Below, one piece after another: positions 1-64,000 of a stretch of DNA of 64,000 bases. The notes beneath the pieces are model-generated. The model worked only from the letters and a program-made list of their open reading frames with translations, was not told where the DNA came from and did no database searches. Every line of letters begins with the position of its first letter. Within the stretch, counting starts at the first letter, position 1. This stretch comes from Sphingopyxis macrogoltabida (GTDB lineage: Bacteria > Pseudomonadota > Alphaproteobacteria > Sphingomonadales > Sphingomonadaceae): positions 132,953 through 196,952 of the forward strand of contig NZ_CP012701.1 of the NCBI RefSeq assembly GCF_001307295.1, given 5' to 3'. A program made the position numbers and the translations under genes.

Positions 1-294
1 GAGAAGGTGCCTCGAATCAATCTGTTGGGTCAACCTTTTCGACAACGGTTCTCGTGTGCCAATCAGCGATGATCCATGGATTAGGACCACAACGGTGACA
101 GCATGTCCATCGTAAGCTCCGCTTTCGCACTGAAATGACAGAATGCGGATTGTCGCATAGCGACCAAAGCACACATTTAATCCGAAACGCCGCGGAAGTC
201 CGAGTGCGATCAAAGCAGTTATTTGTGTCACAAGATGAAGCTGATATTCTGAGGGTCAGAACGTTATGGCGCCAGATCGCGGGGAGACTATTGC

Positions 295-993
295 GTGATC
301 TATGCTTGGATTGATGGCGGAAGGCGGCAACCTATCGCAAAGGGCGAGCGCACAGTCTGCAAGGATTGTGGCGGGCTTCTCACCTCCGTCATGCCAGCGC
401 AGAACGTCAAGCACTGGCGGCACAAGGCAGGCGATTGCGACCGCTGGGCCGAAGCCGAAGGCCCCTGGCATCTGGGCTGGAAAGAGCAGTTCGACCTGGA
501 ATACCGAGAAGTTGGCCTTTATGACGCCGCCGCCGGGGAGTGGCACCGCGCCGATGTGCTGTGCGGGGCCGGCACGCCGAACGCGACCGTGCTGGAGCTG
601 CAACATTCCAGCATCAGCGAGCAGGAGCGCATTGAGCGCGAGGCCTTCTACCGCCAGAAACATCGCATGTTCTGGCTTGTCCACCTGCACGACGAGAATA
701 GCTTCGCCGGCACCAGCTTCCGCCTGTCGCTGGGCCTCGGTGCGCGCATGGCGACCGTGGACGGCCATGATTTCGAGATCGTGCATTTTGCGTCGCGCAG
801 CAGCCAGTTCATCGAAAAGTGGAAGCGATCAAGCGCGCACGTCTTTTTCGATTGCCAAGGTCACATCTTCTACCTTGCCAACGAGAGGGTGGCAGCGCGG
901 GCCAATGGCGGTCTTCCGCTGAAGAAAGGCTATTTCGCCTATTCCCGGCTATCGAGGGAGGACTTCATCCGAGCCGTGCACGGGGCAGGCTGA
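295..993 (+). CDS. CoiA-like competence-type nuclease family protein
   Basis: The 232-aa product resembles the CoiA-like family, whose members are predicted PD-(D/E)XK-type nucleases tied to DNA uptake or processing. Visible features are an N-terminal CxxC pair (residues 22-25, KDCGG), a WRHK segment near residue 42, then the core with GWKEQFD, HRADVL (about 85) and LELQHSSIS (about 100), which fit an ExK/QxxxI-type active site, followed by an ER-rich helix and WLVHL. The start is GTG; codons before it are not similar to the family. It stands alone at the window edge, on the opposite strand to the conjugation operon. Family call is by motif only. Confidence 0.7.
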   Translation: MIYAWIDGGRRQPIAKGERTVCKDCGGLLTSVMPAQNVKHWRHKAGDCDRWAEAEGPWHLGWKEQFDLEYREVGLYDAAAGEWHRADVLCGAGTPNATVLELQHSSISEQERIEREAFYRQKHRMFWLVHLHDENSFAGTSFRLSLGLGARMATVDGHDFEIVHFASRSSQFIEKWKRSSAHVFFDCQGHIFYLANERVAARANGGLPLKKGYFAYSRLSREDFIRAVHGAG

Positions 994-1125
994 CACCATA
1001 ACCAACACGAACGCCGACCTGATGGTGGAATTGGGCGAGGCGTCTCTCGTCTCAAATCCCTCCGATTGGGGCATCGGCCCGGATCGGCATTTCGTTTAAG
1101 CTTAGTGGGGCAAGCAGTAAGCTTA

Positions 1126-1509
1126 TCAACGCCAACGCAGAACAGTGCCGGTGCGCAGCATTGCAGCGCCCAGATCGCGGCCATCGCTCATCCTGCAAGA
1201 CGCAACGACCCGACCGTAACTTTGATGCGAAGCCCGGCAGCGCATTGGCGGTGCAGAAACCTTTACGTGGCCAGTAGAAAGATTCCCCTTGGCCCCGCCC
1301 AGAAGAGCTACCAGAGCATCGCGGGCCTCGACCCCCGAGGAACGTGGACAAGGGTGGCCTGCCCGACAAGTTCCGTCGAGTTCGCGTGCGGCAATGCTCC
1401 CCAATCGGATCCTAGGCCCTTCCGCGCACCAGATCGGACCGTCTCCATCCCAAACCGCAACCGGCGTGCAGATGAACGCGGCACTTGCGGCCAGCGTCAG
1501 TAAACTCAT
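1126..1509 (-). CDS. Staphylococcal-nuclease-like (thermonuclease family) protein
   Basis: The internal ATG was chosen because it begins a short hydrophobic stretch (MSLLTLAASAAFICTP) that looks like a signal peptide or export segment. After it come DGDGPIWC and IRLGSIAARELDG, the typical pattern of small secreted SNase-fold proteins of alphaproteobacteria (IRLxGIDAPE in active members), then an HPCP cysteine and a C-terminal SCRMSDGRDLG segment. Several catalytic positions are degenerate, so nuclease activity is uncertain. Length is about 127 aa, normal for these short paralogues. No operon partner is visible. Confidence 0.6.
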   Translation of the reverse strand: MSLLTLAASAAFICTPVAVWDGDGPIWCAEGPRIRLGSIAARELDGTCRAGHPCPRSSGVEARDALVALLGGAKGNLSTGHVKVSAPPMRCRASHQSYGRVVASCRMSDGRDLGAAMLRTGTVLRWR

Positions 1510-1780
1510 TCTGCGAGTCTTCCCCTCAAATACCAGCGCCAAACCCTGCCTTGTCGGTCTAACGCACACGCGGAGGCCACATCCGATAGCCACAAGCAAC
1601 CCCGGTTCCAAGGTCTGCTAAGCAAATGGTCCGTGCAGTGATTTGAACATAGGCTTGAAATCGGAAGTCTCTTGGTCCGAGCTGCCCCAGTTGGGGTAGC
1701 TGATCACGACAAATCATTGTAATTGGCTCGCCCCGCGCGAACTGCTTTGGATGCATAATGCGGAATGAACGGGGACTCGA

Positions 1781-2098
1781 ATGGGAAAACGAAATCTCGC
1801 AATCGCTGGCACCCACCAAGACTATTTCGCGGATATGTATGACGAACGAATGGGCGAAAACCCCTCAGTCGTTTTCGGATGCGCATCCCCGGAAGATGCC
1901 GCCACGAGTTATTTCAGGAACGTTTTTGAAAACTCAAACGCGCTCGTCCGCGAGGCAGTCATCGGTGTATGGCTAGCAAATGAGGGGCCTGAGGTAGCCA
2001 TCATTTTCGAGGCTTGTGCGACTTTGACTCCCTGCATGGCGGCAGACGCAGAACCTGGCGAATTCGATATTGTGCTGGATGTGCGCCAACGGTCGTAG
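1781..2098 (+). CDS. Hypothetical protein
   Basis: A 105-aa acidic protein with no family I recognise. It begins MGKRNLAIAG and contains two cysteines in the C-terminal third (EACATLTPCMAAD). No signal peptide or membrane segment is visible. It lies between the SNase-like gene and another unknown on the same strand. Coding status rests on length and amino-acid composition only. Confidence 0.4.
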   Translation: MGKRNLAIAGTHQDYFADMYDERMGENPSVVFGCASPEDAATSYFRNVFENSNALVREAVIGVWLANEGPEVAIIFEACATLTPCMAADAEPGEFDIVLDVRQRS

Positions 2099-2316
2099 TG
2101 TGCGGGACGCGCACAGGCGGTGTGTATAGCAATCATGACCGGGCAAAACGCAGAGCACCCGTTGACAGTCGTTTGATATGCCGTCAGCTTTGTGACCGGT
2201 CTGACCCCCATGCCTGTCGCCAAGCTAAATAGGTTTTTGATCAATCCTTCAGACTGCCCGCGAATCCAGTGGTCAGATCGATTAAATGGCGACCGATACG
2301 ACCCTTTGGAGTTCGT

Positions 2317-2967
2317 ATGGCTATCCTACTGCCAACATCAGAGAATATTCGTCTGCTCAAAGCCACTCTCATGGGTGATTTTGAAATGCGCTCCGCACAT
2401 GCTTCGGAAGCGATTGCCGCCCTCGTTGGATTTCGATCCAATGCGGCTTACCTGTCCACTTCCAATCATCTGCCCGACGTGACGGTTTACGAGGTGGATT
2501 TCGATGCATTTGAGGACCGCTCAGTCCATCTGGGTTACGACAGAACGTCATCTGAGTTTTTACGGTTCCTGTTCAAAGGGATCCCATGGCCCAACCCTGC
2601 TTGGAAAATGATCGACAAGCGAGACTCAGCCAGTCGCGATGCTTGGTTCTATGAGTGCCAACGCCGCAAGATACCGTTCCTGTACGTGGCAAAGGCAAGA
2701 AAATACTGCTCGGTCCATTGGGACCATATCAGCTTGGATTCTGATTATGACCAGATGATCAGGCAGTCTGCCGACGGGGAAATGGCAAGGGTTCTGTTCC
2801 GAACCTATCAACTGATCGCTTCTGGCCTTGAGCCAAAAAGCTTTTTCGATGGCGGGGCCTTGGTGGGGGATGTGACTGGCTTGTCTGAATCAAGCGCTCG
2901 GCAGATTGCAAATGCGTACGCTCTGCTACTGTTTCCTGGCAACGTGCAATTGGCCTTGGCAGCATAA
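2317..2967 (+). CDS. Hypothetical protein
   Basis: A 216-aa soluble protein of unknown family. The start at MAILLPTSEN is preferred over an upstream one because GGAG sits five bases before it. The sequence has an N-terminal helical half (HASEAIAALVGFRSNAAYL) that could be an HTH-like segment, and a C-terminal LSESSARQIANAYALLL helix. The gene is followed at once by a perfect 14-bp stem-loop, so it is probably a monocistronic unit. Confidence 0.55.
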   Translation: MAILLPTSENIRLLKATLMGDFEMRSAHASEAIAALVGFRSNAAYLSTSNHLPDVTVYEVDFDAFEDRSVHLGYDRTSSEFLRFLFKGIPWPNPAWKMIDKRDSASRDAWFYECQRRKIPFLYVAKARKYCSVHWDHISLDSDYDQMIRQSADGEMARVLFRTYQLIASGLEPKSFFDGGALVGDVTGLSESSARQIANAYALLLFPGNVQLALAA

Positions 2968-2971
2968 GAAG

Positions 2972-3006
2972 ATATCGAAAGCCGCCACATCAGCGGCTTT
3001 CGATAT
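2972..3006 (+). terminator. Perfect 14-bp inverted repeat after the 2317-2967 gene
   Basis: Arms ATATCGAAAGCCGC (2972-2985) and GCGGCTTTCGATAT (2993-3006) are perfectly complementary around a 7-nt loop and begin four bases after the stop codon. The right arm holds a TTT run. It probably ends transcription on both strands between this gene and the convergent conjugation operon. Confidence 0.65.
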
Positions 3007-3096
3007 GCCACAACTCCTTCAGGCCAAAATTCGAAGCTCCGTTCGCGTCGTGCAACAAGCCAGTGGTTCAGATCAGGCACGCCGCGGCAGACTTCA

Positions 3097-3306
3097 TCAT
3101 CGCCAGAAGCCGTCTCGCCTCTCACCATGCCGGTTGTCGTAGTTTTCGCGGGTGTCGTAGGCGCTCTTGCGGATACCCACTTCGACGCGCTGCCCCCCGA
3201 CGTTGCGTATGTGGAGATCGCGCAGATCGACCTTGTTGCGCTGCGCCCAGTCCTTCGCCTCGCGCTCACTCCCGAAGGTCCCTGCGTCTTCGTAGTCAAA
3301 TGCCAT
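3097..3306 (-). CDS. Small hypothetical protein, last gene of the conjugation operon
   Basis: A 69-aa charged protein (AFDYEDAGTFGSEREAKDWAQ...). AGGAG lies eight bases before the ATG and the start overlaps the end of the upstream gene by 11 bases, so it is translated as part of the mobF operon. Rich in Arg, Asp and Glu; no membrane segment. Function unknown. Confidence 0.55.
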   Translation of the reverse strand: MAFDYEDAGTFGSEREAKDWAQRNKVDLRDLHIRNVGGQRVEVGIRKSAYDTRENYDNRHGERRDGFWR

Positions 3307-3727
3307 GTCTGTTCTCCTTCCTGATGATGATTTTGACGGCCCGTTTCAGGGGCTTTGCGCGACCCTTGTGCAACGGGAGAAAGGCATCGGCGCGCTGTTC
3401 CCTGAGAAGAGCCGCCCGCTGCGCCACCAGCCTCACAAAGGCGGCCGCGATCGTGCCCACCAGAACTGCGACAAGGATCATCAGACCTATCGCCACCAAC
3501 TCGGCGGCCATTTTCTGGTTATCGAGGGCAGCTCGCAGATCAGCGCATCCCTGAACCCCGTGCGTATTGAGGTCGCAGACCACAAAGCTGTCCCCTCCAG
3601 CGGCACGCGCAATCTCCGAGAGTCCTGCCTCGTTCACCAGATTGGTCAGGGTCAGCTGCTGCGTGAGGTGAATCTCGAAATTGTCTGAAGGCGGCGTACC
3701 CGCTGCGGCATGGCCCATCTGTGTCAC
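3296..3727 (-). CDS. Small membrane protein downstream of the relaxase
   Basis: A 143-aa protein with one clear transmembrane helix at about residues 76-97 (AIGLMILVAVLVGTIAAAFV), an N-terminal domain that includes two cysteines (VVCDLNTHGVQGCADL) and a basic C-terminal tail. The GTG start was kept because AGGAGG precedes it; an ATG three codons later is possible. It begins 11 bp after the relaxase stop, so it is cotranscribed with it. The role is unknown; a conjugation accessory function is inferred from position only. Confidence 0.55.
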   Translation of the reverse strand: MTQMGHAAAGTPPSDNFEIHLTQQLTLTNLVNEAGLSEIARAAGGDSFVVCDLNTHGVQGCADLRAALDNQKMAAELVAIGLMILVAVLVGTIAAAFVRLVAQRAALLREQRADAFLPLHKGRAKPLKRAVKIIIRKENRHGI

Positions 3728-3737
3728 GATCTTCCTC

Positions 3738-6700
3738 CTATCGGCTGCGTTCGATGTTGCGTTCGGGAACGTCCAATTGCGGCGTTGCCCGGAGGCTCGC
3801 CGGATCGATCCGCGAGGCAGAGGCTTGCCTGTCCTCAGGCGCCCTCAAATGATCGGGAATGGTGGGGCGAAACTCGCCAGCCTCGCGCCCACCACGCTTC
3901 GCCTCGACCTGCTTTTCACCAAGGGTTTCGAGCGCGCTGGTCTTGTCGCCCGGGTTGCGGGCGATCTGCGCCAGGAGCCGATCGCGGTCGTTGGTGACGA
4001 TGGTGATGTCGTCACGCACCCGGGTCATCATGACGAGCGCCAGACGCTGGTTCGACAAGTGCCGGGCTGATGAGTGCATCTCACCGATCGCCATGTCGCG
4101 GGTGTCGCCCTGCGCCTGATGCATGTTGATCGCATAGGCCAGCCCCATGCGCTCGAGCATGCGGTCATTCTGCTTGAGTTCTACGGTCTCGCCTGCCTTG
4201 TTCTCGAGCGTGACGACCCCGTCCCTGATCCCGAGGATCCTCGCCTCCTCGGACTTCATCAGCCCCCTGGCATCATCCTTTTCGGTCCAACGGATCTTGT
4301 CGCCCTCGTAGATTGTCTCCTTGTGCTTTTCGGAAAGCCTCAAGGCATCGCGTTTGTCCGAAGGGTCGATTGCCGCCGGGTCGAATTTGATCAGCTTGTC
4401 GCTTTCATCGCGCAGCATGACCCGGCCCTTCGCGTCGAGGCCTTCGACATCGTACCGGCCCCGAACAAGCCCACCAGGGGCGTTCTGGCGCGTCACTTCG
4501 AGCAGCTGGCCCTTGCTGTAGGTTGCGGCGTAGCGCAGCTCCTCGCGCGTCGCATGGGCCGGTAGGAGCGTGGTCAGCCTCAGCCCTTCCCCCTGGATCG
4601 CCCCTTCTGCCTTCAGGCCCTGCTGGACCATCCGGTTGAGTTCGCCGCGCGCCGCACGTCCTGATGAGTAAATTGCGGTGCGCTCGCGATCGTCCGGCGA
4701 CAGCTCCAGCCACTTCTGCGCGGTGACCTTGAGGTGTTCTGCGCCTGCTTCGACCACACGCTCGCCGAGCGAGGCAAAGCTTTCCTTGAACATGCCGGCG
4801 CGCACCAGGCCCGCCGCTTCTTTCATGTGCTCGGTGCGCTGCCGCAGACTGGTGTCTATGCGAGCCATTGCGGGGTTGTCGGACTGGATCAGCGAAAAGC
4901 TCTTGCCCGCCTCGATCGGCTGTAACTGGGCGCGGTCTCCAATCATGACCAGCTTTTCAACACCAAGCCGGTTGGCGATCGTGAGCAGGTCATTCATCGG
5001 TTTGTTCGCAACCAGCGACGCCTCGTCCAACACCAGGACTTTGCCGCGCAAGGCTTCGCGCGATGCCTCGAATTTCGGACCCGAGCCCGCAAGCGCGGGC
5101 CGCAGATGCTCATTCACAAATGATGAGACGGTTCTTGCTGCGATTTCCTGCCTGACGACCTCTCCGTCTGGCCCGCGGATCTCCGTCCCGGTCCGAAGAT
5201 CGCTGACCATCTTGTTGGCAAAGGCGAGGCCGATCACTTCCCTTCCCTCCTGATGCGCCACGCTCGCAATTGCCGAGATGATCGTCGTCTTTCCGGCACC
5301 TGCGACACCCTGGATCACGACCGTGCGGTCCTTGCTGGCGAGCGCCAGTGTTCCGGCGGCAATCTGCTCGGCGCTGAGGTCATGAGTGCCCGCGACTTGC
5401 CGCAAGCGCCCGGGGGCTTCGGCGGCTTCGATGATGGCCTGGCCTGCATCCTTTCCCGCGGCGACATTGGCGAGCGTAGCCCGCTCAATCTCGACATGTT
5501 CAGGTGTGGTGTATTTCTCGGGCCTGCCATCGAGCCTGTCGCTCTTGCCCTCCAGCACCCTCCCGTCGGCCACCAAGACGCCGATCCGTGCTTCCACCCC
5601 GTCAGCGGTCACGCCCTTTACGCCGAGGTCGAGCGCGGTCTTGACCAGGTCGCCCCGGGTCCATGAGGTTTCTCGTTCGCCGATGATCCTGATCGCAGAA
5701 GCGGCTGCCATCTCAGTGCGCAGCTGCGTGGCCGTCAGGGTGATCCGTTGCAGGCCATTGGTTGTCAGTGTGTCCGCTGGCCGGGTGTAGAGCTTCACGC
5801 TGTCGCGGAGCGCGCTCAGCGTCTCCTGCACCCGCTGAGGCGTTCCCAATGGGCTCTCGCGCCCCTCGGAGCCGCGCTCCCGCGCCTGTTCGACCAGCGC
5901 CTTGGCATCGAACCCCAGCCCGGCAGCGCGCTTGGCCCATTCTTGCCGAAGCGCCTGCTTGTCGTCCGGATTCAGCTTAGGATCGCGGGTGCGCTTGGTT
6001 ATTTCACGCAAGGCTTCTGTGTCGTTTGCGCTCCTCCCGAGTTTCTCGGCCGTCGCCAGAATGGTCAGGCGACGCTGGCTGAAGGCTTCGATCACATCGC
6101 GCGCCACGCCCTTGATTTCGAACTGGCCATGCTTGCCCGTGATCTGGGTTTCGTAGCCGAGCTTCTCGAGGTTCGTCCGCAGCGCGGCGTTGTAGATGGA
6201 GCCAAGGACTGTGTTGTTCTTCCAGATCTCTCCGTTCCACAGCGCCTTCCAGTTGCCATCCTTGTCCTGGGTCATCGCGGCAATGACAGCATGGGTATGG
6301 TTCTGCGGGTCCAGTGCCCGGCTCGTGTCGTGCTGGAACAGGGCATAGAGGAGCTTGCCTGTGACCACGCCCTCGCCGTTGGCATTGCGTGATCGATCGC
6401 GGGCCTGCGCATAGTGCTTCTCGAGATAGGCCATGGTCGCCTTGACGGCCGCCAGCTGTGCATCAAGGATCCGCTTGTCGCCGCCCAACTGCGCCAGCAG
6501 GCTGGCTGACTTCGGCATGGAGAATGTGAGGTCTATTCCCGAGCGGCGGTTTGCGTTGCCATTTACGACCGTGTCATCGGGCAGTTTGCCATCGAGGACT
6601 TTTTCGAAGTCGTCCTTGGCAACGGGACCAGCAAGACCGAGTGCTTCGGCGCCCTTCCCGCCCCATTCGCTGAGCTCCGCAGGGCCATCGCCGACATAGT

Positions 6701-6764
6701 AGTCGTCCTTGGCGAAGTAGTTTGCCGCGCCGCCTGCTGATGCGACTGATGCGACCGACAGCAT
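3738..6764 (-). CDS. traA: MobF-family conjugative relaxase-helicase (TrwC/TraI type)
   Basis: This 1008-aa protein nicks oriT, stays covalently bound to the strand and unwinds it during transfer. The start at MLSVASV is chosen since relaxases begin directly with the catalytic region. Visible: the tyrosine pair in NYFAKDDYYV near the N terminus; the histidine triad in ALFQHDTSR...DPQNHTHAVI (about 165-180); a RecD-like helicase part with Walker A GVAGAGKTT (about 510), the VLDEASL motif and a C-terminal AYAINMHQAQGDT segment. It is shorter than F TraI (1756 aa) and close to R388 TrwC (966 aa). It follows traD in an operon whose first gene is an RHH protein, the trwA-trwB-trwC order. The gene looks intact, but traD is not. 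Confidence 0.93.
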   Translation of the reverse strand: MLSVASVASAGGAANYFAKDDYYVGDGPAELSEWGGKGAEALGLAGPVAKDDFEKVLDGKLPDDTVVNGNANRRSGIDLTFSMPKSASLLAQLGGDKRILDAQLAAVKATMAYLEKHYAQARDRSRNANGEGVVTGKLLYALFQHDTSRALDPQNHTHAVIAAMTQDKDGNWKALWNGEIWKNNTVLGSIYNAALRTNLEKLGYETQITGKHGQFEIKGVARDVIEAFSQRRLTILATAEKLGRSANDTEALREITKRTRDPKLNPDDKQALRQEWAKRAAGLGFDAKALVEQARERGSEGRESPLGTPQRVQETLSALRDSVKLYTRPADTLTTNGLQRITLTATQLRTEMAAASAIRIIGERETSWTRGDLVKTALDLGVKGVTADGVEARIGVLVADGRVLEGKSDRLDGRPEKYTTPEHVEIERATLANVAAGKDAGQAIIEAAEAPGRLRQVAGTHDLSAEQIAAGTLALASKDRTVVIQGVAGAGKTTIISAIASVAHQEGREVIGLAFANKMVSDLRTGTEIRGPDGEVVRQEIAARTVSSFVNEHLRPALAGSGPKFEASREALRGKVLVLDEASLVANKPMNDLLTIANRLGVEKLVMIGDRAQLQPIEAGKSFSLIQSDNPAMARIDTSLRQRTEHMKEAAGLVRAGMFKESFASLGERVVEAGAEHLKVTAQKWLELSPDDRERTAIYSSGRAARGELNRMVQQGLKAEGAIQGEGLRLTTLLPAHATREELRYAATYSKGQLLEVTRQNAPGGLVRGRYDVEGLDAKGRVMLRDESDKLIKFDPAAIDPSDKRDALRLSEKHKETIYEGDKIRWTEKDDARGLMKSEEARILGIRDGVVTLENKAGETVELKQNDRMLERMGLAYAINMHQAQGDTRDMAIGEMHSSARHLSNQRLALVMMTRVRDDITIVTNDRDRLLAQIARNPGDKTSALETLGEKQVEAKRGGREAGEFRPTIPDHLRAPEDRQASASRIDPASLRATPQLDVPERNIERSR

Positions 6765-6857
6765 CTCAGGCGTCCCCCGCCTGTTCGCGCCGGAGCATCG
6801 GCCCGGCACATTGCGCGCAGAATAGGGGGCCCACATGGCAGGTCTGTCCTGCCGCGC

Positions 6858-8727
6858 TCATCGCCCAAGCTCCTGATCATCGTCGATCGAAGGGTCCTGG
6901 CGGCTTGGCTTTTCATTGCTGATGCCGCGCATGTTCTCTTTGGAAAGCTCGCTCTCCTGGGCGTCTGCCCTTCTATTCTGCGCTCGCCCCTTCGGCCCTT
7001 CGATCTTCGCTTGCGCGCCGCGCTCTTCGCTGTCGCGCATGGCCAGGTTCTGCCGCTCGCGCTGGTCCTTCTTGCCCGGGCGGTTATAGCCATAGAGCTC
7101 CCCTTGCGCTGGCCTTCGCTCGAACTCTGCCCGCTCCTCTTCATCCTCAATCTTGCGCGCCACCTGCTCTTCGGTCAGCTCGCGCTCAGGGTTCAATGGC
7201 CCTTCGATCGCCTCCCTCAGCTGCTGCGCCGCCCGCTCAGCCTCACTCAGCGCTACCTCTTCGCGATCTTTCGGCTCCTTAGGCGCGATGTCAGGTTGTG
7301 CGCCTTCCCTATCCCCACCCCCCAATTCCGCGCCATCCCCGGACGGTGGTGTGTATTCGGCGGCGCGCATGTCGGTGACACGCTCGAAGCCCTTTGCGCG
7401 GGGTTCGTAATCTTTCCACGTCAGCCTGATCCGGGCAGCGGGGAAACCGTCCGGGAATTTCACGAACCCGTGCATGCTGGGCAGGTCGCTGATGTCGACC
7501 GGCATGACGAGTTCTTCAACGTTGGTCCGCGGCGTGATCGTCGATGCGTCGCGGTTGTCATTATAGCCGTAGGAATAGGCTTCATCCATGATCCGGACCT
7601 GACGGTTGCCGATGAACTCGGAGCATCGCCGTGACGTCTCGGGATCGGCTGTCTTGAGGATCAGTTTGGTGCCCGCCAGCGAGGCCAGATTGGTAGCCCC
7701 GTTCTCGCCATAGGTTTCTTCAAGCTTGTCGAAGGAATGCATGCCAAGCACGAAGGCACCGCCAAACGCGCGCGCGGTCTGCAGGCCATGATCGATCGCC
7801 GGGAGGCGATGCAGCGCATGGACCTCATCGATGAGAAACCAGGTGCGCAGATCGCGGCTCCTTCCCATGTGGAACAGCGCATTGACGGCGAGGTCCATCC
7901 AGAGGGTCAAAAGCGGGCGATTGAGGACCAGGTCCGGGTGAGTGGAGGTAATGAAAAGGATCGATCCTTCCTTGACCTCGGTGGTCATCCAGTTCTTGAT
8001 TGAGAAGCCGGTTTCGCCCGAAGGAGGTTCGGGCAGGAAGCGGAAAACATTCGCATTGGCGATGAAGGTCGTACGGATCGACTCTGCCATTTTGGCAGCG
8101 GCGGGCGACATCATCGGCCCTGCAATCGTGCCTTCAAGTTGAGCATGGATCGTCTTCAGATCCGACTGCATCAGGAAGTAGGAAAGCGCGCCATTTGAGC
8201 GCACGCCCATTTTGATCATCTTGACGCACATCTCGACGAACAGGGTGCGCGCCGATTTCTGCCAAAAGTCATCTTCCGCGCTGTGACCGCTCGGAACCAG
8301 CGCCGTCGCAGCGCTCATGAATTCGGCGTAGTTGTCGCAGTCATTGAAGATCGACCATGGCACGCAGCGCCGGTCCATCGGATTGAGGATGATGTCCGTC
8401 TCGGCATCATAGAAGCTCTCGACGAAGGTGCCGGTCAGATCGAAAATGACGCAGCGATGCCCGCGCTCGCGCGCCTGCGTGACGATCTTCTTCAGCTCGG
8501 TCGTTTTGCCCGCACCGGTCGTACCGATGAACATCGCATGACTTTGCTCAAGGCGCCAGGGAACTGGCACGCCTGCGAGGCGGTAAGGCGCATGCAGACC
8601 CGCCCGAACACGGTCCTTCAAGGGCTCTGCGAGGATCTTGTCGGGGTCCACTGCTGGCGTGCGCTTGCGGCACTCACTGACATGCGCTTTCCAGTTATGA
8701 GTGGTGATGGCTTGGGCCAGTTCGCTG
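6858..8727 (-). pseudogene. traD: traD coupling protein, 3' part (split by IS256-family element)
   Basis: The larger part of a type IV coupling protein, the ring ATPase that hands the relaxosome to the secretion channel. It carries Walker A GTTGAGKTT and Walker B TWFLIDEVHAL, then a charged Glu/Arg-rich tail. The 5' part lies at 10150-10685. Removing the 1422-bp insertion and one 9-bp repeat joins HSEL to AQAITTHNWK in frame and gives a 798-aa TraD. A GTG at 8649-8651 could start a protein from MDPDKIL that keeps the ATPase but lacks the membrane anchor; there is no good Shine-Dalgarno there. Ends 93 bp before the relaxase start. Confidence 0.93.
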
Positions 8728-8777
8728 GGTCGCGTCCGTCAAGGTGGTGTAATTTCGGCTGTGGCCGTGGGCCATCG

Positions 8778-9992
8778 TCAGGCGGCTTTGGCGGTGATGT
8801 GTAGGGGCTGATTTTCCTCCTCGATCATGGGTTGGTTGAGTTCGGCCATGCCTTCGATCTGCATGTATCGGTGCTGGAGCTGCCACTCGTCGTTCTGCTC
8901 CATCAGCACAGCCCCGACGAGGCGGATGATGCTGTCTTCGTTCGGGAAGATTCCGACGACGTCGGCGCGGCGCTTGACCTCCTTGTTGAGCCGCTCGAGC
9001 GGATTGGTTGAGTGTAACTTCGTGCGGTGCTGGGTGGGGAAGCCGGTGTAGGCGAGCACGTCGGTTTCGGCCTCGTCCATGCAGGCGCCGAGCTTGGGCC
9101 AACGGGTGCGCAACTGGTCGGCGACCTGTCGCCAGACCTGCGTTGCGCTTTTCTGATCGGGCTGCAGGAAGACCTGGCGGATCGCGGCGGCGACGACAGT
9201 GTTCTGGCCCTTGGGCACATAGGACAGGGCATTGCGCATGAAGTGCACCCGGCAGCGCTGCCAGGTGGCGCCCATGACGCGGGTGATCGCGCCCTTGAGG
9301 CCCTCGTGAGCATCGGAGATGACCAGCTTCACGCCGGTAAGACCGCGCCGAACAAGGTCCTTCAGGAAGTCGGACCAGAAGACCTCCGCTTCCGAGGGGC
9401 CGATATGCAGGCCGACGATCTCGCGCCGGCCCTCGGTGTTGACGGCCATGGCGATTATTGCGGCAACGCTGATGATCCGCCCGCCTTCGCGTACCTTGAG
9501 ATAGGTGGCATCGAGCCAGAGATACGGCCATTCGCCGGTGAGCGGGCGTTTCAGAAAGGCATGGACGCGCTCGTCAATGTCCTTGCAAAGCTTGGAGACG
9601 GTGGACTTGGAGATGCCGGTCATGCCCATGGCCTGGACGAGTTCATCGACCCGCCGGGTGCTGACCCCGCCGATCCACGCTTCCTGGATCACCGCAACCA
9701 GCGCTTTCTCGACCATCTTGCGGGGCTCAAGGAAGCCCGGAAAATAGGACCCAGCACGCAGCTTGGGGATTTTCAGGTTCAGCGTGCCTACCCGGGTATC
9801 CAGCGAACGGTCGCGATAGCCGTTGCGCCAGGTCGCGCGCTCGCTGCTGCGTTCGTGGCGACCCGCGCCGATCAGGCCATCAACGTCGGCCTCCATGATC
9901 AGCTGCAGCACGTTCTCGGCGATGGTGCGCAAAAAATCCGGTTGGCCGCCCTTTGCAGCCAGCTCTTCGATCAGTAATCTGTCCTCGGTCAT
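8778..9992 (-). CDS. IS256-family transposase (copy 1)
   Basis: A 404-aa DDE transposase (Transposase_mut family). The start MTEDRLLIEEL is preferred because GAGGAG precedes it at good spacing; the frame is open further upstream. The DDE residues fit the D in YLWLDATY, the D in LVISDAHEGL and the E in NPLERLNKEVKRR, and the family segment CRVHFMRN is present. Its 5' leader holds a 32-bp perfect palindrome. The translated sequence is identical to copy 2. Confidence 0.95.
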   Translation of the reverse strand: MTEDRLLIEELAAKGGQPDFLRTIAENVLQLIMEADVDGLIGAGRHERSSERATWRNGYRDRSLDTRVGTLNLKIPKLRAGSYFPGFLEPRKMVEKALVAVIQEAWIGGVSTRRVDELVQAMGMTGISKSTVSKLCKDIDERVHAFLKRPLTGEWPYLWLDATYLKVREGGRIISVAAIIAMAVNTEGRREIVGLHIGPSEAEVFWSDFLKDLVRRGLTGVKLVISDAHEGLKGAITRVMGATWQRCRVHFMRNALSYVPKGQNTVVAAAIRQVFLQPDQKSATQVWRQVADQLRTRWPKLGACMDEAETDVLAYTGFPTQHRTKLHSTNPLERLNKEVKRRADVVGIFPNEDSIIRLVGAVLMEQNDEWQLQHRYMQIEGMAELNQPMIEEENQPLHITAKAA

Positions 9993-10070
9993 CGGGAACT
10001 CCTCTTCGTCACGGTTGAAGTGTGCAAACTCCACCATAACGATGAACCCGGTGGCCACCAGCGACGCCGC

Positions 10071-10102
10071 ATTCCGGGGTGGGGCATGCCCCACCCCGGA
10101 AT
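10071..10102. repeat. 32-bp perfect palindrome in the IS256 copy 1 leader
   Basis: Half-site ATTCCGGGGTGGGGCA is followed directly by its exact reverse complement, with no loop. It lies between the outer inverted repeat and the transposase start and occurs at the same place in copy 2 (53444-53475). It could block read-through from outside promoters or serve as a transposase-control hairpin in the mRNA. Confidence 0.9.
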
Positions 10103-10149
10103 ACACCATCGCCTACACCGGAAATTACACCACGAGCGCGGACGCTAAC

Positions 10150-10685
10150 AGTTCGCTGTGTGTCACAAGGACGGCCCCGCGCTCATGGCGCTCGGTCAGA
10201 ATGTCGGTGCCGCGCCGTTTCGAAAAGTCGACGAACCAGACGGTCAATGGGACGCAGATAAAGGCTGCACCAAGACCCGCAGAAATGCTGACCTGCACAG
10301 CCTTGGCCCAAGCCCGTTCCACGGCAGGATGATAGGGCACCATGGACATGGTGCCTTGCACCATCTGACCCGACGGAAGCGTCAGGTTCACAGGCTTGTT
10401 AGGATTGAGTTGAACCCATCCCCAAGCCTCGGCGTAGAGCTTCATCAGCACGAGCTGAACCTCGTGGTTCTTGAAGGTCAAACTGACGAGGACGCACAGC
10501 AGAAGAACGGCGGTTCCGACCCAGACATAGAGGGGCATTCTGATGCCCGCCCAGGTCATCAGGATTTCGTGGTGGAACAGCTGCGATCCGCGCGTAAAAT
10601 TGCCAGCGTTCCGCTTCACTTTTCCGCGCGCGGAAGCGTGGGTGAGAGTGGCAGCTTTTTTGCTGAACCGGATGTCTTCAGCCAT
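10150..10685 (-). pseudogene. traD: traD coupling protein, 5' part
   Basis: The N-terminal 178 codons of TraD. Two hydrophobic helices are visible (about residues 51-68, YVWVGTAVLLLCVLVSLTF, and about 135-152, SISAGLGAAFICVPLTVW), followed by the conserved RGTDILTERHERGAVLV segment before the insertion. The start overlaps the last codons of the RHH gene by eight bases. The reading frame runs a short way into the IS and ends, so a truncated membrane-anchor fragment may still be made. Confidence 0.92.
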
Positions 10686-10977
10686 GATGCTCTCGCACGT
10701 TGGAGAGCGCCTGAGCGATCAGGTGTTCGGCATCAGCCGGATATTGCTCCTGAACGATGAGCGAGAGCGCGAGCTGGGTATGCTCGAGGATTGTGACAGC
10801 CCGCTCGGCATTGAGCGATAATCCCGCCTTCAGGAGGGGAATGCCCACTTCAAGGGCAATGCGGATGGCTTCTGACCGCGAGACACCGCGACTTGTCGCA
10901 AGTTGATCGACGACGTCGATCATCCTTGGGCTGAGCGTTACACCGACGCTCTGGAACTGTTTCTTTTCCACTACCAC
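10678..10977 (-). CDS. Ribbon-helix-helix protein, relaxosome accessory type
   Basis: A 99-aa protein with an N-terminal ribbon-helix-helix (SVGVTLSPRMIDVVDQLATSRGVSRSEAIRIALEVG, residues about 9-45, written here in pieces: beta strand SVGVTL, helix A, SRSEAIRIA helix B) and a leucine-rich C-terminal helical part. It takes the place of TrwA/TraM-like proteins that bind oriT, stimulate the relaxase and repress their own promoter. The start is GTG. It leads the operon RHH-traD-mobF and overlaps traD by eight bases. A strong promoter with inverted operators is directly upstream. Confidence 0.8.
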   Translation of the reverse strand: MVVEKKQFQSVGVTLSPRMIDVVDQLATSRGVSRSEAIRIALEVGIPLLKAGLSLNAERAVTILEHTQLALSLIVQEQYPADAEHLIAQALSNVREHHG

Positions 10978-11012
10978 ACCTTTTCAGGCGTGGTTCGTCT
11001 ATCGCAGGTTAG

Positions 11013-11041
11013 AGTATATAGCGCTGCATTGCGCTTGCCAA
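11013..11041 (-). promoter_or_regulatory. Sigma70 promoter of the conjugation operon with embedded operator
   Basis: On the minus strand TTGGCA (11036-11041) and TATACT (11013-11018) are separated by exactly 17 bp. The spacer holds TAGCGCTGCA (11019-11028, plus strand) whose inverted copy TGCAGCGCTA lies at 11064-11073. This placement suggests repression by the RHH protein encoded next. Confidence 0.75.
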
Positions 11042-11400
11042 GAGTCTCGGCGATGCAGCCCGGTGCAGCGCTATGGCATTGGTTTTTCGACGCTTTATTG
11101 AAGCCTTGAACATCCTGCAGCCGACTGCAGCGCCCGAATTCTGAGAAAAATTTCAGCTAACCAATTGTGAAATATGCAGAACTTCGCTGCATTCGCCTAC
11201 CGCGCAGCGGTGTACGGTGTGCGCAAAAAATCAGGAACTTGTGCCCTGTGCCAGGTCCATTGTTGTAGGGGGACTACTCGCGCAGGTGGTTCTCCAGCGG
11301 GATTGCGCGAGCGAGCCTGACTCGCGAACTCAGCGCAGGCGTTATGTCCGCCTATAGCCGGCGCTGTGGGACGACAGTGGCTTTGGGTTTGGCCATGGCG
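11042..11400. other. Hairpin-rich intergenic region, oriT candidate
   Basis: About 500 bp separate the minus-strand conjugation operon from the divergent small gene at 11537. The stretch has several inverted repeats: TAGCGCTGCA/TGCAGCGCTA (11019-11028/11064-11073), CTGCAG-N4-CTGCAG (about 11116-11131), and a two-step stem CAGCGC+AGGCG / CGCCT+GCGCTG (11331-11366). An AT-rich part (11140-11180) and GGTGTACGGTGTGCGC (about 11209) lie between. The order oriT-trwA-trwB-trwC in R388-like systems puts oriT here. The nic site cannot be fixed from sequence alone. Confidence 0.45.
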
Positions 11401-11536
11401 ATGGCGATGGCGATGGCTTAAGCAGGCCATGCTCGGCAAAGAAGTGGCGCGAGAGCAGCAAGCAAAAAAATGCCTCGAACAGACCCTGCGATTGGTGCAT
11501 CTTCGCATGGTCTTTCAAGGCTTGGAGGAATGCGCA

Positions 11537-11761
11537 ATGGTGTCGAAACTTGAACGCGAACGGTCTGCCCTGGCAGCAGCGGAAAAGGAGTTGGAAGAGC
11601 GCAGGCAGAAGCTTGCAGAGCTTGAGCGTGAGGAGGCAGAACGAGAGCTAAATCGGCTGATCAAGAAGGTCGGTCAGGATACGGCGATTGCCCTTCTGGA
11701 ACTGGCCGTCAAGGTGAAGCCAAAGTTGGCGATTTCTGCCCTCGAGAAGCTTGGCGGGTGA
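11537..11761 (+). CDS. Small coiled-coil protein, possible mobilisation accessory
   Basis: A 74-aa protein, almost entirely a charged coiled coil (VSKLERERSALAAAEKELEE...LAELEREEAEREL) followed by a short LLELAVKVKPKLAISALEK helix. The internal ATG is chosen because GGAGGA precedes it by seven bases; the upstream part of the frame is low-complexity Trp/Arg. It is divergent from the RHH-traD-mobF operon across the oriT candidate, the position of small TraD/DUF6437-like mobilisation proteins in other alphaproteobacterial elements. That family link is tentative. Confidence 0.5.
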   Translation: MVSKLERERSALAAAEKELEERRQKLAELEREEAERELNRLIKKVGQDTAIALLELAVKVKPKLAISALEKLGG

Positions 11762-11809
11762 GGTCTGGTTTTTGTCGAGTTGGGCGGCGATGACCACCGC
11801 CCTGTCTCG

Positions 11810-12061
11810 TCAGAATTCATCGGCCATCTTGCCGGTGGCGGTGTAGACGATCTGGTCGATCAGGTGCATCGGCAGCTCGCCATAGTCTCCCTCCTCGATG
11901 AGGATGTACCCGTCCGGGGTCTCAACGACGTGGACGTCGAAGAATGTGTGGTATGAGCGCCGCTCAGCTTCCAGCGTTTTTTCATCAAGGGCGATGATGT
12001 TGGGGTTGATCTGACGAAGCACCGAAACGTCGTCTTCGTAGCTTTCCGTTGTGTAGCACAT
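11810..12061 (-). CDS. Hypothetical protein
   Basis: An 83-aa acidic protein (MCYTTESYEDDVSVLRQINPN...). The ATG at 12059-12061 is preferred because AGGAGG lies seven bases upstream. Mixed alpha/beta composition with HTFFDVHVVETPDGYILIEEGDYG suggests a small beta-rich fold. No family recognised. Its leader shares the string GGCTCGTCCGCC (plus strand) with that of ssb. Confidence 0.5.
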   Translation of the reverse strand: MCYTTESYEDDVSVLRQINPNIIALDEKTLEAERRSYHTFFDVHVVETPDGYILIEEGDYGELPMHLIDQIVYTATGKMADEF

Positions 12062-12125
12062 GACCTTGCCTCCTGGCGCTTGGCGGCTCGTCCGCCATGC
12101 CATGAAACAGCGCCCCGTCAGTGTG

Positions 12126-12225
12126 CTGGTCACCGGAGCGAAGCGGAGGCTTGACCGCTAATTTTTCGATGGTGCGGAAGCCGGCGCAGCACGGCTTCTC
12201 GGTCGGGAAATTAGTGGTTGACCAG
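12126..12225 (+). ncRNA. Candidate structured RNA with three nested stems
   Basis: Three stems nest around one axis: CTGGTCA/TGACCAG (12126-12132/12219-12225), CCGCTAATTT/AAATTAGTGG (12155-12164/12208-12217, one G-U pair on the plus strand) and GAAGCCG/CGGCTTC (12177-12183/12192-12198). A small AAGC/GCTT hairpin fits in the left arm. The G-U pair would be an A-C mismatch on the minus strand, so a plus-strand RNA is favoured. No convincing promoter was found. It could instead be a DNA cruciform or part of the leader of the minus-strand gene ending here. Confidence 0.35.
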
Positions 12226-12355
12226 TATGCTGGCGGGGTGCTCATGGCGATGGTGGTGGACGTGCCTGCGGCGGGATGCATGCGTTGCCAGCGACTTCGC
12301 GAAAGCTATGTCCTGGCTCGTGGCTGTTCGGCATTGGCGTAACCCAGGCGGCATG

Positions 12356-12393
12356 AAAAAAGGGCGCCGCGGCAACGTGCCGGGCACCCTTTT
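12356..12393 (-). terminator. Terminator after the 12492-13058 gene
   Basis: On the minus strand a GC-rich hairpin (GGGTGCCCGGCA ... GCGGCGCCC) is followed by TTTTTT. On the plus strand it also ends in TTTT, so it may work in both directions. It sits about 100 bp after the stop codon of the unknown gene. Confidence 0.6.
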
Positions 12394-12491
12394 CCACCTC
12401 GATCCTGCAGGAGGCTGGTTGCAGATCGAGCGTTGAACATGGCGACGAGTTCAGCCGGTTTGTGGCTGCTCGTGAACTGCTGGCCGGATAG

Positions 12492-13058
12492 TCATAAGGT
12501 CCATTCGAGCAGCGGGTGTTGCTCTCCACAATCAGTGGCGGCGATGAACGCGAGGCTTTCGAAGAGCGGAGTGATTCCTGCCTTGACGAAAGCCGCGTAA
12601 GTCCGGTGATCCTCGAGCGCTGTCCCAAGCTTCTGCAAGGACAATTGGCCAGATTCATTTGCATGGCGGGCAAGAGAGGTGAGCACCTTAGCCGCAAGGT
12701 CGCTGCTCATTGTGATGTCACCTACCAGAGCGATGTGTTCACTCACGCGCATCGTGATCGGCGCATCGCATTGCTGGTGCTCGATCCGCAGCATTCGCCC
12801 AAGAAACTGCGCTTCCTCAACGATTGCGATCATCTCCGGGCGATGGTCGAAGCATGATGCGAACGCGGCGATGGCAAGCGCGTTGGCATTGATCTCGAAG
12901 TTCAGGGCCGCGGCCAGGAATTCGCCTGGATCTGCATCGATTGTACTGTTGGCGGTGTGCAGTCTGCGCATCAGCGCGGCGAGCTCTGGCGGGCGTATCT
13001 GAGCCGGTTTCGAATGGAGCCTTGTCTCGATATCCTTGACGCGGAATGTGACGAGCAT
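12492..13058 (-). CDS. Hypothetical protein
   Basis: A 188-aa, mostly helical protein with no recognised family. It begins MLVTFRVKDIETRLHSKPAQIRPPELAALM and includes a run of helices (LAAALNFEINANALAIAAFASCF). AGGAGG precedes the ATG. The leader carries the purine tract seen before other backbone genes (13081-13103). A terminator follows. No membrane segment. Confidence 0.55.
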   Translation of the reverse strand: MLVTFRVKDIETRLHSKPAQIRPPELAALMRRLHTANSTIDADPGEFLAAALNFEINANALAIAAFASCFDHRPEMIAIVEEAQFLGRMLRIEHQQCDAPITMRVSEHIALVGDITMSSDLAAKVLTSLARHANESGQLSLQKLGTALEDHRTYAAFVKAGITPLFESLAFIAATDCGEQHPLLEWTL

Positions 13059-13080
13059 CTTTGCCTCCTGTCGCTGCTCG

Positions 13081-13103
13081 TCTCCTCCACCCCCCTCTCC
13101 TTT
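13081..13103 (-). promoter_or_regulatory. Leader purine tract, copy A (before 12492-13058 gene)
   Basis: Reads GGAGAGGGGGGTGGAGGAG on the gene strand, 23-45 nt before the ATG. No clear Shine-Dalgarno hairpin is visible in this copy. Confidence 0.45.
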
Positions 13104-13199
13104 CTCACTTCCTGAGCTTGTGGCTGAATGCCCACAAGGGGTCTGGTCCAGCCTGAGGATTGCCGGTCAGCCAATTGTCCGGATGCAGCCGCTAGCGCG

Positions 13200-13345
13200 G
13201 CAGCGATGCCCGCAAGATGCGAAGCATCGAGAACGGGCAAGGCGCGCCGGGCCAAGGTAAAAGTTCGGCTGATACATTCAGGGATCGCGATGCTCGCGGT
13301 AGCGGGCGAAGGGGGTTCGATGCCCCCAGAGCCCGCCCCTTGCGC
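13200..13345. other. Gene-free stretch with stacked hairpins
   Basis: Between 13059 and 13395 I see no gene. The stretch has a nested hairpin GCCCG-GATGC/GCATC-CGGGC (13208-13238), CGCGA-TGC-TCGCG (13286-13298), and a two-part stem GCGGGC+GGGGG around TTCGATG closed by CCCCC+GCCCGC (13302-13336) with GAA/AGA internal loops. The last resembles a tRNA T-arm, but no tRNA or tmRNA can be built around it. Possibly a 3' UTR structure or small RNA. Confidence 0.35.
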
Positions 13346-13355
13346 AAAAGAAGAA

Positions 13356-13387
13356 CGGAAGGCCCCGGCATAAGCCGGAGCCTTCCG
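13356..13387 (-). terminator. Terminator after the DUF2493 gene
   Basis: Arms CGGAAGGC+CCGGC and GCCGG+AGCCTTCCG pair around ATAA. It lies nine bases after the stop codon of the DUF2493 gene. Confidence 0.6.
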
Positions 13388-13395
13388 AAGAGCGC

Positions 13396-14388
13396 TCACC
13401 CGAAGGTGCGCGAGCGCGTTTGCGCCTGATCGCTGATGCGGCGAATGTGCAGCGGCACGCCTGCCTGACGGAGGCGCTGTGCAAGGTTCGACTGGATGCC
13501 CGATCCTTCCCCAATGATCGCTTCGACCGGGTTCAGTTTGACGATGCTCTCGTTCCGCAGGAACGGAGCCCGGTTGCCGTGGCGCTGGTCAGGAACGAAC
13601 AGGATTGTGTTGACCCCGTTCTGCTGCGCCCATGCACCCGCCATGGCGTCGACGCCCTTGCGCATGCCGGTCGTGCCCAGGACCATGTTCGGGATCCGGG
13701 ACTTGATGTCGTCGAGGATAGCCCAGATCATCGCAAAATCGTGCCAATCCTTCTGGCCACCTGACACGATAACCAGCGGTCCATCGGGCTGGAATTGCGC
13801 TCTGCGATCCTTGGCGCGTGCTGCGAGGAAATCGCGTGCCTGAACTTGGCTTGCGGTCACCCCATTCTTGCTGACTTGCGATCCCCGTGCGGCCGTGAAG
13901 GGACGACCGGTTTCGACCCGGTAAACGTCCGCTGCATGGTCGCGCATCGCCTCGAGCGCTTCGCGGCACCCTTGCAGTGTCTGGCAGAGCTGTTGTGTTT
14001 CCTCGAGCTCGACAGCGTAGATTTCCGAAGGATCGAAGTGGCGTGCCATTTCGCCCAGCTTCTTTGCAGCATCGTCCTCGCGACCTTCAGCCAGGCGTGC
14101 GGTCATGTGGAACGAGTTGACCATGCCCCAGGCAAGCTGCTGCGCAAATTCCTCCATGCGCGTGTCCTTGAGGACATCGAAGATCGTTCCGATTGCCATC
14201 TCCACGGCGCGGCGCGCCATGTCGGGGTCCGGCATCTCTGCGGCGATTGGAGCCTCGATGATGTTGAGCTTGGCCAGATCGCTATGTTCGAGAAACGCCC
14301 CGTCGTAGGATTCCGTGATCCCTTCACGTGCATCGGCGAGATTGATCCGAGCCTGAGCCAGATCTGCAAACGAGTTGAAAACAGTCAT
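13396..14388 (-). CDS. DUF2493 (YspA/SLOG-like) domain protein
   Basis: A 330-aa protein. The start MTVFNSFADL is set by GGAGG at good spacing. The N-terminal two thirds are helical and acidic. The C-terminal third (from about residue 190) is the DUF2493 domain: PLVIVSGGQKDWHDFAMIWAILDD, then LGTTGMRKGVDAMAGAWAQQNGV and APFLRNE. That Rossmann-like SLOG fold is thought to bind nucleotide-derived ligands. Such proteins are very common on sphingomonad plasmids, with unknown role. A CGATTT-TCG-AAATCG hairpin lies just before the Shine-Dalgarno. Confidence 0.8.
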   Translation of the reverse strand: MTVFNSFADLAQARINLADAREGITESYDGAFLEHSDLAKLNIIEAPIAAEMPDPDMARRAVEMAIGTIFDVLKDTRMEEFAQQLAWGMVNSFHMTARLAEGREDDAAKKLGEMARHFDPSEIYAVELEETQQLCQTLQGCREALEAMRDHAADVYRVETGRPFTAARGSQVSKNGVTASQVQARDFLAARAKDRRAQFQPDGPLVIVSGGQKDWHDFAMIWAILDDIKSRIPNMVLGTTGMRKGVDAMAGAWAQQNGVNTILFVPDQRHGNRAPFLRNESIVKLNPVEAIIGEGSGIQSNLAQRLRQAGVPLHIRRISDQAQTRSRTFG

Positions 14389-14856
14389 AAAAACCTCCGA
14401 TTTTCGAAATCGTCCCCACATTGGGAACAGCCAAAAACCCATCGGGCCGGACGGACCGTGTCAGGGACGGCGAGCTCGTCTCGCCGCCGCCATGGCGGGC
14501 GTGGGGGAACCGATTTTCTGCGAGGTGGCTGGCGCGCAGCGACACAGCCTCCCCGCTGAAAATTGGGGGGACCGCGATCCTTGACTAAGGGGCGGCCGCC
14601 GATAGGTTTCGGCAGGTGTTCCTGTGTGTGTGGAAGAGACGTTCCCGCCCTCGAGCAGATGAGACGAAGGCAGGGCCGGTCAGGCGCTTCAGCGCCACAT
14701 CGGGCCGCCCCTTCGGCCCTGCGAAGGGGTTACAGCGGGAACACTCCCGATCTAGTGAGGCAGTTCGGCGCGGCTCGTCGGGAGACGATGGGCATCCAGG
14801 GACGACGCGGCAACTCAACCTGTTGCTGTGGCCCAGCTAAGCGCTATGATTTGACG
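14389..14856. other. Gene-free stretch between divergent units
   Basis: About 470 bp with no gene I can support. Open frames on both strands here are GC-driven and lack ribosome sites. It must hold the promoter of the DUF2493 gene and perhaps that of the 14857 gene. No strong repeats seen apart from the small hairpin at 14399-14413. Confidence 0.4.
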
Positions 14857-15342
14857 ATGGCAGTGTGGCAGTTCGTCATCGATCTCATTCCTGCATCTGC
14901 GGCGCGCGTCGCAGGGGTTGCCGCAGTGCGGATGAGCCGCGCGCAACTCGATGAGACCGTTCTCGGTTTTTCGGCGGCTGATGAGGAGGTGGTGTTCTCG
15001 AAACTCGGCAGGCTCCTTCCAGAGAAACCGTCTTGGTCTGACGGCCTGCGGATTTGGGGCGACGAGAAAGCGGACGACATTCAGGTCAGCATCGACGGGC
15101 AGGCCATTGAGGAGATCCAGTTCCGCCTCAATGTAGCGGACCTATCTTTGCCATTGGTCGGCGGGATCTGCGACCTCGCGCGCCATTTCGACAGCGTCCT
15201 TGCGACGCCGGATGGGGCGATCATTCAGCCGAACCGTGAGGCTGTCATGAGAACAATCATGCAATCACAGGCAGCTCAGTACGTGCGAGACCCCCAGCGA
15301 TTTCTCGAGGAAGCGATCCGTCTGGATTGGGAGGGCTTATAA
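14857..15342 (+). CDS. Hypothetical protein
   Basis: A 161-aa protein beginning MAVWQFVIDLIPASAARV. It is acidic, mixed alpha/beta, and has DGLRIWGDEKADDIQVSIDG in the middle, a pattern seen in small immunity-like or DUF proteins of unknown function. The start is chosen where protein-like composition begins; upstream codons look non-coding. Alone on the plus strand. Confidence 0.5.
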   Translation: MAVWQFVIDLIPASAARVAGVAAVRMSRAQLDETVLGFSAADEEVVFSKLGRLLPEKPSWSDGLRIWGDEKADDIQVSIDGQAIEEIQFRLNVADLSLPLVGGICDLARHFDSVLATPDGAIIQPNREAVMRTIMQSQAAQYVRDPQRFLEEAIRLDWEGL

Positions 15343-15508
15343 GGGCATCTGGCATCCTCTGCTTTGCGTTCGCCGTAGATGGGGCCAGCGCTTGAACCGG
15401 GCTGGCGGCTTTGATCGCTTTTCCGCCGAAACCGGAAAATTCGGTCACTGAGGCCTGATCGGTCGCTGGCTCGATCAACTATTCGAGTGCGCTAGTGCGA
15501 GTTTCCGA

Positions 15509-15973
15509 TCAGGCTGCAATCGCGTTCAGACACGCCTCGAACACCTCCCGCTGTTTCGCGGCGGGAAATGCTGCCAAGGCATCGGTGACGGTGAACCAGC
15601 GCGCGTCAGCTATTTCTTCAGCCTGGAGTGCGAGAGGAGCATCGTCTCGAAGGCGAACAACGAACATCGCAGCTTCCTGACCATCATGGTCGAGCGCCTT
15701 TTTGGCCTTGTGTTCGGCGCTGTAGATGAAGCGGTTGCCAACTGGCAGCTGTTCCAGTTCTACTTCCAGCGTCACACCGAGTTCTTCGGCGATCTCCCTT
15801 CGCATCGCCTGATGCACAGTTTCGCCTTCCTCGACGCCGCCGCCAGCAAGGGTCCATTCCCCCTCACGGTAGCCGTGTGGGCGGACCAGCAAAAACTCGC
15901 CATGATCGTTGACGACAACGGCGCGGACTTTCTGGCGGAGTTTGAGCCCGCCCTCATGAAGAAATGCAGCCAT
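15509..15973 (-). CDS. NUDIX hydrolase
   Basis: A 154-aa enzyme that hydrolyses nucleoside diphosphates linked to another group. The Nudix box is clear (GGGVEEGETVHQAMRREIAEELG, residues about 44-66: G-x5-E-x7-REUxEExG is satisfied by G, E, REI, EE). The N terminus has the KVRAVVVNDHGEFLLVRP strand pair. Substrate cannot be told. Stands alone, divergent from the MFS gene 90 bp away. Confidence 0.9.
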   Translation of the reverse strand: MAAFLHEGGLKLRQKVRAVVVNDHGEFLLVRPHGYREGEWTLAGGGVEEGETVHQAMRREIAEELGVTLEVELEQLPVGNRFIYSAEHKAKKALDHDGQEAAMFVVRLRDDAPLALQAEEIADARWFTVTDALAAFPAAKQREVFEACLNAIAA

Positions 15974-16063
15974 GAAACGAGGCTAGACGGCACGGGTTAA
16001 GTCTCCGTAACCCCCGCGCCCTTTTCACTGTTGTCACCCGCGCACCTGCCGTAAGGCGCGCCA

Positions 16064-17281
16064 ATGCTTCCATTTGTGCGCCACAATGCCCGCTGGCTGG
16101 CGGCAGGGTTCCTGTTGTCGATGTTCTCGTCGTTTGGGCAGACCTTCTTCATCGGCCTGTCGGGGGCTGAGTCCCAAGCGCGTTTCGACTTGTCGGGCGG
16201 CGAGTTCGGGCTGCTCTACATGGTGGCGACGCTAGCGAGCGCAGCAACACTGCCGTGGATCGGCAAGGTGATGGACGTGATGCGCGGGCGCACTGTCGCA
16301 GCGATGGTGATGCCGGGGTTGGCCGCTGCATGCCTGCTCGCAGCCTGGTCGCCTCACATCATCGGCTTTGTCGTCGCGCTCTATCTGCTGCGCCTGCTTG
16401 GGCAGGGCATGATGACGCATATCGCTCAGACGGAAACCGCGCGAGCATTTGTCGCCAATCGCGGGCGGGCGATGTCTCTGGTGGTGCCGGGGCACCAGGC
16501 GGGCGAGGCAGTCTTGCCGGCTCTGTTCGTGCTGGTTGCCGCTGCTTTGGGTTGGCAGGGTGCGTGGACGGCGGCGGCAGCGCTAACCCTCGTGATCGGG
16601 ATGCCGCTAATCATCGGTTTACTAGCAAAGCCCCGCGTTCCGCAGCAAGCTGAGATCAATCAGGCCAAGGCACAAGGGATACGCGACTGGACGCGCGGCG
16701 AGGTAATCCGCGATCCGGTGTTCTACTTGCTTTTGCTCGGCCTGCTCGCACCGCCCTTCATCGGCACCACGATCTTTTTCCATCAGGGCCACCTGATCGA
16801 CGTGCGTGGATACGACCAGCTGGCGTTTGCTGGGGCATTCCCGGTGATAGCGATAACCACGGTCGGGTTCGGGCTTGTCTGCGGGTATCTGGTGGACCGG
16901 CTCGGATCCGTGCGCCTGCTGCCGTTTTTCCTCGTGCCGATCTGCATTGCCAGCCTTGCCGCAGCGTCGATCACGGCGCTCTGGGGGATCTACCTGTTCA
17001 TGTTCCTGTTCGGTGTGAGTTACGGGCTGACCTCGAATATGTTCGGCGTGATCTGGCCGGAAGTTTACGGCACTGCGCACCTCGGCTCGATCCGCGCGCT
17101 GGTGGTATCGGGCATGGTTCTGGCCACGGCGGTCGGACCTGGTCTGACGGGCGCGCTGATCGATCAGGGGATCACCTTGCCCCAGCAATTGTGGTGGATG
17201 GCGCTGTGGTGCGTAGTCGCCACGGGCGCACTGGTGCTCGCCGCCCGAATGATCAGGTCACGGACTGGGCAGTCAGACTAG
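16064..17281 (+). CDS. Major facilitator superfamily transporter
   Basis: A 405-aa inner-membrane protein with about 12 hydrophobic helices, split by a basic central loop (LAKPRVPQQAEINQAKAQGIRDWTR region). An MFS loop signature WIGKVMDVMRGR follows helix 2. It resembles the small-molecule or monocarboxylate-type MFS members rather than drug exporters, but the substrate is unknown. AAGG precedes the ATG. Confidence 0.85.
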   Translation: MLPFVRHNARWLAAGFLLSMFSSFGQTFFIGLSGAESQARFDLSGGEFGLLYMVATLASAATLPWIGKVMDVMRGRTVAAMVMPGLAAACLLAAWSPHIIGFVVALYLLRLLGQGMMTHIAQTETARAFVANRGRAMSLVVPGHQAGEAVLPALFVLVAAALGWQGAWTAAAALTLVIGMPLIIGLLAKPRVPQQAEINQAKAQGIRDWTRGEVIRDPVFYLLLLGLLAPPFIGTTIFFHQGHLIDVRGYDQLAFAGAFPVIAITTVGFGLVCGYLVDRLGSVRLLPFFLVPICIASLAAASITALWGIYLFMFLFGVSYGLTSNMFGVIWPEVYGTAHLGSIRALVVSGMVLATAVGPGLTGALIDQGITLPQQLWWMALWCVVATGALVLAARMIRSRTGQSD

Positions 17282-17319
17282 CAGCAAACGCAAGGATTGC
17301 CGCATACCGTCAGATAGTG

Positions 17320-17517
17320 TCACGCCCCCAATAGTTCAGAATATGTGCGTGAGCTGAGGACGCTGCGATATTCGGCGCCTTCTGGTCGCAGCGCCTTGAT
17401 CTGTGATGCAAAATTATCAGCCTCGCGCGCGGCAGCTGCTCTGGTTTCAGGCCTGTCATTGGCACGAGCAGCAATCAGCGCAAGCTGATGACAGCGGAAG
17501 AGTTCGTTCAAATCCAT
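17320..17517 (-). CDS. Small hypothetical protein
   Basis: A 65-aa helical protein starting MDLNELFRCHQLALIAARA. AGGAG lies nine bases before this ATG. It is the last of three closely spaced minus-strand genes after prfC. Family unknown; short proteins of this type occur often in sphingomonads. Confidence 0.55.
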   Translation of the reverse strand: MDLNELFRCHQLALIAARANDRPETRAAAAREADNFASQIKALRPEGAEYRSVLSSRTYSELLGA

Positions 17518-17545
17518 GGGGTTCTCCTGTCGGGTTTCATGATGA

Positions 17546-17719
17546 TCATTGCTTGCCCTCACGGCGCTCCTTGCGTCGGCGTGCCTTTGCGACGCGCGCC
17601 TTCAATTCGGCGTCTGGCAGCGGCGCGAGGATCGGTGCAAGCTTGCGGACGTCGTCTGGCGATGCATTGGGCCTTGCCATGATGATCAGATCGAGCATTT
17701 TTTCCGTGTTCACCTTCAT
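17546..17719 (-). CDS. 57-aa protein translationally coupled to prfC
   Basis: The ATG overlaps the prfC stop as ATGA (17716-17719). The product begins MKVNTEKMLDLIIMARPN and ends in a basic helix rich in Arg and Lys (ARRRKERREGKQ). The C-terminal charge suggests RNA or ribosome contact, but this is inference. It ends 28 bp before the next small gene. Confidence 0.55.
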   Translation of the reverse strand: MKVNTEKMLDLIIMARPNASPDDVRKLAPILAPLPDAELKARVAKARRRKERREGKQ

Positions 17720-19368
17720 TGGCGTGCCTCCGCCGGCCTAATGCGTTCACGCACCGCAGAAAAGCTGACCTCGGGCCATTCCCTCTGAACCCGTTCAAGC
17801 TCCCAGCTGTTTCGTGAAAGGAAGACCAGCGCATCGTCACCATCTTCGGCGAGATTGGCACGCTGCGATGCTATGAAGCGCTTGCGCATTGGCTCATCAG
17901 CAATGTCGATCCATCGCGCGGTTTCGTAGGCTGTCGCCTCGAAGCTGATGGGGAGGCCATACTCCGCCTCCGAGCGGGTCGAGATCACTTCAAGCTGAAG
18001 CGCGCCGACCACGCCGACAACCCAGTTCGATCCTTCGAGCGGTCGAAAGACGCGGGCGATCCCCTCTTCGGCAAGATCGAGCAGGGCTTTGCGCATCTGT
18101 TTGATCTTCATCGGATCGTCGAGCCGGACGCGGCGCAGGATTTCCGGCGCGAAGTCGGGAAGACCGGTGAAGGCGAGGCCACTGCGCTCGCTCAGCGTGT
18201 CGCCCACCCGCAGCGTGCCGTGGTTGGGAATGCCGATAATGTCGCCGGGGCGAGCTTCCTCGGTCAGTTCCCGATCCCGTGCGAGAAAGAAGATTGGATT
18301 GTGCAGGCCAATGGTCTTGCCGGTCCGGCTGTTACCGAGCTTCATGCCGCGCTTGAGCGTCCCAGAGCACACTCGCATGAACGCGACGCGGTCGCGGTGG
18401 TTGGGATCCATATTGGCCTGCATCTTGAACACGAAGCCGGCAACATCGCTGGCATCCGGTTCAACCGGCTCGGGCAGGGCTGGCTGCGGTTGCGGCGGCG
18501 GGGCGTGCCGCGCCAGCGCGGACAGCAGCGACGCGATCCCGTATTTGCGCAGCGCGCTGCCGAAATAGACCGGCGTCATGTCGCCCGACAGAAAGGCAGT
18601 CCGATCGAACGCCGGGCACGCTTCGGCAGCGAGCGCGGCATCTTCGAGCAGGCTATCGCGGGTGTGCGATGAAATGGCGGCAAGCAGGCGGTCGTCATCG
18701 AGCCGCGCATCGTCAATAATAGTGGGGCACAGCGCGCCCCCAACCTTATCCACCAGCCAGGCACGCCGCTCCTCGAACGAGTAAAGCCCGCGGAACATGC
18801 CGCCCATACCGATCGGCCAAGACATCGGTGAGGTATCCAGGGCAAGCTTGTCGGCAAGCTCGTCGAGCAGCTCGAACGGCGATCGGCCCTCCCGGTCAAT
18901 CTTGTTGATGAAGGTGATGATCGGGATGCTGCGCAGGCGGCACACCTCGAACAGTTTGAGTGTCTGCGCCTCAATGCCTTTGGCGGCATCGATCACCATC
19001 ACCGCACAATCTACCGCAGTCAGCGTGCGGTAGGTGTCCTCCGAGAAATCCTCGTGCCCCGGGGTGTCGAGCAGGTTAAACCGTATGCCTTGATGCTCGA
19101 AGGTCATCACCGAACTGGTCACCGAAATGCCGCGCTGCTGTTCGATGGCCATCCAGTCCGAGCGTGCCCGCCGCCGGTTGCCTTTGGAGAAGACCTCACC
19201 TGCTTCCCTGATCGCGCCGCCTTCGTGCAGCAGCTTTTCCGTCAGCGTGGTCTTGCCGGCATCAGGGTGCGAGATGATCGCGAAGGTGCGCCGGGGAAGA
19301 GCATCAGCCGCTACGGTCCGGTCTTCGGCGTCAATGGTGACTGCGCTTGCTTGGTGATCGATGAGCAT
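17716..19368 (-). CDS. prfC: Peptide chain release factor 3 (RF3)
   Basis: A 550-aa GTPase that recycles RF1/RF2 from the ribosome after peptide release. G1 is SHPDAGKTT, G2 lies in QQRGISVTSSVM, G3 is LLDTPGHEDF, G4 is FINKIDREG; the C-terminal part has the RF3 pattern (GVVGALQLEV). The ATG at 19366-19368 has GGAGA at good spacing; an upstream TTG is less likely. Length is near the usual 529 aa. The first 25 residues are a family-unlike extension. It ends by an ATGA overlap with a 57-aa gene. A 5' leader hairpin is present. Confidence 0.93.
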   Translation of the reverse strand: MLIDHQASAVTIDAEDRTVAADALPRRTFAIISHPDAGKTTLTEKLLHEGGAIREAGEVFSKGNRRRARSDWMAIEQQRGISVTSSVMTFEHQGIRFNLLDTPGHEDFSEDTYRTLTAVDCAVMVIDAAKGIEAQTLKLFEVCRLRSIPIITFINKIDREGRSPFELLDELADKLALDTSPMSWPIGMGGMFRGLYSFEERRAWLVDKVGGALCPTIIDDARLDDDRLLAAISSHTRDSLLEDAALAAEACPAFDRTAFLSGDMTPVYFGSALRKYGIASLLSALARHAPPPQPQPALPEPVEPDASDVAGFVFKMQANMDPNHRDRVAFMRVCSGTLKRGMKLGNSRTGKTIGLHNPIFFLARDRELTEEARPGDIIGIPNHGTLRVGDTLSERSGLAFTGLPDFAPEILRRVRLDDPMKIKQMRKALLDLAEEGIARVFRPLEGSNWVVGVVGALQLEVISTRSEAEYGLPISFEATAYETARWIDIADEPMRKRFIASQRANLAEDGDDALVFLSRNSWELERVQREWPEVSFSAVRERIRPAEARQ

Positions 19369-19432
19369 CTGCGTCTCCTGCAAGGCCTGAAACAGACACG
19401 CAGAAGAGCGACCGGCCTAGCGGCCGAGTGAT

Positions 19433-19474
19433 GCAGGTATCTCGCGATTGGGCCTCAGCCCGGAGATATCCTGC
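19433..19474 (-). promoter_or_regulatory. Long leader hairpin upstream of prfC
   Basis: On the minus strand GCAGGATATCTC (19463-19474) pairs with GAGATACCTGC (19433-19443) with one bulged A, and an inner GGGCTGAGGCCC pairs as well. A second hairpin, CGGCC-GCTA-GGCCG, follows at about 19411-19425. Together they form a structured leader of roughly 100 nt before the prfC start. Confidence 0.45.
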
Positions 19475-19630
19475 GTCGCCGGCTGCACGCCGTCGAGGCC
19501 AGAACCTCCAATATCGCGAGTATCCGTATAGTCTGTCGGAAACTCGAACCTGCGGTTTGGAACCAGCAGATCCGATTGATGCATTAGCCCAATATCTTGC
19601 CAGTGTCACCCCACTCCGAGATCGGGTCGG

Positions 19631-20421
19631 CTAAACCGGCTTTCGCCCAAGGTAAATCAGATTGAACGCGGGCTGCTCGCGGTAGGGCGTTGCGAATTCG
19701 ACTCGTTCGACGCGGATGTCGGTTAGGCTCTGTTGAAGCGCGGCGACGAAGTCAGCATCTTCGGCATCGGTTGACCAGAGTGCGAAGACGCCGCCCGGTT
19801 TAAGTTTCGCCGTGATCGCAGAAATCGCGACGTCACTATAGAACCCCGCGCTTCTTCATCGATGAAGTGCGTGGTCGAATGGTCGATATCGATCAGGATC
19901 GCATCATGGAGCTGGTCTGGCGCTGCGGGATCGAAGCCGTCCGGCTCATCGGCGAGCGCAAAGAAATCATCCTGACGCAGAATGCAGCGCGGATCATCGG
20001 CCAAGATTGTGCCGAGCGGGACCAGGTAGTCGCGGTGCCAATGTATCACTTGCGGGATCAGCTCGACCACTGTCAGCTTCCCGACGCGCGGATCACGCAG
20101 CACAGCTTCGGCTGTGTAGCCGAGGCCCAATCCGCCGACGGCGACATCCAATGCCTCGCCGCCAGTCATTGCCAATGCGAGGTCGGCCAGCGCGATCTCG
20201 CCATCCACAAACTGGCTCGATATCAGGTAGCCGTCGTTGAGCTTGATCTCCCAGATATCCTCGCCGTCCAGGGTAAGCTTGCGGCGGCGCAGGACAAGTT
20301 CTCCGATCGGGGTCTGTTCCCAGGCGAGCTCTTCAAACATCGGGGTCATGAACTGTTGGTAGCTTGCCCTGTCCGGGTCGGCATCTTCTTTATGTATCTT
20401 CGCACTTGCAGCAATGAGCAA
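19631..20421 (-). pseudogene. Spermidine-synthase-like protein with a frameshift
   Basis: Similar to the spermidine/spermine-synthase family (Rossmann methyltransferase fold; often aminopropyltransferase-like proteins of unknown substrate). The first 185 codons read well (VAVGGLGLGYTAEAVLRD is motif I; AILIDIDHS the acidic motif). At HFIDEEARG (about 19845) the family continuation FYSDVAISAITAKLKPGGVFALWS lies in another frame and runs to a stop at 19631. A one-base change in GCGCGGGG is the likely cause. It may be a sequencing error or a real lesion. Confidence 0.75.
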
Positions 20422-20595
20422 CTTAGCCTAAGGCGCTGCCATCTTCGCCGGACCCCGCTCATGCAGGGTGGCTCGGCCCGGCGCCTATCCCCGGGATAAC
20501 CTTATTCCTTTCCTCCGATGCACTGTCTCCAACGTGGCTCTCAAAAGCCTGCGTGATGGAACGTGCGGTGCGTTGGACCAGAACCAAGGTCACAC

Positions 20596-22080
20596 ATGAC
20601 ATATATCGAAACCATCAAGCGTGAGTGGTTGTCAAACCCGCGCGGCGACATCCTTGCCGGGATCGTTGTGGCGCTCGCGCTCATCCCAGAGGCCATCGGC
20701 TTCTCCATCATTGCAGGCGTCGATCCGCGCGTCGGGCTTTATGCCTCGTTCTCAATCGCGGTGATCATTTCGCTGGTGGGCGGCAGGCAGGGGATGATTT
20801 CCGCTGCCACCGCCGCGATTGCGGTCCTTATCCTGCCGCTGGTGCGCGATCACGGCGTCGATTACCTGTTCGCCGCCACGATCCTGATGGGCGTGATCCA
20901 GCTGATTGCGGGCTTCCTGCGGCTCAACGTGCTGATGCAATATGTGTCGCGCTCGGTGATCACCGGCTTCGTCAACGCACTCGCCATCCTGATCTTCATG
21001 GCGCAGCTGCCCGAGCTGACCGGCGTGCCGGTGCTGACCTATGCGCTGGTCGCGGGCGGCCTCGCGATCATCTATCTGTTCCCCTACCTCACCAAAGCCG
21101 TGCCATCGCCGCTGGTGGCCATCGCGATCCTGACTGCTTTGGTCTATTATGCTGGTTTTGATGTGCGCACCGTAGGCGATATGGGCGAGCTGCCGTCGTC
21201 GCTGCCGATGTGGCTGATCCCCGATGTGCCGTTCACGCTCGAAACCTTGCAGATCATCCTGCCCTATTCGGTGACGATGGCCGCAGTCGGTCTGCTGGAG
21301 TCGATGATGACCGCGCAGATCGTGGACGATCTGACCGATACCCCGTCCGATAAGCAGCGCGAGATGAAGGGGCAAGGCATCGCCAACTTCTTCACCGGCT
21401 TCCTTGGCGGCATGGGCGGCTGCGCGATGATCGGGCAATCGGTGATCAACGTGAAGTCGGGCGGCGAGACGCGGCTTTCGACCTTCGTGTCGGGCGCGTT
21501 CCTGCTGTTCCTGATCCTAGTGCTCGGCGGGCTGGTGGCCATCATTCCCATGGCCGCGCTGGTCGCGGTGATGATCATGGTGTCGATCGGCACGTTCTCT
21601 TGGCGCTCGATCAAGGACGTTCGCTTCAATCCGTGGCAATCGTCGGTGGTGATGCTCGCCACCGTCATCATCACTGTCTGGACCCACGACCTTGCGCAAG
21701 GCGTAGGCGCCGGGGTGATCCTGTCGGGACTGTTCTTCGCCAGCAAGGTCAAGCGGCTGTTTACCGTCGAGTCCGAACTTTCTGCCGATAACACCACGCG
21801 CACTTACCGGATCGGTGGCCAGGTGTTCTTCGCTTCGTCAGACAGCTTCGTTGAAGCCTTCGACTTCAAGGAAGTGCTCGATCGGGTCGTGATCGATGTC
21901 AGCGATGCGCAGTTCTGGGATATCTCGGCGGTCGGCACACTCGACAAGGCGATCCTCAAGTTCCGGCGCGAGGGAACGGCGGTGGAGATCGTCGGCCTCA
22001 ACGAAACCAGCGCCGCGCTGATCGAACGCTATGCCACGCATGACAAGCCCGGCGCCGAAGCGCAGTTGGGAGCGCACTGA
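20596..22080 (+). CDS. SulP-family anion transporter with STAS domain
   Basis: A 494-aa inner-membrane transporter for sulfate, bicarbonate or a related anion. The start [11 protein letters not shown] is set by AAGG upstream. About ten or more helices run to residue 395, with the family motif [25 protein letters not shown] near the N terminus (read in parts). The C-terminal STAS domain covers about 410-490 ([23 protein letters not shown]). It overlaps the next gene as TGATG, so the four genes SulP-Usp-DksA-Csp form one operon. Confidence 0.9.
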
Positions 22081-22946
22081 TGGGAGAGACGCACATGGAA
22101 TTCATCCTCGCCGCAATCGACGCTTCGGCCCACGCGCCGGGCGTGTGCCAATACGCCGCCTGGGCGGCCAAGCGGTTGGAGATGCCGGTCGAGCTGCTCC
22201 ACGTCGTCCAGCGTCAGGATGCTGTCGCCGCGCGGCGCGATCTGTCGGGCGCGATTGGCCTCGGGGTCAAAAGCGATCTGATGGAAGAACTGGTCCGCCT
22301 GTCGGAACAGAGCAGCCGCGCCGAGATCGAGAAGGGCCGCGTCCTTCTGGCAGCAGGTGAACAGATTGTGCGCGAGGCAGGCGTGACCGATGTCACCACC
22401 CTGCACCGCCACGGCGGCGTGATCGAGACGATCCTCGAACGCGAGGAGGATGCGCGGCTCGTGGTGATCGGTCGGCGCGGCACCGACCATGAATATGCCA
22501 CCGACCACATCGGGTCGATGATCGAGCGGGTGGTGCGCGCCAGCATCAAGCCGGTGATGATCGTCTCGCGCACCTTTGCCGAGCCCGATCATGTCGTGTT
22601 CGCCTATGATGCCAGCCCCGCAGCCAAGCGCGCGCTGGAACGCCTCGCCAATTCGCCGCTGTTTGCAGGTCTGCCCGTCACCATCGTTATGGCGGAATCA
22701 TCGGGCGAGGCCAAGGTGGCGGCGCTTAAGGATGCCGAGGCTGTGTTTGCACCGGATCATCCGGTCACAACCGTGTTCGATCCGGGCAAGGCCGAGAAGG
22801 TCATTCCCCGCGTCGTCGCATCGGCTGACAATCCGCTGCTGTTGATGGGTGCCTATGGTCATTCGCCGATCCGCAACCTGATCGTTGGCAGCACCACCAC
22901 CGAAATGATCCGCACCGCCCACGCGCCGGTGCTGCTGGTGCGGTAG
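22080..22946 (+). CDS. Tandem universal stress protein
   Basis: A 288-aa protein with two UspA domains (about 1-150 and 160-288). The second domain keeps an ATP-binding-like pattern MGAYGHSPIRNLIVGST (GxxG-x9-GST). The first has VIGRRGTDHEYATDHIGSM. Start is either the ATG overlapping the SulP stop or MEFILAAID five codons on. Usp proteins next to SulP STAS transporters are frequent, which suggests regulation of the transporter by adenine nucleotide. Confidence 0.88.
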   Translation: MGETHMEFILAAIDASAHAPGVCQYAAWAAKRLEMPVELLHVVQRQDAVAARRDLSGAIGLGVKSDLMEELVRLSEQSSRAEIEKGRVLLAAGEQIVREAGVTDVTTLHRHGGVIETILEREEDARLVVIGRRGTDHEYATDHIGSMIERVVRASIKPVMIVSRTFAEPDHVVFAYDASPAAKRALERLANSPLFAGLPVTIVMAESSGEAKVAALKDAEAVFAPDHPVTTVFDPGKAEKVIPRVVASADNPLLLMGAYGHSPIRNLIVGSTTTEMIRTAHAPVLLVR

Positions 22947-22947
22947 C

Positions 22948-23286
22948 ATGGCGCTTGATCTGGCTCTGCTGCGTGCAAAGCTCCTCGCCCGGCGCGAGGA
23001 GCTGCTGGCGGAGGATCGCATCTCGTCAGAAGGTCGCGCGCCGGTGACGCTGGATCAGGACAGTGTGGGCAGGCTGTCCCGGATCGATGCCATGCAGCTT
23101 CATGAAATGGCCTTGGCACAGGCACGCCGGCGCAAATCCGAACGCGGCGCGATCGATACCGCCCTACAGCGCATTGAGGATGGCGAATACGGCTATTGCC
23201 TCAAATGCGGCGAGGACATTGCCCCGGCTCGCCTTGAGAACAGCCCATCGGTCACAAATTGCATCACCTGCGCCAATGAAGGCTGA
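22948..23286 (+). CDS. TraR/DksA-family zinc-finger protein
   Basis: A 112-aa protein with a helical N-terminal hairpin and a C4 zinc finger (YCLKCGEDIAPARL...CITC, residues about 84-108). DksA-like proteins enter the RNA polymerase secondary channel. The tip residues of true DksA (DxxDxA) are not evident, so it belongs to the short TraR/DksA-like group. It starts two bases after the usp stop. Confidence 0.88.
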   Translation: MALDLALLRAKLLARREELLAEDRISSEGRAPVTLDQDSVGRLSRIDAMQLHEMALAQARRRKSERGAIDTALQRIEDGEYGYCLKCGEDIAPARLENSPSVTNCITCANEG

Positions 23287-23293
23287 TCCTGCA

Positions 23294-23503
23294 ATGACCA
23301 CAGGCACCGTCAGATATGTTGTCCCGGACGGCGGGTGGGGGTTCATCTCACGCGACGACAAGCAGCCCAAGGTCTTCTTGCACATCTCCGAGGTGCAGGC
23401 GGCGGGGTTCGACGAGATCGTCAAGGGCCAACGCTGGGCGTTCACTCTGAAGGCGGGCCAGGACGGCCGGATGTCAGCCACTGATCTGGAAGTGATCGCG
23501 TAG
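23294..23503 (+). CDS. Cold-shock-domain protein
   Basis: A 69-aa single OB-fold protein. The nucleic-acid-binding motifs appear as GTVRYVVPDGGWGFISRD (RNP1-like) and KVFLHISEV (RNP2-like). It is a diverged CspA, with Arg for Lys at position 7 and a DKQPK insertion. The ATG used is eight bases after the dksA-like stop; an alternative ATG overlaps that stop. Last gene of the stress operon. Confidence 0.88.
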   Translation: MTTGTVRYVVPDGGWGFISRDDKQPKVFLHISEVQAAGFDEIVKGQRWAFTLKAGQDGRMSATDLEVIA

Positions 23504-23880
23504 CACGCATTATTCGAGAAGGCCCATTGGTGGCGCGTTCGAGTGTCATTTCTGGGTGCTCGCCAGTTCACTCCCGGCTTAATTTGGAGGTCTCGACTCC
23601 TTTCAATCCCGGTCATCCGGTGCGCTCGAACTGTTTCCCTAAACCGGACATAAGAGCAGACCCAGCGGGACAAAGAGCAATACAAGGCCTGAGCAAAACT
23701 CACCGCGCCGGCGATCGTCACCCGGACGGGCCGAGACCCGGCAGGGGCTCGGTGACGCCGATCGCAGACCCAGCACATGGGCAAGCCCTGTGTGCTGCCG
23801 GCAGCCCGGCGGAATAGAGCGCGATGCCGGCCATAGGCCGGCAGGCGCCAACCTCCCCTTCGGCATCCCTTGACGCAAAT
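23504..23880. other. Gene-free stretch
   Basis: I see no gene in these 377 bp. A GCCGGCC-ATA-GGCCGGC hairpin (23826-23842) may end transcription from the stress operon. The right end holds a TTGACG box at 23870-23875. Confidence 0.4.
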
Positions 23881-23895
23881 GTTCTTTTTATGTTC
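23881..23895 (+). promoter_or_regulatory. LexA (SOS) box, alphaproteobacterial type
   Basis: GTTC-N7-GTTC is exact (23881-23884, 23892-23895). The second half-site overlaps a TATGTT -10-like hexamer (23889-23894) in the same way as at 37507-37536. It ends ten bases before the ATG of the small zinc-binding gene. One box can arise by chance in this much DNA; two with the same layout are less likely to. Confidence 0.5.
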
Positions 23896-23905
23896 TCGGC
23901 AACGT

Positions 23906-24127
23906 ATGGGAACCAAACACCTCGATTCTGTCGCTGATCTCGTTCGTCATGGCCTCAATGCGCAGATCGAGTGCGGCCGCTGCAGGCGAGTGGTCATCAT
24001 GCCGGCGGCCCGGCTGCGCGATCAGTGCTTCACCAGGTCGATCCCCCTCAAACTGGACATGGTAGCCCGGCACTTGCGCTGCAGCTGTGGTCATCGTGGT
24101 GCCAGGATAAATCCCACCGGCAACTAA
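23906..24127 (+). CDS. Small zinc-ribbon-like protein under a LexA box
   Basis: A 73-aa protein starting MGTKHLDSVADLVRHGLNAQIECGRC. It has CxxC at about 23-26 and CSC(G) at about 62-64, which could bind zinc. Similar short proteins are common in sphingomonads and I know no function for them. A GTTC-N7-GTTC box lies directly upstream. Confidence 0.55.
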   Translation: MGTKHLDSVADLVRHGLNAQIECGRCRRVVIMPAARLRDQCFTRSIPLKLDMVARHLRCSCGHRGARINPTGN

Positions 24128-24204
24128 CCGGCCTGCGCTCCGCACTCGGGTGCGCACCATCAATAACGCGGCGAGGGGCGGCACTGCGGTGCCGCCCCTG
24201 CTGG

Positions 24205-24540
24205 TCACAGGAACTCGACGTTCTCGGCGATGATCTCGCAGCCGTAGCGGTCATTGCCTTCGGCGTCCTGCCAGCGCGAGTAGTGGATGCGGCCCGTCAC
24301 TGCGAGCTGGTCACCCTTCGCCTTGTGCTGGCGCAGCGGGAGCCCGAGGCCGTTGAAGACGGTGATCTTGTGGAATTCGGCATCCTTGACCGGGTAGCCG
24401 GTTTCAGGGTCCTTCTGGACCTTCCCATCGCGGATGACGGGACGTTCGGTCACGAGGATCAGTTCGGTGATGCGGGTGTCGCTGCGATCGCGGGCAACAG
24501 GGTCCTTGGCGAGACGGCCGACGAGGTTGACGATGTTCAT
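24205..24540 (-). CDS. ssb: Single-stranded DNA-binding protein
   Basis: A 111-aa OB-fold SSB (MNIVNLVGRLAKDPVARDR, later FHKITVFNG and VTGRIHYSRWQD). AAGGAGG precedes the ATG. It lacks the acidic C-terminal tip (DDDIPF) that recruits partner proteins and ends ENVEFL, as in plasmid-type short SSBs. It probably protects incoming single strands during conjugation. Opens the long minus-strand backbone island on its 3' side. Confidence 0.9.
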   Translation of the reverse strand: MNIVNLVGRLAKDPVARDRSDTRITELILVTERPVIRDGKVQKDPETGYPVKDAEFHKITVFNGLGLPLRQHKAKGDQLAVTGRIHYSRWQDAEGNDRYGCEIIAENVEFL

Positions 24541-25010
24541 TGCAAAAGCCTCCTTGGTGCCGACGGCTCGTCCGCCGGTGCCCTTATCGAGCCTCGGCGG
24601 GAGAGCTGGGACACCGCGCGCCCTCGCGCGCGGGAAACCTCGGAAATCGAGGTGGTGCGGGCAGCCCGGCTTGCCGGGCAACACGGCTCGCATTTCTGCA
24701 GGTTGGCCCTAAGCTCGACCAGAGAGGCAGGGGCACTGGGCGGCGGACGTGCTGTTGGCACAGGGGCTGATTGCGTGCCTGGACATCAACCTCGCCGCGT
24801 CTCGGCTTGCTGACGCTGGCGTTGGTCGCAGGATTGATCGCCTGTCCTCGCCAATTTCGGGGAGCGAATAGTCCCTTTGCGGCAGTCGTCCGGAACACCT
24901 GACCTTGGCTACCTGGGGTGCCGATCCGCAGGGTTGCCGCCACTGGCCCGGCGTTGACGCAAAATCGGACAAGGCCCCCAGGCGGCCTGTCTGCCTGAAC
25001 GGTGCGCCAA
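24541..25010. other. Gene-free stretch upstream of ssb
   Basis: No supportable gene in about 470 bp. GCCCGG-CTTG-CCGGGC forms a hairpin at 24664-24679. The ssb leader has the string GGCTCGTCCGCC (plus strand, about 24563) in common with the gene at 11810-12061. Confidence 0.4.
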
Positions 25011-25415
25011 TCAGTCCCGATCGACGGGAGCTGCTCCCCAGGCTGCGATGGCATCGATGATCTTTGCCGTGAACCGCGGTGGGAGACGTCCGGCAATGTA
25101 CCCAGGCTGCTTCATCAGGGGCCTGATGTCGAACCCGGGCCAGGTGAAGCGGTTGAATTCCGAAATGACGATGGCGCTACCGGGAACAAGGCCGGCTGTG
25201 CGCGCAATCTCATCGGGGATCACGATGGCGTTCTTGCGCCCTTCGCCCTTGGTGGTGATCGCGGCGACCAGATAGCGTGACCCCTCCACACCCACGACGA
25301 CGACGAAGCGTTCCTTGACGCCTTCGTCGCGACCCCGTCTGAACTCTTCCTCGAAGAGGTAGACGTATCGGAGGATATGGCCGGCGGCGGGGCGGTCAGT
25401 CTTCCCAGCGGTCAT
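25011..25415 (-). CDS. PemK/MazF-like toxin candidate
   Basis: A 134-aa protein. YVYLFEEEFRRGRDEGVKERFVVVVGVEG, then AAITTKGEGRKNAIVIPDEIARTAGLVPGSAIVISEFNRFTWPGFDIRPL (quoted in part) follows a family of PemK/MazF-like proteins with conserved GRDEGxKxR, ITT/S and SExNxFxWPGxDLRP blocks. These are predicted endoribonuclease toxins. It overlaps the 3' end of the Phd-like antitoxin gene by 20 bases. Confidence 0.7.
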   Translation of the reverse strand: MTAGKTDRPAAGHILRYVYLFEEEFRRGRDEGVKERFVVVVGVEGSRYLVAAITTKGEGRKNAIVIPDEIARTAGLVPGSAIVISEFNRFTWPGFDIRPLMKQPGYIAGRLPPRFTAKIIDAIAAWGAAPVDRD

Positions 25416-25698
25416 TGGCGAGTTCGCTGTCCGAGGGCCGTGCATTGGCGAAAGCCTTGCGGTCGGCCTCGGTCATGTCGGACGAGGCGACAGCTTCGAT
25501 ATTCATGTGCCCCGCAATGACGCCGCGCGCCGCCTCTTCGAGATGGCGGAAATACTCGCTATCTGCGATCACATGCCGCTCGCGGCCATGGCTCGTGAGG
25601 ACGACCGGCTGCTTGGTTGCGAGATCGAGGAACTCGCCGGTGTTATTGTGAAACCGGGTCAGGGGGACCCTGGGGTGCTCATTCGCCGCCGCTGGCAT
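25396..25698 (-). CDS. Phd/YefM-type antitoxin
   Basis: A 100-aa protein with the Phd/YefM DNA-binding fold at its N terminus (VPLTRFHNNTGEFLDLA, KQPVVLTSHGRERHVIADSEYFRHLEE). The C-terminal acidic part would wrap the toxin. The start MPAAANEHP is preferred over an ATG 14 codons upstream because the direct repeats that look like its operator lie between. Confidence 0.85.
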   Translation of the reverse strand: MPAAANEHPRVPLTRFHNNTGEFLDLATKQPVVLTSHGRERHVIADSEYFRHLEEAARGVIAGHMNIEAVASSDMTEADRKAFANARPSDSELANDRWED

Positions 25699-25719
25699 GG
25701 TGGTGTCTCCTCTTGGCCT

Positions 25720-25748
25720 CAAAATAGCAATTATTGCCAAAATAGCAA
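25720..25748 (-). promoter_or_regulatory. Direct-repeat operator of the Phd/PemK-like operon
   Basis: CAAAATAGCAA occurs twice (25720-25730 and 25738-25748) with an 18-bp period, in the only AT-rich patch of this region, 22 bp before the antitoxin start. Likely autoregulatory site overlapping the promoter. Confidence 0.55.
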
Positions 25749-25773
25749 GATTTCTGTGACGGCGCTTGCCGCA

Positions 25774-26145
25774 CTAGCCGTCCACCTCTGTTGCCGGCAG
25801 CACCGGCAATAATGGGACGAGGCCCGCATCAATCGCAAAGCCCAGAGTCCTTGCGAGGCGGCAGGCTCGAGCGATTGACCCGTCTGGAACATCGAGCGCC
25901 TTTTCAATCTGCCCAAGGGTTTCGCCAGCGCCAGGTTCACAGACCGTGTGAAGCTTGCCCGGCTCTGCGGTGATAGCAAAGGGCCAGGTCATCGCGACAC
26001 CGACAACCCCTTCGTCGAGAATGAGCAGAGTATCGCCAGCAGCGATAGTCTCGTCGGTCTGTACGGCGTCGTAGGCATTGCCCGTCGAAGCGAACGCATG
26101 GATCCGCCACGCGCTAAAGGCGAAGCGCTCGCTGTCAGTCAGCAT
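25774..26145 (-). CDS. Hypothetical protein
   Basis: A 123-aa protein beginning MLTDSERFAFSAWRIHAFAS. It has a beta-rich centre (GDTLLILDEGVVGVAMTWPF) and a proline-rich end. It overlaps the 26139-26654 gene by seven bases and is surely cotranscribed with it. Family not recognised. Confidence 0.55.
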   Translation of the reverse strand: MLTDSERFAFSAWRIHAFASTGNAYDAVQTDETIAAGDTLLILDEGVVGVAMTWPFAITAEPGKLHTVCEPGAGETLGQIEKALDVPDGSIARACRLARTLGFAIDAGLVPLLPVLPATEVDG

Positions 26146-26654
26146 GGCAGGCCCCCTTCGGAGAAGGCGCGCTGCGCCGCTTCTGGAAAGGCTGCGGTGA
26201 GGTTCCGGTGGAGCGGCCCGGAGGACGCCGGAAAGAAGGCGCCGGTGCTGCTCGGCCGTGTGATCCGCAGCGCGCTTGCGACGGCATCCACGACGAAACC
26301 CGCAAGCTGATCGCTCGCCGTTAGTTTGCCGAATTCAGGCGGTGCAAACCCGGCCTGATGCCAGAAGGCGATGCCGGTCTCGAGGGTCTCGAGATAGCTG
26401 GCATGGCTGCCATCGTCCTGGTCATTGTCGATGCTCGCCTCGACTGTCCGGTAGGTCCCGAAATCATGAGCGTTGGCCTTGATCCGCAAGCTGATGCCGA
26501 CAGGCGGCGATCCGGCAACCGCAATCAGCGCAGCTCTGTAGAGCATGGCTTCTGCGTTATTCACGAGATCGAAATTGGGGGTGTGGCCGATCTGCGAACA
26601 GTCTTCGTTCCACGGAGCGCCGCCAAGATCGAGAGTCCAGTCTGTCTGTGCCAT
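26139..26654 (-). CDS. Hypothetical protein
   Basis: A 171-aa protein (MAQTDWTLDLGGAPWNEDCSQIG). Soluble, no recognised family; conserved-looking GISLRIKANAHDFGTYRTVEA strand pair. The leader is notable: the Shine-Dalgarno AAAGGAG sits exactly in the loop of a perfect 7-bp stem TTCAAGC/GCTTGAA (26654-26660/26668-26674), and a purine tract follows upstream. Confidence 0.6.
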   Translation of the reverse strand: MAQTDWTLDLGGAPWNEDCSQIGHTPNFDLVNNAEAMLYRAALIAVAGSPPVGISLRIKANAHDFGTYRTVEASIDNDQDDGSHASYLETLETGIAFWHQAGFAPPEFGKLTASDQLAGFVVDAVASALRITRPSSTGAFFPASSGPLHRNLTAAFPEAAQRAFSEGGLPC

Positions 26655-26678
26655 TCAAGCCTCCTTTGCTTGAACGGC

Positions 26679-26697
26679 ACCTCCCCCTCCTCTCTCG
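26679..26697 (-). promoter_or_regulatory. Leader purine tract, copy B (before 26139-26654 gene)
   Basis: Gene-strand sequence GAGAGGAGGGGGAGGTG, about 25-43 nt before the ATG. Between it and the ATG the 7-bp stem described for the gene holds the ribosome site in its loop. Confidence 0.5.
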
Positions 26698-26751
26698 CAG
26701 GCAGAGTTCCTACAGCAGGTCTGGTGAGCCCGACAGCAGCGGGCAAAAGAA

Positions 26752-26786
26752 AAGGCCCGCCCGCGACAAATGCGCGGACGGGCCTT
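26752..26786 (-). terminator. Terminator after the DUF736 gene
   Basis: Arms AAGGCCCGCCCGCG and CGCGGACGGGCCTT (one mismatch) around ACAAATG; on the minus strand the stem is followed by TTTTCTTTT. Located 54 bp after the DUF736 stop. Confidence 0.75.
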
Positions 26787-26839
26787 CCCGATGTGACCGG
26801 CGCGGGTCGCGGCACCGGTCACGGGGGGGCTTGTCCCGG

Positions 26840-27340
26840 TCAGGCGTCGACGCTCACGCGCGTCTTGCCCTTGGGTGCCGGAGCGGTGCTCTCGCCCAGA
26901 CCGTCGCCGCTGGCAGCCCCGCTGTCAACGCCGCGGTCGCTGGCCGGTTCGTCACCGGTGGCGGTGAGCGGCGGCAGGGCGCCTTCGCTCTCGCTGCCGA
27001 AGCCGTCGAGCGAGGCCTTGGGCTTCGAACGGCGCCAGGCAACATTGAAACTGCCGTCGTTCTGCTGGAACATCGCGACCGGGATCGGCGCCGAGAGGCT
27101 GGGGTCGTCGATCTGGCCCGACAGGAAGCACTCGCCGGTCTCGTTCGACGAGTATTCCCAGAGCGCGCCGATCTTGACCCAGCTGCGGCGGTCCGCCGAG
27201 AGCGCCATGAGATCGAACTTGGGTGCCCGCTCGTTGGTGGATTCGAAGGCGCGCAGAGCGACCGTCGCGCTGAAGGTCAGGGTGGTGATACGGCCGATGT
27301 GAACGCCTTCTGCGTTGGCCTTGAGGGTGCCGATGTTCAT
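26840..27340 (-). CDS. DUF736 family protein
   Basis: A 166-aa protein. The N-terminal 105 residues are the DUF736 domain (MNIGTLKANAEGVHIGRITTL, then APKFDLMAL and WKIGALWEY-like strands), a small beta fold found on alphaproteobacterial conjugative elements. The rest is a disordered Ser/Gly/Asp tail ending in a basic KGKTRVSVDA. AGGAG precedes the ATG. Function unknown. A purine tract lies in the leader and a strong terminator follows. Confidence 0.85.
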   Translation of the reverse strand: MNIGTLKANAEGVHIGRITTLTFSATVALRAFESTNERAPKFDLMALSADRRSWVKIGALWEYSSNETGECFLSGQIDDPSLSAPIPVAMFQQNDGSFNVAWRRSKPKASLDGFGSESEGALPPLTATGDEPASDRGVDSGAASGDGLGESTAPAPKGKTRVSVDA

Positions 27341-27383
27341 GTCAAATTCTCCTGATGCTGTCCGAACCCCTTGTCCGGAACAC

Positions 27384-27407
27384 CTTCTCCCATCCCCCCT
27401 CTCCTCC
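27384..27407 (-). promoter_or_regulatory. Leader purine tract, copy C (before DUF736 gene)
   Basis: Gene strand reads GGAGGAGAGGGGGGATGGGA, then AGAAG, 44-67 nt before the ATG. The stem between tract and ribosome site is weak (TCCG/CGGA). Confidence 0.5.
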
Positions 27408-27542
27408 GGGCCCGTGGCCCGGCCCGTGCGCCAGCCACCGCAGGCGCGCGTAATCCTGTCCAGCCCGGAGGGCTGAGGAGTCTCGATAGGTGCTTTGGAG
27501 CTGAACCGGCCCTGCTTCGAGCCCTGGGCGGTCCGTACCGAC

Positions 27543-27893
27543 TTAAGCTTCGGACGCGGGCCCGTCCTTGATCTGGCTGAGGCGGGCCATGAAGGCCTTG
27601 GCTTCGAGCTGATTGGGTCCATCGCGCGTGGCGAGGCAGGCCATCCTGTCGATCTCGAGCTGTGCGGCAAGACTTGCCTCGATTTGGCAATAGGGTTCGA
27701 GCACGCGGATTGCGTCAACTGCGCGGGGAAGCTCGCCGAAGGCGGTTCCGACCCATACGAGTTCGATCTCCTCCCCGTCTTCGTCAGGGGCGCTCAGAAC
27801 CTGTGCGAAATAGGTCTGAAGTGGACGGTCCCAGCCAACATAGGCACTTGCCGCCGCAGCCCCGTCACGAAGCGGTACTTTGTGTCTGCTCAT
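27543..27893 (-). CDS. Hypothetical protein
   Basis: A 116-aa protein (MSRHKVPLRDGAAAASAYVGWDRPLQTYF). GGGGAGG precedes the ATG. It has an acidic strand pair DEDGEEIELVWVGTAFGE and a C-terminal helix with LAAQLEIDRMACLATR. No family recognised; backbone location between DUF736 and DUF3768 genes. Confidence 0.6.
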   Translation of the reverse strand: MSRHKVPLRDGAAAASAYVGWDRPLQTYFAQVLSAPDEDGEEIELVWVGTAFGELPRAVDAIRVLEPYCQIEASLAAQLEIDRMACLATRDGPNQLEAKAFMARLSQIKDGPASEA

Positions 27894-27965
27894 ACGCTCG
27901 TTACCTCCCCACCATTTGCTCGGCTGATGCCCCGCAGCGCAGTGACATGTCCGCCCCTGAACTGA

Positions 27966-28337
27966 TCAGTAGTCCGCTGGCCGCATCAGCGTGATGACGC
28001 GCCGTGTCATCGCTGGATTGGCCGGATCCTCTGACCCGAACGCCAGTTCGGTATCGAAATAATCGATTTTCATCAGCACCTTGATGCCATCGACATCCAT
28101 GCTTGCAAAGTCTCGCTCGGGAGAATCCGGGGCGAAGGTGCAATGGCGCAGAGCGGCCATCAACCGGGCCTGGGCCATCATACTGTCTGCCACGGTGTCG
28201 CCGCTGAATTCTGCAAGCAGCCCGGAGGTCATGACGATGCGGGCCGTTCGGTCACGGCCCTGGCGTGCGGCATCATTGAGCAGCGCGATCCGCTCGGTGC
28301 GCTGCCGCGCGCAAGAGAGGTCGGTTGTGTCATGCAT
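27966..28337 (-). CDS. DUF3768 family protein
   Basis: A 123-aa protein matching the DUF3768 pattern: RIVMTSGLLAEFS near residue 33, FASMDVDGIKVLMKIDYFDTELAFGSEDPANPAMTRRVITLM in the C-terminal half (quoted in parts). The start MHDTTDLS is used; upstream frame is non-family. Widespread on alphaproteobacterial plasmids, function unknown. It follows the ATPase gene by 59 bp. Confidence 0.8.
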   Translation of the reverse strand: MHDTTDLSCARQRTERIALLNDAARQGRDRTARIVMTSGLLAEFSGDTVADSMMAQARLMAALRHCTFAPDSPERDFASMDVDGIKVLMKIDYFDTELAFGSEDPANPAMTRRVITLMRPADY

Positions 28338-28396
28338 TGGAGCTCTCCTCCCGATCAAAGGGGCGATCAGCGGGCAACCGGAAGGCCTCGCGGGCC

Positions 28397-29366
28397 TCAG
28401 CCGGCAGGCTGACAAGCGGACAGCTGAACATCGATCGCGGTCCCGGGGGCGACGGTAATAGCAACCTGCCGATCCTTGGGAATGACCCACAGGATGCCGG
28501 CGAGCGTGTCGCGGATACGTGCCGCAATGGCCTCTTCTTCGCCGAGCAGCACCCGGGCCGCGAGCTCGCGCGCATCGCGCAAGAAGTGCTCGTGCTGGGT
28601 GTCCCAAGAATCTGCCTCGCTGTCGTCGCTCGCGCAGAAACAGACGTTCTCGATCAGATCGACCAGCGTTTCAGGAGTCAGCGCCGGACCCGGCACATAG
28701 GCGATGCGGATCTGATTGACACCGCTGTACCAGCCATCCTCATCCACGACGAAGGCCACATCTGCCGGGATCCGTTCCTCGCGCTGCGTTTCGCTGGCGC
28801 GGTGGAAGACGCAGAACCTCAGTTCGATCGTCTCGGCACGCACATGGTCATCGAGCGGCGGGAAACTGCCGTTCTCGGCGATGACGTGGCCCTGCTCCCC
28901 GGCTGAAACATAGAAGCGCACGTTGCCGAGCTGATGCAGCGCGTCATACCAGCCATAGCCTGCGTAGGCAGGATGGTTCTCGACGAGGTGCGGGCGCAAA
29001 GGGTGCTCGCGCAGCGCGCGCTCCAGTCCCTGTGCAATATCGGGCTCAAGATCCGCGACAAGGATCGTTTCCGCACCTGCTGCGACCTCCTCATATTCGA
29101 CATTGACGTTGTCGCTCTCCGCGATGGCCGCATGCCAGCGGGGCAGGCAGGGGTCGGCCTCCGGCAGCGCGACCCCCAAATCGCGCGCTTCTTTCCAGTT
29201 CTCGAAGGAAAGCCGGTGCTGGCCTCTGTGCGCCAGCGCGGAATAGATCGTGCGCTTGCACGCTACCTGCAGCGCCGCAAAGGCGGCGTTCTCGACGAAT
29301 TCCTTGCGCGCCGGGAGCACAAGGGCAAGGCCCGGGGTGGCCCCGATATCGAGCCGTGCATGGTAG
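28397..29366 (-). pseudogene. GHKL-type ATPase, 3' part (split by IS1380 transposition unit)
   Basis: C-terminal 321 codons of the protein whose N-terminal part is at 34712-35420. Reading begins inside the 5-bp repeat GGTAG and continues HARLDIGATPGLALVLPARKEFVENAAF, then a long acidic region. Joining the two parts at the repeat gives GGKTYHARLDIG in frame and a 557-aa protein. The first in-frame start inside this part is a GTG at 29318-29320. Confidence 0.9.
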
Positions 29367-31301
29367 CCGGTATTTGCCGCGCCACACCTGCGCCCAGCCG
29401 AGGAACACCCGCTGGTCGCCCGTCAGGCCGTCCAGCGTCGGCGCCGGCTTGCCCTGCAGCGAGATGCGATAGGCGTCCAGTCCGAGCAGCAGCCCGCCGA
29501 GGTCGGCGATGTTCTCGCCCATGGTCAGGTCGCCGTTGATCTTGGCGCCGGGCAGGATCTCCACCGCGGCGTACTGCTCGCCGAGCTTCTTGGCCTGGGC
29601 CTGGAACTTGGCCGCGTCTTCGGCCGTCCACCAGTCGGTCAGCCGGCCGTCGCCGTCGCTCTTGCGGCCCTGGTCGTCGAAGCCGTGGGTGATCTCGTGG
29701 CCGATCACCCCGCCGATGGCGCCGTAGTTGATCGCCGGATCGCCGTTCGGGTCGAAGAAGGGCGGCTGCAGGATGCCGGCCGGGAAGACGATCTCGTTCT
29801 TGGTGGACGAGTAGTAGGCGTTGATGGTCGGCGGGGTCATGCCCCACTCCTCGTCGTCGACCGGTCCGCCGAGACGGTTCACCCGGAAGGCCCAGTCGAA
29901 GGCGGCGGCCCGCTCGACGTTGCCGTACAAATCGTTCTCGACCACCCGCAGGCCGGTGTAGTCGCGCCACTTGTCGGGGTAGCCGATCTTCACGTTGAAC
30001 TTGGCGAGCTTGTCGAGCGCCTTCTCCTTGGTCGGCGCGCTCATCCAGTCGAGCTTCTCGATGCGCGCCTTCATCGCCGACTTCAGGTCGGCGACGAGCT
30101 GCTCCATCTTGGCCTTGCTCTCCGGCGGGAAGTAGGCGGCCACATAGGGCTTGGCCAGAGCCTCGCCGATCTGGGAGTCCACCAGCGAAACGCCCCGCTT
30201 CCAGCGCGGCCGCTGCTCCGGCTGACCGGACAGGGTCTTCTGGCGGAACTCGTAGAAGGCCTGGTCGAAATCCTTCGACAGGTAGGGCGCGGCGTTGTCG
30301 GCCAGGTGGAAGGCCGACCAGGCCTTCAGCGTCTCGAGCGGCGTTCCGGCGTAGATCGCGGCGATCTTCGGGAAGGCGGTGTTCTCCGCGGCGATGACCC
30401 GCTTAACTCCGCCCAGGTCCGCCCCCTCCATGAAGGCGCGCCAGTCGAAGCCGGGCGCGAACGCGGCCAGCTGGTCGACCTCGTAGGGATTGTAGGTCTT
30501 GTCGTCGTCGCGCCGCTCGGCCCGGGTCCACGACACCTTCGCGATTTCGGTTTCGAGCGCCAGGATCTGCTTGGCGGCGTCGGCCGGGTTCTCCCAGCCG
30601 GACAGGGTCAGCAGCCGCGTGATGTATTCGACGTACTTCTCCCGCTGCGGGGCGAATCGCTCGACGAGGTAGTAGTCGCGGTCGGGCAGGCCCAGGCCCG
30701 CCTGGCCGAGGTAGACGGCGTAGCGCTCCGGCTCCTTGGCGTCGTCGTAGATGTAGGCGGAGAAGAAGGAGCCGCCGAAGCTCTTCATCGAGGCGCCCAT
30801 CAGCCGGGCGATGTCGTCACGGCTCTTCGCGGCGCGGATCGCGGCCATGTCCTGGGCCAGCGGCCTGGCGCCCAGCGCGTTGACGCCGGCCTCATCCATG
30901 AAGCTGCGGTACATGGCGCCAATCTGGGCTTCTTCGCCCGTCGCCGCGCGATTGGCGGCCGCCTTGTCCAGCACCGTCCGCATGCGGTTCACCGACAGCT
31001 CGTTCAGCGCGTCGAACACGCCGAACCGCGAGCGGTCGGAGGGGATCTCCATCTTCGAGAGATAGGTCCCGTTGGAGAAGTGGAAGAAGTTGTCACCCGG
31101 CTCCACGGCCCGGTCCATGCCGGACAGGTCGAAGCCCCAGGTCCCCATGCGGGGCGCTTCGGAGAGCTGCGGGCCGCCGCCGCCGCCGCCGGCCGTCTCG
31201 GCCTCCAGCAGGCCCGCGTGGGCGCGGTCGAAAGCGGCCGCCGGTTGGGCGGCGATGGCAAGTGCGGCCGCCGCGGCGGCCCCGAGCCAAAAGGTCTTCA
31301 T
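29367..31301 (-). pseudogene. M13-family metallopeptidase, 3' end lost
   Basis: A secreted zinc peptidase of the neprilysin family. A signal peptide is clear (MKTFWLGAAAAAALAIAAQPAAA). Zinc site: VIGHEITHGFDDQG and GENIADLGGL. The family sequence stops at WAQVWRGKYR, so about 50-60 residues of the C terminus (usually ending near RVRIW) are missing; beyond 29367 the frame runs on into unrelated backbone DNA to 29091. GC-rich, Caulobacter-like codon use. Inactive unless the tail is dispensable. Confidence 0.9.
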
Positions 31302-31380
31302 GAAGAAAAACACCTTGGATGATGCATAGTTGGGGCGGACCATGCCTCGCCCGGCCCCAACTTCGCTCATTACTTTTTTG

Positions 31381-33018
31381 TTAGGTGGCCGGGGCGGCCA
31401 GCGCCTTCAGCGCCATCTCCTTCACCGAGCGGTAGTCGAGCTTGCCGTTCGGCGCCCGCTCCACCTTGGCCAGCACCAGCTCGCGCGGCGCCTTGTAGTC
31501 GGCCAGGATGGACTTCACGTGGCCCGACAGGTCCTGAAGCGTGGGCGCCCGGTCCCCGACGAAGTCGACGACGGCGCAGATCCGCTCGCCGAAGCGGGCG
31601 TCCGGCACCCCGACCACCGCCGCGTCGCGCACGCCCGGGAAACGCTTGAGCGCCTCCTCGACCTCTTCGGGGAAGACCTTCTCGCCGCCGGTGTTGATCA
31701 CCTGCGAGCCTCGGCCCAGCAGGGTGATGGTCCCGTCGGCCTCGACCGTCGCCCAGTCGCCGGGCACGGAGTAGCGCTGGCCCTCGAAGACCCGGAAGGT
31801 CTTCGCCGACTTCTCCTCGTCCTTGTAGTAGCCGACCGGCGTGTGGCCGCCGACCGCCAGCAGGCCGCGTTCGCCCGACCCGGGCTGGACCCGCCGGCCG
31901 TCCTCGGTGAACACCGCCGCGTTGGCGCCGACCGCGAACTTGGCGGTCTGGGCCGGGGCGGCGGCGTTGGCCATCGAGCCGGCGAGGCCCGGCGCCTCGG
32001 AGGAGCCGAGGGAGTCCATCAGCGTCACCTGGGGCATGTGCTTGAGCAGGCCCTGCTTGTTCTCGGCGCTCCACATCGTGCCCGAGGAGACGATGCCCAG
32101 CAGGCTGGTCAGCTTCCAGCGGCCCGGGTTGGCGTCGAGCGTCTCCAGCATCGGGGCGGCGAAGGCCAGGCCAACGATGATCAGGCTGGAAACCCCCAGG
32201 CGGTCCACTTCGTCGAACAGCTCGACAGCGTCGAACTTGCGCGACGGCAGCACGGCCACGGTGGTCCCGGCGTTCAGCGCCCAGAGCGAAGTATACTGCG
32301 CGGTGGCGTGCATCAGCGGGGCCACGGCCATCGTCACCGCCTGCGGCGCGCCGCTGGCGACCACGGCCTTCACGCGCTCGCCGGCCTCGGCGAGCGTCTC
32401 GAGCGGTCCCAGGCCCAGCAGCAGGTTCGCCCCGCCGCCCAGGCTCTTGAAGAGGTCCTCCTGGCGCCACATCACGCCCTTGGGCATGCCGGTGGTCCCG
32501 CCGGTGTACATCATCAGGATGTCGTCGCCCGAGCGGCCCCAGGGGGCGACCGCCCGCTCGGCGCCGGCCGAGGCGATCGCCTCGTAGTCCTCGGCCCAGT
32601 CCGGGACCGGGTGGCCAGCTTCGGGAACGGCGAGCCAAAGCTTCACCTTCGGCAGGCCGCCGCGCACCTTGTCCGCGGTCGCTGCGAAGGAGGCGTGGAA
32701 CACCACCACCTCGGCGTCGGCGTTGTCGAGCAGGTAGGTCAGCTCCTCGCCGCCGTACCGGTAGTTGATGTTGAAGGGCGCCAGGCCCGCCTTGAAGGCG
32801 GCGAAGTAGCTCTCGAGGTATTCGGGGGCGTTGTAGAGGTAGGCGCCGACCTTCGACTGGTGAGACACGCCCGCCTCCAGCATCCGGCGGGCGAGCGCGT
32901 TGGCGCGGCGGTCGAAATCCCTGTAGCTGACCACCCGCGGCCCCTGGATCAGGGCGGGCCGGTCCGGCGCGGCCGCCGCCACGCTCTCCCACAGGTTGGC
33001 GTAATTCCAGGCCTCCAT
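31381..33018 (-). CDS. Acyl-CoA synthetase (AMP-forming), passenger gene
   Basis: A 545-aa ANL-superfamily ligase that activates a fatty or other acid to its CoA ester. Motifs: MMYTGGTTGMPKGV (P-loop), GSSEAPG (A5-like), VPGDWATVEADG, GRGSQVINTGGEKVFPEEVEEAL and PNGKLDYR (catalytic Lys). The start MEAWNYANLW has GGAGG before it, 23 bp inside the passenger from the IS1380 left repeat at 33041. The gene looks intact, so the IS may now supply its promoter. Its native partner is presumably the peptidase donor genome, not this element. Confidence 0.92.
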   Translation of the reverse strand: MEAWNYANLWESVAAAAPDRPALIQGPRVVSYRDFDRRANALARRMLEAGVSHQSKVGAYLYNAPEYLESYFAAFKAGLAPFNINYRYGGEELTYLLDNADAEVVVFHASFAATADKVRGGLPKVKLWLAVPEAGHPVPDWAEDYEAIASAGAERAVAPWGRSGDDILMMYTGGTTGMPKGVMWRQEDLFKSLGGGANLLLGLGPLETLAEAGERVKAVVASGAPQAVTMAVAPLMHATAQYTSLWALNAGTTVAVLPSRKFDAVELFDEVDRLGVSSLIIVGLAFAAPMLETLDANPGRWKLTSLLGIVSSGTMWSAENKQGLLKHMPQVTLMDSLGSSEAPGLAGSMANAAAPAQTAKFAVGANAAVFTEDGRRVQPGSGERGLLAVGGHTPVGYYKDEEKSAKTFRVFEGQRYSVPGDWATVEADGTITLLGRGSQVINTGGEKVFPEEVEEALKRFPGVRDAAVVGVPDARFGERICAVVDFVGDRAPTLQDLSGHVKSILADYKAPRELVLAKVERAPNGKLDYRSVKEMALKALAAPAT

Positions 33019-33040
33019 CGGCGCCTCCAATACATAAAAG

Positions 33041-34711
33041 CCGACATTCCCCAAGTGGCCCGCCGCTTGACTTCAAGATCGCCTGATTTTGCTCGCTGGG
33101 CAAGCGTTTTTCGCCCCGAGCGGTGTCTGTCGTCGCGCAAACGGCCGAAGTCGGGTGGATCAAGCCTCGAACCCGCAGCATTCTGGCCCGGCAGAGCCGC
33201 TTTTCCGCGCGGCAGACGGACCTGTCCTGCCGCTTTCGTTCAGCTTGGGCATGGATCGTGGTCATGCGCATGACGGAGGCGTTCGAAGACGGCGGATGGC
33301 GGCAAGGACGGCCCGCACCATCGGGCCGGTGACGGCGACCTCGGCCAACTGGAAGGTAATGGCGCGGGCGTGGCGGACGACGCGGGCGCCGATCTTGATC
33401 AGCTTGAGTTGCAGGCTGGTCAACGACCAGTCCGCCATGGCCTCGGGCAGTTCGATGCAGCGCAGGAAGGTTGCCAGGTTGTAGGCCAGCGCGTGCAGTT
33501 GCAGCCGCACCTCGTTGTGCCGGAACTTCCGGCATGACAGCCGCGTCCAGCGAAAGGCATATTTGCCTTCCTTGATGTGCTGCTCTGCGGTGCCGCGCTG
33601 GTTGTAGAACCTCACCACCCAGTCTGGCTCCATCGGCAGGTTGGTGACGATGAAGCCGACTTTGGGGAACAGCTCGCCCGGATGCCATTCGATCTTGGCG
33701 ATGACGCGGCGCGGCTTGTCCCAGGACGCCGCCTGATACTCGAAGTCCTCGAAGAACCGTTTGACCTTGGTCAGCGAAGGCCGTCCCACGGGCCGTGTCA
33801 GCCGATGCGCGATCTTCTCGCGCAAGACGGCGTTGGCGGGCAGACGGATGGCGTAGAAGAACCTGGCTTCTTCCAGCCGCATATAGATCGCGGGGATCGC
33901 GTAGGCAGCGTCGGCCCGGAAGAAGCGTCCACCAAGGTCGCGGCCAGCATATCGGGCAATGACGGGATCAAGGACATCCCGCCAGCCATCGGCGCTGTGG
34001 ACATTGCCGTTACGCAGGGCGCAGCGCTCCAGCATGCCAAACTGGTTGAACAAGAAGATGGGGTGATAGCAGGTGCAGTCGAAATGCCCGTTCCAGGCAG
34101 TACCTTCCTGATCGCCGTGGGTGGGGCTGACCGAGCTGTCCATGTCCAGCACGATGTATTTCAACCCGTTGCGGTCATGAAACCGGTCGATCCATTGGCC
34201 GTTCAGATCGGCCAGCGCCGCCCGGTTCGCGGCCAGAGCCAGCGTCTCGGTCTCGAACCGTCCCATCTGCGATGCCGAAGCAGCTTGCGCCTCGACGGCC
34301 CTGCCGCCAACGACCTGACGCATCACGGGATCGAGGGCCAAGCGGTCGGCATCGTTCACATCCTCGTATCCGGCCAGTCGTCCGAACACCGATTGCCGGA
34401 ACAATCCGTCAAGCCGATGGAGCGTGTTCTTCCCGGTGCGGCTGTCTCGCAGCGCCTCCGACGCCAGATTGGACAGGCCGAGCACGTCATCAAGCTCGCG
34501 CATCACCAGCAGGCCACCGTCTGAACTGATCTGCGCACCACGGAACTCCAGACGCACACGGCGGTCGAAATCAACCCGATCTCCCCGCGCCAAGCCCGCA
34601 CCCTCCAGGTGATCCATGAAACGCGCCCCTCGCAGCCGTCAACGCCATGATTTATATGCGAAATATCACGATTACGACAGCGAAATCAGCGACTTACTTG
34701 GAGAATGTGGG
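33041..34711 (-). mobile_element. IS1380-family insertion sequence
   Basis: A 1671-bp element with inverted ends CCGACATTCCCCAAGT (33041-33056) and, inward from 34711, CCCACATTCTCCAAGT, 14 of 16 identical. One transposase gene lies between. It is the driving part of the larger unit; no target repeat is seen at 33040, as expected if the passenger was contiguous with it at the donor site. Confidence 0.88.
33262..34617 (-). CDS. IS1380-family transposase
   Basis: A 451-aa DDE transposase. Family signs: the N-terminal LEFRGAQISSDGGLLVMRELDDVLGL block with the first catalytic D, TLHRLDGLFRQSVFGRLAGYEDVNDADRLALDP, IVLDMDSSVSPTHGDQEG with further acidic residues, and YNQRGTAEQHIKEGKYAF with the E. 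It appears complete. Same strand as the passenger genes, which lie downstream as in ISEcp1 units. Confidence 0.95.
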   Translation of the reverse strand: MDHLEGAGLARGDRVDFDRRVRLEFRGAQISSDGGLLVMRELDDVLGLSNLASEALRDSRTGKNTLHRLDGLFRQSVFGRLAGYEDVNDADRLALDPVMRQVVGGRAVEAQAASASQMGRFETETLALAANRAALADLNGQWIDRFHDRNGLKYIVLDMDSSVSPTHGDQEGTAWNGHFDCTCYHPIFLFNQFGMLERCALRNGNVHSADGWRDVLDPVIARYAGRDLGGRFFRADAAYAIPAIYMRLEEARFFYAIRLPANAVLREKIAHRLTRPVGRPSLTKVKRFFEDFEYQAASWDKPRRVIAKIEWHPGELFPKVGFIVTNLPMEPDWVVRFYNQRGTAEQHIKEGKYAFRWTRLSCRKFRHNEVRLQLHALAYNLATFLRCIELPEAMADWSLTSLQLKLIKIGARVVRHARAITFQLAEVAVTGPMVRAVLAAIRRLRTPPSCA

Positions 34712-35420
34712 GGTAGGTCTTGCCGCCAAGGCTCTCCGAGACGCTGGCAAGCTTGCGGGTGAGCGCCATCCCATGGAAATTCGTCGTGGGGTCCTGGTGG
34801 TATTCGCGCCCCTCGAACACGCCGATCTGGCTGCCGTTCCACTCGGCAATGTAGATCGCCTTTGCGAGAAAGTCCTCGCGCGGCACGTGCGCGCCATTGA
34901 AGAACACCGGCAGCGGGTAGAACTTCGCGACCTCGCGCAGAATCCGCTCGGTCGTCTGCTCGCTCACCCCGGGCATCAGGAAGGTGATGGTCGTCCCAAC
35001 CGGGCGAGCCAGGGGCACCACGGCAATGTCCTGCGCACCGGTCCAGCCATCCGCTGGGACATGGACCGACCATCCGGTGTCGGCATCGGCATGACGCGTG
35101 CTGATCCGGGTATCCTTGCCCGCCAGGCTGAAGACACCCATGCCTGCCGGGTCTTCGGCCTCATGGATGTGCTGGCTCCAGCCCGAATCCCCCAGCGCAA
35201 TCATGGTCTGGGGATCGGCTACCCCGGACCCATCATCGACAAGGGTCAGGCGCGCTCCGTCCTGATCCGCGCAGCAGGCGATATCGATCCGGGAAGCGCC
35301 AGCGCGGCGACTGTTCTGGAGGAGCTCGCCGAGGATATCGCCGATGGTTCCGTTAAAGAGGCGCGTGACTTTGGTGATCGTCTTCGGGCTGACGCTGGGT
35401 CGGATGACTGTCAGGTTCAT
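34712..35420 (-). pseudogene. GHKL-type ATPase, 5' part
   Basis: N-terminal 236 codons. The GHKL (Bergerat) ATP site is clear: DILGELLQNSRRAGASRID (N box), LTLVDDGSGVADP (G1, DxGxG), GMGVFSLAG (G2) and VGTTITFLMP. So the intact protein was a Hsp90/MutL/MORC-like ATPase of 557 aa, partner unknown. It is followed in the original gene by the part at 28397-29366. A truncated protein ending PHILQVSR may still be produced and would keep the ATPase fold. Confidence 0.9.
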
Positions 35421-35449
35421 GGCAAAGGGTCCTTCATCGCACTGGTTCG

Positions 35450-35472
35450 CCCTTCCCCTCCCCCTTCCCTCC
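35450..35472 (-). promoter_or_regulatory. Leader purine tract, copy D (before the ATPase gene)
   Basis: Gene strand reads GGGAAGGGGGAGGGGAAGGG, four runs of three or more G with 1-2-nt spacers, which fits the canonical G-quadruplex pattern. It lies 30-52 nt before the ATG; AAGGG/CCCTT arms enclose the ribosome site. Confidence 0.55.
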
Positions 35473-35523
35473 AGATCGGCGGATCGATGCCTGGCCATAG
35501 CCGGGCGGCCTTCGGCGAGCTCT

Positions 35524-36159
35524 TCAGCCCACTCGTTTCGGTCGCAGGGCATCGGGCATCGGGATGATCTCGTGCGCCGTATCGCGCAGCGCCGTGACCT
35601 CGCCGCGCGCGGCGTAGAGGTCCTTCGCGATCAGCGCGCAGACTTCTGCCTCGCCATAAGTTGGCCGGCCAAGGTGATCGACGCGCTCGACTTGCCGGGC
35701 AATCACGCCGACTTTGCCTTCCGGCACCCATTCGGCCCAATCGCCCCAGGCGCTGGTCACGCAGAATTCGCCGATCGCGGCGATGTAGGCCTTACGCGTC
35801 CGCAGGATCGCAGAGGAATTCTCCTCTACGGCCTCGCCGGTGAAGGCGCTGAAGCGGTCCGGGTGCCAACATTTGGCGGTATCGCGGGCAAGCTGCAGGA
35901 AGCCCGCGGAGCAGGAGCCCTGCCGTTCTAGCTCGCTGGTAAAGGCAAGGATCGGGAGCGCCCAATCGCAGTCTTCTTCGTAGGACCCGCCCTCGATCTG
36001 TAGCGCCGGCGGCATGGCGGCCTGTCTCTGATCGGACAGAATGATGCCGCCGTGGCTGGCGGTCATCACCGACCAAATGCCCGGGCCAAGCTGATCGGCC
36101 TGCTGGACGGCGCCCCAGATCGATGTCGATGGGCGCGGCGACGGAGCGAAGCTTGTCAT
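35524..36159 (-). CDS. DUF7007-like protein
   Basis: A 211-aa protein. GIWSVMTASHGGIILSDQRQAAMPPAL followed by GGSYEEDCDWALPILAF is the pattern of the DUF7007 family, found on alphaproteobacterial plasmids; function unknown. The leader has a perfect 8-bp stem GAGCGAAC/GTTCGCTC (36160-36167/36181-36188) with the ribosome site in the loop, and a purine tract beyond it. It precedes the ATPase gene. Confidence 0.7.
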   Translation of the reverse strand: MTSFAPSPRPSTSIWGAVQQADQLGPGIWSVMTASHGGIILSDQRQAAMPPALQIEGGSYEEDCDWALPILAFTSELERQGSCSAGFLQLARDTAKCWHPDRFSAFTGEAVEENSSAILRTRKAYIAAIGEFCVTSAWGDWAEWVPEGKVGVIARQVERVDHLGRPTYGEAEVCALIAKDLYAARGEVTALRDTAHEIIPMPDALRPKRVG

Positions 36160-36192
36160 GAGCGAACTCTCTTTCTTCCGGTTCGCTCACAT

Positions 36193-36208
36193 CCTCCCCC
36201 TCCCCTTC
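36193..36208 (-). promoter_or_regulatory. Leader purine tract, copy E (before DUF7007-like gene)
   Basis: Gene strand reads GAAGGGGAGGGGGAGG, 34-49 nt before the ATG, overlapping the stop codon of the preceding gene. The 8-bp stem with the ribosome site in its loop lies between tract and ATG. Confidence 0.55.
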
Positions 36209-37493
36209 ACTCGAGAAGGCGGCGGGCTTGGCTGATAATTGCCTCAGGCGTCACGCTGCTGACGGCCATGGATACGACAAGCCCGGCCTGACCGAGACGC
36301 TCGCGCTCGATGCTGCGCAGCTCAAGATAGTCAGCATCATCCGACTGCAGGATCTGGAGCGCGAACTTGCACTCCACCCCGCTATGCTCATCGAGCAGCG
36401 CCACCAGGAAATCCGGCCTCGCTGAGCCCGCAGCCAGCGTTATGTCAAAGAGGACCTTCTTGACCGCCATCCTGACACCGAGACGGCGCAGTTCATACTG
36501 GGCCTGTTGGAGCGCGCGCAGCACGTCGCGATCATGGTCGCGCTCGGCGGGCACGAACTGGTTTCCGCTGAAGACGGGCTGGGCATAGGCGCGCAGCGCA
36601 AGGTATCCTTCGCGCCGGCTGTGCTCGCCGACGACAGCAAGCACCAGAAACGGGGGCTCGACCTCGGCCCGGATGATCCCGGTGTGCTGGATGCGATTGC
36701 GGATTTCGACAGTTCCGAGCCCCGTCACCACCTCGCTGGATGTGACCTCGCTCGCTTCGAGAAGCAGAAAGGCCTGCGGTGCAAACTCGGGCGGCCAGGT
36801 CTCGGCCGCAGCCCGCAATCGGGCATGGACGCGCCGTTTCTCGTAATCGATCGCGTTGGTGTAGAGATGATCCGACAGCCGAATGCCCGGCGCGATGTCG
36901 AGGCCCTGAGCAGCGCGCTTGAGGTGGCGCATTTCTTCGCTGATCGAGCCTGCGCGCCTGCCACTGGGCGGTAACTCGCGCAGGATGTTCGACCCTGCGC
37001 GTTCGAGCAGAAGCCAGAGCAGCTTGCCGAGGCGCGGGATGGCGACGCCGCGTGAGCGATCGTCAGGCTCTATGTCCTCTGGCCTCTGCGCAAGCTTCTC
37101 CGGTGCCTTCTGGTGTGCGCTGAACAGGCCTTTTGGCAGGCCGATGGCATAAAGCGAATCCTTCACGGTCTCGCGGATGCGCGGTGGCGCCTGCGGTAGA
37201 TGAAACGGGCAACCTGAATCGTGGCCAGGCCGTGAAGTAAGACGCCGGAGGTAATAGGTCTCCTGAAAACTGAGATATGCCGCGCTCATCAGCGGCGGTG
37301 GCCGCTCTGCCCCAAGGCAATCGCAGGCGATCCACTTGTGGTTCTCTCGCGCGGTGGAGACCAGTGAGACGCAAGCGCGGTGGTCGGCCTCGCTGCCCCG
37401 GCCTGTATACCAGCGCACCAGCGCAGCCTTCAGCTCGTCACTGATGGCGACCCTGCCGGTCTTTCCTGTGGTGTCCTTACCTACCAGCCACAT
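36207..37493 (-). CDS. Unknown protein with a PD-(D/E)XK-like C-terminal segment
   Basis: A 428-aa protein not assigned to a family. N-terminal part has cysteines in pairs (HKWIACDCLG, DSGCPFH with His), which may bind zinc. The C-terminal part (about 340-400) reads MAVKKVLFDITLAAGSARPDFLVALLDEHSGVECKFALQI; the order RPDF ... GVECKF matches the D-(x)n-ExK core of restriction-type nucleases. It is divergent from the LexA-box gene at 37561, so the 67-bp gap could control both. Function inferred only. Confidence 0.55.
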   Translation of the reverse strand: MWLVGKDTTGKTGRVAISDELKAALVRWYTGRGSEADHRACVSLVSTARENHKWIACDCLGAERPPPLMSAAYLSFQETYYLRRLTSRPGHDSGCPFHLPQAPPRIRETVKDSLYAIGLPKGLFSAHQKAPEKLAQRPEDIEPDDRSRGVAIPRLGKLLWLLLERAGSNILRELPPSGRRAGSISEEMRHLKRAAQGLDIAPGIRLSDHLYTNAIDYEKRRVHARLRAAAETWPPEFAPQAFLLLEASEVTSSEVVTGLGTVEIRNRIQHTGIIRAEVEPPFLVLAVVGEHSRREGYLALRAYAQPVFSGNQFVPAERDHDRDVLRALQQAQYELRRLGVRMAVKKVLFDITLAAGSARPDFLVALLDEHSGVECKFALQILQSDDADYLELRSIERERLGQAGLVVSMAVSSVTPEAIISQARRLLE

Positions 37494-37506
37494 GCATGAT
37501 CACGCC

Positions 37507-37536
37507 TTGACCCTGTCGCTTGTTCACGATATGTTC
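37507..37536 (+). promoter_or_regulatory. LexA-controlled promoter
   Basis: TTGACC (37507-37512) and TATGTT (37530-37535) are 17 bp apart. GTTC-N7-GTTC (37522-37525, 37533-37536) lies across the spacer and the -10 box, so LexA binding would block polymerase. The gene begins 25 bp downstream. Confidence 0.7.
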
Positions 37537-37560
37537 ATAATCTGCAGGAGCCCACAAATA

Positions 37561-37824
37561 ATGAACAAGGTCTTTGATATCGGCAAGTTCGACCTCGATG
37601 TCACGCTGCGCGACGCGGCGCTTGATCCGAATTGCCGTCCAACCAAGCGCATGCTCGCCAATGCCTCGATCGGAGTGGAGCCGTTCGATGCTTATTACTC
37701 AGCGCGCGAGCTCTATGAGACCTTGCAGGGCGTCTTTCAGGGCCTGATGGCCCTGTTCCTGCCCGCAATGCCGACTTTACCGAAGGCCCATCGTGGTATC
37801 TCGATCCCGGTCTTGGAGGGATGA
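37561..37824 (+). CDS. Hypothetical protein under SOS control
   Basis: An 87-aa protein (MNKVFDIGKFDLDVTLRDAALDPNCRPTKRML). The only plus-strand gene in the 24-44 kb island. GGAG precedes the ATG. No family recognised. Its promoter carries a full LexA box, so it may be expressed upon entry as single-stranded DNA or upon damage. It ends 19 bp from the convergent RES toxin gene. Confidence 0.6.
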   Translation: MNKVFDIGKFDLDVTLRDAALDPNCRPTKRMLANASIGVEPFDAYYSARELYETLQGVFQGLMALFLPAMPTLPKAHRGISIPVLEG

Positions 37825-37842
37825 TCGAGGAATAAGCGGCCA

Positions 37843-38337
37843 TCAGTTATTGCGAAGGCCAAGTCGGTCGTCGTCATCAACACACGTGATGCGCCCGTCC
37901 CAGCTCCACAGGACCAGATTGAGCGCGTCCGCAGGGGCACCGCGGGCGTAGCTCGGGACGACGATGCCGGCATAGCCTTGCGCGATCGCGGCCTCCGCCA
38001 GATCCTGCGTCGGGACCGGCTTGCCTGAGAGCATCCGATCACGCCACGCCGGGTCGGCGAGCTCAGCCGGTGCGATACCGAAATGCCGCAATGCAGCCGC
38101 ATCGCGGCCATCGAGCAGCGGTCCGATGTCGGCCTGATAAGCGACGAGCGTGGTGGGCTGGAGGGTGCCAACCTGATTGGCCTCGCGCAGCGCGGTCTCG
38201 GGGGCGAGGGAAGTATAGAGCGCGATGCGCCCGATGCGATTGAACCGTCCGCCAAACCGGGCCGCCCCCTCCCCTGAGAGGGGTTCGCGGGACCAGACCG
38301 GATTGTGGGCGCGGTAGAGCAGCCCGGTAAAGTGCAT
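37843..38337 (-). CDS. RES-domain toxin
   Basis: A 164-aa protein of the RES family, NAD-degrading toxins related to ADP-ribosyltransferases. The residues that name the family are visible: LYRAHNPVWS, ARFGGRFNRIGRIALYTSLAPETALREA (Arg, Glu) and a Ser in AGIVVPSYARG. It follows the Xre-type antitoxin by four bases. Confidence 0.88.
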   Translation of the reverse strand: MHFTGLLYRAHNPVWSREPLSGEGAARFGGRFNRIGRIALYTSLAPETALREANQVGTLQPTTLVAYQADIGPLLDGRDAAALRHFGIAPAELADPAWRDRMLSGKPVPTQDLAEAAIAQGYAGIVVPSYARGAPADALNLVLWSWDGRITCVDDDDRLGLRNN

Positions 38338-38341
38338 TGGA

Positions 38342-38692
38342 CTAGGCGTGGACGCCAGCGTCGACGGCGTCGATATAGGTCAACACGTCATCGGCCCGGT
38401 TGCTCTGTACCAGCTGCATGGCGGTCTGGCCCGAGAAACCCGGGAGCGGTTCCGAGCGGTACCAGGCATAGGCCAGCAAGGCCGAGCCAAAGCGCGGCTC
38501 GACCTTGTTGAGCACCTCGACCATTTGGCGAAGGCGGCGCTGGGTACGATCGGACGCGATCCGGTCTTTGCGCTGGATCGCGTCCTTGCCGAGGCCCAGC
38601 GAGCGTGCGAGTTCGTCGCTGGTGGTCCGCAGCGCGTCGACGATCTTGCGCGGAGCAAACGCGCCGTTGTCAGCGTAGTTTTGAATCGCCAT
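38342..38692 (-). CDS. Xre/MbcA/ParS-type antitoxin of the RES pair
   Basis: A 116-aa protein. The first half is helical with an HTH-like ALRTTSDELARSLGLGKDAIQRKDRI; the C-terminal DUF2384-like part (FGSALLAYAWYRSEPLPGFSGQTAMQLVQSNRADDVLTYIDAVDAG, read in parts) is typical of RES antitoxins. Start MAIQNYAD chosen by family length. Confidence 0.85.
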   Translation of the reverse strand: MAIQNYADNGAFAPRKIVDALRTTSDELARSLGLGKDAIQRKDRIASDRTQRRLRQMVEVLNKVEPRFGSALLAYAWYRSEPLPGFSGQTAMQLVQSNRADDVLTYIDAVDAGVHA

Positions 38693-38803
38693 TGCACTTT
38701 CCCATGAATTCTGACGCGATATAGCGTCAATCTTTGCGGTAATCAAGGTTTGCTGTGCCAGACCCAGCAGGTGTTCCGGTTCTGCCGCAGACGTTTCCCG
38801 CTC

Positions 38804-39004
38804 TTACAAAACCACGACCTGCAATTCGATCGCACCGGGAAGGCCCTCTTCTGCAGGCAGAACGCAGAAGGGCTGGAGCTTGCTGTCCGTCCTCACCACG
38901 GCATGGCTCTGCCCGGAATCTGCGGTCATCCGGATGGCGAGGCGCTCGGCATTGGCGCGTCCGCACAGGATCGCCCTTCTGGGATCGAGGCTCTGAAGCA
39001 GCAT
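38804..39004 (-). CDS. Small hypothetical protein
   Basis: A 66-aa protein (MLLQSLDPRRAILCGRANAERLAIRM). GGGAGG lies at good distance from the ATG, 18 bp after the DUF6927-like stop. Beta-rich. Family unknown; third gene of the 40299-38804 operon. Confidence 0.55.
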   Translation of the reverse strand: MLLQSLDPRRAILCGRANAERLAIRMTADSGQSHAVVRTDSKLQPFCVLPAEEGLPGAIELQVVVL

Positions 39005-39021
39005 GGGTTACCTCCCGAGCG

Positions 39022-39645
39022 TTACGGCGTTGCCGGGAAGAATGTGCGCGGCGCACGCTTGGGCGGCACGACTTCGAACCGGCGCTCCATCAATCTGCTG
39101 ATGCGGAACCGGCCTCGGCCATCGGGCGTGCTGAGTTCAATCTTCGCGCCGCGCTTTGTCACCCTGAATTCGGCGTGTTCGCTCCCGTCGGTGAACTTCA
39201 TGGGTTCAGGCAGCCGGATCATGTCGCCATCGGCGATCTTGCGTTCCTTCAGCCGCAGCTGCCGGTAGCACCGGTTGCGCCAGTCGAGGGCATAAGGGTG
39301 ATTGGTTGGCCCCAGCTCCTCGAGGATATTTCTGGGACATCCGGCCTCCACCGGCCCGGAGTTTTCATCCATGTCCTTATAGCCGAACAGGAGGCCGTCT
39401 GCGGCCTTGGGGTTCCAGCGCACCAGACAGATCACCGCGGAGATGGCGTGGGTCTGGTTGTTCGGTCCAAAGCGCTGGACAGCCGCGTAATAGGCCCCGG
39501 TTGTGGACACGCTTCTGATGACCCGGCATCCTTCAAAGCTGCCGGTTTCTTCATTCTCGCGCTCCCATGTGAGCTGATTGTCGAGATAGGCCTTGGGAGT
39601 GTCGAAGCCCCCCATTCCGGCACGGTGCATGTAAAGCCAGCCCAT
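39022..39645 (-). CDS. DUF6927-like protein
   Basis: A 207-aa protein. MGWLYMHRAGMGGFDTPKAYLDNQLTWERE at the N terminus, AYYAAVQRF, VICLVRWNPKAADGLLFGYKDMDENSGPVEAGCP in the middle match the DUF6927 family of plasmid and phage proteins, function unknown. It starts 12 bp after the preceding gene. Confidence 0.7.
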   Translation of the reverse strand: MGWLYMHRAGMGGFDTPKAYLDNQLTWERENEETGSFEGCRVIRSVSTTGAYYAAVQRFGPNNQTHAISAVICLVRWNPKAADGLLFGYKDMDENSGPVEAGCPRNILEELGPTNHPYALDWRNRCYRQLRLKERKIADGDMIRLPEPMKFTDGSEHAEFRVTKRGAKIELSTPDGRGRFRISRLMERRFEVVPPKRAPRTFFPATP

Positions 39646-39657
39646 GCGTGTTCTCCT

Positions 39658-40299
39658 TCAGATGAGCCCCGGCTGCGCCGGAGGTGCGATCTTCAATTCG
39701 CGCGCGATCCGCGCCGTGAGTGCGGGAATGTCTGCAAGGGCGGTGATCGGCGCTTTGCGCATCACCGCGCCAGGCGGTTTCCAGAACGGGTTGCGCCAGG
39801 CGAGACCCGGCTCGCCGAACCTTTCCGGGCTGATCCGGACATAGATACCTTCGGCTTCCAGCACATGCTCGCCCGCGAGCTGTTCCTGTGAGGTGTAATA
39901 GCTGATGCGGTAATCGGCGTGATCGAGCCCGATCCCTGCTGCGATCTGGCGGAGTGCGCGCGTGCCCTCGCGCCGGTAGTGGCGCAGCTCTTCGGGACGA
40001 TAGTCGATCCCGCGCTTGACCAGCGCAATGATCGCCGGTCTGTGCTTGAGCTCGGCAAGGCGTTCGATGCACTGGGACCGCAGCGCCTGGTCGTCTGCCT
40101 CACATTCGGTCGGCCTTCCGTCGGCAATGCGCTGAAGGTGGCGGGTGAGGAGCAGCACTGCCGGGCAGCTTCCAACCTGCCGGCCTGCAAGGCGGACATC
40201 ATCGACGGCCTCGTTCAATGCCCGCAGCGCATTCTCGAAGGTTGTCAGCCCGTCGGGCTGGAGTGCGCGGCGGTAACGGTAATCGATGTCGCAGGACAT
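39658..40299 (-). CDS. Hypothetical protein, first gene of a three-gene operon
   Basis: A 213-aa protein (MSCDIDYRYRRALQPDGLTTFENAL). Helical N-terminal half with cysteines, C-terminal half around EGIYVRISPERFGEPGLAWRN. No family recognised. The leader has a perfect 8-bp stem CCATTGCA/TGCAATGG (40312-40319/40323-40330) next to the ribosome site GGAAAGGAAG and a purine tract. Confidence 0.6.
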   Translation of the reverse strand: MSCDIDYRYRRALQPDGLTTFENALRALNEAVDDVRLAGRQVGSCPAVLLLTRHLQRIADGRPTECEADDQALRSQCIERLAELKHRPAIIALVKRGIDYRPEELRHYRREGTRALRQIAAGIGLDHADYRISYYTSQEQLAGEHVLEAEGIYVRISPERFGEPGLAWRNPFWKPPGAVMRKAPITALADIPALTARIARELKIAPPAQPGLI

Positions 40300-40330
40300 G
40301 AGGCTTCCTTTCCATTGCAAGATGCAATGG

Positions 40331-40346
40331 CCCCATCCCCCTTCCC
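40331..40346 (-). promoter_or_regulatory. Leader purine tract, copy F (before 39658-40299 gene)
   Basis: Gene strand reads GGGAAGGGGGATGGGG, 32-47 nt before the ATG and directly after the stop codon of the upstream gene; followed by the perfect 8-bp stem. Confidence 0.55.
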
Positions 40347-40739
40347 TCAATGCAGGCTGCGACGATGTTCGCTTAGGCCCTGCAGCGGCAACGGCTCGTA
40401 GATCATCGGTCGCAGGAGCGTGTTTGGCGCAATCTGTTCGAGGATTCGCGCAACTGCCGAGACGGCAGCGCCCGCCTCGGTTGTCTGGATGATGAGCGTT
40501 CGGCCTTGACCCGGAGCTGTACCAAGTGACCAACCGGCGTCCCCCTTGCCGAGAAGACCGTCCAGCACCTGGCGTGGATCCCTCTGGGGAAACAGGCCTG
40601 CGATATACTCAGCCAGCACACCGCCAATGGGCGCCCTCCCCCGGCCTGCAACATCGCCCGCATAACGGTGAAGCTGGGTGAGGCGAACGACCTCCTCGGG
40701 GGCTGGCTCAAGCACAAGCCGGAACTGGCGCCGTTTCAT
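40347..40739 (-). CDS. Hypothetical protein downstream of ardC
   Basis: A 130-aa protein (MKRRQFRLVLEPAPEEVVRLTQLHRYAGD). It overlaps the 3' end of the ArdC gene by 32 bases. Basic N terminus, then GLLGKGDAGWSLGTAPGQGRTLIIQTTEAG. No family recognised; coupling to ardC suggests a related role in protection. Confidence 0.55.
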   Translation of the reverse strand: MKRRQFRLVLEPAPEEVVRLTQLHRYAGDVAGRGRAPIGGVLAEYIAGLFPQRDPRQVLDGLLGKGDAGWSLGTAPGQGRTLIIQTTEAGAAVSAVARILEQIAPNTLLRPMIYEPLPLQGLSEHRRSLH

Positions 40740-41658
40740 CGGCTTCCTCCCCTTCATCCTCCGCAGGTTCGCTCTGGTAGCCTGAATAGGCCGCAAGATG
40801 GTTGAATGCCTGATCGGCCTTCGCGGCCGCGGTGATGATGGCCGTCTTGTCGGCCTTGAGGATCTCCAGCCAGTGCGAGACATAACTGGCATGGCTTTCG
40901 TGGAGGTCTGCCGGAAGGCCCAGTTCGTAGCAGATCCGGGCACTCACCTGCTCTGCTACCAGCTCCTCGAAAGCGTATGCCTTGTCGCCGAAGCGCTTGC
41001 CAAATTCGCGGGCAAGCCGAGAGGCATGGCCTGACCAATGGCCGAGTTCATGCGCTTTCGTAGCCACGAATCCGTCTTCGGTGTTAAAGACATTGGGGTG
41101 CGGAAGCTGAATGTAATCAGCGCCCGGCGAGTAGAACGCGCGGTCTCCGCCGAGGCGTATATCAGCCGGGACGGGTGCGAAGAAGCGCTCGATGGCAGCG
41201 GTCTTCTGCGAAGGCGTCGGCGGCGCTTCGGGCACCGGACTCGGATAGAAATGGGGCGGTAGGCCATCGATCTGCGAGGCGTTGAACACGCTGTAAGCGC
41301 GCATGAAGCGGATTGTTTTCGACGACTCTTCACCGGTCGCCTGGTCGACCGCGGTCTTCTTCGTGCTGTTGAAGTAGATGCTCGGCTCGGCGGTCTCGCC
41401 CTTGCGCACCTGTCCGCCAAGCTCGATGGCCTGGCGCCAGGTCATCCAGTAGCGTGAGCCATATCCATAGTGGTCGGCGACCGCCCAAAGATAGAGGCGG
41501 TTGATCCCTGTATAGGGGACGCCTGCAGCGCGCAGCGGCGCTCCGCCCATACCGGTCTTCTTCCAGGGTCGGCGCCAGGGCAGCGTTCCGGCCTCGATTG
41601 TAGCGATGATCAGATTGGTGATTTCCTGCGCGACGTCGCGCTTGGGTCGTTGGCGCAT
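40708..41658 (-). CDS. ardC: ArdC-type antirestriction protein
   Basis: A 316-aa protein. N-terminal ssDNA-binding domain (DUF1738; ITNLIIATIEAGTLPWRRPW, GINRLYLWAVADHYGYGSRYWMTWRQA), then a zincin-like metallopeptidase domain with KAHELGHWSGH. ArdC of pSa protects incoming single-stranded plasmid DNA from host endonucleases. The start MRQRPKRDV is chosen. A terminator separates it from parB, so it has its own promoter or depends on read-through. Confidence 0.92.
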   Translation of the reverse strand: MRQRPKRDVAQEITNLIIATIEAGTLPWRRPWKKTGMGGAPLRAAGVPYTGINRLYLWAVADHYGYGSRYWMTWRQAIELGGQVRKGETAEPSIYFNSTKKTAVDQATGEESSKTIRFMRAYSVFNASQIDGLPPHFYPSPVPEAPPTPSQKTAAIERFFAPVPADIRLGGDRAFYSPGADYIQLPHPNVFNTEDGFVATKAHELGHWSGHASRLAREFGKRFGDKAYAFEELVAEQVSARICYELGLPADLHESHASYVSHWLEILKADKTAIITAAAKADQAFNHLAAYSGYQSEPAEDEGEEADETAPVPACA

Positions 41659-41677
41659 TGGCCTGCTCCTCAACAAA

Positions 41678-41713
41678 AAGAGGCCCGGCTCACTCAGGCG
41701 AGTGGCCGGGCCA
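41678..41713 (-). terminator. Terminator between parB and ardC
   Basis: On the minus strand GGCCCGGCCACTC and GAGTGAGCCGGGCC (one bulge) pair around GCCT, followed by TCTTTTT. It lies 28 bp after the parB stop and 20 bp before the ardC start. Confidence 0.75.
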
Positions 41714-41740
41714 GGTCATCAGGAGGGGTGTTTTGCCGCC

Positions 41741-43834
41741 TTAGGCGGCTACCGCCGCTTCTTCACAGGCGACTTCTGGTTGATGGTCATCGATGAGCTC
41801 GTCGGCCTCGCTGTCGGCTTCACCGTCATCGCCATCGCAGACGTCGGCGACAGGTTCGCTTTCGTCGGTGTCCGGGATGGCCGGATCAGTGGGATTGGCA
41901 GCAATCGTGAACTTCATGCCTTCAGGCAACCAGGCCAGCGCTGCTTCCTTGACGTCCTGTTCAACGATCGCCTTGCCGGCGAAGATCGTCTCGCAGGTCT
42001 TGGCGAGGTCAGCCTTCTTCGATGCGGCATAACGCGCCGCAAGATCGCTGCCGCCGACTTCGGTCAGTGCCGCAAGACACGAGGTCTTGCTCACGCGGTC
42101 GAAGAAATTCTCGGCCGTCGGCCGCCACATCGCTGCAACGTCGATGTCGAGCATACTGCCCATGACAGCATGGATCGGATGGTATTCCGAACCATAGCCC
42201 TTCTTGGCTTCGAGCGAGATGGCCACCGCATAGGCCAGCCACGCCGCCTTGGCTTCGTCGGCAAGTTCCCGGAAGGCAATGAAGCGCTGTGCTGCACAGC
42301 CATGTTCCTGCCATGCCGTGTCGAGCGCGTTTTCGGCCTCGGCGAGAATCCCTTCGGCTGTGGACTGCGAAAGTTCTCCGGTCGCAGGATCGCTGGGTCG
42401 TCCGCCCTTGATCGAGGTGCCCCGGCTTTCATAGCTGCGGCTGTCAGCCAGCGCGAAGATGGCGAAGTCGAGCGCGAGCCCGGCATCACTGAGGAGGGAT
42501 GCTGACAGGATATTGCGGCGCTGGACCGAAAGCTCGTCGAACAGGCGGGCGCTGATGGGCTTTTCCGTACCCGGCGCAACTGCCTCGGGCCTGGAAGGTG
42601 CAGCGCTGCCTCGCTTGGTGGAACCTGGCACCGGCTCTTCGGCCGTCGCTGTCACCTTGCCATTCTCATCGGTCTCGAACGAAAGGCGCTTTTCGCTGTA
42701 GTAATCGGCCTCGAGGACCATTTCGCCGCGGGTGGTGAGAACCAGGAACCGTCCGGCCTCATTGCGCCATTCTTCGGGCAGTTCGCGCACCGGGTTATTG
42801 AGGTCACTGCGCTCAGCATCGAGATCTTCATACTCGGCCTCGAGCTGCCCAAAATCGGCCTCGTCGCCTTCATTGCCTTCGTCGATGATCTCGCTGATTT
42901 CTTCCATCCGGGCATCGATCGCGTCAATTCGGGCACGTGCTTCTTCGGAAAGCGGTGCGGGCGGGAGGCGAACCGCAGTAACGCCCATTTCGCTGCGCGC
43001 CTGCCAGGAATTGGTCGACGCCACCGGGCTAATCCAGGCAAGGCCCGTTTCAGCAGCGATCCGCTGGGCTCCGGCTTCCATCTTCTCGGCCGCAAGCCTG
43101 TGGGCGATCTCGATGTCGATCCAGCGATCATCTGCGGCTTCGCTGAAGAGGTCGCGTTCGATCTTGCCGCCGGCGGCCACATAGGCATCTTCGCCAATCA
43201 GCAGCGCAATCGGGTCGTTGCCGCGCATGGAACCGCTCGCCACCATACGCCGGATGGCATCGGCGCTTGGGTTATAGGCATAGCGCATCTGCTCAAAGAC
43301 CCGCAGCTGCACCTCGTGCTGATCGGTAGCAGCATAGGCTTTCGCGATTTCGAGAGTGACATCGCCCTTGGCAAGCGCTTCGAAGATCGGCTCGGCGAGA
43401 TTGGCGAGCCGCAGACGGCCTTCCACAAAGCGCTGGGTGAGGCCAAAGCGTTTGGCGACCGCGGCAACATCGCTGCCTTCCTTGATGAAGTGCTGGAAGG
43501 CGCGGCATTCCTCAGCCGGTGACATCCCGACGCGCTGGAAGTTCTCAGCCAGCGAGGCCTCGCCAGCTTCCTCTTCGCTGCCCTCAAGCAGCTTGCATTC
43601 GATCTCGGTATCGGGGTCCCACGCACCGCGCGCGACGATCATCTCGATGGCTCGCAGCCGGCGACCACCGGCGATGACGGCAAACTTGCCGCGCTTCTTA
43701 CTCTTGGTGACCAGCAGGTTCTGCAAAAGGCCGCGCGCTTCGATGTCGGCGGAAAGCTGGATATCGTCTTCTTCGCTGCGCGTTTTGCGCACGTTGGCAT
43801 CGCTCAGATAGAGCCGGGAAAAGGGAATAAGCAT
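41741..43834 (-). CDS. ParB/RepB/Spo0J-family nuclease-domain protein
   Basis: A 697-aa protein. N-terminal ParB-like domain: LIPFSRLYLSDANVRKT, LLQNLLVTKS, FAVIAGGRRLRAIEMI (GGRRLRA is the CTP-binding box) and ENFQRVGMSPAEECRAFQHF; then a KorB-like HTH (DVAAVAKRFGLTQRFVEGRLRLANL). The long C terminus is acidic. No parA is beside it, so it belongs to the plasmid ParB-like regulators common near ardC, perhaps not to partition. AGGAG sets the start. Purine tract in the leader. Confidence 0.88.
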   Translation of the reverse strand: MLIPFSRLYLSDANVRKTRSEEDDIQLSADIEARGLLQNLLVTKSKKRGKFAVIAGGRRLRAIEMIVARGAWDPDTEIECKLLEGSEEEAGEASLAENFQRVGMSPAEECRAFQHFIKEGSDVAAVAKRFGLTQRFVEGRLRLANLAEPIFEALAKGDVTLEIAKAYAATDQHEVQLRVFEQMRYAYNPSADAIRRMVASGSMRGNDPIALLIGEDAYVAAGGKIERDLFSEAADDRWIDIEIAHRLAAEKMEAGAQRIAAETGLAWISPVASTNSWQARSEMGVTAVRLPPAPLSEEARARIDAIDARMEEISEIIDEGNEGDEADFGQLEAEYEDLDAERSDLNNPVRELPEEWRNEAGRFLVLTTRGEMVLEADYYSEKRLSFETDENGKVTATAEEPVPGSTKRGSAAPSRPEAVAPGTEKPISARLFDELSVQRRNILSASLLSDAGLALDFAIFALADSRSYESRGTSIKGGRPSDPATGELSQSTAEGILAEAENALDTAWQEHGCAAQRFIAFRELADEAKAAWLAYAVAISLEAKKGYGSEYHPIHAVMGSMLDIDVAAMWRPTAENFFDRVSKTSCLAALTEVGGSDLAARYAASKKADLAKTCETIFAGKAIVEQDVKEAALAWLPEGMKFTIAANPTDPAIPDTDESEPVADVCDGDDGEADSEADELIDDHQPEVACEEAAVAA

Positions 43835-43879
43835 CGTCGTCACTCCTGATGTGCACCCGGCAATCACCCGGGCACACAT

Positions 43880-43897
43880 CCCCTCCCCCTCCCCTTC
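43880..43897 (-). promoter_or_regulatory. Leader purine tract, copy G (before the ParB-like gene)
   Basis: Gene strand reads GAAGGGGAGGGGGAGGGG, 46-63 nt before the ATG. A stem-loop (CCCGG/CCGGG plus TGTG/CACA) lies between tract and ribosome site. Confidence 0.55.
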
Positions 43898-44211
43898 TGA
43901 TTTGCGTTTCACGCAGACCTCAGGGTTATTCGTTGTCGCCCCACGGATGCAAAGCGTGGCATTCTTCGGATTTGGAGCGCGCGGCTCGTCAGAGGTCAGA
44001 ATGCCCTAATGGTTGGATGCTCATGAGGAGGCGATCCTTGGATCGCCACAATTCACAGCCCGAGCAGCCAGATTCGGATGCCGACCGTGGCTCAGCCGGT
44101 CGCGACTGCCAGAATCGCCGTCTAGTTCTGCCCGAAGCGGACATGCCGCTTTCGGGATGGCGCATCACACCCGCGAGTGTCGCAAAGTGGGTGGTTTTCT
44201 GCCGTTGGGCA
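43898..44211. other. Gene-free stretch at the backbone-cargo border
   Basis: No gene supported. CCCGAAGCGG/CCGCTTTCGGG forms a stem with one bulge at 44131-44156. This is where the backbone island ends and the permease-ars cargo begins; no target repeat could be recognised. Confidence 0.4.
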
Positions 44212-45459
44212 TCAGCGTAACGCTCGTTTGGACAGTATCCCCCGCAGCAGAAAGAATATGACCACGGCCAACGTAGCCCACAGCCAGTAGGCAAGCGGAA
44301 CAAACACCGCGAGGCCTGCGCACCCGGCAAGTCCAGCCCAGCTGATCCAGCGCGGGAACAGACGGTGCGCGGGAGGCAGTCGCAAGGCCGACAGGTTGGT
44401 CACAGCATAATAGATCAGCACGGTTACCGCGCTGAACGTCCAGGCTACCCGCACATCACCGATGAGGCAGAGGCCCGCGATCCCAAGCGAAACTGCAACA
44501 ATGGCAGCAACAGGTTGATCCCCCCGTAGCCCCGCCAGAGCCGAAGGCGCATCGCCGCGCCTCCCCATCGCCAGCACCACGCGCGACAGGCCGAGCAGCA
44601 GGTTGAGCAGCACCCCTGCCATGGCGACCAGCGCCGCCACCGCCACTGCAAGCGCCAGACCGGGATAGCCGATGGCAAGAGCTGCGGCCTCAAGCACTGT
44701 CGCTGCTTCGGTCTCGCCCAACGGCACGCGGGCCAGCACCCATCCAATGCCAAGGTAAAGTAGGCTGGTAGCCACGATCGTTACGGCGATGGCTGGCGGG
44801 ATGGTGCGCGCCGGATCGCGCACCTCCTCGGCCAGCGTCGCAACCCGGCCGTAGCCAGTGAAAGCGACGAACAGCAGCGCGCTGGCATGCAGGAAGGTGT
44901 CGGCACCCACGTTACCGGCAGCGAAGTCCGGTGCCACGCCCGGCGCAATGCTACCGCTGACAATCAATGCCACCAGCACCAGCACCACGAAGCCAACGAT
45001 CGCGGCATTGAGCCAGTTCGCCCGTCGTAGTCCGGCCAGCACCAAGGCGGTGAGCAAGGCGACCAATGCAATGGCTACGGGCACGCGCGGGATCACCGTC
45101 GGGGTGAGCGCATCGCAATAGGCAGCAAAGGCCAACGCCGCCGTCGCCGCCGAAGCCCCCTTCGCCATGAGGAACGCAAGGCCCGCCAGAAAGCCCGCAG
45201 AGGGCGACAAATAGACATGACCATATTCGTAGGTGCCACCTGCGCGCGGATGGCTTGCGGCAAGCTGCGCGCTCGACAGCGCGTTGCATCCAGCCAAAGC
45301 CGCCGCCAGCAGGATCGCAGGCAGCACCCATGCGCCGATCATGGTCTCAGCCAGCGCAATGCTGACGAACACGCCTGAACCCAGCATCGACCCGAGCCCG
45401 AGCAGCACGGTTCCGGTCAGGCCAATATCTCGCTTCAGGTTGGAACTTTCCTTGACCAT
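44212..45459 (-). CDS. APC-family amino acid permease
   Basis: A 415-aa inner-membrane transporter with about 12 hydrophobic helices. The first helix has the APC signature GLTGTVLLGLGSMLGSGVFVSIA and helix 3 RAGGTYEYGHVYLSP. Substrate probably an amino acid or amine; not determinable. Divergent from the PAP2-like gene 36 bp away. Confidence 0.88.
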   Translation of the reverse strand: MVKESSNLKRDIGLTGTVLLGLGSMLGSGVFVSIALAETMIGAWVLPAILLAAALAGCNALSSAQLAASHPRAGGTYEYGHVYLSPSAGFLAGLAFLMAKGASAATAALAFAAYCDALTPTVIPRVPVAIALVALLTALVLAGLRRANWLNAAIVGFVVLVLVALIVSGSIAPGVAPDFAAGNVGADTFLHASALLFVAFTGYGRVATLAEEVRDPARTIPPAIAVTIVATSLLYLGIGWVLARVPLGETEAATVLEAAALAIGYPGLALAVAVAALVAMAGVLLNLLLGLSRVVLAMGRRGDAPSALAGLRGDQPVAAIVAVSLGIAGLCLIGDVRVAWTFSAVTVLIYYAVTNLSALRLPPAHRLFPRWISWAGLAGCAGLAVFVPLAYWLWATLAVVIFFLLRGILSKRALR

Positions 45460-45495
45460 TCATTCCTCCGTGCCGAAGGGTGCGCCGTAGAAGCC

Positions 45496-46110
45496 ATGCG
45501 CATAGCTGTCACCCTCACCCTGTCTGCCCTCGTCTTGGGCGCAGCTTGCCTAGAAGTGCTGGGACCGTTGCCGGGGGATGTTGCCGTGACCCTCGCTTTG
45601 CAATCGGCCTTCGGTGCTTCGCCGCAATGGGCTGAATGGCTGACCGATACGGCCAAGCCGCCGCTGGTGGTTGCAACAATAGTAGTTGGTGCGGGGTTAG
45701 CGTGGCTGATCGCGGGCTGGCGTGCCGCATTGGGGGTGCCGCTGGCTTTCGGGTTTGGCTGGCTCATGGACAAGGCTGCGCGCGCGCTGATCTTCGCCCC
45801 GCGTCCTGCGGCCGATGTCGTCGAGGTCGCCAGCGCGAGCAGTTCCAGCGGCCTGCCATCAACGTTCGGATTGGTTTTTGGCGGCGTCTTTGGGGTTGGG
45901 CTTATGGCTCGGGCCAAACGATGGGACACGGCTTCGCTGCAAGTCCTCGCCGCATTTCTGATCATCACAGGAGCGGCGGCAAGGGTTGTGTTGGGCGGGC
46001 ATTGGGCAAGCCAGATGCTTGTATCGGTCTTGCTCGGTTTGGCATCTGCTGCAGCCGCTTATTGTGCGACAACACGTATTCCACGTCGCGGCCGATCAAA
46101 CTTTCCCTGA
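45496..46110 (+). CDS. PAP2-like membrane protein with altered active site
   Basis: A 204-aa protein with about five to six hydrophobic helices. PAP2 motifs are present but changed: RALIFAPRP (Lys to Arg in KX6RP), GLPSTF in place of PSGH, and ARVVLGGHWASQ where the nucleophile His is kept and the final Asp is Gln. It may be a non-enzymatic relative or act on a different substrate. It reads toward the ars operon. Confidence 0.65.
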   Translation: MRIAVTLTLSALVLGAACLEVLGPLPGDVAVTLALQSAFGASPQWAEWLTDTAKPPLVVATIVVGAGLAWLIAGWRAALGVPLAFGFGWLMDKAARALIFAPRPAADVVEVASASSSSGLPSTFGLVFGGVFGVGLMARAKRWDTASLQVLAAFLIITGAAARVVLGGHWASQMLVSVLLGLASAAAAYCATTRIPRRGRSNFP

Positions 46111-46245
46111 GTGTCAGGAAAGGCGGCAAGTTGAGAGTTTCGGCTGCTGGTGAATAGCCCTTTGAAGCTGCCGGTTGAGTTGCGGTATCGCACATCGGCC
46201 CCGCTCATGACCCGAGATGGTTGGCACCCTGTCTGTCTGAAACTC

Positions 46246-47004
46246 TCAGCCTGCGATAATTCCGGCCTTGTCTGCGGGTGTTTCAACCGGCAGATCTTTC
46301 TCGACCCGCTCGGAATAGCGATCAACCAGCACTTCGGCGTGCGGGCGCAAAAGCACAGTGAAACGCACCAGTTCCTCCATCACGTCGACGATGCGGTCGT
46401 AGTAAGCGGAAGGCTTCATCCGCCCGGCTTCGTCAAATTCCTCGTAAGCTTTGGCGACCGAGGATTGGTTGGGGATTGTCACCATCCGCATCCACCGGCC
46501 CAGCACCCGCAAGGTGTTCACGGTGTTGAAGCTCTGCGATCCGGCGTTGACCTGCATCACCGCGAGGGTGCGGCCCTGCGTCGGACGCAGGCCCTTGTAG
46601 GCGAGTGGCAGGTGGTCGATCTGCGCCTTCATGATCCCGGTGATGGTGCCATGGCGTTCGGGGCTGCACCAAACCTGCGCTTCGGACCACAGCGAATGCT
46701 CGCGCAGTTCGTGCACCGCCGGGTGATCGTCGCCGCGCACCTGATCAGGCAATGGAAGGTCTGACGGATCGAAGATGCGCGTTTCGCAGCCAAAAAATTG
46801 TAGCAAGCGCGCCGCCTCCTCCACCGCGAGACGGGAGAAGGATCGCTCCCGCAGCGATCCGTAGAGCAGCAAAATACGCGGCGGCGGGTCGATGGCGCCT
46901 AACCCGCTCGCCGGATCGCGATGCAGGTATTCCGGACGCAGCGCCGGCAGGTGATCAGGATCGGGTAAGGCGCGCAGGCGGGTCATCGATGGGCTTTCGG
47001 TCAT
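46246..47004 (-). CDS. arsH: ArsH, NADPH-dependent FMN reductase
   Basis: A 252-aa flavoprotein that oxidises trivalent organoarsenicals. FMN loop [21 protein letters not shown] and the ArsH segment [23 protein letters not shown] are clear. It overlaps acr3 as ATGA and ends the operon arsR-arsC2-arsC-acr3-arsH. Confidence 0.95.
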
Positions 47005-48071
47005 GCAGCGGGGAAACGGTCGCGCGTGCGATTGGCGAAGGCGACCAGCGACAACATCACCGGCACTTCGACCAGCACGCCGACGACCGTCGCCAGCGCC
47101 GCCCCGCTCGACAGCCCGAACAGGCCGATGGCGACTGCCACGGCCAGTTCGAAGAAGTTGGAGGTGCCGATCAGCGCGCAGGGTGCAGCGATATTGTGCG
47201 GCACCTTCCACGCCATCGCCGCGGCATAGGCGACCGCGAAGATGCCATAGGACTGGATGATGATCGGGATTGCGATCAGCACGATCAGCAGCGGGTTGGA
47301 CACAATCGTGCCCGCCTGAAACGCGAACAACAGCACCACCGTGGCCAGCAGGCCAATGATCGACCACGGCTTCAGCCGCGCGCTAAAGGCGTCCACCGCA
47401 GCCTCATCGCCGCCATGCGACGCGATCACCCGGCTCCGCATGATGGCCCCTGCCACCAGTGGCACGACGACATAAAGCACCACCGACAGCAGCAGCGTAT
47501 CCCACGGCACCACAATGTCGGTCACGCCCAGCAGCAGCGCTACGATGGGTGCAAAGGCGACGATCATCACCAGATCATTCACCGATACCTGCACCAGGGT
47601 GTAGGCCGGGTCGCCCTTGGTCATCTGCGACCAGACGAACACCATCGCGGTGCAGGGCGCCGTGCCCAGCAGGATAAGGCCCGCGATGTATTGATCGGCA
47701 TCGCCCTCGCTCATCAGCCCGGCATAGAGGTAATCGAAGAACAACACCGCCAGCGCTGCCATGGTGAACGGCTTGACCAGCCAATTGACCACCAGCGTGA
47801 TCACCAAACCCTTGGGCTTGCGGCCGATGTCCTTGATGCTGCCGAAATCGACGCCGACCATCATCGGGAAGATCATCGCCCAGATCAGCACTGCGACCAC
47901 GAGATTGACCGAAGCGTATTCGAGCCCCGCCAGCACCCCGACCGCATCTGGCGCGACGAGCCCGAGGCCAAGCCCCGCCAGAATGGCGAGCAGCACCCAG
48001 ACCGACAGGTAGCGTTCGAATGTGCCCAGCGGCGAAGCAGCCGGCGAAGGATTGGCGAAGGTCTGGTTCAT
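47001..48071 (-). CDS. acr3: ACR3-family arsenite efflux transporter
   Basis: A 356-aa inner-membrane arsenite(III) exporter with ten hydrophobic helices. The conserved cysteine of helix 4 is in [14 protein letters not shown]. The start [10 protein letters not shown] lies four bases inside the end of arsC. A standard length for the family. Confidence 0.95.
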
Positions 48072-48496
48072 TTCACGCGCTGCCCAGATGCATCGACAAC
48101 CTGTTCGCCGTCTTCCTTGACGAACGCTCCGCGCTGATCGGCGGGGATCAGGTCGAGCACCTCTTCCGACGGACGGCACAGCTTCACGCCCAGCGGCGAT
48201 ATCACCAGCGGGCGGTTGATCAGGATCGGATGCGCCATCATCGCATCGATCAGCTGAGCATCGGTGAGCGCAGGATCATCCAGCCCCAGCTCGGCAAACG
48301 GCGTGCCCTTTTCGCGCAGCAGGGCGCGGGGCGAAATGCCGGCACGATCGATCAGGCTTTCCAGCAGCGCGCGCGAAGGCGGGGTCTTGAGGTATTCCAC
48401 CACATGTGGCTCGATCCCGGCATTGCGGATCATCGCCAGCGTGTTGCGCGACGTGCCGCATTCGGGGTTGTGATAGATGACGATGTCAGTGCTCAT
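48068..48496 (-). CDS. arsC: Arsenate reductase, glutaredoxin-dependent type
   Basis: A 142-aa enzyme reducing arsenate to arsenite with glutathione and glutaredoxin. HNPECGTSR holds the HX3CX3R site; INRPLV and LCRPSE supply the other arginines. Overlaps both neighbours by four bases. Confidence 0.95.
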
Positions 48497-49014
48497 TGGG
48501 TGTCCTTTGCCCTAGCGCTGGCGCCTTCCTCGCGCCCGATTTCAGCAAGCTTGCCGCGCATCGCCATCTCGTCGATGCTCTTAATCGGCAGCATCAGGAA
48601 CAGCTCGATCCGGCGCTTGAGATAGGTCAGCGCCTCCAGAAACGCCTTGCGCTGGCCTTCGCCTTCGACCGCGGCGGGATCTTCCACGCCCCAATGCGCG
48701 GTGATCGCCTTGCCGGGAAAGACCGGGCAGCTTTCGCCTGCGGCATTGTCGCACACGGTGAAGATGAAATCGAACTCGGGCGCGCCGGGCCGCGTGAATT
48801 CGTTCCAGCTTTTCGAGCGCAGGCCATCGGTCGCAAAGCCGAACCCGCCCAGCACTTCGATTGCCATGGGATGGACACCACCCTTGGGCTGGCTGCCGGC
48901 GCTATATGCGGCAAAGCGGCCTTCACCCAGCTTGTTCATCAGCGCTTCGCCCAAAATCGATCGGGCGGAATTGCCGGTGCACAGGAACAGCACATTGTAG
49001 ACCTTGTCAGTCAT
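48493..49014 (-). CDS. arsC: Arsenate reductase, low-molecular-weight phosphatase type
   Basis: A 173-aa protein with the CX5R loop LCTGNSARSILGEAL and a second cysteine pair region FTVCDNAAGESCPVFPG. It belongs to the LMW-phosphatase-like group, often fused to or following arsR. Start MTDKVYNV by family length. So the operon holds two unrelated arsenate reductases. Confidence 0.93.
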   Translation of the reverse strand: MTDKVYNVLFLCTGNSARSILGEALMNKLGEGRFAAYSAGSQPKGGVHPMAIEVLGGFGFATDGLRSKSWNEFTRPGAPEFDFIFTVCDNAAGESCPVFPGKAITAHWGVEDPAAVEGEGQRKAFLEALTYLKRRIELFLMLPIKSIDEMAMRGKLAEIGREEGASARAKDTQ

Positions 49015-49043
49015 TCGAACCTCGGTTGCAGGCTGGTTGAGAG

Positions 49044-49415
49044 TTACGGTTTGCAGGCCGTGATTTCGGAGAAGTCGGCGCACAGGCGCGGGTCACCCTG
49101 GCAGCAATCTTCCATCAGGAAGCCGAGCAGGCTTCGCATTCCGGCATAGTCGGCACGGTAACGGATCACGCGGCTTTCGCGTTCAGATGTGGCAAGGCCG
49201 GCCCGTTCCAGATTGGCGAGGTGATGCGACATCGTGGACGGAGGAACCCCGCAGCCTTGCGCGATTTCGCCGGCCATCATCCCGTCTGGTCCGGCTTTCA
49301 CCAGCATGCGGAATACGGTCAGCCGCGTTTCATGGCCAAGCGCCTGAAGCGCATCGACAGCCCAGACCTGTTCGCCTTGCATCATCCGAATCCATGTTTG
49401 CTTTGAACTTGTCAT
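49044..49415 (-). CDS. arsR: ArsR-family repressor
   Basis: A 123-aa winged-helix repressor (ALGHETRLTVFRMLV, GVPPSTMSHHLANLERAGL). The arsenic-binding cysteines are not in helix 3 but near the C terminus, CCQGDPRLC (about 102-110), as in the Acidithiobacillus/type-2 ArsR proteins. Ten codons later another ATG could be used. It leads the ars operon. Confidence 0.93.
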   Translation of the reverse strand: MTSSKQTWIRMMQGEQVWAVDALQALGHETRLTVFRMLVKAGPDGMMAGEIAQGCGVPPSTMSHHLANLERAGLATSERESRVIRYRADYAGMRSLLGFLMEDCCQGDPRLCADFSEITACKP

Positions 49416-49442
49416 AAAGCGCCTGTAGGGCCGTGCAATCTA

Positions 49443-49464
49443 TATTTCCGCTATCATCGAAATA
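49443..49464. promoter_or_regulatory. Dyad operator between arsR and the phosphatase gene
   Basis: TATTTC-N10-GAAATA (49443-49448/49459-49464) lies in the 63-bp gap between the divergent genes, so ArsR could control both. It overlaps the leader of the phosphatase gene. Confidence 0.55.
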
Positions 49465-49478
49465 AGGATGTGCCGCCT

Positions 49479-50963
49479 ATGTCCCGCCCGCTCCTGACTG
49501 CCACCTTCTGCTTGTCGGCTCTGCTGACCGTCCCTGCGCTTGCGCAGCAAGCATCCAGCACGGCGGATTACCGCGCGCAGGGCGAAGCCGAACTGGCAGA
49601 CCGTCTTGCAGCTGAGGAGCGGCCCGATCAGGCGCGCAATGTGATCATCTTCATTGGCGACGGGATGGGCGTATCGACCCTTACGGCGGCCCGTATTCTG
49701 GCGGGCCAGACTGCGGGCGTTGACGGCGAATCCTTTGTCACGGCAATGGATCGGCTTGATCACACCGCGCTGGTAAAAACCTATTCGCACGATGGGCAGG
49801 TGTCCGACAGCGCTCCCACTGCAACCGCCATCCTGTCAGGGGTCAAAGCGCGCAACGGCGTCATTGGTGTGGGGCCTGAAGCGATCCTGGATGATTGCGC
49901 ATCCGGCCTGGCCAACACTGTCCCCTCGGTGCTCGGTCTCGCGCAGGAGGCAGGTTATGCCACCGGGATTGTGACGACGACGAAGATCACCCACGCCACC
50001 CCTGCGGCAGGCTATGCGCATTCGTCGCAGCGCGATTGGGAAGCCGATGCCGATATGCCTGCCGAAGCGATCGCCCAGGGTTGCCCCGACATTGCACGCC
50101 AGCTGGTCGAAGGTCCGGTTGGTCAGCGGCTTGACGTGGTGCTCGGCGGAGGGCGCAGCGCCTTCCTGCCTACCAGCGCTGCCGATCCCGAATATTCCGG
50201 CCGCACCGGCAGCCGCAAGGACGGCCGCGATCTGATCGCTGAATGGCAGCGCAGCCATACAGGCGGCACCTTCGTGTGGAACGCGGCGCAGCTTGCCAGC
50301 TACGATCCGGCCAGCGGTCAGCCCCTGCTCGGCTTGTTCGAGCCCAGCCACATGCAATACGAAGCCGACCGTGCAGCCGATACCGGCGGCGAGCCTTCGC
50401 TGGCGGACATGGTCGAATTGTCGATCCGGCGGCTTTCAGGGAAGGACGGCGGCTATGTGCTGCTGGTTGAAGGCGGACGGATCGATCACGCCCACCACGG
50501 CGGCAATGCCTACCGCGCGCTGACCGATGCGGCGGCGCTCGATGCAGCGGTGGCCCGCGCAATGAGTCTGGTTGATCTTGATGAGACGTTGATCGTCACG
50601 ACCGCCGATCACAGCCACACCCTGACTATCAGCGGCTATCCCCAGCGCGGCAATCCGATCCTCGGCACGGTGGCGTTCGGCGAGCCGGTGAAAGCCCGTG
50701 ACGGCAAGGGCTACACAACGCTCGGCTATGCCAACGGGCCGGGCGCCGTCGCCGGTGAACGCGCCGATCCGGCGGCGCAGGATACCGCTGCCCTGGATTA
50801 CCGCCAGCAGGCAACCGTGCCGCTGTCGGGCGAAACCCATGCCGGGGAAGACGTCGCCGTGCGTGCATCCGGTCCGGGTGCAAATCTGTTCCGCGGGACG
50901 ATGGAGCAGCAGACCATCTTTTACATCGTCAAGCGGGCGCTGTTTGGCGATAAGCCCAAGTGA
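49479..50963 (+). CDS. Alkaline phosphatase, PhoA superfamily
   Basis: A 494-aa exported phosphomonoesterase. Signal peptide MSRPLLTATFCLSALLTVPALAQ. Metal site FIGDGMG, nucleophile Ser in DSAPTATAI, DHAHHGG and TADHSHT with metal-binding His. Divergent from the ars operon and behind a shared dyad; it may raise phosphate supply under arsenate stress. The ATG is used; a GTG three codons earlier is also possible. Confidence 0.9.
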   Translation: MSRPLLTATFCLSALLTVPALAQQASSTADYRAQGEAELADRLAAEERPDQARNVIIFIGDGMGVSTLTAARILAGQTAGVDGESFVTAMDRLDHTALVKTYSHDGQVSDSAPTATAILSGVKARNGVIGVGPEAILDDCASGLANTVPSVLGLAQEAGYATGIVTTTKITHATPAAGYAHSSQRDWEADADMPAEAIAQGCPDIARQLVEGPVGQRLDVVLGGGRSAFLPTSAADPEYSGRTGSRKDGRDLIAEWQRSHTGGTFVWNAAQLASYDPASGQPLLGLFEPSHMQYEADRAADTGGEPSLADMVELSIRRLSGKDGGYVLLVEGGRIDHAHHGGNAYRALTDAAALDAAVARAMSLVDLDETLIVTTADHSHTLTISGYPQRGNPILGTVAFGEPVKARDGKGYTTLGYANGPGAVAGERADPAAQDTAALDYRQQATVPLSGETHAGEDVAVRASGPGANLFRGTMEQQTIFYIVKRALFGDKPK

Positions 50964-51012
50964 CAGCATAAGATCGCGCCCGGCGCGCCATTTGATTTGC
51001 GTCAGACCGCAT

Positions 51013-51516
51013 ATGCGGGTCATCGCATATCCACCCGCTTTTGCCGCAGCACAGGCGGCCTATCCGGGGCTGGACGTGCGCCGGGTGCTGCTGCCGGGCA
51101 AGGAAAGCCCGGAGTTGCAACCGCACGGCGATTACAGAGCAGTGCTGGTGCGCCCGCGCGCCAACGCGGTGTGGGTCGATCCGGCAACAACCAAGGTGCT
51201 GCTGACCACTGACGGGCGCGACATGAAACTACACCAGCGCATTGGCGAGATGGCCGATCCGCTGCATTTCGGCGATTTCGGCGGGTATTGGACAAAGGTT
51301 CCGTGGTTCCTGTTTGGTCTGCTGCTGACCGGCCTTTCGCTATCCGGCGCAACCATCTATTCCCTGCGTATTGCCCGCGACTGCGGCGGCGAGGCACGGC
51401 TGGCGCAGTCCCTAGCCGGCATGTGGTGCGATCTGCCGCGCTGGAGTTGGGTATCGGCGGCCCTGATCGCAATTGGCTTTGCTCTGCTGCCCGCGTTGAT
51501 CTGGCAACTGACCTAG
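51013..51516 (+). pseudogene. PepSY-associated membrane protein, 5'-truncated
   Basis: The 167 codons match the C-terminal part of PepSY-TM proteins (about 380-500 aa when full): LLTTDGRDMKLHQRIGEMADPLHFGDFGGYWTKVPWFLFGLLLTG then a last helix ALIAIGFALLPALI. The N-terminal helices are missing; upstream is the end of the phosphatase gene. Probably a deletion remnant, although the ATG could still start a short protein. Confidence 0.6.
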
Positions 51517-51722
51517 TCTTCGCAATCGTTGGGCCGAGCAGCCCCCTTGATGCGTGTGGGAAGCGAATGGCAACAATGGGGTCGGAAACTGAATGGCAGA
51601 TTTTTCTCGGCGAAGGCAGCTTCCTGCCGTTCAGCTTATGACGACGGAACCAGCCAGGCAGCTTCTACGGGTTTTTCACCAGCAGCCGACATTCCGAAAA
51701 CGACCCCAAGGCGGCCGTTCCG

Positions 51723-52100
51723 TTAAGGCTCTGCCTGCTGATAGTTGGATGCTTCGCTGGCTTTCACCTCGTAACCCGACGGTGTAAGCACGAGATCGCG
51801 TGCCAGTGGGATTGTGCCACTGGGCATAACCGGCAATGAGGCGCTTGCGGGCCATACCTTTTTGATGTGTTCCACCAGTGTCTCGCGAAATCTGGCGGAA
51901 CGATCTTGGTCTTCACCTCTGCGGAAAAAAATCCAGACACGGCCAACATGGTCTTCGTGGTCCATGGCCGAGGCGATAACTTCCTCATCATCACCTCGCC
52001 ACACTGAGGCATTTAGGGTGATGAGTGACACTTGGGAGCTGACCTCAAGTTCGCCCTTAGTGGCGGCATCCACATGAAAGTCTTCTGCCTCGGCAACCTC
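51723..52100 (-). pseudogene. Lipoprotein gene, 3' part (split by IS256-family element)
   Basis: C-terminal 124 codons (EAEDFHVDAATKGELEVSSQ...ASNYQQAEP). Joined with 53523-53674 at the 8-bp repeat the frame reads LLAEVAEAEDFHVDA and gives a 173-aa lipoprotein. No known family. Confidence 0.85.
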
Positions 52101-52150
52101 GGTCGCGTCCGTCAAGGTGGTGTAATTTCGGCTGTGGCCGTGGGCCATCG

Positions 52151-53365
52151 TCAGGCGGCTTTGGCGGTGATGTGTAGGGGCTGATTTTCCTCCTCGATCA
52201 TGGGTTGGTTGAGTTCGGCCATGCCTTCGATCTGCATGTATCGGTGCTGGAGCTGCCACTCGTCGTTCTGCTCCATCAGCACAGCCCCGACGAGGCGGAT
52301 GATGCTGTCTTCGTTCGGGAAGATTCCGACGACGTCGGCGCGGCGCTTGACCTCCTTGTTGAGCCGCTCGAGCGGATTGGTTGAGTGTAACTTCGTGCGG
52401 TGCTGGGTGGGGAAGCCGGTGTAGGCGAGCACGTCGGTTTCGGCCTCGTCCATGCAGGCGCCGAGCTTGGGCCAACGGGTGCGCAACTGGTCGGCGACCT
52501 GTCGCCAGACCTGCGTTGCGCTTTTCTGATCGGGCTGCAGGAAGACCTGGCGGATCGCGGCGGCGACGACAGTGTTCTGGCCCTTGGGCACATAGGACAG
52601 GGCATTGCGCATGAAGTGCACCCGGCAGCGCTGCCAGGTGGCGCCCATGACGCGGGTGATCGCGCCCTTGAGGCCCTCGTGAGCATCGGAGATGACCAGC
52701 TTCACGCCGGTAAGACCGCGCCGAACAAGGTCCTTCAGGAAGTCGGACCAGAAGACCTCCGCTTCCGAGGGGCCGATATGCAGGCCGACGATCTCGCGCC
52801 GGCCCTCGGTGTTGACGGCCATGGCGATTATTGCGGCAACGCTGATGATCCGCCCGCCTTCGCGTACCTTGAGATAGGTGGCATCGAGCCAGAGATACGG
52901 CCATTCGCCGGTGAGCGGGCGTTTCAGAAAGGCATGGACGCGCTCGTCAATGTCCTTGCAAAGCTTGGAGACGGTGGACTTGGAGATGCCGGTCATGCCC
53001 ATGGCCTGGACGAGTTCATCGACCCGCCGGGTGCTGACCCCGCCGATCCACGCTTCCTGGATCACCGCAACCAGCGCTTTCTCGACCATCTTGCGGGGCT
53101 CAAGGAAGCCCGGAAAATAGGACCCAGCACGCAGCTTGGGGATTTTCAGGTTCAGCGTGCCTACCCGGGTATCCAGCGAACGGTCGCGATAGCCGTTGCG
53201 CCAGGTCGCGCGCTCGCTGCTGCGTTCGTGGCGACCCGCGCCGATCAGGCCATCAACGTCGGCCTCCATGATCAGCTGCAGCACGTTCTCGGCGATGGTG
53301 CGCAAAAAATCCGGTTGGCCGCCCTTTGCAGCCAGCTCTTCGATCAGTAATCTGTCCTCGGTCAT
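52151..53365 (-). CDS. IS256-family transposase (copy 2)
   Basis: 404 aa, translated sequence identical to copy 1, with the same DDE residues and the same GAGGAG ribosome site. The identity shows that the two insertions are recent or kept alike by gene conversion. Confidence 0.95.
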   Translation of the reverse strand: MTEDRLLIEELAAKGGQPDFLRTIAENVLQLIMEADVDGLIGAGRHERSSERATWRNGYRDRSLDTRVGTLNLKIPKLRAGSYFPGFLEPRKMVEKALVAVIQEAWIGGVSTRRVDELVQAMGMTGISKSTVSKLCKDIDERVHAFLKRPLTGEWPYLWLDATYLKVREGGRIISVAAIIAMAVNTEGRREIVGLHIGPSEAEVFWSDFLKDLVRRGLTGVKLVISDAHEGLKGAITRVMGATWQRCRVHFMRNALSYVPKGQNTVVAAAIRQVFLQPDQKSATQVWRQVADQLRTRWPKLGACMDEAETDVLAYTGFPTQHRTKLHSTNPLERLNKEVKRRADVVGIFPNEDSIIRLVGAVLMEQNDEWQLQHRYMQIEGMAELNQPMIEEENQPLHITAKAA

Positions 53366-53443
53366 CGGGAACTCCTCTTCGTCACGGTTGAAGTGTGCAA
53401 ACTCCACCATAACGATGAACCCGGTGGCCACCAGCGACGCCGC

Positions 53444-53475
53444 ATTCCGGGGTGGGGCATGCCCCACCCCGGAAT
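53444..53475. repeat. 32-bp perfect palindrome in the IS256 copy 2 leader
   Basis: Same palindrome as at 10071-10102. Confidence 0.9.
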
Positions 53476-53522
53476 ACACCATCGCCTACACCGGAAATTA
53501 CACCACGAGCGCGGACGCTAAC

Positions 53523-53674
53523 GCAACCTCCGCCAGCAAAGCCAAGAACTTTTGCTTATCCGCTTCAGTTGGGAGGGGGACTTCATAGGCAGCAACTGTC
53601 CGAGCACTCTCAGGTTGAGCAACGGGTCCACAAGCGGCGAGTGCACACAGCAATAGGGAGAAAATGCGAGGCAT
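53523..53674 (-). pseudogene. Lipoprotein gene, 5' part
   Basis: Encodes a lipoprotein signal peptide with lipobox (MPRIFSLLLCALAACGPVAQ; LAAC) and the first part of the mature protein, ending LLAEVA at the insertion. Start at MPRIF, with another ATG three codons upstream. Confidence 0.85.
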
Positions 53675-53802
53675 CGAGGGCATCTTGCAGGGATTAATCT
53701 ATCTCGGCAATGTCTGATTCCCACCCAATTGTTGCCGGTTCGGTGATCTTCGGACTTCGACAAAAGCGGCCATCGGAGCTTGCCCGACGGCCGCAATTAT
53801 TG

Positions 53803-54438
53803 TCAGATCTCGATGCGCTCCGCCAGGACAAGAGCATCCTCAACGTCGACCCCAAGATATCGGACCGTGTTCTCGATCTTGGAATGGCCAAGCAAAATTT
53901 GGACCGCCCGCAGATTTCCGGTTGTCCGGTAGATCATGGCTGCTTTGGTGCGCCGCATGGAATGAGTGCCGTAGTATTCACGCCGCAACCCGACCGCGGT
54001 GACCCATTCATCGACGAGGCGAGCATACTGCCGCGTGCTCATCGGTTGGCCGGAATGGATCCTGCTTGGGAACACAAAATCATCGAGGCTGCCGCCCCGT
54101 CGCAGCAACCATGTTGCCAGGCTCGTGCGGGCGTCCGCGGTAACTTCAAATTGTACGGGCCGCCCGGTCTTCCGCTGGATGATCATCGCGCGGTCGCGGA
54201 CTTCAGAACCGGCCACGAGGTCGCCAATCTTGAGCTTCACCAGATCGCAGCCCCGCAGCTTGCTGTCGATCGCCAGGTCGAACAGCGCACGGTCGCGGAG
54301 CCGCTCCTCGCGATCAAGGAAGAACCGGATCGCCCAAATCTGCTTTTGGGTGAGCGGCCGCTTGGTGCCGACGGTTCTGCCGGCATTCCACACAACGCGG
54401 TTCTGCATGGCGGGGTCGAAGTGAGAATAGGTCATCAT
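53803..54438 (-). CDS. Small tyrosine recombinase
   Basis: A 211-aa integrase-type protein consisting of little more than the catalytic domain. Catalytic residues: Arg in SKLRGCDLVKL, Lys in IIQRKTGRP, His-x-x-Arg in THSMRRTKA, His in LLGHSKIENTVRYLG and the Tyr of the same motif. The arm-binding domain is absent. Such short recombinases on plasmids may resolve multimers. A 227-bp gap upstream could hold its site. Confidence 0.9.
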   Translation of the reverse strand: MMTYSHFDPAMQNRVVWNAGRTVGTKRPLTQKQIWAIRFFLDREERLRDRALFDLAIDSKLRGCDLVKLKIGDLVAGSEVRDRAMIIQRKTGRPVQFEVTADARTSLATWLLRRGGSLDDFVFPSRIHSGQPMSTRQYARLVDEWVTAVGLRREYYGTHSMRRTKAAMIYRTTGNLRAVQILLGHSKIENTVRYLGVDVEDALVLAERIEI

Positions 54439-54665
54439 CTTTCTCCATGGCCTTGATTGGCCAGGTAGAAAGAACGGGAAACAAAGGTGACTTTGCCTTT
54501 GACCGGGGCGAAGAATTGAGACCGTCCGATCTAGCGGGGCAGAATTAGCCTATCTCGGTCCGACACCATAACCTCTTGGCCAGTAAGCGCATTGTCGGTC
54601 ACGCGGGATATCCGATAGAGGAAGTTCCAATGTGACTGCGATCATCGGCGACCCAGTTGAGCCTG

Positions 54666-54968
54666 CTATGCGGGCTCGCGCACGCGCTCGATAGAAATCG
54701 TCTCCGATCCGCTTTTGGCTTGCGCAAGATCATAGGTGGACTGCATCCGCAGCATGGTGGCAGCAGAGACGCCAAATGCCTTTTCGAAGCGGATCGCCAT
54801 CTCCGGGGTTAGCGCAGCCCTGCCATTCAGCAAGCGGCTCAACGCAGGCCGAGTAACCTTGAGATGATCTGCGGTGCTCGACACATTCATGTTGTAAGGC
54901 TTCACGATCTCTTCGAGCAACCAAGGTCCCGGGTGGATCGCGAAGCTGTCATGGAGCTTGATAGCCAT
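54666..54968 (-). CDS. higA: HigA-type antitoxin
   Basis: A 100-aa HTH protein (IHPGPWLLEEIVKPYNMNVSSTADHLKVTRPALSRLLNGRAALTPEMAIRFEKAFG in parts), the VapI/HigA type. Its start overlaps the toxin stop as TGATG. The C terminus is a short tail. Confidence 0.92.
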   Translation of the reverse strand: MAIKLHDSFAIHPGPWLLEEIVKPYNMNVSSTADHLKVTRPALSRLLNGRAALTPEMAIRFEKAFGVSAATMLRMQSTYDLAQAKSGSETISIERVREPA

Positions 54969-55249
54969 CAGTGATAGTCCTCCAGATCGAGATCAGCGAC
55001 GGTGAGTTCGTCGAACATTGTGAATGTCAGGCGCCAATTTCGGGTTACCGTCATGGCAAAGTATCCCTCCCTGTCGCCATTGAGGGGATGAAACCCGAAA
55101 TTCGGCGGCACCGCCAGCTCATCCAGGCTCTCTGCCGAGGCAATGAACGCCAGAATGCGACGGAGCCGGTCAACCTCCATCAGCCCTGCTGGCTTCCCGG
55201 TTTCAGCAAACCTGCGAAGTGCCTTGTGGCGGATGCTTCCGATTTCCAT
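54968..55249 (-). CDS. higB: HigB-type toxin
   Basis: A 93-aa RelE-fold mRNA interferase (IRHKALRRFAETGKPAG, RLRRILAFIASAESLDEL, RNWRLTF...LDLEDYH). Toxin precedes antitoxin, as in other higBA pairs. Two palindromes lie in the leader. Confidence 0.92.
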   Translation of the reverse strand: MEIGSIRHKALRRFAETGKPAGLMEVDRLRRILAFIASAESLDELAVPPNFGFHPLNGDREGYFAMTVTRNWRLTFTMFDELTVADLDLEDYH

Positions 55250-55253
55250 GAAG

Positions 55254-55312
55254 GTGTAATCCCACAAGTTACACAAGGAGTCAACAGAGGTGTAACCCCG
55301 GAGGTTACACCT
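55254..55312 (-). promoter_or_regulatory. Two palindromic operators of higBA
   Basis: GTGTAA-N9-TTACAC (55254-55259/55269-55274) and a perfect AGGTGTAACC-N5-GGTTACACCT (55288-55312). The shared core GTGTAA/TTACAC implies two sites for one repressor, presumably HigA, placed 5-63 bp before the toxin start. Confidence 0.75.
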
Positions 55313-55346
55313 TGGTCATCGGGGTACCAGCTTTTCACTTCATATC

Positions 55347-57428
55347 TCACACGCGAAGCAGGGCGCTGATCACCGATGAAGCGGTTGCTTTCGGAATGAA
55401 TACCCGTGTCCGGTAGGAAATGATCTCGGTGAAGCAGCCGATGCTCTTCAGCCAAGGCAGCTGATCGACAGGCGCACCGACGATTTCGTAGCGCTGCTCG
55501 CCTGCCACGCGGGAGCCTTTGAGGGTCGCCTCAAACGGCTGCTTGATCGGGATGATCCGGCTTTCGCTGAGCGCCCTGATGATCGTATCCGGGCTCAGTT
55601 CAACGGTGGAGGCAATGTCGAATTTCTCGAGCAGCTTCGCCACGTCGAGCTCGTGGACCATGCGGCCGAGCCAGCTTCGTCCCTCTTCGTCCACGATCCG
55701 CCGGACCTCCAGATAGTCGATGGGAAGGCTCGACCAGATCGGCAGGAGAAGTCCGGTCGCAAGGTACACGGTCTCTGTGGTGAGCCGTTCGGCAAGCTCC
55801 GCAACCTCGCTTTGCCACAGCTTTTCGAAGGTTTGGCTCGGAGCTTCTTCCCAGGCCGATTCCGCAAGGTCATCGAAGTGGTGGTATTCTCGCCGGAGCG
55901 GACGGTGGAGGATAACCCGCCTGATGAGTTCGCCCTGTTCGGTCATGAAGTGCCGCGAAGGTTCGGCCAGGGCTGCTTTCCCGCTCTTGGTATTGTGGAG
56001 CAGAATGCAGCCGTCAGCGTAGTCGCGGCGCTCAAGGACACGCTCAAGGGAGATCGGCCGTGCTCTCGTCTTGAGAGCCAGCTGCAGCAAGTGTGACGTG
56101 GCGCCGGTTCGCCCGTCGGTCCGCAGGACGATGTCTTCGACAACCTCGGCCTGTTCAACCCGAAGGGTTTCGACGCCAACATCGAGCGATCCGGCCTCGC
56201 GCGCTGCTGACACCCGCGCCTCGACCAACCCCAGAAACTCCTCAAAGATCGCATTCTGCATTCCGATCGGCAGTGCGAGGATGCGATTGAGCCAGCGCTG
56301 GATCGGCGGAAGGTCCTCTTCGAGCACGCCATCGTCGGAGACAATCTTGAGCCCACTACGGCGCTGGAAATCGATCAGCGTTGCGCTCTTGAGCTTGCCG
56401 TCCGCCAGCAAGGCAAACCAGGTCGAGAGAGCCGCCTTGGCATATTCGCTTTCGAGATTGTCGGCAGGGTCAAAAAGGTTCTGCCCGCCCGTCTGGCGTT
56501 GGCCCCGCGTCAGCGCCCCCAGGCTGTCGAGCCTGCGCGCAATGGTGCTTGTGAACCGCAGTTCCCCCTTGCAGTTCGTGGTCACAGGCCGGAACAGTGG
56601 TGTGTTGGCTTGATGGGTCCGGTGCGTTCGGCCCAGCCCCTGGATGGCGCGGTCGGCGCGCCATCCCGGCTCAAGCAGGAAGTGGATGCGCCGCTTCTGG
56701 CAAGCTGCGTCAAGGCTCGCGTGATAGGATCGCCCGGTGCCGCCCGCATCGCTGAAGACAAGGATCGGCTTCCTGCCATCCATGAACTGGTCGGTCTCGG
56801 ACTGGTTTGTCCGCGGCGAGCGGGTCTCGAGGCGTTGCTGGCCGTCGCTCTGGTTTATGAGCCGCTTGCTGCGCCCGGTCACCTCGGCGACCCTCTCCGG
56901 TCCGTAGTGCTCGATGATCCCGTCCAGCGCTGGCTTGATCGGCGGCATGGCGCACAGATGCTCGATCATCTCGCTGCGGCGGGCGATCGCAGTCTGATTG
57001 TGGACTGGACGGCCTTCCTCATCGAACATCGGTGCCGAGCGCTGAGTGCCGGTATCATCGACGAACACTTGCATCTGTTGCGTGGGGAAGGCGCGCTCGA
57101 GGTACTCGATCACGGCGTCGAGCGGGCTGAGGTCGAGGTCGAGCTCAGCCCGGTCCTCTGGCGAGAGGCTGTCGAGACGGCGATCGAGGATGCTTTCGGC
57201 GGTCGAAACCAGTTGGACGACAACCACCTCATCGCGGTCCAGATGGAGATTGATGGCAGCAATCAGCGTTGGCAGCTTCATCGACAGCAGCAGCTGGTTG
57301 AAGAACCGCTGCTTGGTGCTTTCAAACCGGCTTCGCGCTGCGGCTTTCGCACCGCTGTTGAGCGTTGTGCCGTCGATTTCATCGACGACACCGGTCAGCT
57401 CCAGCGCCTCCTCAAGGTTCTGATGAAT
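55347..57428 (-). pseudogene. Methylase-strawberry-notch helicase, 3' part (split by RIT element)
   Basis: C-terminal 694 codons (with stop). After IHQNLEEALELTGVVDEIDG comes the helicase C half with VFSDAGGTGRSYHASLDAACQ and IQGLGRTHRTHQ, signatures of the strawberry-notch (SBNO) family. Joined with 61261-63396 the protein is 1405 aa and reads ADAWAIIHQNL across the join. A later ATG (MKLPTLIA, 57279-57281) could start a helicase-C fragment. Confidence 0.92.
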
Positions 57429-57473
57429 GATCGCTTATCGCGAGGAAGCGGTAATGCGGAGGAGCGCGGCGTA
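57429..57473 (+). repeat. RIT terminal inverted repeat, left
   Basis: Begins GATCGCTTATCGCGAGG and matches the reverse complement of 61196-61240 at 44 of 45 positions (G/A difference at 57464). Confidence 0.93.
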
Positions 57474-57496
57474 ACCGGCGAATTCCCATGATAGTG

Positions 57497-57513
57497 TGCG
57501 CAGTTGCTGCGCA
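57497..57513. promoter_or_regulatory. Palindrome upstream of the first RIT recombinase
   Basis: TGCGCAG-TTG-CTGCGCA, perfect, 52 bp before the start codon of the first recombinase and inside the left repeat. Likely recombinase or repressor site. Confidence 0.5.
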
Positions 57514-57564
57514 TTATATTGGTTGCGAACCTCGGCGGTCCCTGGACCAGCTGAGGAGGCAATC

Positions 57565-58797
57565 ATGTTGAAGTTGCATGACGAGTTGATCACCGAACTC
57601 TCGAATTCGCTCACCACACAGAATTACAATCCCGTGGTCGTGGCGAACCACCGTCTCTACGCCCGCGCGTTTCTCGATTATCTGGCCGAGTGCGATATAC
57701 AGGTCGAGACTGTGACGCCGCAGCAGGTCGATCAGTATTTTGGCTATGCGGTTCAGGATTTTGAGATCCAGTACGGTCGGCCTCCCAGTGCGCGTTGGCA
57801 CATGTTGCCCCGCACCGCGATCGCCAAGCTCCTCCGGCTTGCTCAAGGCAATTGGCCCCCGGACGCAGAAATGATCGGTCCCGATGACGAGCATCGACAT
57901 GAAATTTGCCGCGAATACGAGGCATGGCTGCGCGAGGAGCGCGGTTTGGCAAGCGCGTCCATTGCGGCGCTGATGTGGGAGGCGCGAAACTTCCTGCGAT
58001 GGCAGTTCGACCGGGCCGGTGCCGCCAGCCTCGAAACGTTGAGCATCGTGGACATCGATCTCTACATGGACATGCGCGCGCCTGGTTTACGGCGCAAATC
58101 ATTGGCCGATGTCGCTGAGCGTCTCCGTTCGGTGGTTCGCCATCTGCATCGGACGGGTTGCATCCCGACCGATCTGACGCCACACATCATCGGCCCCATG
58201 CTCTATGCCTACGAAGATGTGCCGTCGACGCTGGAAAGGAGCCAAATCGCCGCGGTTCTGGCGACAACGCAGGAGGACAGATCGCCACGCGGACTACGCG
58301 ATTATGCGATACTTCAGCTGCTTGCCACGTATGGGCTGCGCGAAGGTGAGATATGCCGCCTTCGGCTCGATGACGTGGACTGGCGCGCAGAATCCCTCCG
58401 GATCTGCCACACCAAGACCAACGCGTACTCGTACATGCCGCTAATGGTGACTGTTGGTGAAGCGCTGCTGGATTATCTGCGCCTTGGGCGGCCCCAGGTT
58501 GAAGTGCGGGAAATCTTCGTCCGATCCTGCGCACCCTATATCGCAATGACGAACCTGTACGGCATGATCCGCGGTCGGTTGGCCGCCGCAGGCGTAGTGC
58601 CAGCAGGAAAGCGGGGGCCGCATGTCTTCCGCCACGCACGTGCGGTCGAAATGCTGCGGGCATCGGTCCCGCAAAAGATCATCGGCGACGTGCTCGGGCA
58701 TCGATCCACCGAATCCACCAATACTTATCTCAAACTGGCAACAGATGATCTCCGAGCCGTGGCACTCGAGGTGCCTGGAATGGAGGTGCTGTCATGA
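57565..58797 (+). CDS. RIT tyrosine recombinase A
   Basis: A 410-aa site-specific recombinase. N-terminal SAM-like core-binding domain (about 100-200), catalytic domain with Arg in TYGLREGEICRLR, HVFRHARAVEML (HxxR), VLGHRSTESTNTYLKLA (His and Tyr). GAGGAGG precedes the ATG. The stop overlaps the next start as ATGA. Confidence 0.93.
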   Translation: MLKLHDELITELSNSLTTQNYNPVVVANHRLYARAFLDYLAECDIQVETVTPQQVDQYFGYAVQDFEIQYGRPPSARWHMLPRTAIAKLLRLAQGNWPPDAEMIGPDDEHRHEICREYEAWLREERGLASASIAALMWEARNFLRWQFDRAGAASLETLSIVDIDLYMDMRAPGLRRKSLADVAERLRSVVRHLHRTGCIPTDLTPHIIGPMLYAYEDVPSTLERSQIAAVLATTQEDRSPRGLRDYAILQLLATYGLREGEICRLRLDDVDWRAESLRICHTKTNAYSYMPLMVTVGEALLDYLRLGRPQVEVREIFVRSCAPYIAMTNLYGMIRGRLAAAGVVPAGKRGPHVFRHARAVEMLRASVPQKIIGDVLGHRSTESTNTYLKLATDDLRAVALEVPGMEVLS

Positions 58798-60149
58798 GCG
58801 CCTGGCACGATCCCGATCGCACCGTCGTCGACGCCTTCCTGGTAAAATCGCAGTTCCGGCCGGGAAGCGTACCGACATATCGCTGGTTCCTTTGCACCTT
58901 CGAAGATGTTGCCCGCCGGCATCCGGCGGTGGACCGGCAGATGCTCGACGCCTGGCTGAAGGAGATGCAAAAACGTTGGCGATTGTCGACGCTGCTCAAT
59001 CAGGTCTGCATTGTCGACCGCTTCCTCGACCACCTCGTCGAAATCGGGCTGATCGCCGACAACCCTGTTGCTGCACTTCGCCGTCGGTACAACGTCAAGC
59101 AAAGCAAGCCGATCTGGCGGGCCTTGGCTTCCCCGAATCCCGACGAATCCTTGGCCGCGTTACGACGGCCTGCGCCCTTCGGCAGCGTGCTGGGTGACTT
59201 CATGCAAGACCATGTCATGCTGATGCGCAGCCGGGGATATCAATATGAAGCGCAGGCTCACTGGCTGCTGCGGTTCGATCGGTTCCTTCAGGCCCGTCCC
59301 GACCTCGCGGAGCAACCACTTGAGGCAATGATTGCGAGCTGGGCGGCTGCCAAGCCGACCCGCAACCACGCGGCTGAATGCCAGAAGCTGGCGCGCATCC
59401 TGACCAAGGCGCGGTTCCGCCTCGATCCGACTATCCCGCCAAAGCGCTTCAATCCCCGGCCAGAGCGGGAAGTAGCGCGGGAGCATCGGCAACCGCATAT
59501 CTTCAGCCCGGCTGACGTTCGGCGTATGCTCGATACCGCACGGACTTATCCGTCGCCGGACGCTCCGCTGCGGCCGTTGACCCTCTACACCATGATCATG
59601 CTGGCCTATTGTGCCGGGCTACGGCGAAGCGAGCTGGCATGGCTCGATCTTGGTGACGTGGACCTGCAATCAAGCACGATCACGATCCGGGAAACGAAGT
59701 TCTACAAGACCAGGATCTTGCCTCTATCCGACAGTGTCGCGGTCGAACTGCGCGCGTACATCGATGCGAGGCGGCGCGCTGGCGGCCCACAGAACCCGAA
59801 ATCAGGGCTGTTCTGGCATGCCCACTTAAATGACCGCTACAGGCCCGAGGCGGTTACGACAATGATTACCAACGTCATGCGCCGTGCTGGGCTCAAGCCC
59901 GCTTCGGGCCGGACCGGGCCGCGGGTCCATGACCTTCGTCACTCGATGGTGGTGAACCGCATCCTCCAGTGGTACCGGTCCGGCATTAACCCTCAGGAAA
60001 AACTGCACTTCCTCTCGACCTACATGGGGCACCGGGATCTCCACTCCACGCTGGTCTACATCACCGTCACGCAGGATCTGTTGCAGGAAGCCAGTGAACG
60101 GTTCCGCGCGCTCGGCGCCCCGTGCCTTGTCACGGAGGCGCGGCCATGA
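58794..60149 (+). CDS. RIT tyrosine recombinase B
   Basis: A 451-aa recombinase. Catalytic residues: Arg in YCAGLRRSELAWL, VHDLRHSMVVNR (HxxR-like, HDLRH), YMGHRDLHSTLVYITVT (His and Tyr). Overlaps both neighbours by four bases, so all three are made from one mRNA in fixed ratio. Confidence 0.93.
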   Translation: MSAWHDPDRTVVDAFLVKSQFRPGSVPTYRWFLCTFEDVARRHPAVDRQMLDAWLKEMQKRWRLSTLLNQVCIVDRFLDHLVEIGLIADNPVAALRRRYNVKQSKPIWRALASPNPDESLAALRRPAPFGSVLGDFMQDHVMLMRSRGYQYEAQAHWLLRFDRFLQARPDLAEQPLEAMIASWAAAKPTRNHAAECQKLARILTKARFRLDPTIPPKRFNPRPEREVAREHRQPHIFSPADVRRMLDTARTYPSPDAPLRPLTLYTMIMLAYCAGLRRSELAWLDLGDVDLQSSTITIRETKFYKTRILPLSDSVAVELRAYIDARRRAGGPQNPKSGLFWHAHLNDRYRPEAVTTMITNVMRRAGLKPASGRTGPRVHDLRHSMVVNRILQWYRSGINPQEKLHFLSTYMGHRDLHSTLVYITVTQDLLQEASERFRALGAPCLVTEARP

Positions 60150-61150
60150 GGAAAGGCAATCCATTGCCCGCGTTGTTGCGGGCGTTCTTCCAGGAGTGGC
60201 TGGCCGAGCAGCGCAGCGCGTCAATCCACACGATCCGCTCTTATCGCGACACCTGGCGGCTGCTGCTTCGGTTCGTCGCGGAGCGAAAAGGCTGCGGGGT
60301 CGCGCGGCTGACGCTCACCGACGTCTCGGCCGGCGAGGTGCGCGCGTTCCTTCATCATACCGAGCATGGCCGCAAGACCACGATCGGCACGCGGAACTGC
60401 CGACTGGCCGCCATCCGCAGCTTCTTCAGCTTCGTGGCGGACAAGAATCCGGAATACATCGCGCAGTGCTCAGAGGTCCTGGCTGTTCCGTTGAAGCGGG
60501 AGCCCACCTCCGCGCCGTGCTACCTCGAGCCCGAGGAGGTCGAGGCCATCCTCGCCCAGCCCAACCGATCGACACTCGAAGGGCTGCGCGACCATGTACT
60601 GCTCTCGTTCCTCTATAACAGTGGCGCGCGAATCCAAGAGGCGCTTGACCTCTGTCCCGAAGCAATCCGGTTCGATGCACCGAACTTCGTGCGTCTTTAC
60701 GGCAAGGGGCGCAAGGAACGCATCTGCCCGCTCTGGCCAGAAACCGTGGCATTGCTCAGGAAGCTACTGGAGCGACAGCCGCGTGCGCCCGATGAGCGGA
60801 TCTTCGTCAATCGATACGGTGAACCGCTAGGGGCGTCAGGGGTGCGGTTCAAGCTCAACGCCTACGTGGAACAAGCCGCGAAATCGACGCTGACCCTCCA
60901 GTCAAAACACGTTACGCCTCACAGCTTCCGGCACGCGACCGCCGTCCACCTCGTTGCCGCCGGAGTCGATATCACCGTCATCCGCAGTTGGCTCGGGCAC
61001 GTCAGTCTCGATACGACCAATCACTATGCTCAGGCCAATCTGGAGACCAAACGAAAGGCGCTGGAACAGGTTGGCGCCCCGGCGGCGAGCAACGTGCCAC
61101 CTTCGTGGAAGCGAGATGCCAATCTGATGGGATGGCTCGACACCCTATAG
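60146..61150 (+). CDS. RIT tyrosine recombinase C
   Basis: A 334-aa recombinase with an N-terminal SAM-like domain (FQEWLAEQRSASIHTIRSYRDTWRLLLRF) and catalytic YNSGARIQEAL, TPHSFRHATAVHL, WLGHVSLDTTNHYAQ. The ATG overlaps the stop of recombinase B. It ends 46 bp before the right inverted repeat. Confidence 0.93.
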   Translation: MRKGNPLPALLRAFFQEWLAEQRSASIHTIRSYRDTWRLLLRFVAERKGCGVARLTLTDVSAGEVRAFLHHTEHGRKTTIGTRNCRLAAIRSFFSFVADKNPEYIAQCSEVLAVPLKREPTSAPCYLEPEEVEAILAQPNRSTLEGLRDHVLLSFLYNSGARIQEALDLCPEAIRFDAPNFVRLYGKGRKERICPLWPETVALLRKLLERQPRAPDERIFVNRYGEPLGASGVRFKLNAYVEQAAKSTLTLQSKHVTPHSFRHATAVHLVAAGVDITVIRSWLGHVSLDTTNHYAQANLETKRKALEQVGAPAASNVPPSWKRDANLMGWLDTL

Positions 61151-61195
61151 AATAATGTGAAGGACGTGGCGAAATGTTCCGCAGCTTTGCAGGAC

Positions 61196-61240
61196 TACGC
61201 CGCGTTCCTCCGCATTACCGCTTCCTCGCGATAAGCGATC
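61196..61240 (-). repeat. RIT terminal inverted repeat, right
   Basis: Inverted copy of 57429-57473. Beyond it lie 20 bp of a TTATG...CATAA palindrome (61241-61260) not present at the left end. Confidence 0.93.
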
Positions 61241-61260
61241 TTATGGCGAGCTGCGCATAA

Positions 61261-63396
61261 GATGGCCCAGGCGTCGGCATAAGTGTCGTAGACGGCGATC
61301 TGTTCGGCGGTCAGATCATGTTTCAGGATCTCGTATTCGACGCCTGCAAAGCTAAGCGCGCGCGCCTGATAGAGGCCCAGTGCCTTGAGGTCCCGCGACA
61401 CGAGTTCCATCGCAGCGATGCCCCCTGCCCTGATCTGGCTGATGAAATCTTCCCTGTTGGCAAACGCAGTGCCGGGCCCCCACAGACCGAGCCGCACGGC
61501 ATAGGCAAGGTTGTTGACCTCCGAGGCCCCAGTCGCAGAGGCGTAGAGAACCCGGGCATCGGGCAGATTGTTTTGCAGCAGCACGCCGGCGATGCCCTGC
61601 AGCGATCCGCTTTTCGTGCCGCGGGCGCCCTCGCCTCCTGCAACACCGCCCATCTCGTGGCTCTCATCGAAGGCGATGACACCTTCGAAATCCTCGCCCG
61701 CCCAATCGAGCAGCTGCTTCAGGCGGGTGGCGTCCTGACGCTGGCTGCGAAGGGTCGGGTAGGTGACGAACAGGATCCCTTCGCGAAACGGAACCGCCTG
61801 ATCGATCTTCCAGTTGGAAAGCGGCTGAATGTCGGCCGCTAGCCCTCCGATAGCACTCCAGTCGCGGCGCGCGTCTTCGAGCAGGCTTTCGTTCTTCGAG
61901 ATCCAGATGGCCTTACGGCGTCCCGCAAGCCAGCCATCAAGGATGCAGGCGGCGATCTGCCTGCCCTTCCCTGCCCCCGTGCCATCGCCAAGGAAATAGC
62001 CTTTGCGGTAGGCGCGCCCATGCTCGTCGAGTTGCAGGCCAACGCCTTCTTTAGCGGGAACGAACAGGCCAGGCAGATACTGCTGCCACGCGTTCCCGGC
62101 ATAGATGACAGTTTCGATCTGGGCCTCGGATAGCAGGCTTTCTTGCAAGACCCGATCCTGCAGCGCCGGGACATAATCCGGGATTGGTGCCGGGATCGAA
62201 CCCATGGCCACGCTTTCGACGAGCGGTGTCGGATGTTCGCGTGCACCAGCAATATCGACCCGGCTTGGCCGGTACGGGATGTAGACCCCGCTTTGCTCAC
62301 CGAGCACGCGCGGCTTGTCTAAGGTACTGAACGCCAGCGCTGCAATCGTTGGGGCTTGGGCTACCCTCGCTTTGACGGGCTTTGTGATCGGCGTTGCGCG
62401 CATGGCTTTGAAGAGCGCACCCGGCTTTGCTTTCGGCGGCACCGCGCGCGGTTCGCAGTCGGGCTGGGCTGTCACGCGTTTGATGATTGGAACCGCAGAC
62501 GCGACGTCTGCAACTGTCTGCCGCGCCAAAACTGCTGGTCTGATCTGCCCCGGGATCTTGTCGATCACGTACAAGCGCACGGCCACGCTGGTGCCCTGTT
62601 TGTGATAGCATTTATCGAGCCGGATGGATGTGCGGACCGTGCAAGAGGCAAAGGTGTCTTCGTAGATTTTCGCAAGCTTTGCGCTCGTCGTGAACCAGTC
62701 CGGCATGATCGCGACGATCCGTCCCCCCTGCTTGAGGCGCGTTATGGCAGCGCGCAGGTGACGCACCGCTGCGAACTCGTCTGCTCCTCGTCCCATTGAC
62801 CGGGAGAACGGCGGGTTCATGAGGATCAGGCTTGGCTGCACAGCCGCGTCGAGATGGGAAGCCAGCATGGCTCCATCGATCCCTGTGATGGTGGCATCGG
62901 GAAACAGCAGTGCCAGCTTTTCACGCCTGCGCGGATCGATTTCGTTGAGATGTAATGCGCTGACATCAGGCAAAGTTGCCACGAGAGCGCCATGTCCGGC
63001 GCTCGGTTCAAGAACGATATCGGTTGCGAGTGGCTGCGCCAAAATCACGGATAGCGCTGCGAGGTCTGCGGGCGTCGAGAATTGCTGGAACCTGATCTGG
63101 TCTTCACTTCTGACCGTGTGTGTCGGCAGTGCCTCGATAAGCGCACTGATCTCCGAAATCTGGGTCAGCATCTGAGGTTTGTTCAGCAGTCCGGCCATGT
63201 GGCGCGTCAAGGCCGCCTCGAGCAGGTCAAAAGCGTCCCTCTGGCTCCAGGCGCCGTTTGCGGAGCCCTCCCCGTAGAGCTGGCGCATCGTCTCAAACAG
63301 GCGTTGCTTGTTCGCCAGTCCCGTGGCGATGGCGTGCTGGATTTCGGTGATTGCTGCGTCCAGCTTCTGGCTGGATTGTTCAAAAAGGTCGGTCAC
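61261..63396 (-). pseudogene. Methylase-strawberry-notch helicase, 5' part
   Basis: First 712 codons. N-terminal Class I DNA methyltransferase domain with VLEPSAGHGALVATL (motif I) and LILMNPPFSRS (NPPF, motif IV, an N6-adenine type). Then an SF2 helicase N half: GDGTGAGKGRQIAACILDG (Walker A), IAFDESHEMGG (DESH) and YASATGASEV. GTG start with AGGAG upstream. The frame continues into the RIT end and stops after VMRRNAA. Methylase-helicase fusions of this kind are found on alphaproteobacterial plasmids and phages and are thought to modify or protect incoming DNA. Confidence 0.92.
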
Positions 63397-63426
63397 GGTC
63401 TGCTCCTGATGCTGAACCGCATCAGG

Positions 63427-63442
63427 CCTTCCCCCTCTCCCT
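63427..63442 (-). promoter_or_regulatory. Leader purine tract, copy H (before methylase-helicase gene)
   Basis: Gene strand reads AAGGGAGAGGGGGAAG, 31-46 nt before the GTG. Between them is a perfect 8-bp stem CCTGATGC/GCATCAGG (63405-63412/63419-63426) that includes part of the ribosome site. Confidence 0.55.
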
Positions 63443-63510
63443 TTGGCGAAACTGGGGAGTTTTATGGAGATGTGTTCAGCTCTGAAGAGCCGCCTAAATG
63501 TTGAGGGAAG

Positions 63511-63831
63511 TCACTCGACTGCCTGGTAGCGAACACCAATCCGCTTAAATGCGCTTTCGCGCCGGATCCGGATCTGCTGTGCGATTGTGTCTGCCTGTCT
63601 TCTGTCCGGAAAGCTGGTGGTCACCCCCTGCCCTTTCGTACCAATTCGTCCCCAGCGCCGCTCAACGGTTGTCCAGCCAAACAGATCGGTCTCAACCCAG
63701 AGATGATAGTCGCGCGCGACGTTGCGGGATGGGTCTATTGCTTGCCAATGCCACGACTGGTTCTTCGGCGTCTCCATATGAAACCGGTGGCAGAACGCTG
63801 AGCATTCGGTCCAACTGGAAATCTGAATCAC
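63511..63831 (-). CDS. WGR-domain protein
   Basis: A 106-aa protein. DYHLWVETDLFGWTTVERRWGRIGTKGQ is the WGR motif, a nucleic-acid-related domain also found in PARP-like proteins. It consists of the domain alone. The start may be GTG at 63831 or ATG at 63777 (METPKNQSWHW), which gives 88 aa. Common on sphingomonad plasmids. Confidence 0.85.
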   Translation of the reverse strand: MIQISSWTECSAFCHRFHMETPKNQSWHWQAIDPSRNVARDYHLWVETDLFGWTTVERRWGRIGTKGQGVTTSFPDRRQADTIAQQIRIRRESAFKRIGVRYQAVE

Positions 63832-63960
63832 AGGAGCATCTTTGATTCATTGAGGCGATTGACCACTGCCTCGACTTTTAGAACGTGTGCAAGGACGTTT
63901 AGTTGGTCTGAGCCGAGAATGCTCCTCGCGACGTCGCGTAATCTCCAAAAACAATCATAA

Positions 63961-63983
63961 AAAAACGCCGCTGCTTGCAGCGG
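63961..63983 (-). terminator. Terminator of a gene beyond the window
   Basis: On the minus strand CCGCTG-CAAG-CAGCGG followed by CG and a run of T. The gene it serves must lie to the right of position 64000. Confidence 0.65.
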
Positions 63984-64000
63984 AAGGATTCATGATTCTA

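Follow-up and report, generated by a model that had tools for sequence, protein, structure and literature searches.

A recurrent purine-tract leader upstream of probable plasmid establishment genes in Sphingopyxis macrogoltabida: a candidate for translational control

Introduction

Plasmid establishment genes have to be active on arrival in a new host and silent afterwards, and the controls of this kind known to us work through promoters or through single-stranded DNA. The window analyzed here (64,000 nt of S. macrogoltabida contig NZ_CP012701.1, positions 132,953 to 196,952) raises the question of whether they may also be controlled at the RNA level: a preliminary description had noticed what seemed to be a common leader, with a G-rich purine tract and a hairpin at the ribosome site, before at least eight of its genes. 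On the sequence evidence set out below, the eight sites are likely to be related 5′ leader RNAs, a single family that acts in cis in translation control of an establishment regulon.

The leader genes probably belong to the leading (establishment) region in a family of sphingomonad plasmids, judging from their gene content and from their position adjoining genes for a MobF (TrwC) relaxase (3738–6836, minus strand) and a TrwB-like coupling protein (6858–8651, minus strand). The plasmid would then probably require them on establishing itself in a new cell. No oriT was located.

Distribution of the tract in the window

All eight tracts were found where they had been described, on the minus strand, in the direction of the gene and 22–44 nt 5′ of its start codon. 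Their original definition by a core, GRGRGGGGGA, did not hold up as a literal motif: it is exact in only three of the eight leaders and has a single plus-strand match (53571). If one mismatch is allowed, it is found 17 times in the window against 19.0 expected, no excess over chance. The signal emerges only when tracts are scored as G-rich purine segments (G 0.70, A 0.26). The seven top-scoring segments of the window are then all leaders, the eighth (40743–40762, score 14.0) is inside the ArdC gene, and the ninth is leader F (13.8), so that leaders are eight of the nine best tracts. Among 41 genes listed by hand, the eight have scores of 13.8–22.7 and the remaining 33 score at most 9.6, in keeping with the earlier remark that no cargo gene carries the tract. 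That eight of nine tracts should fall within 41 × 110 nt of sense upstream sequence has a binomial probability of 2e-11, with the threshold set post hoc. On the plus strand of the window there is no purine segment above 10.9, and 140 kb of the same plasmid (~7 kb of it overlapping the window) has a single one of at least 13.5, with a score of 13.6.

The eight leaders and their genes

All features in this section are on the minus strand. Leader A, the first on the MobF side, has a tract at 13081–13113 (score 21.3) and a Shine-Dalgarno sequence (SD), AGGAGG, at ~13064–13069, without a stable hairpin; gene A (12492–13058) encodes 188 amino acids with no Pfam match. Leader B (tract 26680–26696, score 16.4) has a predicted 12 bp hairpin (26649–26679, minimum free energy −18.3) whose loop holds the SD, AAAGGAG, and whose 3′ arm holds the start codon of gene B (26139–26654; 171 amino acids, no Pfam match). 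In leader C (tract 27383–27407, score 19.9) the hairpin (27361–27379, UCCGGAC/GUUCGGA) includes a conserved G-U pair, with the SD at ~27349–27353, ahead of a DUF736 gene (PF05284; 26840–27340). Leader D has the highest-scoring tract (35450–35472, 22.7), again without a stable hairpin, and precedes a HATPase-like gene (34686–35420) corresponding to the 5′ part only of relatives of 557 amino acids.

The tract of leader E (36192–36208, score 16.4) begins within the stop codon of the gene before it. Its hairpin (36159–36189, UGAGCGAAC/GUUCGCUCA) ends at the start codon of gene E (DUF7007, PF22653; 35524–36159) and has a weak ribosome site in its loop, where relatives carry AAGGAGAG. In leader F the tract (40331–40348, score 13.8) likewise lies at the preceding gene's stop codon; its hairpin (40312–40330, CCAUUGCA/UGCAAUGG) is followed immediately by the SD and by gene F (39658–40299; 213 amino acids, no Pfam match). 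Leader G (tract 43879–43898, score 19.2; hairpin 43850–43878, UGUGUGCCCGG/CCGGGUGCACA; SD AGGAG at 43843–43847) precedes a ParB-like gene (41741–43834; queries for homology started at codon 2, 43831) with an HTH_ParB match and a ParB_N match slightly below cut-off; the ArdC gene 3′ of it (40708–41676) is without a leader. In leader H (tract 63427–63444, score 16.1) the hairpin (63405–63426, CCUGAUGC/GCAUCAGG) overlaps the SD of a strawberry-notch-like gene (61195–63396) of 733 amino acids, against 1369 in relatives. The hairpins of G and H were read in separately extracted loci of identical sequence. All five stems previously described, at 26654, 36159, 40299, 63396 and parB, could thus be found, and leader C adds another; the ribosome site was said to lie in the loop at both 26654 and 36159, which is the case for the first, the second having the weak site only.

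Conservation of the tract in relatives

A leader shared by establishment genes should be enriched before homologous genes in related plasmids, and it is. The tract accompanies the eight gene families and not their neighbors: it is present in 170 of 211 distinct upstream sequences of the leader gene families, and in 5 of 216 for 11 neighboring families, in a gene-led sample with families chosen beforehand. It is kept in relatives down to ~30% protein identity. For the ParB-like leaders, 35 of 36 rows score at least 13.6, down to 41% protein identity; homologs of gene A have the tract in 13 of 13 cases, and it is kept at 27–59% identity; and for the gene F family it is found in 30 of 30 loci (in four of which the script misassigned the start codon). 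The HATPase genes are the least regular, with the tract absent from 9 of 29 upstream sequences, seven of these from one group of loci (L053–L060). For one ParB-like locus (L033) and one strawberry notch locus (L031), close relatives keep the tract, hairpin and gene together while the DNA 5′ of the tract differs. Leaders often follow closely on another gene: 49 of 88 begin at most 60 nt from the end of a same-strand upstream ORF, several of them at its stop codon.

Within 89 nonredundant tracts, GGGNAGGG occurs in 61 (28.3 in shuffles) and AGGGGGA in 49 (17.5 in shuffles), an excess indicating that the tract is sequence-specific beyond its composition.

The hairpin

In most copies the tract has a predicted hairpin next to it, whose stem shows compensatory changes as well as G-U pairs on the sense strand. 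It is usually 3′ of the tract, with a median gap of 2 nt and stems of 4–13 bp; 20 of the 89 leaders have no stem adjoining the tract, and in the window B, C, E, F, G, and H have a hairpin. Hairpin z scores are −1.74 for the leaders (n = 87), −0.30 for controls (n = 101), and −0.92 for the antisense strand. Stem positions include 46 G-U and 10 A-C combinations (395:324 in shuffles; p 4e-5), which points to the sense RNA as the folding strand.

Structure had been proposed to be kept while the stem bases vary, and two-sided changes are indeed found in the ParB-like, DUF736, and DUF7007 leaders, beside invariant pairs in the alignments of these stems (U-G in 12 of 12, G-U in 11 of 11). The covariation is modest for DUF736, where 20 of 500 shuffles attain the same pairing percentage, and for DUF7007 a one-column slide scores equally, the alignment slipping at a gap. 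Of the eight leaders in the window, a model of the ParB-like leaders finds only two, G and, at E 0.019, the DUF736 leader C. Rfam 15 yielded no match over any leader, at gathering scores or at E ≤ 10, the latter giving 11 matches elsewhere.

Possible functions

The order of elements (G-rich purine tract, usually a hairpin, SD, start codon) suggests that the leader acts at translation initiation. From the end of the tract to the AUG the distance is a median of ~25 nt in leaders without a hairpin, a mean of 20 nt in those where the hairpin is folded and looped out, and a mean of 30 nt where an SD-enclosing hairpin is taken as melted. An end ~20–30 nt 5′ of the AUG would be where a 30S subunit, once bound, has its 5′ boundary. 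The tract, whose G and A residues are able to pair with the anti-SD, would then dock the subunit in standby binding, the hairpin would gate or position the true SD, and the outcome would be strong, coordinated expression of establishment proteins. Docking of the 30S subunit itself is plausible, if short of probable, as the role of the tract; with rather less confidence, it may instead dock a trans-acting factor encoded by plasmid or host. Predicted duplexes with the anti-SD average −15.3 kcal/mol for the tracts vs. −9.7 for the SD region, but shuffled tracts reach −14.9, so anti-SD pairing alone does not explain the sequence pattern. In the folded model a mean of 43% of tract bases are paired, and fewer than 20% in only 13 of 89 tracts (minimum free energy structures), which argues against a permanently free standby site.

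A trans-acting repressor is the alternative that survives best, although we consider it on the unlikely side. An RNA-binding protein of plasmid or host would read tract and hairpin and block the ribosome site in established cells; its absence from a new recipient would permit a burst of translation, a translational zygotic induction. This could account for a sequence-specific tract motif common to unrelated genes, a structure whose shape is better conserved than its sequence, an SD inside or adjoining the hairpin, and the regulon-like gene set. By analogy, a transient repressor logic, at promoters, is described for the establishment genes of p576 in the parts of PMC8708921 drawn on here. Against this, a search for a candidate regulator found none. 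The host genome has no match to the CsrA family (PF02599; present in 3 of 14 control genomes) or the ProQ family (PF04352; present in one of 14, E. coli), which weakens the cases for a CsrA/Rsm regulon and for a ProQ/FinO-controlled leader. Nor do predicted folds supply a regulator: the AlphaFold2 model of gene A (pLDDT 90) gave no convincing or significant match in a fold search, and that of DUF736 no significant one, its top rows being trypanosome MRP1/MRP2 (E 0.06, TM 0.17; too weak for use), which we take to be RNA-binding proteins.

Pairing of the tract with a C-rich small RNA bearing anti-SD-like loops is improbable. Predicted duplexes with CCCCUCCCC-type probes are strong (−18.1 kcal/mol), but shuffled tracts pair nearly equally (−17.1), and any C-rich probe fits. 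With no plus-strand segment above 10.9, there is no long complement to the tract on the leader strand of the window, and 140 kb of the same plasmid have one segment of at least 13.5; no small RNA family attains its gathering score in the window.

A DNA-level signal would similarly be unexpected, whether as an operator, as a polarity signal like KOPS, or as a promoter formed by the single-stranded T-strand. KOPS, the FtsK-orienting sequence, is a polar GGGNAGGG distributed over the replicon. The frequency of GGGNAGGG in the tracts would fit, as would its strand skew on the plasmid (2 plus and 17 minus in the window, 10 of the latter outside leaders; 19 plus and 7 minus in the rest), with gene direction as a confounding factor. 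All eight leader genes are also on one strand, like the leading-region anti-defense genes treated in the sections of PMC11541004 used here. However, when read as sense strand the stems have more G-U than A-C, the tract keeps a fixed place directly 5′ of SD and start, and stems of 4–13 bp seem too short for a promoter. The minus strand from 26100 to 44300, a range with leaders A and H outside it, has a single sigma-70-like site, not at a leader, with the proviso that alphaproteobacterial promoters may deviate from consensus.

An RNA G-quadruplex switch, also suggested initially, is very unlikely: leader D does fit the G3 rule, alone in the window, and a two-layer form is possible in 62 of 89 tracts, but shuffles give 56.8 for the latter, and 10.6 against the 12 of 89 nonredundant tracts with four G3 runs, so that no clear selection for quadruplex spacing is seen. 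Chance or composition, by which the tracts would simply be strong Shine-Dalgarno-like purine runs, is suggested by the lack of enrichment of the literal motif and is regarded as refuted by the association of tract and genes in the window and its conservation across relatives.

The same association supports the initial proposal that genes with a probable establishment role have a leader in common. If the translational leader is real, a conserved RNA element common to a whole set of plasmid genes would add translation as a layer of establishment control, and unknown establishment or anti-defense genes could be recognized and named by its sequence, among them A, B, and F, with no Pfam match, and DUF736 and DUF7007, with no known function.

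A second leader class

A second, sequence-conserved leader (model R1) precedes ParB-like, ArdC, and DUF932 genes across Alphaproteobacteria, in 27 of 385 genomes, 19 of which have several copies. It resembles the G-tract leader in its order of purine element, hairpin, and SD, and differs in having a conserved two-tier stem (GACGGG/CCCGUC) and weaker purine segments only; model R1 matched no leader of the window at E ≤ 1. The two could conceivably be forms of one system, the G-tract sphingomonad and the GACGGG widespread. Alphaproteobacterial conjugative elements would then have a translational establishment regulon, with a common leader (purine element, hairpin, SD) on ParB-like, ArdC, DUF932, DUF736, strawberry-notch, and other leading-region genes, all read by one trans-acting factor that donors contain and new recipients lack, so that DNA entry sets off a burst of translation. 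As a whole this is a speculative and rather doubtful extension.

Comparison with known systems

To our knowledge, descriptions of ribosome standby sites treat them as a general physical property and do not include a conserved, sequence-specific motif common to a plasmid regulon. The likeness is in the landing stretch 5′ of a structured ribosome site, as presented in the part of PMC3936740 cited here; the position of the tract fits, with fewer than 20% of bases predicted to pair in only 13 of 89 tracts.

The repeated establishment-gene regulatory sequences EGeRS1 and EGeRS2 of the pLS20/p576 plasmids are comparable in their placement. According to the portions of PMC8708921 relied on here, EGeRS1 is a Bacillus element of 420–751 bp with multiple inverted repeats and copies 62–95% identical, one of which was tested and found to have no constitutive promoter, while EGeRS2 contains a promoter under a repressor; they are repeated directly 5′ of the ribosome site in several establishment operons, including an ardC gene, and define an establishment regulon. 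The feature of position is seen here at eight genes of the window and the same families in relatives, for which gene content makes an establishment role probable. Compared with EGeRS1 as so described, the present leaders extend over only ~40–100 nt from tract to start, belong to sphingomonad elements, and resemble each other between genes only in purine motif and hairpin position.

Single-stranded DNA promoters (Frpo/ssi) of F-type leading regions are likewise hairpin elements 5′ of leading-region genes on one strand, and, in the account given in the cited sections of PMC11541004, Frpo hairpins carry −35 and −10 elements in imitation of a double-stranded promoter. The present stems are short by comparison, no promoter match was found at the scanned leaders, and their pairing favors the sense RNA; without a −35/−10 hairpin at the scanned leaders and with the sense-strand G-U bias, assignment to this class is weakened. 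The initial statement that no system with such a layout had been described therefore needs qualification, EGeRS and single-stranded DNA promoters being on record, but as far as the cited parts of these sources describe them, both differ from the present leaders in size, sequence, and anatomy.

Purine tracts on the plasmid

The window covers positions 132953–196952 of contig C2 (196,952 bases), and the main contig of the genome (C1) is 4.76 Mb; the nearest named relatives of the window are Sphingopyxis and Blastomonas plasmids. By a log-odds purine-tract score (G 0.70, A 0.26, relative to background), the highest seven minus-strand segments are those of leaders D, A, C, G, B, E, and H, scoring 22.7 to 16.1. 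The eighth (14.0) is within the ArdC gene (40743–40762), and the ninth is leader F (13.8). No plus-strand segment in the window scores above 10.9. Among 41 genes of the window listed by hand, a tract scoring at least 13.8 lies upstream of eight, and the remaining 33 are at 9.6 or below, with an antisense maximum of 9.8. The preliminary description had proposed a shared tract with the core GRGRGGGGGA before eight minus-strand genes: the tract stands when scored by purine profile, but the literal core is too narrow a pattern and is not enriched. The loci covering 140 kb of the same plasmid (L011–L017, ~7 kb overlapping the window) contain a single segment of at least 13.5, scoring 13.6. The motif GGGNAGGG is skewed by strand, with plus:minus counts of 2:17 in the window and 19:7 over the remainder of C2.

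Leader anatomy

The set comprises 91 nonredundant leaders, of which 89 enter most counts after exclusion of two doubtful rows. Tract length has a median of 22 nt (n = 89); A is more frequent toward the 5′ end, and G toward the center. Two motifs are enriched beyond composition in the 89 tracts, GGGNAGGG (61 vs. 28.3 in shuffles) and AGGGGGA (49 vs. 17.5), while G6 is avoided (16 vs. 42), part of which may reflect general avoidance of long homopolymers. Motif enrichment is clear for families E, F, and G; in A and DUF736 (leader C), GGGNAGGG shows little or none.

A stem is found in 70 of the 89 leaders, beginning a median of 2 nt 3′ of the tract. The Shine-Dalgarno (SD) follows it in 43 leaders, sits within the loop in 18 and within the 3′ arm in five, and precedes it in three. 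With a stricter, tract-adjacent stem (n = 89), the SD follows the stem in 52 and is in the loop in 16; 20 leaders are stemless and one is unclassified. The tract ends a mean of 43.7 nt before the start codon in the SD-after-stem group, or 20.4 nt (sd 7.9) if the hairpin is looped out; 30.1 nt (mean) in the SD-in-loop group; and 22–30 nt in 16 of the 20 stemless leaders (median ~25, read off the list). These distances suggest that the tract may need to be ~20–30 nt from the AUG at ribosome binding.

C-runs directly precede the start codon in 33/89 leader genes vs. 17/130 controls. They are seen in F, ParB-like, DUF736, HATPase, and strawberry-notch leaders of relatives, in the window only at 35421–35432, and in none of families A, B, and E. 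They could pair with the tract.

Conservation before homologous genes

ParB-like homologs were matched in 132 of 396 genomes of the order and F homologs in 36 of 396, with 30 loci taken for each; 33 DUF736 loci, each with as much as 10 kb of flanking sequence, and a further sample of twenty ~20 kb stretches were added. Counting distinct upstream regions at a score cut-off of 12, a tract precedes gene A in 13/13, B in 18/20, DUF736 in 24/49, HATPase in 20/29, DUF7007 (E) in 24/26, F in 31/32, ParB-like in 31/33, and strawberry notch in 9/9, or 170/211 for the eight families together. The fair control is neighbor genes in the same loci, where the total is 5/216: ArdC is the sole family above zero (5/40), with none for SLOG (0/20), p123 (0/16), p116 (0/26), p428 (0/20), RES (0/14), Xre (0/15), DUF6927 (0/29), p198 (0/14), MobF (0/10), or T4CP (0/12). 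Three groups of misses count against a shared leader: those of DUF736, of which the class-wide search gave 24 of 25 and the order the other (L103); those of HATPase, seven of nine in the L053–L060 group; and the two of DUF7007, scoring 11.7 and 11.9. Candidates combining tract, SD, and ORF fall into clusters of the eight families in 242 of 264 cases, a result partly built in because sampling was led by leader genes. In some other plasmids, tracts also precede toprim (DUF7146), DUF3768, and HerA-like genes.

RNA or DNA level

Mean hairpin z-scores are −1.74 for the sense and −0.92 for the antisense strand (87 leaders, four of the 91 rows being dropped), vs. −0.30 for control upstreams (n = 101); values close to zero are seen for families A (−0.57) and D (−0.44). 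In a search allowing both alike, stems have G-U and A-C in a ratio of 46:10 (49:12 with the two doubtful rows kept), vs. 395:324 in shuffles. The ParB-like stem (12 hand-chosen rows) has nine pairs, 94.4% paired, with two-sided changes at three; that of DUF736 has eight, 94.3% paired, with two-sided changes at two, and is weaker against shuffles; that of DUF7007 (eight rows) has six, 76.1% paired, with two-sided changes at three; its alignment slips at one gap, and sliding by one column there leaves the covariation score unchanged.

An upstream same-strand ORF ends within 60 nt of the leader in 49 of 88 cases (DUF7007 12/13, F 14/20), and several leaders begin at its stop codon. There is therefore often little room between for a promoter, which could instead lie inside the upstream gene. 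A sigma-70 scan of 26100–44300 found one minus-strand site, and none at a leader.

A covariance model (R2) from the 12 ParB-like leaders, with rough E-values, also matches the window DUF736 leader (0.019), a DUF736 leader at L106 (0.21), and an F leader at L110 (0.4). It misses the remaining six window leaders, and has no match at E ≤ 1 in L011–L017 or in 140 kb of chromosome.

A second leader class

The ParB-like genes of one Agrobacterium and two Roseobacteraceae plasmids, and the DUF932 genes in two of the three, are preceded by weaker purine segments (8.9 to 12.1) but share a conserved leader. This second leader, with consensus AGAGNGAGAG … UGACGGG … hairpin … CCCGUC … GGAG, precedes ParB-like, ArdC, and DUF932 genes of alphaproteobacterial conjugative elements (L180, L181, L182, L183–L188, L193–L197, L199, L200, L202–L209), and it matches no Rfam family within the scanned loci. 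Its covariance model (R1; 22 sequences, 18 pairs, two-sided changes at seven) has 58 matches at E ≤ 1e-4 in 27 of 385 alphaproteobacterial genomes, 12 of which fed the model and so match by construction, while 15 did not. Multiple matches, two to four per genome and mostly near one another, occur in 19 of the 27. The Sphingopyxis genome itself has four on C1, near 4247775, 4249259, 4252583, and 454317. The order of purine element, hairpin, and SD is that of the window leaders, but R1 matches none of these at E ≤ 1, so common descent of the two classes is not shown.

Gene context

Beyond the genes for a MobF relaxase (3738–6836) and a TrwB-like coupling protein (6858–8651) come the leader genes, every one of them on the minus strand, interspersed with ArdC, a YAcAr (SLOG) gene, and unknowns. 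From this gene content, we infer a leading or establishment region. An additional ssb gene is present in the five close relatives, of which three are typed as MOBF and the other two as non-mobilizable; one of these two carries an annotated mobF. Among more distant plasmids with the tract, L177 is typed MOBF with MOBP and L178 MOBP; the leader is thus not restricted to MOBF. Distant relatives of the ParB-like protein (gene G), matching over 83–88% of its length, occur in enterobacterial plasmids, and one is annotated yubM.

Several other features were seen. For leader genes D (HATPase) and H (strawberry notch), which are shorter than in relatives, the stretches 28400–34690 and 57490–63396 contain adjoining ORFs, among them phage-type integrases (58794–61150), for which L009 has no annotation at the corresponding position. 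A sul1 RNA (RF03058; 20447–20501, plus strand) is upstream of an ORF starting at 20563. ORFs at 8778–10109 and 52151–53482, of equal length (443 aa) and with the same overlapping-ORF pattern, are probably a repeated mobile element, judging by that length and pattern. In the Sphingomonas sp. AAP5 plasmid p213, a group II intron end (L177:15799–15878) adjoins a reverse transcriptase gene.

Possible function and comparison with known systems

We favor translational control, with the tract as a docking element: docking of the 30S subunit would fit the tract's position and its anti-SD pairing. The tract is calculated to form a duplex of −15.3 kcal/mol with the anti-SD sequence, vs. −9.7 for the SD region. 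Shuffled tracts pair nearly as well, however, so anti-SD pairing alone does not account for the sequence pattern, which points to an additional reader. Docking of a trans-acting protein is for this reason favored almost as much as that of 30S. The CsrA and ProQ families are both absent from the genome. A G-quadruplex switch is not favored, since quadruplex spacing in the tracts is not clearly selected.

Repeated sequences before establishment genes have been described in pLS20-family plasmids (EGeRS1 and EGeRS2; PMC8708921) and in the leading regions of F-type plasmids (Frpo; PMC11541004). The leaders differ from EGeRS1 in size and identity, and those scanned lack the promoter feature of Frpo; they are accordingly filed under neither. 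They may play a comparable part, as a compact RNA leader that appears to mark an establishment regulon.
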